Source of the DNA: Paracoccaceae bacterium
GTDB lineage: Bacteria > Pseudomonadota > Alphaproteobacteria > Rhodobacterales > Rhodobacteraceae
NCBI GenBank assembly: GCA_027351005.1
Contig: DAIEJF010000116.1
Location: 1 to 35,085 of the forward strand
DNA: 35,085 bases
Reading direction: 5' to 3'
The position numbers and the translations under genes are program-made. The notes under the pieces were generated by a model, which ran no database searches, had not been told where the DNA came from, and saw only the letters and a list, made by a program, of their open reading frames with translations. Shown piece by piece: positions 1 through 35,085 of the stretch (position 1 is the stretch's first letter; every line of letters starts with the position of its first letter).

Positions 1-1335
1 CGCATCTCCTTCTTCGTCAATGCCTCGACCAAATTTATCGCCGAACTGTGCAAGATGCGCGCGTTCGGCGAATTGTGGGACGATATCACCCGCGAACGCT
101 ACGGCGTGACCGACGCCAAGCAGCGGCTGTTCCGCTACGGCGTGCAGGTCAATTCGCTTGGGCTGACCGAGCCGCAACCTGAAAACAACGTCACCCGCAT
201 CCTGATCGAGATGCTGGCGGTGACGCTGTCGAAGAACGCCCGGGCCCGCGCGGTGCAACTGCCCGCCTGGAACGAGGCGCTGGGGCTGCCGCGGCCCTGG
301 GACCAGCAATGGTCGCTTCGGATGCAGCAGATCCTGGCCTATGAAACCGACCTGCTGGAATATGACGACCTGTTCGACGGCAACCCCGCCGTGGCGCGCC
401 GGGTCGAGGCGCTGAAGGACGGCGCGCGGGCCGAACTGGCGCAGATCGACGCGATGGGCGGCGCGGTGGCCGCCATCGACTACATGAAGGGCCGCCTGGT
501 CGAAGCGAATGCCGAGCGGATCGGGCGGATCGAGGCGGGTGAAACCGTGGTTGTGGGCGTGAACCGCTGGGCCGAGGGGGCGGCGAGCCCGTTGACCGCG
601 GGGGATGGCGCAATCATGGTCGTCGATGCCACGGCCGAGGCCGACCAGATTGCCCGCCTGTCGGCCTGGCGCGCCGCGCGCGACCCGGCCGTGGTCGCGG
701 CGGCACTGGCCGCGCTGCGGACGGCGGCGATCAGCGGCGCCAACATCATGCCGACCTCGATCGCCGCGGCGAAGGCGGGCGCCACCACGGGCGAATGGGC
801 GGCCGAGATGCGCGCGGCCTTCGGCGAATACCGCGCGCCCACGGGCGTCTCCCGCGCCCCCTCGAACCGGACCGAGGGGCTGGAGCCGATCCGCGAGGCG
901 GTCGACCGGGTATCCGCCCGGCTTGGGCGGCGGCTGACGTTCCTGATGGGCAAGCCGGGGCTTGACGGCCATTCCAACGGCGCCGAGCAGATCGCCGCGC
1001 GGGCCCGCGACTGCGGGATGGCGATCCGCTACGATGGCATCCGCCTGACCCCGGCCGAAATCGTGGCGCAGGCGGCCGAGACCGAGGCGCATGTGGTGGG
1101 CCTGTCGATCCTGTCGGGCAGCCACCTTCCCCTGATCGTCGAGGTGATGGAGCGGATGCGCGCGGCGGGGCTGTCGCATGTCCCCGTCGTCGTGGGTGGG
1201 ATCATCCCCGACGACGACGCGGCGCGGCTGAAGGCGCTGGGGGTCGCGGCGGTCTACACGCCCAAGGATTTCGAACTGAACCGGATCATGCTGGACATCG
1301 TCGGGCTGGCCGGGGCCGAGCGGGCCGCGGCCTGA
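1..1335 (+). CDS. ecm: Ethylmalonyl-CoA mutase (B12-dependent, MeaA-like), 3' part; start lies upstream of the window
   Basis: Frame is open from base 1 (RISFFVNASTKFIAELCKMRAFGELWDDITRERYG...). C-terminal B12-binding domain with DGHSNG (DxHxxG motif) and VVVGGIIPDDDAARLKALGVAAVYTPKDFELNRIM. Confidence 0.88.
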   Translation, partial: RISFFVNASTKFIAELCKMRAFGELWDDITRERYGVTDAKQRLFRYGVQVNSLGLTEPQPENNVTRILIEMLAVTLSKNARARAVQLPAWNEALGLPRPWDQQWSLRMQQILAYETDLLEYDDLFDGNPAVARRVEALKDGARAELAQIDAMGGAVAAIDYMKGRLVEANAERIGRIEAGETVVVGVNRWAEGAASPLTAGDGAIMVVDATAEADQIARLSAWRAARDPAVVAAALAALRTAAISGANIMPTSIAAAKAGATTGEWAAEMRAAFGEYRAPTGVSRAPSNRTEGLEPIREAVDRVSARLGRRLTFLMGKPGLDGHSNGAEQIAARARDCGMAIRYDGIRLTPAEIVAQAAETEAHVVGLSILSGSHLPLIVEVMERMRAAGLSHVPVVVGGIIPDDDAARLKALGVAAVYTPKDFELNRIMLDIVGLAGAERAAA

Positions 1336-1427
1336 GGCGACACGGCAGGGCGCGCGGCTTGCGGCAGATCAAGGCGCATCGCGCCGCCCCCGCCTAGACT
1401 GCGCCCATCCGACCGAAGGAGGCGCAA

Positions 1428-1784
1428 ATGCTCGACCGGCTGAAGACGATGATGGACCACATGCGCGACCACCGCGAGATCGAGCGGATGGACGCGCGCG
1501 AACTGGGCGAACTGGGCCTGAGCCGCGGCCAGTTGCACGAAATCGTGGACACGCCCGAAAAGGTGGCCGCACGGATGGCCGCAATGGCGCTGCGTCACGG
1601 GATCACGACCGAGGATCTGGAAAGCTACCGGCAGGATTATGTGGACCTGCTGCACACCTGCGCGCATTGCAGCGAAACCGACGCCTGCCGCCGGTTCCTG
1701 AACGACACGGCTGCCCCCGCCGAGGCCGCAACCTTCTGCCCGAACCACGCCGAATACACGACACTGGTCGGCCAGCCGACCTGA
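1428..1784 (+). CDS. Small Cys-containing DUF6455-like protein with a DUF1127-like N-terminal segment
   Basis: 118 aa ORF preceded by a purine-rich RBS (aaggaggcgcaaatg). N-terminal REIERMDARELGELGLSRGQL resembles the DUF1127 motif; C-terminal C-x2-C-x5-C-x16-C (CAHCSETDAC...FCPNH). Confidence 0.7.
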   Translation: MLDRLKTMMDHMRDHREIERMDARELGELGLSRGQLHEIVDTPEKVAARMAAMALRHGITTEDLESYRQDYVDLLHTCAHCSETDACRRFLNDTAAPAEAATFCPNHAEYTTLVGQPT

Positions 1785-1860
1785 CCCGCAGGGGCACTTT
1801 CCCGCGTGAAACCGGCCGCGCTTCGCCCTAACGTCGGCCTGCGACACAAGGGAGACCCTG

Positions 1861-2565
1861 ATGACCGTTCATATCGGTGCCAAGCCCGGCGACATCGCCG
1901 AAACCGTCCTGTTGCCGGGCGACCCCTACCGCGCCCGCTGGGCGGCCGAGCGGTTTCTGGAGAACCCCCGCCTTGTCAACGAGGTGCGCGGGATGCTGGG
2001 CTATACCGGCACCTGGAACGGGCATCGGGTGACGATCCACGGCACCGGCATGGGAATGCCGTCGCTGTCGATCTACGTCAACGAACTGATCCGCGACTAT
2101 GGCGCGAAGACGTTGATCCGCATCGGTTCGGCCGGGGGGATGCAGCCGCAGGTGAAGGTGCGTGACGTGGTGCTGGCGATGACGGCCAGCACGCTGTCCA
2201 CCCCCTCGCGCGGGATCTTCCGCGAGGTGAACTTTGCCCCCGCGGCCGATTTCGGCCTGCTGGCCGCGGCCCATGCGGCGGCGGTGGCGCGGGGCGTGCC
2301 GATCCATGCGGGCGGCATCTATTCGTCGGACGTGTTCTATGACGAACGGCCCGATCTGAACGAACAGATGCAGCGCCACGGCATTCTCTGCGTCGAGATG
2401 GAGACGGCCGAGCTTTACACTCTGGCCGCCCGTCATGGCGCGCGGGCGCTGGCGGTCCTGACCATTTCCGACCATCTGCTGACGCATGAGGCCCTGCCCT
2501 CGGATCAGCGCGAGCGCAGCTTCGGCGACATGGTTGAAATTGCGCTCACTGCCGCTTTCGCCTGA
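1861..2565 (+). CDS. deoD: Purine-nucleoside phosphorylase (DeoD type)
   Basis: [87 protein letters not shown]-type segment present as [14 protein letters not shown]. Confidence 0.93.
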
Positions 2566-2634
2566 ACGGGGTTGACCTTGCCCGCCCGGAAGGGTTCGGT
2601 GCCGCACGTTCAGGCGGCAGCGAAGGAGACGGCG

Positions 2635-3618
2635 ATGAAGCAACGGAAACTCGGGGCGGGCGGCCCCATGGTCTCGGCCATCGGGCTGGGCTGCATGAGC
2701 TTTGCGGGCTTTTTCGGCGCGGCCGAGGATGCCACCTCGCTGATGTGCCTTGATGCCGCATGGGACGCGGGCATCACCTTCCTCGACACCTCGAACATCT
2801 ACGGCATGGGTCGGTCGGAACGGGTGATCGGCGAATGGCTGAAGACCCGCGGCCATCGACCGGTGATCGCCACCAAGGCCGGGATCATCCCCGCGCCCGA
2901 ACGCCGGTTCGACAATTCCGAAGGCCACCTGCGGGCCGAGCTGGAAGGCTCGATGAAACGGCTGGGGGTGGATCATGTGGATCTGTTCTACATCCACCGT
3001 CGCGAACAGGCCCGCCCGGTCGAAGAGGTCGTGGGCACGCTGGTGAAGCTGATCGAGGAAGGCAAGATCGGCGGCTATGGGCTGTCGGAGGTCTCGCCCG
3101 CCACCCTGCGGCGCGCCCATGCGGTACATCCCTGCACGGCGGTGCAGAACGAATACTCGCTCTGGAGCCGCCAGCCGGAACTGGGGATGCTTCAGGCCTG
3201 CGCTGATCTGGGCGTGGCCTTCATCCCCTTCTCGCCGCTGGGCCGGGGCGTGTTCGGCGAAGTGTTCCCCGAGCCCTCGACGATGGCCGAAACCGACTTC
3301 CGCAGCCGGGTGCCGCGCTTCATCGAACCGAACTGGAGCCACAACAAGCGAGCCATCGACGGGTTCAAGGCCTTCGCCCGCGCCCGCGGCTGGAGCGTGG
3401 CGGGCGCCGCGCTGGCCTGGGTGCTGGACCGGGGCGACCACCTGATTCCGATCCCCGGCACCCGCACCGCCCTGCACCTGGCGGAATGGGCCGATGCCGA
3501 TACCATCACACTGACCGACGACGACCGCGCCGAAATCGCGCGGCTGCTGCCTGCAGGCTTTGCGCATGGCGACCGCTACAACGACACCCAGATCATCGGG
3601 GTCGAACGCTACTGCTGA
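2635..3618 (+). CDS. Aldo/keto reductase
   Basis: MKQRKLGAGGPMVSAIGLGCMSFAGFFG; AKR motifs (FLDTSNIYGMGRSE, YGLSEVSPATLRRAHAV, IPIPGTRT). Start at 2635 preferred over the ORF-track start at 2572. Confidence 0.88.
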   Translation: MKQRKLGAGGPMVSAIGLGCMSFAGFFGAAEDATSLMCLDAAWDAGITFLDTSNIYGMGRSERVIGEWLKTRGHRPVIATKAGIIPAPERRFDNSEGHLRAELEGSMKRLGVDHVDLFYIHRREQARPVEEVVGTLVKLIEEGKIGGYGLSEVSPATLRRAHAVHPCTAVQNEYSLWSRQPELGMLQACADLGVAFIPFSPLGRGVFGEVFPEPSTMAETDFRSRVPRFIEPNWSHNKRAIDGFKAFARARGWSVAGAALAWVLDRGDHLIPIPGTRTALHLAEWADADTITLTDDDRAEIARLLPAGFAHGDRYNDTQIIGVERYC

Positions 3619-3670
3619 GGCTGGACAGCCCCCGCCCCCGCCCTAGCTTCGGGCGGGAAAGGGTGGGCGA

Positions 3671-4339
3671 ATGGAACGGGTTCTTGTGGTGGGTGCCTCG
3701 GGCGGGATCGGTGCGGCGCTTTGCGCGGCGCTGACGGCGCGGGGCGCCGCGGTCACGGCGCTGTCGCGCGCCGCCGACGGGCTTGACGTGACGGTGGAAG
3801 AGACGGTGGCGCGCGCGCTGGCCGCGCTGCCGTCTGGCGCCTTCGACGGGGTGATCGTCGCGACCGGCGCGCTGACGATCGAGGGGCGAGGGCCGGAAAA
3901 ATCGCTGCGGGCGCTCGATCTTGGGGCGCTGTCGGCCCAGTTCGCGCTGAACGCGGCAGGCCCGGCGCTGGTCCTGAAACATGCGCTGCGGCTGATGCCA
4001 CGCGACCGGCGGGCGGTGTTCGCGGCGCTGTCGGCACGGGTCGGCTCGATCGGCGACAACGGGCTGGGCGGCTGGTATGGCTATCGCGCCGCAAAGGCCG
4101 CGCTGAACCAGCTGATCCACACCGCCGCAATCGAGGTCGCGCGCACCCACCGGGAGGCGGTCTGCGCGCTGATCCATCCGGGAACGGTCGAGACCGCACT
4201 GGGCCCCGCCTATCGCGCGGGGCACCCGGCGGTGCCCCCCGCAACCGCGGCCACGAACATCCTGCGCGTGCTGGATGGCCTGACCCCGGCCGACAGCGGC
4301 GGCTTCTTCGACTGGGCCGGGGCGCGCGTGCCATGGTAG
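3671..4339 (+). CDS. SDR family NAD(P)-dependent oxidoreductase (C-factor-like)
   Basis: VLVVGASGGIGAALCAAL (GxxxGIG), GGWYGYRAAKAALNQL (YxxxK). Stop overlaps the start of the next gene by 7 bp. Confidence 0.88.
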   Translation: MERVLVVGASGGIGAALCAALTARGAAVTALSRAADGLDVTVEETVARALAALPSGAFDGVIVATGALTIEGRGPEKSLRALDLGALSAQFALNAAGPALVLKHALRLMPRDRRAVFAALSARVGSIGDNGLGGWYGYRAAKAALNQLIHTAAIEVARTHREAVCALIHPGTVETALGPAYRAGHPAVPPATAATNILRVLDGLTPADSGGFFDWAGARVPW

Positions 4340-5865
4340 CGCCGCGGCTCGTTCTGGTGCTGGGCGACCAGTTGACGCCCGGCGCCGGGGCGCTGGCGCT
4401 GGCCGACCGCGACCGCGACGTGGTGGTGATGGCCGAGGTCACGGCAGAGGCCGAGGCCGTACCGCATCACCCGCAGAAGATCGCCTTTCTCTTCGCCGCG
4501 ATGCGGAAGTTCGCCGCCGCTCTGACAGCCGAGGGCTGGCAGGTGCGCTACAGTCGGCTCGACGATCCGGCCAACACCCAGAGCATCCCTGGCGAACTGT
4601 TGCGGCGGGCTGCGGAACTGGGCGCGCGCGAGGGCATCGCCACCCGTCCGGGCGACTGGCGGCTGCTGGCCGCGCTGGAATCCTGCGCGCTGCCGCTGCA
4701 CCTGGTCGAGGATGACCGTTTCTTCTGCTCGACCGCCGCCTTCGACGCCTGGGCTGCCGACCGCAAGGCGCTGCGGATGGAGTATTTCTACCGCGAGATG
4801 CGGCGCCGCACGGGCTATCTGATGGAGGGGGCCGCACCCGCGGGCGGGCGCTGGAACTATGATGCCGAAAACCGCAAGCCCGCGGCGGCCGACCTTTTTC
4901 GCACATCCCAGCCCCGCTTTGCCCCTGATGCCACCACGCAAGAGGTTCTGGATCTTGTCGCCCGCCGGTTTCCCGCCCATTTCGGCACGCTCGACGGCTT
5001 TGGCTGGGCCACCGACCGCACCGGGGCGCTGGCGGCGCTGGATCACTTCATCGCCCATGCCCTGCCCGATTTCGGCGCCTATCAGGATGCGATGCTGGCG
5101 GGCGATCCGTTCCTGCATCACGCGCTGCTGTCCCCCTATCTCAATGCGGGGCTCCTGACGCCGAAAGAGGTCTGCGACCGCGCCGAGGCCGCCTGGCGCG
5201 CGGGGCTGGTGCCGCTGAACTCGGCCGAGGGGTTCATCCGACAGATCCTTGGCTGGCGGGAATTCGTGCGCGGGCTTTACCTGCGCGAGGGCCCCGGCTA
5301 CCTGACGCGGAACGCGCTGGGGCACGGCCGACGCCTGCCCCCCGCCTATTGGGGCGGCGAGACCCGGATGGCCTGCGTCAGGGCCGTGGTGGCGCAGACG
5401 GGGCGGCTGGCCTATGCCCATCACATCCAGCGACTGATGGTGACGGGCAATTTCGCACTGCTGGCCGGGATCGACCCGGCCGAGGTGCATGGATGGTATC
5501 TGGCCGTCTACGTCGATGCGCTGGAATGGGTCGAGACGCCGAACACGCTTGGCATGTCGCAGTTTGCGGACGGGGGCGTGCTGGCCTCGAAACCCTATGT
5601 CAGCTCGGGCGCCTATATCGACCGGATGTCCGACTACTGCGGCGGCTGCCGCTACCGGGTGGCCGACCGCGCGGGGCCCGATGCCTGCCCGTTCAACCTG
5701 CTCTACTGGCACTTCCTGACGCGCCATCGCGCGCGCTTCGGGACCAACCCGCGGATGGCGCCGATGTATCGCACGTGGGACCGGATGGACGAAGGCCACC
5801 GGGCCCGCGTCCTTGAGGGGGCAGAGCGGTTCCTGGCCCGGCTTGACGCGGGCGAGCCGGTCTAG
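4333..5865 (+). CDS. FeS-BCP type cryptochrome/photolyase-related protein (CryB/PhrB-like)
   Basis: LVLVLGDQLTPGAGAL; C-terminal Cys pattern MAC...DYCGGCRYRVADRAGPDACPFNLLYWHFL with C-x2-C-x12-C spacing typical of the [4Fe-4S] bacterial cryptochrome/photolyase group. Confidence 0.88.
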   Translation: MVAPRLVLVLGDQLTPGAGALALADRDRDVVVMAEVTAEAEAVPHHPQKIAFLFAAMRKFAAALTAEGWQVRYSRLDDPANTQSIPGELLRRAAELGAREGIATRPGDWRLLAALESCALPLHLVEDDRFFCSTAAFDAWAADRKALRMEYFYREMRRRTGYLMEGAAPAGGRWNYDAENRKPAAADLFRTSQPRFAPDATTQEVLDLVARRFPAHFGTLDGFGWATDRTGALAALDHFIAHALPDFGAYQDAMLAGDPFLHHALLSPYLNAGLLTPKEVCDRAEAAWRAGLVPLNSAEGFIRQILGWREFVRGLYLREGPGYLTRNALGHGRRLPPAYWGGETRMACVRAVVAQTGRLAYAHHIQRLMVTGNFALLAGIDPAEVHGWYLAVYVDALEWVETPNTLGMSQFADGGVLASKPYVSSGAYIDRMSDYCGGCRYRVADRAGPDACPFNLLYWHFLTRHRARFGTNPRMAPMYRTWDRMDEGHRARVLEGAERFLARLDAGEPV

Positions 5866-5867
5866 CC

Positions 5868-7355
5868 TCAGTTCCCCACCGGGGCGGTGGCTGTGCCGCT
5901 GTCGGCCGGTGGCGTGCTGCCCGCATCGGTGGCCGGCGCGGCCCCGCTGCCGTTCAGCGCGCCGTTGTCCCACTCGCCGCTCTGGGTCTGGCCGTTGGAA
6001 TAGCGCATGGTCCCCTGGCCCTGCCGGTGGCCCTGCGCGAACATGCCGTCATAGACATCGCCATTGGGGTAGGTCGCGACCCCCTTGCCCTCGATCTGGC
6101 CGGCCTTCCAGTCACCGCTGTACTTGAAGCCGTCGGGCATGGTGATCTCGCCCTGCCCCTCGCGCTGGCCTGCAACGAACTGGCCCTTGTAGACGGTGCC
6201 GTCAGGATAGGTGGCGGTGCCCTGCCCGTCGCGCTGGCCGTCCTTCCAGTCGCCCTCGTACTTGTAGCCGTCGGGATAGGTCATGGTGCCCTGCCCGTCG
6301 TTCTTGGCGGCCTTGAACCCGCCGGTGTAGGTGATGCCGTTGGCGTAATGCGCGGTGCCCTGGCCGTCGATGACCCCGGCCTTCCAGTTTCCTTCGTAGG
6401 TCGAGCCGTCGGGATAGGTGATCTTTCCCGTGCCGTCGGCCAGATCGGCGTGGAAGCTGCCGACATAGACCGAGCCATCGGGATAGGTCACCTGCCCCTG
6501 CCCCTCGATCCGGCCGTCCTTCCAGTCGCCGGTGTAGACATAGCCGTCATGGCCCTTGAAGGTGCCCTTGCCCTCGCGCTTGTCGGCGACGAAATCGCCC
6601 TCGTAGACATCGCCGTTCTTGTAGGTAACCGTGCCATGACCCTGCCGCTGGCCGTTCACCAGCGTACCGTCGAACACGTCGCCGTTCGGCTGGGTCAGCT
6701 TGCCGGTGCCGTTGATCTGCCCGTCCTTCCACTGGCCGACGTAGGTCAACCCGTCGGTCATGGTCAGGGTGCCGTTGCCCTCGCGCTGGCCGTTCAGCAG
6801 ATCGCCCTCGTAGACGGTGCCGTTGGGGTAGGTGATCCGGCCCTTGCCGGTCTTCACGCCCTTCTGCCAGTCGCCGTCGTAGATGTAGCCGTCGGGGCTT
6901 TCCATCTTGCCCTTGCCGTCCTGCACCCCGTTCACGAAGCTGCCGGTATAGGTCATGCCGTTGGCGTAGTGCTCGGTGCCCTGCCCTGTGATCTGGCCCG
7001 CCACCCAGTCGCCCTCGTAGGTCGAGCCGTCGGCGAAGGTGATCTTGCCCTTGCCGTCGGGCTTGCCCGCGGTGAAGTGACCCTCGTAGATCGCGCCATT
7101 GGGGAAATGTGCGCTGCCCTGTCCCTGAATCTCGCCCGCCACCCAGTCGCCGGAATAGACATAGCCGTTGGGCAGCTTGTAGGTGCCCTTGCCGTCCTGC
7201 TTGCCGTCCTTGAAGGTCCCGGAATAGACGCCGCCGTCATCGTACTGCTTGGTGATGACCTGATCCGCAGCCTGCGCAAGGCCCGTGGTTGCGGCCAGCG
7301 CCAGCGCGCCCGCCAGACCCGCTGCGCGCGTGATCGCCCTCGTCCATCCCGCCAC
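5868..7355 (-). CDS. Exported MORN-repeat protein (18 regular 23-aa units plus a degenerate 19th)
   Basis: N-terminal Sec-like signal (MAGWTRAITRAAGLAGALALAATTGLAQA^A) followed by tandem YxGxW/F...GxGxxxYxxG units. Confidence 0.92.
   Translation of the reverse strand: MAGWTRAITRAAGLAGALALAATTGLAQAADQVITKQYDDGGVYSGTFKDGKQDGKGTYKLPNGYVYSGDWVAGEIQGQGSAHFPNGAIYEGHFTAGKPDGKGKITFADGSTYEGDWVAGQITGQGTEHYANGMTYTGSFVNGVQDGKGKMESPDGYIYDGDWQKGVKTGKGRITYPNGTVYEGDLLNGQREGNGTLTMTDGLTYVGQWKDGQINGTGKLTQPNGDVFDGTLVNGQRQGHGTVTYKNGDVYEGDFVADKREGKGTFKGHDGYVYTGDWKDGRIEGQGQVTYPDGSVYVGSFHADLADGTGKITYPDGSTYEGNWKAGVIDGQGTAHYANGITYTGGFKAAKNDGQGTMTYPDGYKYEGDWKDGQRDGQGTATYPDGTVYKGQFVAGQREGQGEITMPDGFKYSGDWKAGQIEGKGVATYPNGDVYDGMFAQGHRQGQGTMRYSNGQTQSGEWDNGALNGSGAAPATDAGSTPPADSGTATAPVGN
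5991..7232 (-). repeat. MORN tandem-repeat tract, 69-bp unit, arranged as two 9-unit (621 bp) blocks 6612-7232 and 5991-6611
   Basis: Aligning translated units by hand: units 1-9 correspond in order to units 10-18 (see finding). Confidence 0.8.
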
Positions 7356-7507
7356 AGCCGGGCCCCCTGCCTCTGTTTACACCCGCCCCGCACAGGGCGC
7401 GACGCGAAGGTAAAGGACACCCCCGGGCCTGACAAGCGTTTCGCCATGATGCGGCTTTCCCTCGGCGCCCAACCTGCTAGAACCTGACCCGACCGAGGAC
7501 GAGGCCC

Positions 7508-9166
7508 ATGACCGACCGTTTCCGCCTGACGCTGGCGCAACTGAACCCGACCGTTGGTGCCATCGACGCCAATGCCGAGAGCGCCTTCGCCGCCTGGCAG
7601 AAGGGCCGCGCCGCCGGGGCCGGTCTTGTCGCCCTGCCCGAGATGTTCCTCACCGGCTACCAGCCGCAGGACCTGGTGATGAAGCCCGCCTTCGCCAATC
7701 ACGCGATGGCGGCGGTGGATCTCTTGGCCGCGCGCTGCGCCGATGGCCCCGCACTGGGGATCGGCGCGCCCTATGCCGAGGGCGGGCGGCTTTACAACGC
7801 CTATTACATCCTGCAGGCGGGCCAGCGCGTCGCGGTGATCCTGAAGCATCATCGCCCGAACGACAGCGTGTTCGACGAGGTCCGCCTTTACGCCCGGGGC
7901 CCGGTCAGCGGCCCGTTCCGCCTGGGCCCGCTGCGCATCGGCACCCCGATCTGCGAGGATGCCTGGCACCCGGACGTGACAGAGACACTGGCCGAGACCG
8001 GGGCCGAGGTGATCTTCGTCCCCAACGGCTCGCCCTATTTCCGCGGCCGGTTCGAGGACCGGATGCAGGTCATGGTGTCGCGCGTCGTCGAAACCGGGCT
8101 GCCGCTCGTCTACCTGAACATGGTGGGCGGGCAGGATGACCAGGTGTTCGACGGCGGGTCCTTCGCGCTCAATCCCGGCGGGCAGCTTGCCATGCTGGCC
8201 CCGGTCTTCGAGGAAGGGATCTATCACCTCGACCTGACACAGGACGCCCAGGGCTGGCGGGTGGACGAGGCGCCCCGCGCCACCCATCCCGACGACTGGG
8301 AACAGGACTACCGCGCGATGGTCCTGTCGCTTGCGGACTACCTGAAGAAAAGCGGGTTTTCGAAGGTCGTTCTGGGCCTGTCGGGCGGGGTCGACTCGGC
8401 CCTGGTTGCCACCATCGCCGCCGATGCACTGGGGCCGCAAAACGTGCATTGCGTCATGCTGCCCTCGGCCTTCACCTCGCCCGCCTCGCTTGAGGATGCC
8501 GCGGCGGTGGCGACCCGGCTGGGGTGCCGACTGGACACCGTGCCGATCGGCGGGCCGCAGGCCGCGGTAACCGAGGCGCTGGGGCCGCTGTTCGCAGGCA
8601 CCACCCCCGGCATCACCGAAGAAAATATCCAGAGCCGCCTGCGCGGCCTGCTGCTGATGGCGCTGTCGAACAAGTTCGGCGCGATGCTGCTGACCACCGG
8701 CAACAAGTCGGAAATGGCGGTGGGCTACTGCACGATCTACGGCGACATGAACGGCGGCTACAACCCGATCAAGGATCTCTACAAGACCCGGGTGTTCGAG
8801 ACCTGCCGCTGGCGCAACGCCAATCACCGCCCCTGGATGCAGGGCCCGGCGGGCGAGGTGATCCCGCCACGCGTGATCGACAAGCCGCCCAGCGCGGAAC
8901 TGCGCGAAAACCAGAAGGACGAAGACAGCCTTCCCCCCTACCCGGTGCTGGACGCGATCCTTGAAGGGCTTGTGGAACGCGATGCCTCGGTGGCCGATCT
9001 CGTGGCACAGGGCTTTGACCATGCCACGGTCAAGCGGGTGGAGCATCTGCTGTATCTCTCGGAATACAAGCGCTTCCAATCGGCGCCCGGCACCCGGCTG
9101 ACAGCGAAGGCCTTCTGGCTGGACCGCCGCTATCCGATCGTCAACCGCTGGCGCGATCCCACCTGA
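7508..9166 (+). CDS. nadE: Glutamine-dependent NAD+ synthase
   Basis: N-terminal nitrilase-like domain (RLTLAQLNPTVGAIDAN, FVPNGSPYFRGR) plus C-terminal NAD synthase with VLGLSGGVDSALVATIA and LLTTGNKSEMAVGYCTIYGDMNGGYNPIKDLYKT. Confidence 0.95.
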   Translation: MTDRFRLTLAQLNPTVGAIDANAESAFAAWQKGRAAGAGLVALPEMFLTGYQPQDLVMKPAFANHAMAAVDLLAARCADGPALGIGAPYAEGGRLYNAYYILQAGQRVAVILKHHRPNDSVFDEVRLYARGPVSGPFRLGPLRIGTPICEDAWHPDVTETLAETGAEVIFVPNGSPYFRGRFEDRMQVMVSRVVETGLPLVYLNMVGGQDDQVFDGGSFALNPGGQLAMLAPVFEEGIYHLDLTQDAQGWRVDEAPRATHPDDWEQDYRAMVLSLADYLKKSGFSKVVLGLSGGVDSALVATIAADALGPQNVHCVMLPSAFTSPASLEDAAAVATRLGCRLDTVPIGGPQAAVTEALGPLFAGTTPGITEENIQSRLRGLLLMALSNKFGAMLLTTGNKSEMAVGYCTIYGDMNGGYNPIKDLYKTRVFETCRWRNANHRPWMQGPAGEVIPPRVIDKPPSAELRENQKDEDSLPPYPVLDAILEGLVERDASVADLVAQGFDHATVKRVEHLLYLSEYKRFQSAPGTRLTAKAFWLDRRYPIVNRWRDPT

Positions 9167-9268
9167 TCGCCACCTCTGCACACATGCACAGGGGGCGCGC
9201 GCGGGCAGGGAATGCGGGCGGACGCAAGAGCGCATATCTCTGGGTCAGTCCAACCCATGGAGGCCCCG

Positions 9269-9862
<594 letters not shown>

Positions 9863-9870
9863 TTCCGGGC

Positions 9871-9893
9871 AGGGGGCGCGCGCTGCGCCCCCT
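9871..9893. terminator. Candidate bidirectional hairpin between convergent wrbA and the metallopeptidase gene
   Basis: agggggcgc-gcgct-gcgccccct: perfect 9-bp stem with 5-nt loop immediately after wrbA; its right arm overlaps the stop codon of the convergent gene. Confidence 0.55.
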
Positions 9894-10311
9894 ATTCCCA
9901 CCAGCGGTCGATGGCCGCGATCTGCGCATCCGACCAGCCGAAGTGATGCGCCACTTCATGCACCACCACATTGGCGACCAGATCGCCAAGGCTCACGTCG
10001 CCCCGCCCGATCCATTCGTCCAGGATGGCGCGGCGATACAGCCAGACGGTATCGGGCTGCTGCGGCTGGTCCATCACCGATTTCTCGGTCAGCGGAATGC
10101 CGTCATAAAGCCCGGTCAGTTCGAACGGGTCTTCGATCTCCATCGCCTCCAGCACCTCGTCAGGCGCCAGATCCACCACGCGCAGAACCAGCGCCGCCGC
10201 ACCGGGGCGGAACTGCGGCGGCAACGCATCGAGCGCGGCCCGCGCCAGCGTCTCGATCACCTCGGCATCGGGGGCGGGCACATCGGCCCAGCCGGTCGGG
10301 TCTTCGGTCAT
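9892..10311 (-). CDS. Zincin-like metallopeptidase family protein (DUF1025-like)
   Basis: MTEDPTGWADVPAPDAEVIETLARAALDALP...; VVVHEVAHHFGWSDAQIAAID contains HExxH. Internal start at 10311 preferred because the longer ORF start overlaps gltX. Confidence 0.82.
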   Translation of the reverse strand: MTEDPTGWADVPAPDAEVIETLARAALDALPPQFRPGAAALVLRVVDLAPDEVLEAMEIEDPFELTGLYDGIPLTEKSVMDQPQQPDTVWLYRRAILDEWIGRGDVSLGDLVANVVVHEVAHHFGWSDAQIAAIDRWWE

Positions 10312-10387
10312 CGCATGGCTCCCTCCTGCCCCCGATATGGACAAAACGGGCCTGTTGTGAAAGAGCGGGGCCAACAGGAGTTGCCTC

Positions 10388-11713
10388 ATGACCGTCACCC
10401 GCTTCGCTCCCTCGCCGACCGGCTACATCCATGTCGGGAACCTGCGCACCGCGCTGATGAACTACCTGATCGCGCGCAAGTCGGGCGGCACCTTCATCCT
10501 GCGCCTCGACGATACCGACCGCGAACGCTCGAAGCAGGAATATGCCGACGGGATCATGGCGGATCTCGAATGGCTGGGCCTGACCTGGGACCGGCTGGAG
10601 AAGCAGTCGCTGCGGATGGACCGCTATGCCGAGGCGGCCGATGAACTGCGCGCCGCGGGCCGCTTCTACGAATGCTTCGAGACGCCGACGGAACTGGACC
10701 TGAAGCGCAAGAAACTGCTGAACATGGGCAAGCCGCCGGTCTACGACCGCGCCTCGCTGAAGCTGGACGCGGAAGAGAAGGCGAAGATGCGCGCCGAAGG
10801 GCGCGAGGGCTACTGGCGCTTCCTGCTCGACCAGAGCCGGATCGAATGGGCAGACGGCATCCTCGGCCCGATCTCGGTCGACGCGGCCTCGGTCTCCGAT
10901 CCCGTGCTGATCCGCGCCGACGGGCAGGTGCTTTACACCTTCGCCTCGTCGGTCGACGACATCGACATGGGGGTCACCCATATCGTGCGCGGCGCCGACC
11001 ATGTGACGAACACCGCCACCCAGATCCAGATCATGCAGGCCCTGGGCGGCACGCCCCCCGCCTTCGCGCACCATTCGCTCCTGACCGGCGCCAAGGGCGA
11101 GGAACTGTCCAAGCGCCTCGGCACGCTCAGCCTGCGCGACCTGCGCGCGGAAGGAATCGAGCCGATGGCGCTGCTGTCGCTGATGGCGCGGCTCGGCTCG
11201 TCAAAGCCGGTGGAACTGGCGACCTCGATGCAGGACCTGATCGACGGGTTCGACATCGGCAGCTTCGGCGCCGCCCCCACCAAGTTCGACGCCGAGGATC
11301 TGAAGCCGCTGACCCGCGCGCATGTGCAGGCCCTCCCCTTCGCCGCGATGCAGGACCGCATCGCCGCCCTGGGCGTGCCGGCCGATCTGGCCGAACGCTT
11401 CTGGGCCGTGGCCAAGGCCAATATCGACACCCGCGACGGCATCGCCGCCTGGTGGACGCTGTTCCGCGACGGCGCCACCCCGGTCATCGCCCCCGAGGAT
11501 GCCGACTTCGTGGCCACCGCGCTGGCACTGCTGCCCGCCCGCCCCTGGGGGCCGGACACCTGGGGCCTGTGGACCGCCGCGGTGAAAGAGGCGACGGGGC
11601 GAAAGGGCCGCGGCCTCTTCATGCCGCTCCGCCGCGCCCTGACCGGGCAGGACCACGGGCCGGAAATGGCCGATCTGATGCCGCTCCTGCAGACGGTGCG
11701 GGCACCGCGCTGA
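10388..11713 (+). CDS. gltX: Glutamate--tRNA ligase
   Basis: MTVTRFAPSPTGYIHVGNLRTALMNYLIARKSGGTFILRLDDTDRERS (HIGH-like) and KGEELSKRLGTLSL (KMSKS-like). Confidence 0.95.
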   Translation: MTVTRFAPSPTGYIHVGNLRTALMNYLIARKSGGTFILRLDDTDRERSKQEYADGIMADLEWLGLTWDRLEKQSLRMDRYAEAADELRAAGRFYECFETPTELDLKRKKLLNMGKPPVYDRASLKLDAEEKAKMRAEGREGYWRFLLDQSRIEWADGILGPISVDAASVSDPVLIRADGQVLYTFASSVDDIDMGVTHIVRGADHVTNTATQIQIMQALGGTPPAFAHHSLLTGAKGEELSKRLGTLSLRDLRAEGIEPMALLSLMARLGSSKPVELATSMQDLIDGFDIGSFGAAPTKFDAEDLKPLTRAHVQALPFAAMQDRIAALGVPADLAERFWAVAKANIDTRDGIAAWWTLFRDGATPVIAPEDADFVATALALLPARPWGPDTWGLWTAAVKEATGRKGRGLFMPLRRALTGQDHGPEMADLMPLLQTVRAPR

Positions 11714-11720
11714 CGGCCGC

Positions 11721-11785
11721 ATTTTCGGTCCGCAAATATCCCGGGGGTGAGGCGCGGCACGCGCCGAGGGGGCAGCGCCCCCTTC
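11721..11785 (-). repeat. Dispersed intergenic hairpin repeat, copy A (inverse orientation relative to copies B and C)
   Basis: attttcggtccgcaaatatcccggggg followed by gagggggcagcgcccccttc; reverse complement matches the core in copies B and C (cccccgggatatttg[a/c]ggaccgaaaat). Confidence 0.75.
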
Positions 11786-11845
11786 CCTGTCCATCTGCCA
11801 GTCGTCGCCCAGGCCGCCAGATCCGTCGCATCCGTCGCATCCCCC

Positions 11846-11874
11846 TTGCCAGCCCGCGGCCAAGCCGCTAAGCC
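11846..11874 (+). promoter_or_regulatory. Possible sigma70-type promoter for the glycine riboswitch/gcv operon
   Basis: TTGCCA - 17 nt - TAAGCC just upstream of the riboswitch 5' edge; the -10 is weak. Confidence 0.35.
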
Positions 11875-11883
11875 TGCCTGCGT

Positions 11884-12056
11884 CAGGATCGGGAGAATCC
11901 GGCGGGGTGCAAACCCGGAGCCGGTGCCGAAGGAGCAACCGCCCCGGTAAACTCTCAGGCGCACGAACCGTTCTGACACAGAACTCTGGAGAGACCCCCG
12001 ACCCGATCGGGGGCGCCGAAGGGATAACGATCTCAGGCGGAAGGACAGAGGGGGCA
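11884..12056 (+). ncRNA. Tandem glycine riboswitch (two aptamers) upstream of gcvT
   Basis: Aptamer 1: gggagaa...gccgaaggagcaacc...aaactctcaggcgcacgaacc, with a stem capped by a gggt-gcaa-accc GNRA-type loop. Aptamer 2: ctctggagagaccc...gcgccgaagggataacgatctcaggcggaaggacagaggggg. Short linker, located directly before gcvT. Confidence 0.93.
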
Positions 12057-12127
12057 TCGGAGGCGCAGGGGCAACCCTGCCGGAACGATGCCGGGCTATG
12101 CAGCTACCGGCGAGAAGGGAGGGCGGC

Positions 12128-13255
12128 ATGGCCGACCTGAAGCGTCTGGGTCTGCATGACCTGCATCTGGCCCTGGGCGGCAAGATGGTGCCCTTTGCGG
12201 GCTATGAAATGCCCGTGCAATACCCGCTGGGCGTGATGAAGGAACACCTTCACACCCGCGCCGCGGCCGGGTTGTTCGATGTCAGCCACATGGGGCAGGT
12301 GATCGTCGCACCGAAGGACGGGCGGATCGAAACCGCTGCGCTGGCGCTGGAACGGCTGATCCCCGTCGACGTGCTGGGCCTTGCCCCCGGTCGGCAGCGC
12401 TATGGCTTCTTCACCGATGCCACGGGCGGCATTCTCGATGACCTGATGGTGACGAACCGGGGCGACCACCTCTATGTCGTCGTCAACGCCGCCTGCAAGG
12501 AGGCGGATCTGGCCCATATGCAGGCCGCAATGCCCGACTGCGATGTGGGCATGGTGGGCGGCCGCGCACTTCTGGCCCTTCAGGGGCCCGAGGCGGCCGC
12601 GGTCCTGTCGCGCCTGATCCCCGATGCGGGCGATTTCGCCTTCATGGACCACGGCATCCGGCCCTGGCAGGGGGTGGACCTGTGGATCTCGCGCTCGGGA
12701 TACACGGGCGAGGATGGCTACGAGATCTCGGTCCCCGATCTCGCGGCGCGGGCCTTCGCGGACCGTCTGCTGGCCGATCCGGCGGTGCAGCCCATCGGCC
12801 TTGGCGCGCGCGACTCGCTGCGGCTCGAGGCCGGGCTCTGCCTTTACGGACATGACATCGACACCACCACCTCGCCGGTCGAAGGCGCGCTGACCTGGGC
12901 GATGCAGAAGGCCCGCCGCACCGGCGGCGCCCGCGCGGGCGGCTTTCCGGGGGCCGAGCGCATCCTACGCGAACTGGCCGAAGGGGCCACCCGCAGCCGC
13001 GTGGGCCTGCGCCCCGAGGGCCGCGCGCCGATGCGCGAGGGCACCCTGCTGTTCGCCACCGTCGAGGGCGGCGACCCCGTCGGCCGGATCACCTCGGGCG
13101 GGTTCGGGCCCAGCCTCGATGCGCCGATCGCCATGGGCTATCTGCCCAGCCCGCTTTGCGTCCGGGGCACCACGGTATACGGTGACGTGCGGGGCAAACG
13201 GCTGCCCGCCACCGTGACCGCCCTGCCATTCCGGCCTGCCACCTACAAACGCTGA
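12128..13255 (+). CDS. gcvT: Glycine cleavage system aminomethyltransferase (T protein)
   Basis: MADLKRLGLHDLHLALGGKMVPFAGYEMPVQYPLGVMKEHLHTRAAAGLFDVSHMGQ; operon with gcvH and gcvP; riboswitch upstream. Confidence 0.96.
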   Translation: MADLKRLGLHDLHLALGGKMVPFAGYEMPVQYPLGVMKEHLHTRAAAGLFDVSHMGQVIVAPKDGRIETAALALERLIPVDVLGLAPGRQRYGFFTDATGGILDDLMVTNRGDHLYVVVNAACKEADLAHMQAAMPDCDVGMVGGRALLALQGPEAAAVLSRLIPDAGDFAFMDHGIRPWQGVDLWISRSGYTGEDGYEISVPDLAARAFADRLLADPAVQPIGLGARDSLRLEAGLCLYGHDIDTTTSPVEGALTWAMQKARRTGGARAGGFPGAERILRELAEGATRSRVGLRPEGRAPMREGTLLFATVEGGDPVGRITSGGFGPSLDAPIAMGYLPSPLCVRGTTVYGDVRGKRLPATVTALPFRPATYKR

Positions 13256-13267
13256 CGAGGACATCAG

Positions 13268-13627
13268 ATGAAATACACCCAAGAACACGAATGGCTGCGG
13301 GTCGATGGCGACCTGGTCGTGGTCGGCATCACCGCCTATGCGGCCGAACAGCTTGGCGATGTGGTGTTCGTGGAACTGCCCGAGATCGAAACCCAGGTCG
13401 CCCAGGGCGACGAGGTGGTCGTGATCGAAAGCGTCAAGGCGGCCTCCGACATCCTTGCCCCGGTCGAAGGCGAGATCGTCGAGGTCAACGCCAAGCTCTC
13501 CGACACCCCCGGCCTCGTGAACGAGGACCCGCTGGGCGACGGCTGGATGTTCAAGATGAAGGTCGATGACCTCGCCGCGCTCGACGAGTTCATGGACGAA
13601 GACGAATACAACGACATGATCGCGTGA
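13268..13627 (+). CDS. gcvH: Glycine cleavage system H protein
   Basis: [51 protein letters not shown] lipoyl-lysine motif. Confidence 0.97.
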
Positions 13628-13634
13628 GGCTGCG

Positions 13635-16475
13635 ATGACCTTTACCCCGACCGACTACAATCCCTACGATTTCGCCAATCGCCGCCATATCGGCCCGTCG
13701 CCCAGCGAGATGGCGGAGATGCTGCAGGCGGTCGGGGTGGCCTCGCTTGACGAGCTGATCGCCCAGACCGTCCCGGCGTCCATCCGCCAGAAGGGCTCGC
13801 TGGGCTGGGCGCCGCTGGCCGAACACGAACTGCTGGCCCGGATGCGCGAGGTCGCGGCCAAGAACCGGGTGATGACCAGTCTGATCGGGCAGGGCTACTA
13901 CGGCACCGTCACCCCGCCCGCGATCCAGCGCAACATCCTGGAAAACCCGGCCTGGTACACCGCCTACACCCCCTACCAGCCCGAAATCGCGCAGGGCAGG
14001 CTGGAGGCGCTGCTGAACTTCCAGACCATGGTGGCCGACCTGACCGGTCTGCCCGTGGCCAATGCCTCGCTGCTTGACGAGGCGACCGCCGCCGCCGAGG
14101 CGGTGACCATGGCGCATCGCGTGGCCAAGTCGAAGGCCACGGCCTTCTTCGTCGATCACGGCTGCCACCCGCAGACCATCGCCGTCATCCGCACCCGCGC
14201 CGAACCGCTGGGCATCGCGGTCGAGGTGGGCGCCCCCGAGACGATGGAGGCAGGCCGCTATTTCGGCGCCCTCTTCCAGTATCCGGGCACCTACGGCCAT
14301 GTGACCGACTTCACCCCCCAGATCGCCGCGCTGCATGCCGCCAAGGCGGTGGCCGTGGTGGCCACCGACCTGCTGGCGCTGTGCCTGCTGAAGGAACCCG
14401 GCGCGATGGGTGCCGACATCGCCATTGGCTCGGCCCAGCGGTTCGGCGTGCCGATGGGCTACGGCGGGCCGCATGCGGCGTTCATGTCCTGCAAGGACGA
14501 GTTCAAGCGGCAGATGCCGGGCCGGATCGTGGGCGTGTCGGTCGATGCGCGCGGCGGGCGGGCCTACCGGCTGTCGCTGCAGACCCGCGAACAGCATATC
14601 CGGCGGGAAAAGGCGACCTCGAACGTCTGCACCGCGCAGGCGCTTCTGGCGGTGATGGCCAGCTTCTACGCGGTGTTTCACGGGCCGCTTGGCCTGCGCG
14701 CGATCGCAGAGCGGGTGCATTTCCTGACCAACCGGCTGGCCCGGGCACTGAAGGCCGCGGGGGCGACGGTGTCGCCGAAGGCATTCTTCGATACGATCAC
14801 GGTCGAGGTGGGCGTGGGTCAGGCGGGCATCCTTGCCGCCGCCCGGCAAGAGGGGCTGAACTTCCGCAAGATCGGCACCGACCGGGTGGGGATCAGCCTG
14901 GACGAGACCTCGGACGAAAAGGTGCTGGTGCGGGTCCTGCGCGCCTTCGGCATCGACGGTGTTCCCCCGCATCGGGCCAAGCTTGGCTTTCCCGAAGACC
15001 TGCTGCGGACGTCGGACTATCTGAGCCACCCGGTGTTCCACATGAACCGGGCCGAATCCGAGATGATGCGCTACATGCGCCGCCTGTCGGACCGCGACCT
15101 TGCACTGGACAGGGCGATGATCCCGCTGGGGTCCTGCACCGTGAAGCTGAACGCCGCGGCCGAGATGATGCCGATCACCTGGCCCGAGTTCTGCGCACTG
15201 CACCCCTTCGCGCCGCGCGATCAGGCGCAGGGCTACGCCGAGGTCATCAACGACCTCTCGGCCAAGCTCTGCGAGATCACGGGCTATGACGCGTTCTCGT
15301 TGCAGCCGAATTCCGGCGCGCAGGGCGAATATGCGGGGCTGATGACGATCCGCGCCTATCACCGCGCCCGCGGCGAGGGGCACCGCAACATCTGCCTGAT
15401 CCCGGTCTCGGCCCATGGCACAAACCCGGCATCGGCCGCGATGGCGGGGATGGAGATCGTGGTGGTGAAAAGCCGCGAGAACGGCGACATCGACCTTGAC
15501 GACTTCCGCGCTAAGGCCGAGGCCGCGGGGGGCAATCTTGCCGCCTGCATGATCACCTACCCCTCGACCCACGGCGTGTTCGAGGAAACCGTGCGCGAGG
15601 TCTGCAAGATCACGCATGACCACGGCGGGCAGGTCTATATCGACGGCGCAAACATGAATGCGATGGTGGGTCTGGCCAAGCCGGGCGAGATCGGCAGCGA
15701 CGTGAGCCACCTGAACCTGCACAAGACCTTCGCCATCCCGCATGGCGGCGGGGGCCCCGGCATGGGGCCGATCGGGGTCAAGGCGCATCTGGCGCCCTAC
15801 CTGCCCTCGGACCCCGAAACGGGCGACACGGGCGCCGTTTCGGCGGCCCCCTACGGCTCGGCCTCGATCCTGCTGATCAGCTGGGCCTACTGCCTGATGA
15901 TGGGCGGGCCGGGCCTGACGCAGGCGACAAAGGTGGCGATCCTGAATGCCAACTACATCGCAGCCCGGCTGAAGGGCGCGTATGAGGTGCTGTTCATGGG
16001 CAGCGGCGGCCGGGTTGCGCATGAATGCATCCTCGATACCCGCCCCTTCGCCGACACCGCGCAGGTAACCGTGGACGACATCGCCAAGCGGCTGATCGAC
16101 AACGGCTTCCACGCGCCGACGATGAGCTGGCCGGTGGCCGGCACACTGATGGTGGAACCCACGGAAAGCGAGACCAAGGCCGAGCTTGACCGCTTCATCA
16201 CCGCGATGCTGGCGATCCGGGCGGAAATCGCCGCGATCGAGCGCGGCGACATGCAGGCCGAGAACAACCCGCTGAAGAACGCGCCCCATACGGTGGAAGA
16301 CCTGGTGGCAGAGTGGAACCGCCCCTACCCGCGCGAACAGGGCTGCTTCCCTCCCGCCAGCTTCCGGGTGGACAAGTACTGGCCGCCGGTGGGCCGGGTC
16401 GACAACGTCTATGGCGACCGCAACCTGATCTGCATCTGCCCGCCGGTTGAGGCCTACGCCGAAGCCGCCGAGTGA
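13635..16475 (+). CDS. gcvP: Glycine dehydrogenase (decarboxylating), single-chain P protein
   Basis: 946 aa; [19 protein letters not shown]..., [23 protein letters not shown]-lysine region. Confidence 0.97.
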
Positions 16476-17287
16476 TCGGGCCGCTGGCCGCCGATGGCCT
16501 CTGTCACCTCATCGGCGGCCGCGCGCACCTGCGCGCCGATCCGCACCGCATCCTCCAGCGAGATGCGGAAGGCCGGGCCTGACACCGACAGGCCCGCGAC
16601 GGCCTCGCCGAACCCGTTGAACACGGGGGCGGCCACACAGCGCATTCCGGGCGCCTTTTCCTGATCGTCCACCGCGTAGCCGCGTTCGCGCGTGCGGGCG
16701 AGGTCGCGCATCAGCGCCGCTTCGGACGTCAGCGAGAGGGGGGTGAAGCCTTGCAGCCCCTGCCGCGCGATCACCCCTTTCACCCGCGTCTCGGGCATCC
16801 AGGCCATCAGCGCCTTGCCGATCCCCGAGACATGCATGGGCGACAGCGTGCCAGGTGGAAAGAAGGCGCGGATCGCCTCGTGGGTTTCCACCTGCGCCAG
16901 GAACAGCACCTGATCCTGGCTTTCGACACCAAGGTTGGCGGTTTCCCCCGTCGCCCGCATCAGGGCCTGCATCGGCCCCCGCGCGCGCTCGGCCACCTTG
17001 GTGCGGCGCAGGAAGGCGGTGCCGATGCGAAACGTGCCCGCGCCCACATGCCAAAGCTGGCCCGGCTCCTCCATCTCGACCATGTCATGCCCCTGAAGGG
17101 TGGTCAGGACCCGGTAAACGGTGGCCGGCGCCTGCCCGCTTGTGGCGGCCAGTTCCGAAAGCGTGAGCCCCGGACGTTCGGACAAGAGCCGCAACAGGCC
17201 CATCGCCCGATCCAGCGATTGCACGGTGTTCTGTTCGGTCTTGTCGTTGAACGCCTTGGGGCGGCCACGCGGGCGGGGGTCCGGCAT
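16454..17287 (-). CDS. bhcR: IclR-family regulator, BhcR-like, divergent from bhcA
   Basis: [65 protein letters not shown] (IclR HTH) plus effector domain (GIGKALMAW). Start at 17287 has upstream gaggaaacgg RBS. Gene symbol rests on position next to bhcABCD. Confidence 0.85.
16486..16520. terminator. Hairpin downstream of the gcvP stop, embedded in the 3' end of bhcR (candidate terminator/processing structure)
   Basis: ggccgccgat - 15 nt - atcggcggcc, perfect 10-bp inverted repeat starting 11 bp after the gcvP stop; no U-tract. Confidence 0.4.
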
Positions 17288-17453
17288 CCGTTTCCTCAAA
17301 TATTGAAAAGCGATTTCGTTGGGTGAAAAACACAATATACCATTCAGACAAGGTGTTTAGTGGCATCATGCGATTTCTGAAAAAATATTTCGAAAAAATT
17401 GCGGCCGCGGCACATCGGCTCTAACCTGATCTTGTCAAGCGGGAGGAGACGCC
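17288..17453. promoter_or_regulatory. AT-rich divergent bhcR-bhcA control region with candidate operators and bhcA promoter
   Basis: TTGCGG (17399-17404) - 17 nt - TAACCT (17422-17427) upstream of bhcA; TTTCTGAAAAAATATTTCGAAAAAATT directly 5' of the -35; tcaaatattga near bhcR start; gcgatttc occurs twice. Confidence 0.5.
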
Positions 17454-18644
17454 ATGACCAGCCAGAACCCGGTTTTCATCCCCGGCCCCACCAACATCCC
17501 CGAGGTGATCCGCAAGGCCTGCGACATGGGCACGATCGACCACCGCTCGCCCGCCTTCGCGCGCATCTTCCGCCCCGCCGTCGACGGCGTGAAGGCCGTG
17601 CTGCGCACCACGGCAGGCGAGGTGATCCTGTTCCCCGCCACGGGCACCGGCGGCTGGGAGGCGGCGGTCAGCAACACCCTGTCGCCCGGCGACACGGTGC
17701 TGGCAGCACGCTTCGGCATGTTCAGCCACCGCTGGATCGACCTCTGCCAGCGCCAAGGCTTGACGGTTCAGGTGATCGAGACGCCCTGGGGCCAGGGCGC
17801 GCCGCTGGCGGCGATCGAAGCGGCGCTGAAGGCCGATACCGGCCACCGGATCAAGGCGGTCCTGGCCACCCACAACGAGACCGCCACCGGCGTGCGCTCC
17901 GACATCGCGGGCATCCGCCGGGCGATGGACGCGGCGGGGCATCCCGCGCTCTTGTTCGTCGACGGGGTGTCCTCGATCGGCTCGATGCCGTTCGAGATGG
18001 ATGGCTGGGGCGTGGACATTGCCGTGACCGGAAGCCAGAAGGGTTTCATGCTGCCTGCGGGGCTGGCCATCCTTGGCCTCAGCCCCAGGGCGCTGGCGGC
18101 GATGGAGACCGCGAAACTGCCGCGCACCTACTTCGATTTCGCCGACATGCGCCGCAGCTATGCCGCGGGCGGTTATCCCTATACCCCCGCCGTCGGGCTG
18201 CTGAACGGGCTGGCAACCAGCGTGCAGATGCTGCTGGACGAGGGGCTGGACACCGTTTTCGCTCGCCACCACCGCATCGCCGAGGGCATCCGCCGCGCCG
18301 TCTTCGCCTGGGGGATGCGGCCCTATGCGGCCTCGCCCGATCTTTACTCCGACACGGTGACCGCCGTGAGCGTGCCCGAGGGCTGCAACGGCACCGATCT
18401 GGTGAAACTGGCGGCCTCGAAATACGATGTGGCCTTTGGCGTGGGGCTGGGCGAGGTGGCGGGCAAGGTCTTCCGCATCGGCCATCTGGGCATGCTGACG
18501 GATGTGATGGCCCTGGCAGGTCTTGCCGCCGCCGAAATGTGCATGGCCGATCTCGGCTGGCCGGTCACGCTGGGATCGGGTGTGGCCGCCGCGCAGGACT
18601 ATTACCGCAACGCGAACACGGAGGCGGCACGCGCCGCGGCCTGA
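17454..18644 (+). CDS. bhcA: Aspartate--glyoxylate aminotransferase of the beta-hydroxyaspartate cycle
   Basis: Class V aminotransferase (serine-glyoxylate/alanine-glyoxylate type): NPVFIPGPTNIPEVIRKACDMGTIDHRSPAF, VFRIGHLGMLTDV, TGSQKGFMLPAGLA; first gene of bhcABCD set. Confidence 0.9.
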   Translation: MTSQNPVFIPGPTNIPEVIRKACDMGTIDHRSPAFARIFRPAVDGVKAVLRTTAGEVILFPATGTGGWEAAVSNTLSPGDTVLAARFGMFSHRWIDLCQRQGLTVQVIETPWGQGAPLAAIEAALKADTGHRIKAVLATHNETATGVRSDIAGIRRAMDAAGHPALLFVDGVSSIGSMPFEMDGWGVDIAVTGSQKGFMLPAGLAILGLSPRALAAMETAKLPRTYFDFADMRRSYAAGGYPYTPAVGLLNGLATSVQMLLDEGLDTVFARHHRIAEGIRRAVFAWGMRPYAASPDLYSDTVTAVSVPEGCNGTDLVKLAASKYDVAFGVGLGEVAGKVFRIGHLGMLTDVMALAGLAAAEMCMADLGWPVTLGSGVAAAQDYYRNANTEAARAAA

Positions 18645-18645
18645 G

Positions 18646-19611
18646 ATGAACGATATGGCTCCTCTCTACATCCCCACCTTCGGCGACGTGCTGGCCGCGC
18701 ATGAGCGGATCGCCCCCCATATCCACCGCACGCCGGTGCTGACCTCGCGCTACCTGAATGCGCTGACCGGGGCCGAGCTGTTCTTCAAGTGCGAGAACTT
18801 CCAGAAAGCGGGGGCCTTCAAGGCCCGCGGCGCATCGAACGCGGTCTTCGGGCTGACCGAGGCGCAGGCCGCGCGGGGCGTGGCGACCCACAGTTCGGGC
18901 AACCACGGGCTGTCGCTGTCCTATGCGGCGGGGCGGCGGGGCATTCCCTGCACCGTCGTGATGCCGCGCACCGCGCCGCAGGCCAAGAAGGACGCGGTGA
19001 AGGGCTATGGCGGCCGCGTGGTGGAATGCGACCCCTCGACCTCGAGCCGGGAGGCGGTCTTCGCCGAGGTGCTGAAGGAGACGGGTGCCGAATTCGTGCA
19101 CCCCTACAACGATCCCCGCGTGATCGCAGGCCAGGCCACCTGCTCGCGCGAGTTGCTGGAGCAGGTCGGGGAACTGGATGCCGTGGTCGCCCCGATCGGC
19201 GGCGGCGGCATGATCTCGGGCACCTGCCTGACGCTGTCGACGCTGGCGCCGGGGGTCGAGATCTACGCCGCCGAGCCGAAGAATGCCGATGACGCCGCGC
19301 GCAGCTTCCGCGCCGGGCACATCATCGCCGACGACGCCCCCGAGACGGTGGCCGACGGGCTGAAGGTGCCGCTGAAGGAACTGACGTGGCATTTCGTCAA
19401 GAGCTACGTCGAGGATATCCTGACCGCCGAGGAAGACGAGATCGTCGAGGCGATGAAACTGACCTGGAAGCGGATGAAGATCGTCATCGAACCGTCCTGC
19501 GCGGTGCCGCTGGCGACCATCCTGAAGAACCGCGACCGCTTCGCCGGCAAGCGCGTCGGCGTTGTCATCACCGGCGGGAACGTCGATCTGGACAAGCTGC
19601 CCTGGATGTAA
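18646..19611 (+). CDS. bhcB: Beta-hydroxyaspartate dehydratase (serine/threonine dehydratase family)
   Basis: PLYIPTFGDVLAAHERIAPHIHRTPVLTSRYLNALTGAELFFKCENFQKAGAFKARGASNAV; IGGGGMISG PLP phosphate-binding loop. Starts 1 bp after the bhcA stop. Confidence 0.9.
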   Translation: MNDMAPLYIPTFGDVLAAHERIAPHIHRTPVLTSRYLNALTGAELFFKCENFQKAGAFKARGASNAVFGLTEAQAARGVATHSSGNHGLSLSYAAGRRGIPCTVVMPRTAPQAKKDAVKGYGGRVVECDPSTSSREAVFAEVLKETGAEFVHPYNDPRVIAGQATCSRELLEQVGELDAVVAPIGGGGMISGTCLTLSTLAPGVEIYAAEPKNADDAARSFRAGHIIADDAPETVADGLKVPLKELTWHFVKSYVEDILTAEEDEIVEAMKLTWKRMKIVIEPSCAVPLATILKNRDRFAGKRVGVVITGGNVDLDKLPWM

Positions 19612-19621
19612 GGAGGGGACC

Positions 19622-20776
19622 ATGAACGCGATTACCTTCAACGGCCTGGAAGTGGGCTACGACATTCCGGCCGCCCCCGGCATGGCCGAGGCCGAGGTGC
19701 AGACGCCCTGCCTGATCGTCGATCTCGACGCGCTGGACCGCAACATCGCCAAGATGCAGGGGCTGGCCAACCAGATGGGCGTGCGGCTGCGCGTGCACGG
19801 CAAGATGCACAAGTCGGCCGACATCGCGCTGATGCAGCTCGCGGCGGGGGCCTGCGGCATCTGCTGCCAGAAGGTCTCGGAAGCCGAGGCCTTTGCCCGC
19901 GCCGGGGTCAAGGACGTGCTGGTGTCGAACCAGGTCCGCGACCCGGCCAAGATCGACCGGCTGGCCCGCCTGCCCCGCCTGGCGCGCACCATCGTCTGCG
20001 TGGACGATCCGACCAATGTGGCCGATCTGTCGGCGGCCGCCCAGCGCCACGGCACCACGCTGGAATGCCTGGTCGAGATCGACTGCGGCGCGGGGCGCTG
20101 CGGGGTGAATTCGACGGCGGCCGTTGTGGCCCTCGCCAAGGCCATTGCCGCGGCGCCGGGGCTGACGTTCAGCGGCATCCAGGCCTATCAGGGTGCGATG
20201 CAGCACATGCAGGACTGGGCCGACCGCAAGGCCAAGATCGACATCGCCGTGGCGATGGTGAAGGACGCGGTGACCGCGCTGGCCGCCGAGGGGCTGGGCT
20301 GCGCCATCGTCGGCGGTGGCGGGACCGGCAGCTACGGGTTCGAAGGCAGCTCGGGCGTCTACAACGAACTGCAATGCGGCAGCTACGCCTTCATGGATGC
20401 CGATTACGGGCGCATCCATGACAAGGACGGCAAGCGGATCGACGAGACGGAATTCGAGCACGCGCTGTTCCTCTTCACCCAGGTGATGAGCCACACCAAG
20501 GCCGACCGCGCGGTCTGCGACGCCGGGCTGAAGGCGCAATCGGTCGACAGCGGGCTGCCGGTGGTGTTCGGGCGGACGGATGTGAAATACATCAAGTGCT
20601 CGGACGAACATGGGGTGATCGAAGACCCCGCAGGGGTGCTGAAGCCCGGCGACAAGCTGCGCCTGGTGCCGGGCCACTGCGACCCCACCTGCAACGTGCA
20701 CGACTGGTATGTGGGCGTCCGGGCGGGCCGGGTGGAACGCCTGATCCCGGTGACCGCGCGGGGGATGGGGCTCTAG
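19622..20776 (+). CDS. bhcC: Beta-hydroxyaspartate (3-hydroxy-D-aspartate) aldolase, DSD1/alanine racemase-like fold
   Basis: VQTPCLIVDLDALDRNIAKMQGLANQMGVRLRVHGKMHKSADIALMQL; C-terminal HCDPTCNVHDWYVG. Confidence 0.9.
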   Translation: MNAITFNGLEVGYDIPAAPGMAEAEVQTPCLIVDLDALDRNIAKMQGLANQMGVRLRVHGKMHKSADIALMQLAAGACGICCQKVSEAEAFARAGVKDVLVSNQVRDPAKIDRLARLPRLARTIVCVDDPTNVADLSAAAQRHGTTLECLVEIDCGAGRCGVNSTAAVVALAKAIAAAPGLTFSGIQAYQGAMQHMQDWADRKAKIDIAVAMVKDAVTALAAEGLGCAIVGGGGTGSYGFEGSSGVYNELQCGSYAFMDADYGRIHDKDGKRIDETEFEHALFLFTQVMSHTKADRAVCDAGLKAQSVDSGLPVVFGRTDVKYIKCSDEHGVIEDPAGVLKPGDKLRLVPGHCDPTCNVHDWYVGVRAGRVERLIPVTARGMGL

Positions 20777-20798
20777 CGCGCCGCGGGGGCGGGCCGGG

Positions 20799-20845
20799 CC
20801 GGGGGCTCTGCCCCCGGACCCCCGGGATATTTGAGGACCGAAAAT
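20799..20845 (+). repeat. Dispersed intergenic hairpin repeat, copy B, between bhcC and bhcD
   Basis: ccgggggctctgcccccgg hairpin then acccccgggatatttgaggaccgaaaat; near-identical to copy C and to the reverse complement of copy A. Confidence 0.8.
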
Positions 20846-20860
20846 GAGGGGAGCGGCGCG

Positions 20861-21826
20861 ATGCTGATCGTACCGGAGCGCGAGATTGCCGGGCTGGTGT
20901 CGGAGGCCGACGCCTATGATGCGGTAGAGGCGGTCTTCGCCGCCATGGCGCGCGGAGAGGCGGTGAACTTTCCCGTGGTGCGCGAGGCGATCGGCCATGC
21001 CGATGCGCTTTACGGTTTCAAGGGCGGGTTCGACCGCGCCGGGCTGGCGCTGGGCCTGAAGGCGGGCGGCTACTGGCCGGGGAACATGGGCCGCGGGCTG
21101 ACCAACCACCAGTCGACTGTCTTCCTCTTCGATGCCGATACCGGTCAGGCGAGCGCCATGGTGGGCGGCAACCTGCTGACCGCGCTGCGCACCGCCGCCG
21201 CGGCGGCGGTTTCGGTGCGCCATCTCGCGCGGCCGGATGCGAAGGTGCTGGGCATGGTCGGTGCGGGTCACCAGTCGGCCTTCCAGATGCGGGCGATGGC
21301 ACGCGCCCATGGCTTCGAGCGGGTGGTGGGCTGGAACCTGCACCCCGAGATGCTGGGCAGGCTTGCGGATACCGCGGCCGCGCTGGGGCTGCCGTTCCGG
21401 GCGGTGAGCCTGGAGGAGCTGGGCGCCGAGGCGGATGTGATCGTCACCATCACCTCGAGCTTCGCGCCGACGCTGCTCAACGCGCATGTGCGGCCGGGCA
21501 CGCACCTGGCCTGCATGGGCACCGACACCCGCGGCAAGCAGGAGGTGGAGGCGGCGCTTCTGGCGCGCGCCCGCGTCTTCTGCGACGAGCGGGCGCAATC
21601 GGTCAGCATCGGCGAAGCGCAGCATGCGGTGGCGGCGGGGCTGCTGGCACCGGAGGCGATCACCGAGATCGGCGCGGTCGTCGCGGGGCTGGCACCGGGG
21701 CGGCAAAGCGCCGAGGAGATCACGCTGTTCGACGGCACCGGGGTGGCGTTGCAGGATCTGGCCGTGGCGGCAAGGGCCGTGGCGCGGGCGCGGGACCGCG
21801 GTCTGGCGATCGAGGTCGCGCTTTAG
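20861..21826 (+). CDS. bhcD: Iminosuccinate reductase (ornithine cyclodeaminase/mu-crystallin family)
   Basis: MLIVPEREIAGLVSEADAYDAVEAVFAAMARGEAVNFPVVREA; LGMVGAGHQSAFQMRAM Rossmann motif. Start at 20861, since the ORF-track start at 20831 lies in the repeat. Confidence 0.9.
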   Translation: MLIVPEREIAGLVSEADAYDAVEAVFAAMARGEAVNFPVVREAIGHADALYGFKGGFDRAGLALGLKAGGYWPGNMGRGLTNHQSTVFLFDADTGQASAMVGGNLLTALRTAAAAAVSVRHLARPDAKVLGMVGAGHQSAFQMRAMARAHGFERVVGWNLHPEMLGRLADTAAALGLPFRAVSLEELGAEADVIVTITSSFAPTLLNAHVRPGTHLACMGTDTRGKQEVEAALLARARVFCDERAQSVSIGEAQHAVAAGLLAPEAITEIGAVVAGLAPGRQSAEEITLFDGTGVALQDLAVAARAVARARDRGLAIEVAL

Positions 21827-21853
21827 CGGCAGCGGTCCCTTGCGCAGGACGGC

Positions 21854-21878
21854 AGCGGGCGGCAGGGTGCCGCCCGTT
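21854..21878 (+). terminator. Strong hairpin between bhcD and the GAPDH-like gene
   Basis: agcgggcggca-ggg-tgccgcccgtt (9 continuous Watson-Crick pairs, extended by one G:U and one A:U); no U-tract. Confidence 0.4.
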
Positions 21879-21898
21879 GGCGCTTCGCGGAGGCAGGG

Positions 21899-22894
21899 AT
21901 GGCAGTACGGGTCTTCATCAACGGTTTTGGCCGGATCGGGCGCACGGTGCTGCGTGCCTGGGCGCAGGGCGCGGGGCCGGGGGTGGAAATCGTCGGCATC
22001 AACGATATCGCCCCGCCGGAAAGCTGCGCCTATCTGTTCGAATATGACAGCGTCTTCGGGCCCTGGCGGGGGCAGGTCGCGCTGGAGGGTGGCGCGCTGG
22101 TGGTGGATGGCCGCCGCCTGCCCCTGCACCGGGCGCCCGACCTGTCGGCGCTGGATCTGGCAGGGGTGGATGTGGTGATGGAATGCACGGGCCGCGCCGA
22201 CAGCGACGAGGTTGCCCGCCGCGGCCTGCGGGCGGGGGCGGGTGCGGTGCTGATCTCGGGCCCGTCGAAGGCGGCCGAGGCGGTGGTGGTGCTGGGCGCC
22301 AATGACGCCATGCTGGCCGGTGCGCTGGCGGCGGGGCAGCGGGTGATCTCCAACGCGTCCTGCACCACCAACGCGCTGGCGCCACTGGCACGGCTGATCG
22401 AGGCGCACTGGGGGATCGAGACGGGGTACATGACCACGATCCACTGCTACACGGGCAGCCAGCCCACTGTGGATGCGGCGGGCCCCGACATGGTGCGCAG
22501 CCGCGCCGCCGCGCTGTCGATGGTGCCCACCACGACCTCGGCCCAGCGGCTGCTGGACACGGTGCTGCCGGGCATCGCCGGGCGGATCAAGGGGTCTGCC
22601 GTGCGGGTGCCGGTGGCCAGCGTTTCGGCCGTGGACCTCTGCGTGATGACCCGGGCGCCGGTGACGGCCGAGGCGGTGAACGCCGCGCTGGCGGCCGCGG
22701 GCGGGGTGATCGGCTGGACGGACCGGCCGCTGGTATCAAGCGACCTGCGCGCGCGGCCCGAAAGCATCGTGATGGCGCTGCCGGAAACCACGGTGACGCC
22801 GGGCGGCCTGCTGCGCGTCTTCGGCTGGTACGACAACGAGTGGGGGTTTTCGAACCGGATGCTCGATGTGGCCGCGCAGATGGGCGGCCGGTAG
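21899..22894 (+). CDS. Divergent GAPDH/Epd-like dehydrogenase
   Basis: VRVFINGFGRIGRTVLRAW, SNASCTTNALAPLARL catalytic Cys motif, WYDNEWGFSNRMLD. Differs from housekeeping GAPDH at several otherwise conserved blocks. Confidence 0.85.
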   Translation: MAVRVFINGFGRIGRTVLRAWAQGAGPGVEIVGINDIAPPESCAYLFEYDSVFGPWRGQVALEGGALVVDGRRLPLHRAPDLSALDLAGVDVVMECTGRADSDEVARRGLRAGAGAVLISGPSKAAEAVVVLGANDAMLAGALAAGQRVISNASCTTNALAPLARLIEAHWGIETGYMTTIHCYTGSQPTVDAAGPDMVRSRAAALSMVPTTTSAQRLLDTVLPGIAGRIKGSAVRVPVASVSAVDLCVMTRAPVTAEAVNAALAAAGGVIGWTDRPLVSSDLRARPESIVMALPETTVTPGGLLRVFGWYDNEWGFSNRMLDVAAQMGGR

Positions 22895-22961
22895 GCGGAA
22901 GGGCGGATCGGGAGCATTCCGACCCGCCCCGGCGTTCGCCCCGGCGTTCGGGGGCGCGGCC

Positions 22962-24440
22962 TCAGGCCTCGGCCACCTCGGCCGCCGCGCGCGCATCATC
23001 AAGCGAGCCTCGCGCACCGTTGAAGAAGGCATTCAGCCCGACCGCCGAGACCGCGGCCATCAGGATGCCGGATTCCACCAGCGGGTGGATCGCGGCGGGC
23101 ATCCACTGGTCGAAGTTCGGCGCGATCATCGGGATCATGCCGAAGCCCAGGGAGACCGCCACGATGAACAGGTTGTGGCGGTTGTGGTGAAAATCCACCC
23201 GGGCCAGGATGCGGATGCCGGTGGCGGCGACCATCCCGAACATCACGAGCCCCGCCCCGCCCAGCACCGAGCTGGGCAGCGAGGCGACCAGCGCCCCCAT
23301 CTTGGGGATCACCCCCAGTACCAGCATTATCGCCCCGGCGGTCACGGTGACGAAGCGCGAGCGCACCCCCGTGACCCCTACCAGCCCCACGTTCTGCGAG
23401 AACGAGGTATAGGGGAAGGTGTTGAAGAGCCCGCCGATCAGCGTGCCAAGCCCGTCGGCCCGGAGCCCGGCGGCCAGCCGCGGCTGGCCGACCTGTGCGT
23501 CGGTCATGTCGGCCAGTGCCAGGAACATGCCGGTCGACTCGATCATGGTGATCAGCATCACCAGAACCATCGTCAGGATCGGCACAAGCTGGAACACCGG
23601 CGCGCCGAAGTGGAAGGGGATGACCGGTGCAAACCAGGGCGCCGAGCCGACCAGCGCGAAGCCCATCTTGCCCGCCAGCGTGGCAAGGATCGCCCCCACC
23701 ACGATGCCCATCAGCACGGCGATATTGGCAAGAAACCCGCGCGCGTGGCGGGCAAAGAGCATCACCACGACCAGCACCACCGCCGAGATCGCAAGGTTTG
23801 TGCCATCGGCATAGGCCGGGTTCGGCACCGAGGGCGCAAGCGTCAGCCCTGCCGGAACGGGTGGCACCCCGCCCTGCCCCGCAAGGGCCCCCACCTGTTT
23901 CAGCCAGTCGGCCTGGGCAGGGTCGACGAGCTTCGGCGCCGTCGGGCCGAAGGGCTGGCCGAAGATCCACCAGATGCCGATCTGCATCAGGGTGATGCCG
24001 ATCACCGTGATGACCGTTCCGGTGACGACCGAGGGGAAGAACCGCAGCAGCCGGCTGGCCATCGGGGCGATCAGCATCCCGATCACCCCCGCGGCCATGA
24101 TCGAGCCGAAGATGATCCGCGCACCATCCGCGCCGGGGTGCGGTATGGCGATGGCGATCATCGGCCCCACGGAGGCGAAGGTGACCCCCATCATCACCGG
24201 CAGACGGATGCCGAACCAGCGGCCGAGCCCGAAAGACTGGATCATCGACACGATCCCGCAGGCGAAGAGGTCAGCCGAGATCAGATAGGCCACATCGGCC
24301 TGCGACAGCTTCAGTGCGCCGCCGATGATGTAGGGCACGGCAATGGCCCCCGCATACATCACCAGCACATGTTGCAGACCAAGGGCGAGGAGCTTGCCCG
24401 GCGGCAGCACCTCATCGACGGGATGGGGTTTGATGGTCAT
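22962..24440 (-). CDS. NCS2-family uracil-xanthine/urate permease
   Basis: MTIKPHPVDEVLPPGKLLALGLQHVLVMYAGAIAVPYIIGGALKLSQADVAYLISADLFACGIVSMIQSFG; multiple hydrophobic segments; adjacent to ureide genes. Confidence 0.9.
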   Translation of the reverse strand: MTIKPHPVDEVLPPGKLLALGLQHVLVMYAGAIAVPYIIGGALKLSQADVAYLISADLFACGIVSMIQSFGLGRWFGIRLPVMMGVTFASVGPMIAIAIPHPGADGARIIFGSIMAAGVIGMLIAPMASRLLRFFPSVVTGTVITVIGITLMQIGIWWIFGQPFGPTAPKLVDPAQADWLKQVGALAGQGGVPPVPAGLTLAPSVPNPAYADGTNLAISAVVLVVVMLFARHARGFLANIAVLMGIVVGAILATLAGKMGFALVGSAPWFAPVIPFHFGAPVFQLVPILTMVLVMLITMIESTGMFLALADMTDAQVGQPRLAAGLRADGLGTLIGGLFNTFPYTSFSQNVGLVGVTGVRSRFVTVTAGAIMLVLGVIPKMGALVASLPSSVLGGAGLVMFGMVAATGIRILARVDFHHNRHNLFIVAVSLGFGMIPMIAPNFDQWMPAAIHPLVESGILMAAVSAVGLNAFFNGARGSLDDARAAAEVAEA

Positions 24441-24521
24441 GTCTCTTCCCTAAGGTTTCGTGAAGGCAGGCCTTATGGTTCGGCGCCCGCGCCGTTGGCC
24501 CTGCGGTGCGGGGCATGGGGT

Positions 24522-25010
24522 TCAGGCCGTGACCGTCCAGGGTTCGGTGAACCAGTGTTCCTCGAGGTTCGGCGTGGGGCCGATGCGATCGACCACGGCG
24601 AAGAGCCCGGGGGCATGCAGCGGGGTCAGCACGCCGTGCCAGGTATTGCGGTGCAGGTTGATGCCCTGACCGGGGGCGGTGAGGAAGGCGCGGGGGCGGC
24701 CCGGCGTGCCCGCCTCGTCCGGCGCCACGATGACAAGGAACGGGTGTTCCGTCATCGGCAGGAAGGCCTGGCTGCCCTCGGGGTGGCGTTCGACAAGATC
24801 GAGCCGGTAGGGCAGCGCGCGCGGTTCGGCTTTGAAAACACTGATCCCGGCCCGCCCGCCGGGGCCGAAATCCAGCCGCGCACGGTCGTGCCAGCGGCCG
24901 CAAAGGCCCTGGTTGATGAGCCTGTCATGCGGCCCGGCGGCCTCCAGCACGTCGCCGAAGGGGGCGAAGGCGGCGGCGGTCAACGGTTCGAGGTGGAGCG
25001 TGCGGGTCAT
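24522..25010 (-). CDS. allA: Ureidoglycolate lyase
   Basis: MTRTLHLEPLTAAAFAPFGDVLEAAGPHDRLINQGLCGRWHDRARLDF; GINLHRNTWHGVLTPL. Confidence 0.92.
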   Translation of the reverse strand: MTRTLHLEPLTAAAFAPFGDVLEAAGPHDRLINQGLCGRWHDRARLDFGPGGRAGISVFKAEPRALPYRLDLVERHPEGSQAFLPMTEHPFLVIVAPDEAGTPGRPRAFLTAPGQGINLHRNTWHGVLTPLHAPGLFAVVDRIGPTPNLEEHWFTEPWTVTA

Positions 25011-25019
25011 CTGGCGCAA

Positions 25020-25067
25020 CCGGGGGCGCTGCCCCCGGACCCCCGGGATATTTGCGGACCGAAAATG
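25020..25067 (+). repeat. Dispersed intergenic hairpin repeat, copy C, between allE-like gene and allA
   Basis: ccgggggcgctgcccccgg hairpin then acccccgggatatttgcggaccgaaaat. Confidence 0.8.
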
Positions 25068-25080
25068 AGGAGCGCGGCGA

Positions 25081-25923
25081 TCATTTGAGCGGCCCGAAGG
25101 CGCCGGGCCCCCGCAGGCGGGCGTGGCGGTTCACGTCCTTGTAGAGCAGATAGCGGAACCGGCCCGGCCCGGCGGCATAGCAGGCCTGCGGGCAATAGGC
25201 GCGCAGCCACATGAAATCGCCGGCCTCGACTTCGACCCAGTCCTGGTTCAGCTTGTAGACCGCCTTGCCCTCGAGAACGTAGAGCCCGTGTTCCATCACA
25301 TGGGTTTCCTCGAACGGGATCACCCCGCCCGGCTGGAAGGTAACCACGTTCACATGCATGTCGTGGCGCAGGTCGCCGGGGTCGACGAAACGGGTGGTGG
25401 CCCAGCGCCCTTCCGTGTCGGGCATGGCGATCGGCGCCACCTCGGCATCCGAGGTCACGAATGCCTCGGGCATCGGCACGCCCGCAGCCGGTTCGTAGAG
25501 CTTGCGCACCCAGTGGAAGCGGGCGACATGGGGGCCCCCGTTCTTCAGCCTCCAGTCGCAGCCCGGCGGGATATAGGCATAGCCCCCCGCCGACAGTTCG
25601 TATTCCTGCCCGTCGAGCGAGAGCCAGATCTCGCCCTCGGTCACGAACAGGACCGATTGCGCGCCGGGTTCGTTGTCGGGCGTGTCCGAGCCGCCGCCGG
25701 GGCCGACCTCCATCACATATTGGCTGAAGGTTTCGGAAAAGCCCGACATCGGACGGGCGATCAGCCAGAGCCGGGTGTGGCTCCAGCCCGGCAGGGCGCT
25801 GGTCACGATATCGGAAAAGACGCCCTTCGGGATAAAGGCATAGGCCTCGGTGAACACGGCGCGGCCGGTCATCAGGCTGGTCTGGGGCGGCAGGCCGCCC
25901 TTGGGGGCGTAATATTGGCTCAC
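25081..25923 (-). CDS. allE: (S)-ureidoglycine aminohydrolase-like bicupin
   Basis: [47 protein letters not shown]; two cupin halves; [45 protein letters not shown]. Confidence 0.9.
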
Positions 25924-27332
25924 AGCATCTCTCTCAGGCGGAGTTCGGCGATACGTTCGACCTGCGCGCAGGCCGTGGCGAATTCGGTGGCCCGGTCATT
26001 GGCCAGGCGGCGGCGGAAGGCGTCGAGGATCGTGGCCTTGGTGTTGTCGCGCACCGCGATGATGAAGGGGAAGCCGAACTTTGCCACATAGTCGGCATTG
26101 AGCTGCTGGAACGCGGCGCGTTCGGCATCGGTCAGCGCGTCGAGCCCGGCGCTGGCCTGTTCGGCCGTGCTGGCCTCGGTCAGCCGCCTGGCCTGGGCCA
26201 GCTTGCCCGCAAGGTCGGGGTGCGCGGTCAGCACGCCCAGCCGTTCGGCCTCGGTGGCCGTGCGGAACATCCGTGCCAGCGCCGAATGGACACCCACTGC
26301 GGTGTCATGCGCGGGCCCCAGTTCCAGCGCCCAGGCGCGCTCTGCGATCCAGGGCGAATGTTCGAAGACCCCGCCGAAACGTTCGACGAAGCGCGCCTTC
26401 GTCATCCGGCTCGGGCGCTCGAACCGCTTGGGCGGATGGGTGGCGGCCCAGTGGCGGGCCACGTCGATCCGGCGGGGGAACCACACGCCTTCATGTGCCT
26501 GCGCGTAATCGAGGAAGCGTTTCAGCCCCGCGATCTTGCCCGGCCGACCGATCAGACGGCAGTGCAGGCCGACAGACATCATCTTGGCCGCGCCCGCCTG
26601 CCCTTCGGCATAGAGCGTGTCGAAGGCGTCCTTGAGGTACTGGAAGAACTGCTGCCCCTCGATGTAGCCCGGCGCGGTGGCAAAGCGCATGTCGTTGGCT
26701 TCGAGCGTGTAGGGGATGATGAGCTGGTCGCGGTCCCCGACCTCGAGCCAGTAGGGCAGGTCGTCATCATAGGTGTCGGAGATATAGGCAAAGCCGCCCT
26801 CCTCGGCCACGAGGCGGACGGTATTGGCCGAGCAGCGCCCCGTGTACCAGCCCTGCGGGCGTTCGCCCACGACTTCGGTATGCAGCCGGATCGCCTCGGC
26901 GATGGCGGCGCGTTCGACCTCTTCGGGCATGTCTCTGTGCTCGACCCATTTCAGGCCGTGGCTGGCGATTTCCCAGCCCGCAGCCTTCATCGCGGCCACC
27001 TGTTCGGGGCTGCGGGCCAGCGCGGTGGCCACGCCGTAGATCGTGACCGGGATGCCCATGCCGGTGAACAGCCGGTGCAGCCGCCAGAACCCGGCACGGG
27101 CGCCGTATTCGTAGATCGATTCCATGTTCCAGTGCCGCATGCCCGGCCACATCGCGGCGCCCGCGATGTCGGACAGGAACGCCTCGGAGGCCGCATCGCC
27201 GTGCAGGACGCAGTTCTCGCCGCCCTCCTCGTAGTTCAGCACCAGTTGCACCGCGACCTTGGCGCCACCGGGCCAGCGGGCATCCGGCGCATTCGGGCCA
27301 TAGCCCTGCATGTTGCGGGGGTAGCGGGTCAT
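25920..27332 (-). CDS. puuE-uraD: Fusion of PuuE-type allantoinase (polysaccharide deacetylase fold) and UraD-type OHCU decarboxylase
   Basis: N-terminal [40 protein letters not shown] (PuuE); C-terminal [16 protein letters not shown]...[14 protein letters not shown]...[25 protein letters not shown] (UraD). Overlaps allE start by 4 bp. Confidence 0.92.
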
Positions 27333-27485
27333 CGGGGCCTCCTCCTTCGCTCTCATTCTCTTGTAGGGCAGAGAATTGGATCAGGTTTTCAAATTTTTCC
27401 TGAAAGACCTGTTCCGGCGATCTCCTGTCGCCTTGTGCCACCGATTTTGGCAGGGTGGCGCGAAAGCAGGACGAGGGAGCCCCCG

Positions 27486-27842
27486 ATGAGCGGATTTCTG
27501 ACCACCCATGTGCTCGACACCGCGCGCGGCCTGCCCGCGGCGGGGCTGCGGATCGACCTTTACCGGCTGGAGGGCGAGGCCCGCGTTCATCTGCATTCCA
27601 CGGTGACGAACCACGACGGACGGACGGATGCCCCGATCCTGCCCGCCGGACAGTTCGCGACCGGGGTTTACGAGCTGGTGTTCCACGCGGGCGCCTATCT
27701 CGATGCCACCGGCACCCCGCCCGAAGCGCCGCGGTTCCTGAACGTGATCCCGATCCGCTTCGGCATTTCCGACGCCGCCAGCCACTACCATGTGCCGCTG
27801 CTGCTGTCGCCGTTCGGCTATTCGACCTATCGGGGCAGTTAA
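27486..27842 (+). CDS. uraH: Hydroxyisourate hydrolase (transthyretin-like)
   Basis: [30 protein letters not shown] ... [19 protein letters not shown] signature C-terminus. Confidence 0.96.
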
Positions 27843-28765
27843 GCCGCCTCGATCGGGCGCTCGCCGGTCACCGCGGCCTTGCAGCGGGCGACCATGAAAT
27901 CGAGGAACAGGCGGATCTTGGGGTCCTTCAGCCGCCTGTGTTGGGTCAGACAGGACAATTGAACCGGCAGCGGCGGGCTGGCTTGGGCCACCGGGACCAG
28001 CCGCCCCTCGCGCAGGTGGTCGGCCACCTCGAAGGCGGGTTTCAGCACGATGCCGCGGCCATCCAGCGCCCAGGCGGTCAGCACGTCACCATCATCCGAT
28101 TCGAAGGGCCCCGAAATCTCGAACCGCCGCGGCCCATCGGGGGTCATCAGGGTCCACTGAAATTCCTTGGCCCCCGGAAAGCGCAGGTTCAGGCAATCGT
28201 GCCGATCGCGCACCAGCGCCTCGCCATCCAGCGGCATGCCGCGCCGGGCCACATAGGCGGGCGAGGCACACAGAAGCCGCGGGCAATCGGCGATCACCCG
28301 CACCTTCAGCGTGCTGTCATCCAGAATGCCAAGGTGGAAGGCCACGTCCAGCCCCTCGGCTGTCACGTCGATCGAGCGATCCGACAGGCGCAGACGGACA
28401 TCGATCAGTGGATAGGCATCCTTGAAGGCGGGCACCTGCGGCGCGATCAGTCGGCGGCCGATGCCCAGGGGCGCCGCCACGAAGATGGTGCCGCGGGGGT
28501 TCTGCGTGGCGTCGATCACCGCGGCCTCGGCCTCGTCGATCGCCTCGAGCACCTTGCGCGCCCCGTCATAGAAAAGGCGACCGTTCTCGGTGGGTTGCAG
28601 TGACCGGGTGGTACGGTTGAACAGCCGCACGCCCAGATGCTTTTCCAGTTCCGATACCCGTGCCGAGGCGACGGCGGGCGAGGTGCGCTGATCGCGCGCC
28701 GCCGCACTCATGCTGCCCAATTCGTAGACACGCACGAACATCTTGATGTTGTTGACGTAGGACAC
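27839..28765 (-). CDS. LysR-family transcriptional regulator
   Basis: [65 protein letters not shown] plus substrate-binding domain. Confidence 0.93.
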
Positions 28766-28801
28766 CGCGATTTTCCGGCCACGATTGAAAGTGCTCTGTC
28801 A

Positions 28802-28838
28802 TTTGCAGAATTAACAAAAAGGTGGCCGCGGGTATAGC
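28802..28838. promoter_or_regulatory. Candidate LysR box and puuD promoter
   Basis: TTTG-CAGAATTAA-CAAA (28802-28818, T-N11-A type) overlapping TTAACA - 16 nt - TATAGC, in the divergent lysR-puuD gap. Confidence 0.4.
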
Positions 28839-28866
28839 GTCTCGGTGTCAGCACGGAGGACCGAGG

Positions 28867-30105
28867 ATGTACGACTGGGCGGTGATCGCCGAATGGCTGC
28901 AGTTTGCAGCACGCTGGACGCATGTGATCACGGCCATCGCCTGGATCGGATCGTCGTTCTACTTCATCGCGCTGGATCTGGGCCTGCACCGCGACCGCAA
29001 CCTGGAAAGCGGTGCCGATGGCGAGGAATGGCAGGTGCACGGCGGGGGCTTCTACCACATCCAGAAATATCTGGTGGCCCCGGAAAAGATGCCGGGCGAC
29101 CTGATCTGGTTCAAATGGGAAAGCTACGCCACATGGCTGTCCGGCTTCACCATGATGATTCTGGTCTACTATTTCGGGGCGCATTTCTTCCTGATCGACC
29201 CCGCGGTGATGCCGCTGAAGGTCTGGCAGGCGATCGCGATCTCGGTGGGTTCGCTGGCGCTGGGCTGGCTGCTCTATGACCGGATCTGCAAGAGCCGCTT
29301 CGGCGATGACAACACGCGACTGATGATCGGGCTTTACATCATCCTGGTGGCGATGGCCTGGGGCTATACCCATGTCTTTTCGGGGCGCGCGGCGCTGCTG
29401 CATCTGGGCGCCTTCACCGCCACGATCATGTCGGCCAACGTGTTCTTCATCATCATCCCGAACCAGAAGATCGTCGTGGCAGACCTGATCGCGGGCCGCA
29501 CGCCAGACCCGAAATACGGCAAGATCGCCAAGCAGCGCAGCACCCACAACAACTACCTGACGCTGCCGGTGCTGTTCCTGATGCTGTCGAACCACTACCC
29601 GCTTGCGTTCGCCACGAAATACAACTGGGTCATCGCCAGCCTCGTGTTCCTGATGGGCGTCACGATCCGGCACTACTTCAACACGCGCCATTCGCGCAAA
29701 GGCAACCCGACCTGGACCTGGCTGGTCACCGCGCTGATCTTCCTGCTGATCGCCTGGCTCTCGACCGCGCCGATGTTCGCTGCGAACCAGCAGACCGGCG
29801 ACATCACCCCCTCGCCCGCCGACGCGCGCTTCGCCCAGGCGGCGGGGTTCGAGGATGTGGTGCAGATCGTGCAGGGTCGCTGTTCCATGTGCCACGCGCA
29901 GGACCCCTCGTACGAAGGGATCCTGTGGTCGCCGAAGGGCGTGCGGCTGGAAACCCCGAACGAGATCGCACATGAGGCCGAACGCATCTACATTCAGGCG
30001 GGGGTGACCCATGCGATGCCGCCCGTCAACCTGAGCTTCATCGAGCCGGAAGAGCGTGCCAAGATCGTGGCCTGGTATCGGGCCGCGACGCGCGGGAACA
30101 GCTGA
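28867..30105 (+). CDS. puuD: Membrane urate hydroxylase PuuD with C-terminal cytochrome c domain
   Basis: MYDWAVIAEWLQFAARWTHVITAIAWIGSSFYFIALDLGL; multiple TM segments; C-terminal QGRCSMCHAQ (CxxCH). Confidence 0.93.
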   Translation: MYDWAVIAEWLQFAARWTHVITAIAWIGSSFYFIALDLGLHRDRNLESGADGEEWQVHGGGFYHIQKYLVAPEKMPGDLIWFKWESYATWLSGFTMMILVYYFGAHFFLIDPAVMPLKVWQAIAISVGSLALGWLLYDRICKSRFGDDNTRLMIGLYIILVAMAWGYTHVFSGRAALLHLGAFTATIMSANVFFIIIPNQKIVVADLIAGRTPDPKYGKIAKQRSTHNNYLTLPVLFLMLSNHYPLAFATKYNWVIASLVFLMGVTIRHYFNTRHSRKGNPTWTWLVTALIFLLIAWLSTAPMFAANQQTGDITPSPADARFAQAAGFEDVVQIVQGRCSMCHAQDPSYEGILWSPKGVRLETPNEIAHEAERIYIQAGVTHAMPPVNLSFIEPEERAKIVAWYRAATRGNS

Positions 30106-30208
30106 GGCATCCGACGCGCAACAAAATTGCGCTGCGGATGCACAAGACATCTCGCTTATGCCGCATCGCCATGCTACCTCCGCCCCGAATGGACAGGAGG
30201 ACAGGACG

Positions 30209-31057
30209 ATGGACGCGCGCGAACGGCCCTGGCGGTCGGTGCTCTATATCCCCGCATCGAAGGAACGTGCGCTGGACAAGGCCCGGGCGCTGCCGGTGGA
30301 CGCGATCATCTTCGACCTGGAAGACGCCGTGGCCGTGGACGAAAAGGCCGCCGCCCGACAGACACTGGCCGCCGCGCTTGCCGAGGGCGGCTTTGGACGG
30401 CGCGCGAAGATCGTCCGCATCAACGGCTTCGATACGCCCTGGGGGCGCGATGACGCCGCGGCCGTTGCGCACATGGCGGCCGATGCCGTTCTGATCCCCA
30501 AGGTGTCGTCTGCCGCGGATGTCGAGGCCGTGGCGCAGGTCGTGCCCGGCCTGCCGCTCTGGGCAATGATGGAAACCCCGCGCGGCGTGCTGAACGCCGC
30601 CGAGATCGCCGCGCATCCGCGGATGCAGGGCTTCGTGCTGGGCACCAACGACCTGGCGAAAGACCTGGGCAGCCGCTTCCGCCCCGACCGCCTGCCGATG
30701 CTGGCGGGGCTGGGCCTGTGCCTGCTGGCCGCGCGGGCGGCGGGGCTTGTCTGCATCGACGGCGTCTACAACGCCTTCAAGGATGACGCGGGCCTGGCCG
30801 CCGAATGCGCGCAGGGACGCGACATGGGGTTTGACGGCAAGACGCTGATCCACCCCGCCCAGATCGAGATCGCCAACGCCGCCTTCGCCCCCACCGAGGC
30901 CGAAGTCGACCTTGCGCGCCGCCAGATCGCCGCCTTCGCGGCCGCCGAGGCCGAGGGGCGCGGGGTCGCCGTTGTGGATGGACGGATCGTGGAAAACCTC
31001 CATATCGTCACAGCGCGGCAGACGCTGGCCAGAATGGCCGCGATCGCCGCCCTGTAA
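30209..31057 (+). CDS. mcl2: CitE-like CoA ester lyase/thioesterase, likely (3S)-malyl-CoA thioesterase
   Basis: MDARERPWRSVLYIPASKERALDKARALPVDAIIFDLEDAVAVDEKAAARQ (CitE/Mcl fold); 282 aa; next to mch-like gene. Confidence 0.8.
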   Translation: MDARERPWRSVLYIPASKERALDKARALPVDAIIFDLEDAVAVDEKAAARQTLAAALAEGGFGRRAKIVRINGFDTPWGRDDAAAVAHMAADAVLIPKVSSAADVEAVAQVVPGLPLWAMMETPRGVLNAAEIAAHPRMQGFVLGTNDLAKDLGSRFRPDRLPMLAGLGLCLLAARAAGLVCIDGVYNAFKDDAGLAAECAQGRDMGFDGKTLIHPAQIEIANAAFAPTEAEVDLARRQIAAFAAAEAEGRGVAVVDGRIVENLHIVTARQTLARMAAIAAL

Positions 31058-31067
31058 GGAGCGAACG

Positions 31068-31622
31068 ATGACACTTCTGATCCTTGGCGTGGTGCTCTGG
31101 TATGCCTCGCATCTGTTCAAGCGGCTGGCGCCGGGGCCGCGGGCCACGATGGGGAATGCGGGCAGGGGCGTGATGACGGTGCTGTCGCTGGCGGGGCTGG
31201 TGCTGATGGTGATCGGCTATCGCGCGGTCCCCAACATGCCCAACCTGATTCCCCTGCCCGGCAACGGCCACCTGAACAACACGCTGATGCTGATCGCGGT
31301 GGTCGTGTTCGGCGCGGGCATGTCGAAAGGCTGGCTCTGGACGAAGATCCGCCATCCGATGCTGTGGGGCACGCTGTTGTGGGCGCTGGCCCACCTGTCG
31401 GTGCGCAATGATGCCGCCTCGATCGTGCTGTTCGGCGGCATGGGGCTTTGGGCCATCCTGTCGATGGCGCTCATCAACCGTGCGGGCCCCTGGGCGCGCC
31501 CGGCCTCGGGCGGGATCAAGCGGGATGGCGTGTTGGTGGTGATCGCGCTGGTCATGTACGGGCTGATTACCGGCATCCACATGATGTTCGGCTACAATCC
31601 CTTCATGGGAAATTATGTCTAG
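31068..31622 (+). CDS. NnrU family membrane protein
   Basis: MTLLILGVVLWYASHLFKRLAPGPRATMGNAGRGVMTVLSLAGLVLMVIGYR; IRHPMLWGTLLWALAHL; several TM segments. Confidence 0.85.
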   Translation: MTLLILGVVLWYASHLFKRLAPGPRATMGNAGRGVMTVLSLAGLVLMVIGYRAVPNMPNLIPLPGNGHLNNTLMLIAVVVFGAGMSKGWLWTKIRHPMLWGTLLWALAHLSVRNDAASIVLFGGMGLWAILSMALINRAGPWARPASGGIKRDGVLVVIALVMYGLITGIHMMFGYNPFMGNYV

Positions 31623-31631
31623 GGAACCGGC

Positions 31632-32660
31632 ATGAAGACCAACGCGGGCCGCTTCTTCGAGGATTACCGGCTGGGCGAGGTGATCGCCCACGCTGTTCCG
31701 CGCACCGTATCGGGGGGCGAGCGCGCGCTTTACCACGCGCTCTATCCGGCACGCGGGGCGCTGTATTCCTCGGATGAATTCGCCCGCGCCTGTGGCCTGC
31801 CCGCGGCGCCGGTGGATGACCTGGTGGCGTTCCACCTGGTCTTCGGCAAGACGGTGCCCGACATCAGCCTGAACGCGGTGGCGAACCTCGGCTATGCCGA
31901 GGGGCGCTGGCTGCGCCCGGTCTGGCCGGGCGACACGCTGCGGGCGACATCCGAGGTGATCGGGCTGAAGGAAACCTCCAGCGGCACATCGGGCGTGGTC
32001 TGGGTGCGCACCACAGGGCTGAACCAGCACGACGTGCCGGTGCTGGACTATGTGCGCTGGGTGATGGTGAAGAAGCGTGGCACCGGCCCCGCGCCAGAGG
32101 CCTGCGTGCCGACGCTGGCCAAGGCCGTGGACCCCGCGGCGCTGGTGATCCCCGAGGGGCTGCATTTCGACGGTTACGATTTCAGCCTTGCCGGCGAACC
32201 CCACCGCTGGGGCGATTATGCCCCGGGCGAAAGGATCGACCATGTGGACGGCGTGACGGTGGAAGAGGCCGAGCACATGTTGGCCACGCGGCTCTGGCAG
32301 AACACGGCAAAGGTGCATTTCGATGCCACCCAGCGCCAGGATGGGCGGCGGTTGATCTACGGCGGCCATGTCATCAGCCTGGCGCGCACGCTGAGCTTCA
32401 ACGGGCTGGCCAATGCGCAGATGATCGTGGCCTTGAACGGCGGCACCCACGCCAACCCCTGCTTTGCCGGTGACACGGTGCGGGCCTGGTCCGAGGTGCT
32501 GGACAAGGCGGAAACCGCGGTGCCCAGCGTGGGGGCGATCCGGCTGCGGCTGGTGGCGGTGAAACAGGGCGCAGAACCCTTTGCGAGAACCGACGAAACC
32601 GGCAAATACCGGCCCGAGGTGCTGCTGGATCTGGACTACTGGGCCTTGATGCCGCGCTGA
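31632..32660 (+). CDS. mch: Mesaconyl-CoA hydratase (MaoC/hot-dog fold)
   Basis: 342 aa, MKTNAGRFFEDYRLGEVIAHAVPRTVSGGERALYHALYPARGALYSSDEFARACGLPAAPVDDLVAFHLVFGKTVPDIS. Confidence 0.87.
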   Translation: MKTNAGRFFEDYRLGEVIAHAVPRTVSGGERALYHALYPARGALYSSDEFARACGLPAAPVDDLVAFHLVFGKTVPDISLNAVANLGYAEGRWLRPVWPGDTLRATSEVIGLKETSSGTSGVVWVRTTGLNQHDVPVLDYVRWVMVKKRGTGPAPEACVPTLAKAVDPAALVIPEGLHFDGYDFSLAGEPHRWGDYAPGERIDHVDGVTVEEAEHMLATRLWQNTAKVHFDATQRQDGRRLIYGGHVISLARTLSFNGLANAQMIVALNGGTHANPCFAGDTVRAWSEVLDKAETAVPSVGAIRLRLVAVKQGAEPFARTDETGKYRPEVLLDLDYWALMPR

Positions 32661-32674
32661 GGCGCTCCGGAACG

Positions 32675-32710
32675 AATTCCGTGATCACAGGCGTAAAATT
32701 CGTGATCACA
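32675..32710. promoter_or_regulatory. Two phased copies of aattc(c)gtgatcac upstream of sdhC
   Basis: gtgatcac at 32681 and 32702, 21 bp apart (two helical turns), each preceded by aattc(c). Confidence 0.5.
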
Positions 32711-32860
32711 TCCCCGATTTTTTCTGCATGCGCACGGTAAAATCATCTGACCACCGCACCTCTGGGCGTGACTCGGGCGGAAAAACCGCTATTGATCTTG
32801 CCCAACGACGGCCCTGCCCTGCCCCATGTGGCCACGGCCGACGACCAGGAGGGAACCGAC

Positions 32861-33250
32861 ATGGCAGAGAAAAAGCCGATCGACCGGCCGCTTTCACCCT
32901 TCATGATTGGCCCGTACTACCGCCCGCAGTTGACCTCGGTCACCTCGATCCTGACCCGGATCACCGGAAATGCGCTGATCGTGGCGGCGGTGCTGATCTC
33001 GTGGTGGCTGCTGGCAGCCGCGACGAACGCCGCCTATTTCGAAGTGGCCAATTATGTGATCACAAGCTGGCTGGGCTGGCTGGTGCTGACACTGTCGCTC
33101 TGGGCGGTGTGGTACCACTTCCTTGCCGGGCTGCGGCACCTCTACTACGACAGCGGGCGCGGTCTCGACATCGCCACGGCGGAAAAGCTGGGCTGGGGCG
33201 TGATCGGCGGGTCGCTCGTCCTGACGCTGCTGACCCTGATCGTCCTGTAA
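32861..33250 (+). CDS. sdhC: Succinate dehydrogenase cytochrome b556 subunit
   Basis: MAEKKPIDRPLSPFMIGPYYRPQLTSVTSILTRITGNALI; HFLAGLRHLYYDSG heme-ligand region. Confidence 0.94.
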   Translation: MAEKKPIDRPLSPFMIGPYYRPQLTSVTSILTRITGNALIVAAVLISWWLLAAATNAAYFEVANYVITSWLGWLVLTLSLWAVWYHFLAGLRHLYYDSGRGLDIATAEKLGWGVIGGSLVLTLLTLIVL

Positions 33251-33260
33251 GGAGGCCGCA

Positions 33261-33632
33261 ATGCAATACATCACCGACCGCAAGCGCGCCGTAGGACTGG
33301 GCGCCGCCCGCACCGGCACCCACCATCACTGGGCGATGCAGGTCAGCGCAGTCGCGCTGGCCATCCTGGTGCCGCTTTTCGTCTTCACCTTCGGCCATAT
33401 CGTGGGCCACCCCCTGGCCGAGGTGAAGGCCTACTACGCCGATCCGTTCCACGCGCTGGTCGCGGGGCTGACGCTGGTGGTGGGCATGAACCATTTCCGC
33501 GCGGGCGCGCAGACGATGATCGAGGACTACGCCGGCGGGCTGACCCGCAAGGCGCTGGTCATCGGCACGACGTGCCTGGCCTATGCCGTGATGGCGACGG
33601 GCGTCTACGCCCTGATCCGCCTGGCGCTGTAA
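33261..33632 (+). CDS. sdhD: Succinate dehydrogenase membrane anchor subunit
   Basis: [45 protein letters not shown]; between sdhC and sdhA. Confidence 0.93.
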
Positions 33633-33651
33633 GACGACGGAGCATCCGAAG

Positions 33652-35085
33652 ATGGCAGCTTACGAATACGAGACGCATGACTACGACGTGGTCGTGGTGG
33701 GTGCGGGCGGCGCGGGGCTTCGCGCCACGCTGGGCATGGCCGAACAGGGGCTTCGCACCGCCTGCGTGACCAAGGTCTTTCCAACCCGCAGCCACACCGT
33801 GGCCGCGCAGGGCGGCATCGCCGCAAGCCTTGGCAACATGGGGCCGGACAGCTGGCAATGGCACATGTACGACACCGTCAAGGGGTCGGACTGGCTGGGC
33901 GACACCGACGCGATGGAATACCTCGCGCGGTCTGCCCCTGCCGCGGTCTATGAACTGGAACACTACGGCGTGCCCTTCAGCCGCACCGAAGAGGGCAAGA
34001 TCTACCAGCGCCCCTTCGGCGGCCACACCACCGAATACGGCGAAGGCCCGCCCGTGCAGCGCACCTGTGCCGCCGCCGACCGCACCGGCCACGCGATCCT
34101 GCACACGCTCTACGGCCAGTCGCTGAAGCAGAAGGCGGAATTCTTCATCGAATACTTCGCCATCGACCTCATCATCACCGATGGCGCCTGCACCGGCGTG
34201 GTCTGCTGGAAGCTGGATGACGGCACGATCCACGTCTTCAACGCAAAGATGACGGTGCTGGCCACGGGCGGCTATGGCCGTGCCTATTTCAGCGCGACCT
34301 CGGCCCATACCTGCACCGGCGACGGCGGCGGGATGGTGGCGCGCGCGGGCCTGCCGCTGCAGGACATGGAATTCGTGCAGTTCCACCCGACCGGCATCTA
34401 CGGCTCTGGCTGCCTGATCACCGAAGGCGCGCGTGGCGAAGGCGGCTATCTGACCAACGCCAATGGCGAACGGTTCATGGAACGCTACGCCCCGCACTAC
34501 AATGATCTGGCCAGCCGCGACGTGGTCAGCCGGTGCATGACGCTGGAAATCCGCGAGGGTCGCGGCGTGGGGCCGGAAAAGGATCACATCTTCCTGAACC
34601 TGTCGCACCTGCCGCCGGAAACCCTGCATGAACGCCTGCCCGGAATTTCGGAATCGGCGCGCATCTTCGCCGGGGTGGACCTGACGAAGGAACCGATCCC
34701 GGTGCTGCCGACCGTGCACTACAACATGGGCGGCATTCCCACGAACTACTGGGGCGAGGTGCTGAACCCCACCGCCGACAACCCCGATGCCGTGTTCCCC
34801 GGCCTGATGGCCGTGGGCGAGGCCGGCTGCGCCTCGGTTCATGGCGCGAACCGTCTGGGGTCAAACTCGCTGATCGACCTCGTGGTCTTCGGCCGCGCCG
34901 CGGCGATCCGCGCGGGGCAGACCGTGAACCGCGACTCGGCGGTGCCCGCCACCAACAAGGCCGGCGTCGACAAGGCGCTGGACCGGTTCGACGGCCTGCG
35001 CCACGCCAATGGCGCGGTGTCCACCGCAGACCTTCGCCTGCAGATGCAGAAGACCATGCAATCCGACGCCGCCGTCTTCCGCACC
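33652..35085 (+). CDS. sdhA: Succinate dehydrogenase flavoprotein subunit, 5' part (continues past the window end)
   Basis: [56 protein letters not shown]; frame open to the last base (478 codons), so it is missing from the ORF track. Confidence 0.97.

Follow-up and report, generated by a model that had tools for sequence, protein, structure and literature searches.

Related Gene Clusters

The beta-hydroxyaspartate cycle (BHC), whose model organism is Paracoccus denitrificans, has so far been studied as a route for algal glycolate. Clusters for the catabolism of uric acid and ureides stop at glyoxylate plus urea or ammonia, and in enterobacteria and pseudomonads, Gcl adjoins the allantoin genes.

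P. denitrificans is the only organism in which a requirement for BHC in growth on glyoxylate or glycolate has been proven; its BhcR protein is a glyoxylate-responsive activator that is needed for growth on glyoxylate (PMC11323563). The cluster was studied on these two substrates, with purines named only as a possible source of glyoxylate (PMC11323563). In P. aeruginosa, PA1498-PA1502 form an allantoin-linked glyoxylate carboligase cluster (PMC12694930).

The DNA analysed here (the window, 35,085 nucleotides from a Paracoccaceae bacterium) is a complete contig from a 326-contig genome that is 91% complete. It shares the divergent bhcR-bhcABCD order with bhcRABCD of P. denitrificans, and the five proteins pass the equivalog models. 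P. denitrificans itself carries genes for a xanthine permease and 8-oxoguanine deaminase, uraH and puuD directly after bhcD, whereas the ureide genes of the window are convergent rather than co-directional with bhc and include allA, allE and puuE. The allantoin-linked Gcl clusters, those of P. aeruginosa and of the E. coli all/gcl regulon, likewise tie glyoxylate assimilation to allantoin breakdown, and IclR-type, glyoxylate-responsive regulators occur on both sides (AllR in E. coli, BhcR in the window). However, the BHC enzymes differ, lose no CO2 and yield oxaloacetate, so the system in the window is not a member of that group. With the puuD-uraH-puuE-uraD-allE-allA clusters, the window shares the full urate-to-glyoxylate set, the NCS2 permease and the LysR regulator; what sets it apart from ordinary ureide clusters is that a glyoxylate-using cycle is built into the neighbourhood. 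In the openly accessible literature, no report of a BHC-ureide coupling was found; the 2019 paper in which the cycle was defined lay outside this scope, and a prior mention there is possible.

Gene Content of the Locus

The named genes of the window fall into four blocks: the glycine riboswitch with gcvTHP; bhcR-bhcABCD with a GAPDH-like gene; the urate-to-glyoxylate set; and mcl2-nnrU-mch-sdhC. The genes named in the original prediction were all found by NCBIfam, Pfam, Rfam and structure matches, with the content and order claimed, except that puuE and uraD, both of whose functions are encoded, are one fused gene instead of two.

The four enzymes of the cycle lie in one operon-like run on the plus strand, and all score above curated equivalog cut-offs: bhcA for aspartate-glyoxylate aminotransferase (17454..18644; NF045640, 730.3 bits, cut-off 650), bhcB for beta-hydroxyaspartate dehydratase (18670..19611; NF045641, 610.4 bits, cut-off 550), bhcC for 3-hydroxy-D-aspartate aldolase (19622..20776; NF045642, 695.6 bits, cut-off 690) and bhcD for iminosuccinate reductase (20861..21826, with the ORF open from 20831; NF045643, 565 bits, cut-off 500). 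The IclR-type regulator gene bhcR is divergent from bhcA (16454..17287, minus strand, with the ORF open to 17335; NF045644, 405.9 bits, cut-off 350), and a conserved, predicted operator-like site lies in between. The corresponding motif, TGAAAAANNTTTTCA, was derived from 76 bhc promoters and is conserved across all of that set. A motif scan of the window found only two such palindromes, both at bhcR/bhcA: TGAAAAGCGATTTCG at 17304..17318, close to the bhcR start (motif score 15.6), and TGAAAAAATATTTCG at 17378..17392, upstream of bhcA (24.1).

On the other side, the ureide operon lies on the minus strand, convergent with the bhc operon, and the two are therefore separate transcripts in the window. 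It comprises the genes for an NCS2 permease of the xanthine type (22962..24440; TIGR03173, 489 bits, cut-off 414), for ureidoglycolate lyase, which releases glyoxylate and urea (allA, 24522..25010; PF04115, E 4.6e-60; structure 2bdr, 126.6 bits), for (S)-ureidoglycine aminohydrolase (allE, 25081..25923; NF008373, score/cut-off 527/445) and for the fusion of allantoinase with OHCU decarboxylase (puuE-uraD, 25920..27332; TIGR03212, 533/425; TIGR03164, 209/96). AllE further scores above the cut-off of the "bifunctional allantoicase/(S)-ureidoglycine aminohydrolase" model (NF040771, 490/350), which closes the allantoate step if the enzyme is indeed bifunctional. Beyond the fusion gene lie uraH for 5-hydroxyisourate hydrolase (about 27486..27842, plus strand; TIGR02962, 129.1/87.5), the LysR-type regulator gene of the block (27839..28765, minus strand; LysR models) and puuD for a membrane urate hydroxylase (28867..30105, plus strand, with the ORF open from 28822; PF06181, E 4.6e-137). 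A LysR gene between uraH and puuD recurs across many loci. NCBIfam and Pfam thus show PuuD, UraH, UraD, PuuE, AllE and AllA to be encoded together, a full set from urate to glyoxylate, and XdhB is encoded elsewhere in the genome (1240 bits, cut-off 849).

Between the two operons lies the gene for a GAPDH-family dehydrogenase of a distinct subfamily, which we call GapL (21899..22894, plus strand). Assignments as an ordinary GAPDH (GAPDH-I model, 324 bits, cut-off 367) or as erythrose-4-phosphate dehydrogenase are tentative: GapL falls below both curated cut-offs, and the residues are ambiguous, the catalytic Cys150 and His177 and the substrate-phosphate Arg232 being kept in 46/46 sequences and the phosphate-site Gly210 being Ser in 46/46. 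In 27 of 92 genomes, GapL is found close to PuuE. It is not specific to bhc, as it stands beside PuuE in 8 genomes that have no bhc and in 11 that have bhc elsewhere; GapL accompanies both modules.

The outer blocks are local neighbours, all on the plus strand. A tandem glycine riboswitch (11880..12050; Rfam RF00504, 55.9 + 39 bits), outside the conserved unit, precedes gcvT in the glycine cleavage (GCV) operon gcvT-gcvH-gcvP (12098..16475; NCBIfam equivalog cut-offs passed). At the other end are an mcl2-like gene for an HpcH/HpaI lyase (30158..31057, with the ORF open from 30056; best match malyl-CoA lyase 4l9y, 131 bits), the gene for an nnrU-like membrane protein (30912..31622; PF07298) and mch for mesaconyl-CoA/beta-methylmalyl-CoA hydratase (31632..32660; beta-methylmalyl-CoA dehydratase structure 8hgn, 424 bits). 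An ethylmalonyl-CoA mutase had also been proposed at the left edge; this could not be confirmed because the contig start truncates the ORF and only general methylmalonyl-CoA mutase models match it.

Linkage of bhc and Ureide Genes across Genomes

Linkage was scored as gene pairs within 15 kb, and the sample comprised 150 Rhodobacteraceae genomes. The original prediction called for a search for bhc genes at this distance from ureide genes, and the result was strongly positive: of the 81 genomes with bhc, 38 have BhcD and PuuE no more than 15 kb apart, in 25 of 45 genera, against about 0.6 expected by chance. Beyond the family, the linkage recurs in Stappiaceae and Afifella, and in Methylobacterium with different purine genes. 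A restriction to one shallow clade is refuted by these 25 genera and by the occurrences outside the family. Proximity of bhc to ureide genes is real and widespread.

The larger hub that had been claimed for C2 metabolism, with four modules, is not supported: it keeps its bhc-ureide adjacency and loses GCV and mcl2/mch. Within the sample, gcvP lies within 15 kb of BhcD in 1/73 genomes, and mch within 15 kb of BhcD in 1/81 and of PuuE in 1/141, the window being the single case each time. These counts, set against 38/81, show that the bhc-ureide link is real and that the GCV and ethylmalonyl-CoA arms are accidental. Selection of the GCV, BHC, ureide and ethylmalonyl-CoA genes together as one C2/glycine module in this lineage is consequently very improbable, even though every block adjoins the next in the window, two near relatives (L004 and L024) share the adjacency of GCV, and scattered further cases of GCV near bhc exist, such as L069 and Limimaricola. 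Near PuuE, gcvP was found in 8/135 genomes against about 1 expected, three of the eight being from one genus. However, gcvTHP is a self-standing unit elsewhere, as is mcl2-nnrU-mch-sdhC in 10/10 other genomes examined, and the balance of BHC does not depend on GCV or Mcl2. Crotonyl-CoA carboxylase/reductase (Ccr) was not found above the cut-off (best match 68 bits, cut-off 379) in this genome, of which 91% is covered, and the contig analysed begins inside the mutase gene. The two units are ordinary ones that abut by chance in this genome.

A different question is whether the linkage reflects function. An ancestral island could have joined bhc and ureide genes once, with bhc serving glycolate and the ureide genes nitrogen. 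The usual arrangement fits this, convergent orientation and gene order both being nearly constant. Plasmid location is frequent, purine-bhc islands being found on plasmids of Ruegeria (THAF33), Alloyangia and Pseudosulfitobacter, and the proven role of BHC is in growth on glycolate (PMC11323563). On the BhcBCD tree, the linkage label is clustered, with 0/500 shuffles as low, and common descent or block transfer may account for much of the architecture that the loci share. However, the label changes about 15 times on that tree, at least 12 of these changes being forced, and differing layouts recur. bhc is often nested among the ureide genes, flanked by allE at one end and by allA-puuE at the opposite end; Paracoccus has an operon-like layout; and in Methylobacterium, bhcD stands beside genes for 8-oxoguanine deaminase, an NCS2 permease and a molybdenum hydroxylase in a different order.

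The flanks of bhc also speak against linkage by history alone. Purine/ureide genes occur at 24/80 BhcD loci and at 19/49 of those with full flanks. In a local tblastn comparison with E. coli GlcDEF, glycolate oxidase genes were found beside bhc at 3/109 loci, far more rarely than purine/ureide genes (37/109); a GlcD family search of the 150 genomes used an E-value limit and a curated cut-off that were too strict, and says nothing about presence. No third neighbour recurs among the unlinked bhc loci. Against the functional reading stands that BhcD and PuuE are not linked within 15 kb in 43 of the 81 genomes, some links being hidden by draft contigs. On balance, a purely historical linkage is unlikely. 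In Chelativorans, EDTA/NTA genes were looked for next to bhc and not found, a different cassette being present there.

Regulation and the Paracoccus Arrangement

In P. pantotrophus, bhcABCD is followed after 36 bp by the gene for a xanthine permease (TIGR03173, 513/414), which overlaps that for 8-oxoguanine deaminase (698/532); about 17 bp beyond the deaminase gene come uraH (124/87) and then a terminator-like hairpin, so that gaps in the run from bhcABCD to uraH are at most 36 bp. The order of bhc and purine genes is the same in P. denitrificans HAMBI_2443. This gene order suggests co-regulation of bhc and purine genes, and does so in Paracoccus only, because elsewhere the layout is convergent, the LysR regulator is separate and the palindrome is lacking at the ureide promoters (it was looked for there and found at 1/53).

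A Probable Route from Purines to Oxaloacetate

The region from about 16.5 to 30.1 kb is probably a conserved purine-to-C4 neighbourhood in which BHC assimilates purine-derived glyoxylate to C4. PuuD, UraH, UraD, PuuE, AllE and AllA would break urate down via allantoin and then ureidoglycolate, with glyoxylate and urea as the products. BhcR would detect the glyoxylate produced, and BhcA-D would turn two glyoxylate molecules into one oxaloacetate without loss of CO2, glycine and aspartate being recycled within the cycle. Gcl was above the cut-off in 0/150 genomes, the window's own included, while the E. coli positive control was found; BHC thus probably replaces the Gcl route in Rhodobacteraceae, where purines would be a source of carbon as well as of nitrogen. 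We infer from gene content and linkage a flux of carbon from purines to oxaloacetate, induction by purines and a benefit for growth. Since PuuE is present in 147/150 genomes and BhcD in 81/150, breakdown of ureides must in many genomes proceed without BHC, with another sink for the glyoxylate.

A broader reading is slightly favoured over its negation: that, for Rhodobacteraceae and some of their relatives, glyoxylate from purines ranks beside algal glycolate as a main natural substrate of BHC. An island that is inherited and also carried on plasmids would then lead from xanthine to oxaloacetate, assimilating purine carbon to C4 with no loss of CO2 and with GapL as a candidate accessory enzyme. 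Ocean microbes exude dissolved purines and share them with one another (PMC11698098). If purine/ureide genes are the most conserved neighbours of bhc, such purines would feed central carbon metabolism via BHC. P. denitrificans allows direct testing, as strains deleted for bhc or for bhcR already exist, together with a promoter reporter (PMC11323563).

Many Rhodobacteraceae and some neighbouring families carry the purine-to-glyoxylate genes beside those for glyoxylate assimilation, which suggests that they use purine carbon. If this is true, purine degradation would be a form of carbon assimilation besides nitrogen scavenging, with a glyoxylate-to-C4 step that loses no CO2.

Gene Content of the Window

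The window is one complete contig of a genome in 326 contigs (91% complete) whose relatives among the genomes compared are Rhodobacteraceae/Paracoccaceae. Profile searches bore out the gene list of the original prediction: a tandem glycine riboswitch with gcvTHP; bhcR and bhcABCD, each above its curated cut-off; a GAPDH-family gene, gapL (21899-22894, + strand), which scores under the GAPDH-I cut-off; a xanthine-type NCS2 permease; AllA, AllE, a PuuE-UraD fusion, UraH, a LysR protein and PuuD; and, in the right part, an Mcl2-like lyase, NnrU and Mch, followed by sdhC. Because AllE also exceeds the cut-off of the bifunctional allantoicase/ureidoglycine aminohydrolase model, the window encodes the whole path from urate to glyoxylate; XdhB (xanthine to urate) is encoded elsewhere in the genome. 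At its left edge the window carries a truncated mutase, and no Ccr was found in this 91% complete assembly. The left part also holds a DeoD-type purine nucleoside phosphorylase (1861-2565), whose homologue in genome G099 is some 6 kb away from the ureide/GapL cluster (L093, about 17400).

The bhcABCD-gapL genes run rightward and permease-allA-allE-puuE leftward, converging tail to tail, so the bhc and ureide genes are not one transcript in the window.

Linkage Across the Family

Linkage, defined as a distance within 15 kb, was counted with BhcD, PuuE-UraD, GapL, GcvP and Mch as queries in 150 near-complete genomes, a fixed sample from the order in which every genome belongs to the window's family; the chance expectation is a plain ratio of lengths (30 kb to 4.1 Mb) that ignores kinship. 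The synteny check proposed earlier, for bhc near ureide genes, proved positive: BhcD and PuuE are linked in 38/81 genomes (about 0.6 by chance) and in 25 of the 45 bhc-positive genera. On a quick BhcB-C-D tree, the presence or absence of this link changes 12 to 15 times, which, with the 25 genera, shows that the link is not local. In about half of the bhc-positive genomes it is not seen, contig ends accounting for some, and the shared gene order is partly due to common descent or block transfer.

The original prediction had joined four modules into a functional C2 hub. The adjacency was correctly observed, and the reading holds for bhc with the ureide genes but fails for GCV and for the arm of the ethylmalonyl-CoA pathway: GcvP-BhcD (1/73), Mch-BhcD (1/81) and Mch-PuuE (1/141) are each linked in the window alone. 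Ten gcv regions elsewhere have gcvTHP without bhc, and in ten other genomes mcl2-nnrU-mch-sdhC forms a separate unit. The hub is therefore one conserved pair with two accidental neighbours. GcvP-PuuE (8/135 genomes, 1.0 expected, three of the 8 in one genus) forms a weak neighbourhood that recurs independently of bhc, namely at L124 and L132 and in genomes G015, G019, G114, G042, G072, G111 and G127.

GapL accompanies both modules, being linked to PuuE in 27/92 genomes (0.7 expected) and to BhcD in 12/60 (0.4 expected); it adjoins PuuE also in 8 bhc-less genomes. All 46 sequences keep the catalytic Cys, the His and the phosphate-binding Arg, and all 46 replace the phosphate-site Gly by Ser. 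GapL may be a gluconeogenic isoform or an enzyme for a different aldehyde substrate.

Forms of the Locus

Among 80 BhcD loci from named genomes, chosen by similarity to the window's BhcD, 24 have purine or ureide genes no more than about 10 kb away, including Stappiaceae and Afifella from outside the family, and 23 have GapL. In a larger, partly chosen set of 109 bhc loci, purine/ureide genes adjoin 37 and glycolate oxidase genes 3. Frequently, bhcR-bhcABCD sits within the ureide set, flanked by allE and, at its other end, by permease-allA-puuE-uraH-LysR-puuD. Several bhc-less genomes carry this set with allE and GapL near each other and no bhc separating them.

The fullest forms are on annotated plasmids: allE-bhcRABCD-permease-allA-puuE-uraH-LysR-puuD-LysR-xdhABC in Ruegeria THAF33, xdhABC-permease-guaD-allE-bhcRABCD-permease-allA-puuE-LysR-puuD in Alloyangia, and xdhC-permease-guaD-allE-bhcRABCD in Pseudosulfitobacter. 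In Methylobacterium, from another order, bhcD adjoins an 8-oxoguanine deaminase, a permease and a molybdenum hydroxylase.

The most telling form is the operon-like arrangement of Paracoccus. In P. pantotrophus, bhcABCD is followed after 36 bp by a xanthine permease, which overlaps an 8-oxoguanine deaminase, then after about 17 bp by uraH, a terminator-like hairpin and puuD. The same order is present in HAMBI_2443, a strain of P. denitrificans, the species used to study the cycle. Both modules were already known; a search of open-access papers found no description of their conserved union or of its operon-like Paracoccus form.

Variant loci also occur. A bhcA-less cassette (L074 2220-18613; L015 5396-15962; L014 1312-18549) comprises a DAO-family FAD oxidoreductase, a small ORF, bhcB, bhcC, bhcD, a LysR gene and a Glu/Asp-type ABC transporter, with IS6 and an integrase nearby. 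Chelativorans, Pseudotabrizicola and a genome of the Rhizobiales share the cassette at 99.8-99.9% identity. On small plasmids, Phaeobacter, Roseovarius and Yoonia carry related clusters of the form FAD oxidoreductase-RidA-bhcB-bhcC. BhcA could be replaced by a glyoxylate-making oxidase, perhaps acting on glycine. Genome G001, without BhcD above threshold, has a lone BhcC-like aldolase (L105 5834-8240; 663 bits, cut-off 690); allE and GapL flank it, and a probable malic enzyme follows. In G094, likewise without BhcD above threshold, a BhcR homologue (65%; L122 6227-7207) adjoins allA-allE-puuE.

Regulation and Proposed Metabolic Role

In the established biochemistry of these enzymes, AllA splits ureidoglycolate into glyoxylate and urea. 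With aspartate as the partner, BhcA converts glyoxylate into glycine, which BhcC joins to glyoxylate, BhcB dehydrates the product to iminosuccinate, and BhcD reduces this to aspartate; in balance, two glyoxylate give one oxaloacetate, and neither GCV nor Mcl2 is needed.

A palindrome derived from 76 bhcR-bhcA promoters, TGAAAAANNTTTTCA, lies some 60 bp upstream of bhcA; the window has predicted BhcR operators of this type at 17304-17318 and 17378-17392. Strong matches are nearly confined to bhcR/bhcA (121/140), and the palindrome is practically absent from ureide promoters (1/53). The coupling outside Paracoccus is therefore probably metabolic. BhcR of P. denitrificans is a glyoxylate-responsive activator (PMC11323563), and ureide breakdown would itself produce the inducer.

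In P. aeruginosa, Gcl from an allantoin-inducible cluster handles the glyoxylate (PMC12694930); none of the 150 genomes has Gcl above the curated cut-off (the E. coli control was positive). PuuE occurs in 147/150 genomes, so ureide breakdown as such does not depend on the BHC. The genes, their linkage, the operon-like order and the missing Gcl are observed; from them we infer a beneficial carbon flux from ureides through the BHC, in which AllA would supply glyoxylate and the cycle would turn it into oxaloacetate in place of Gcl.
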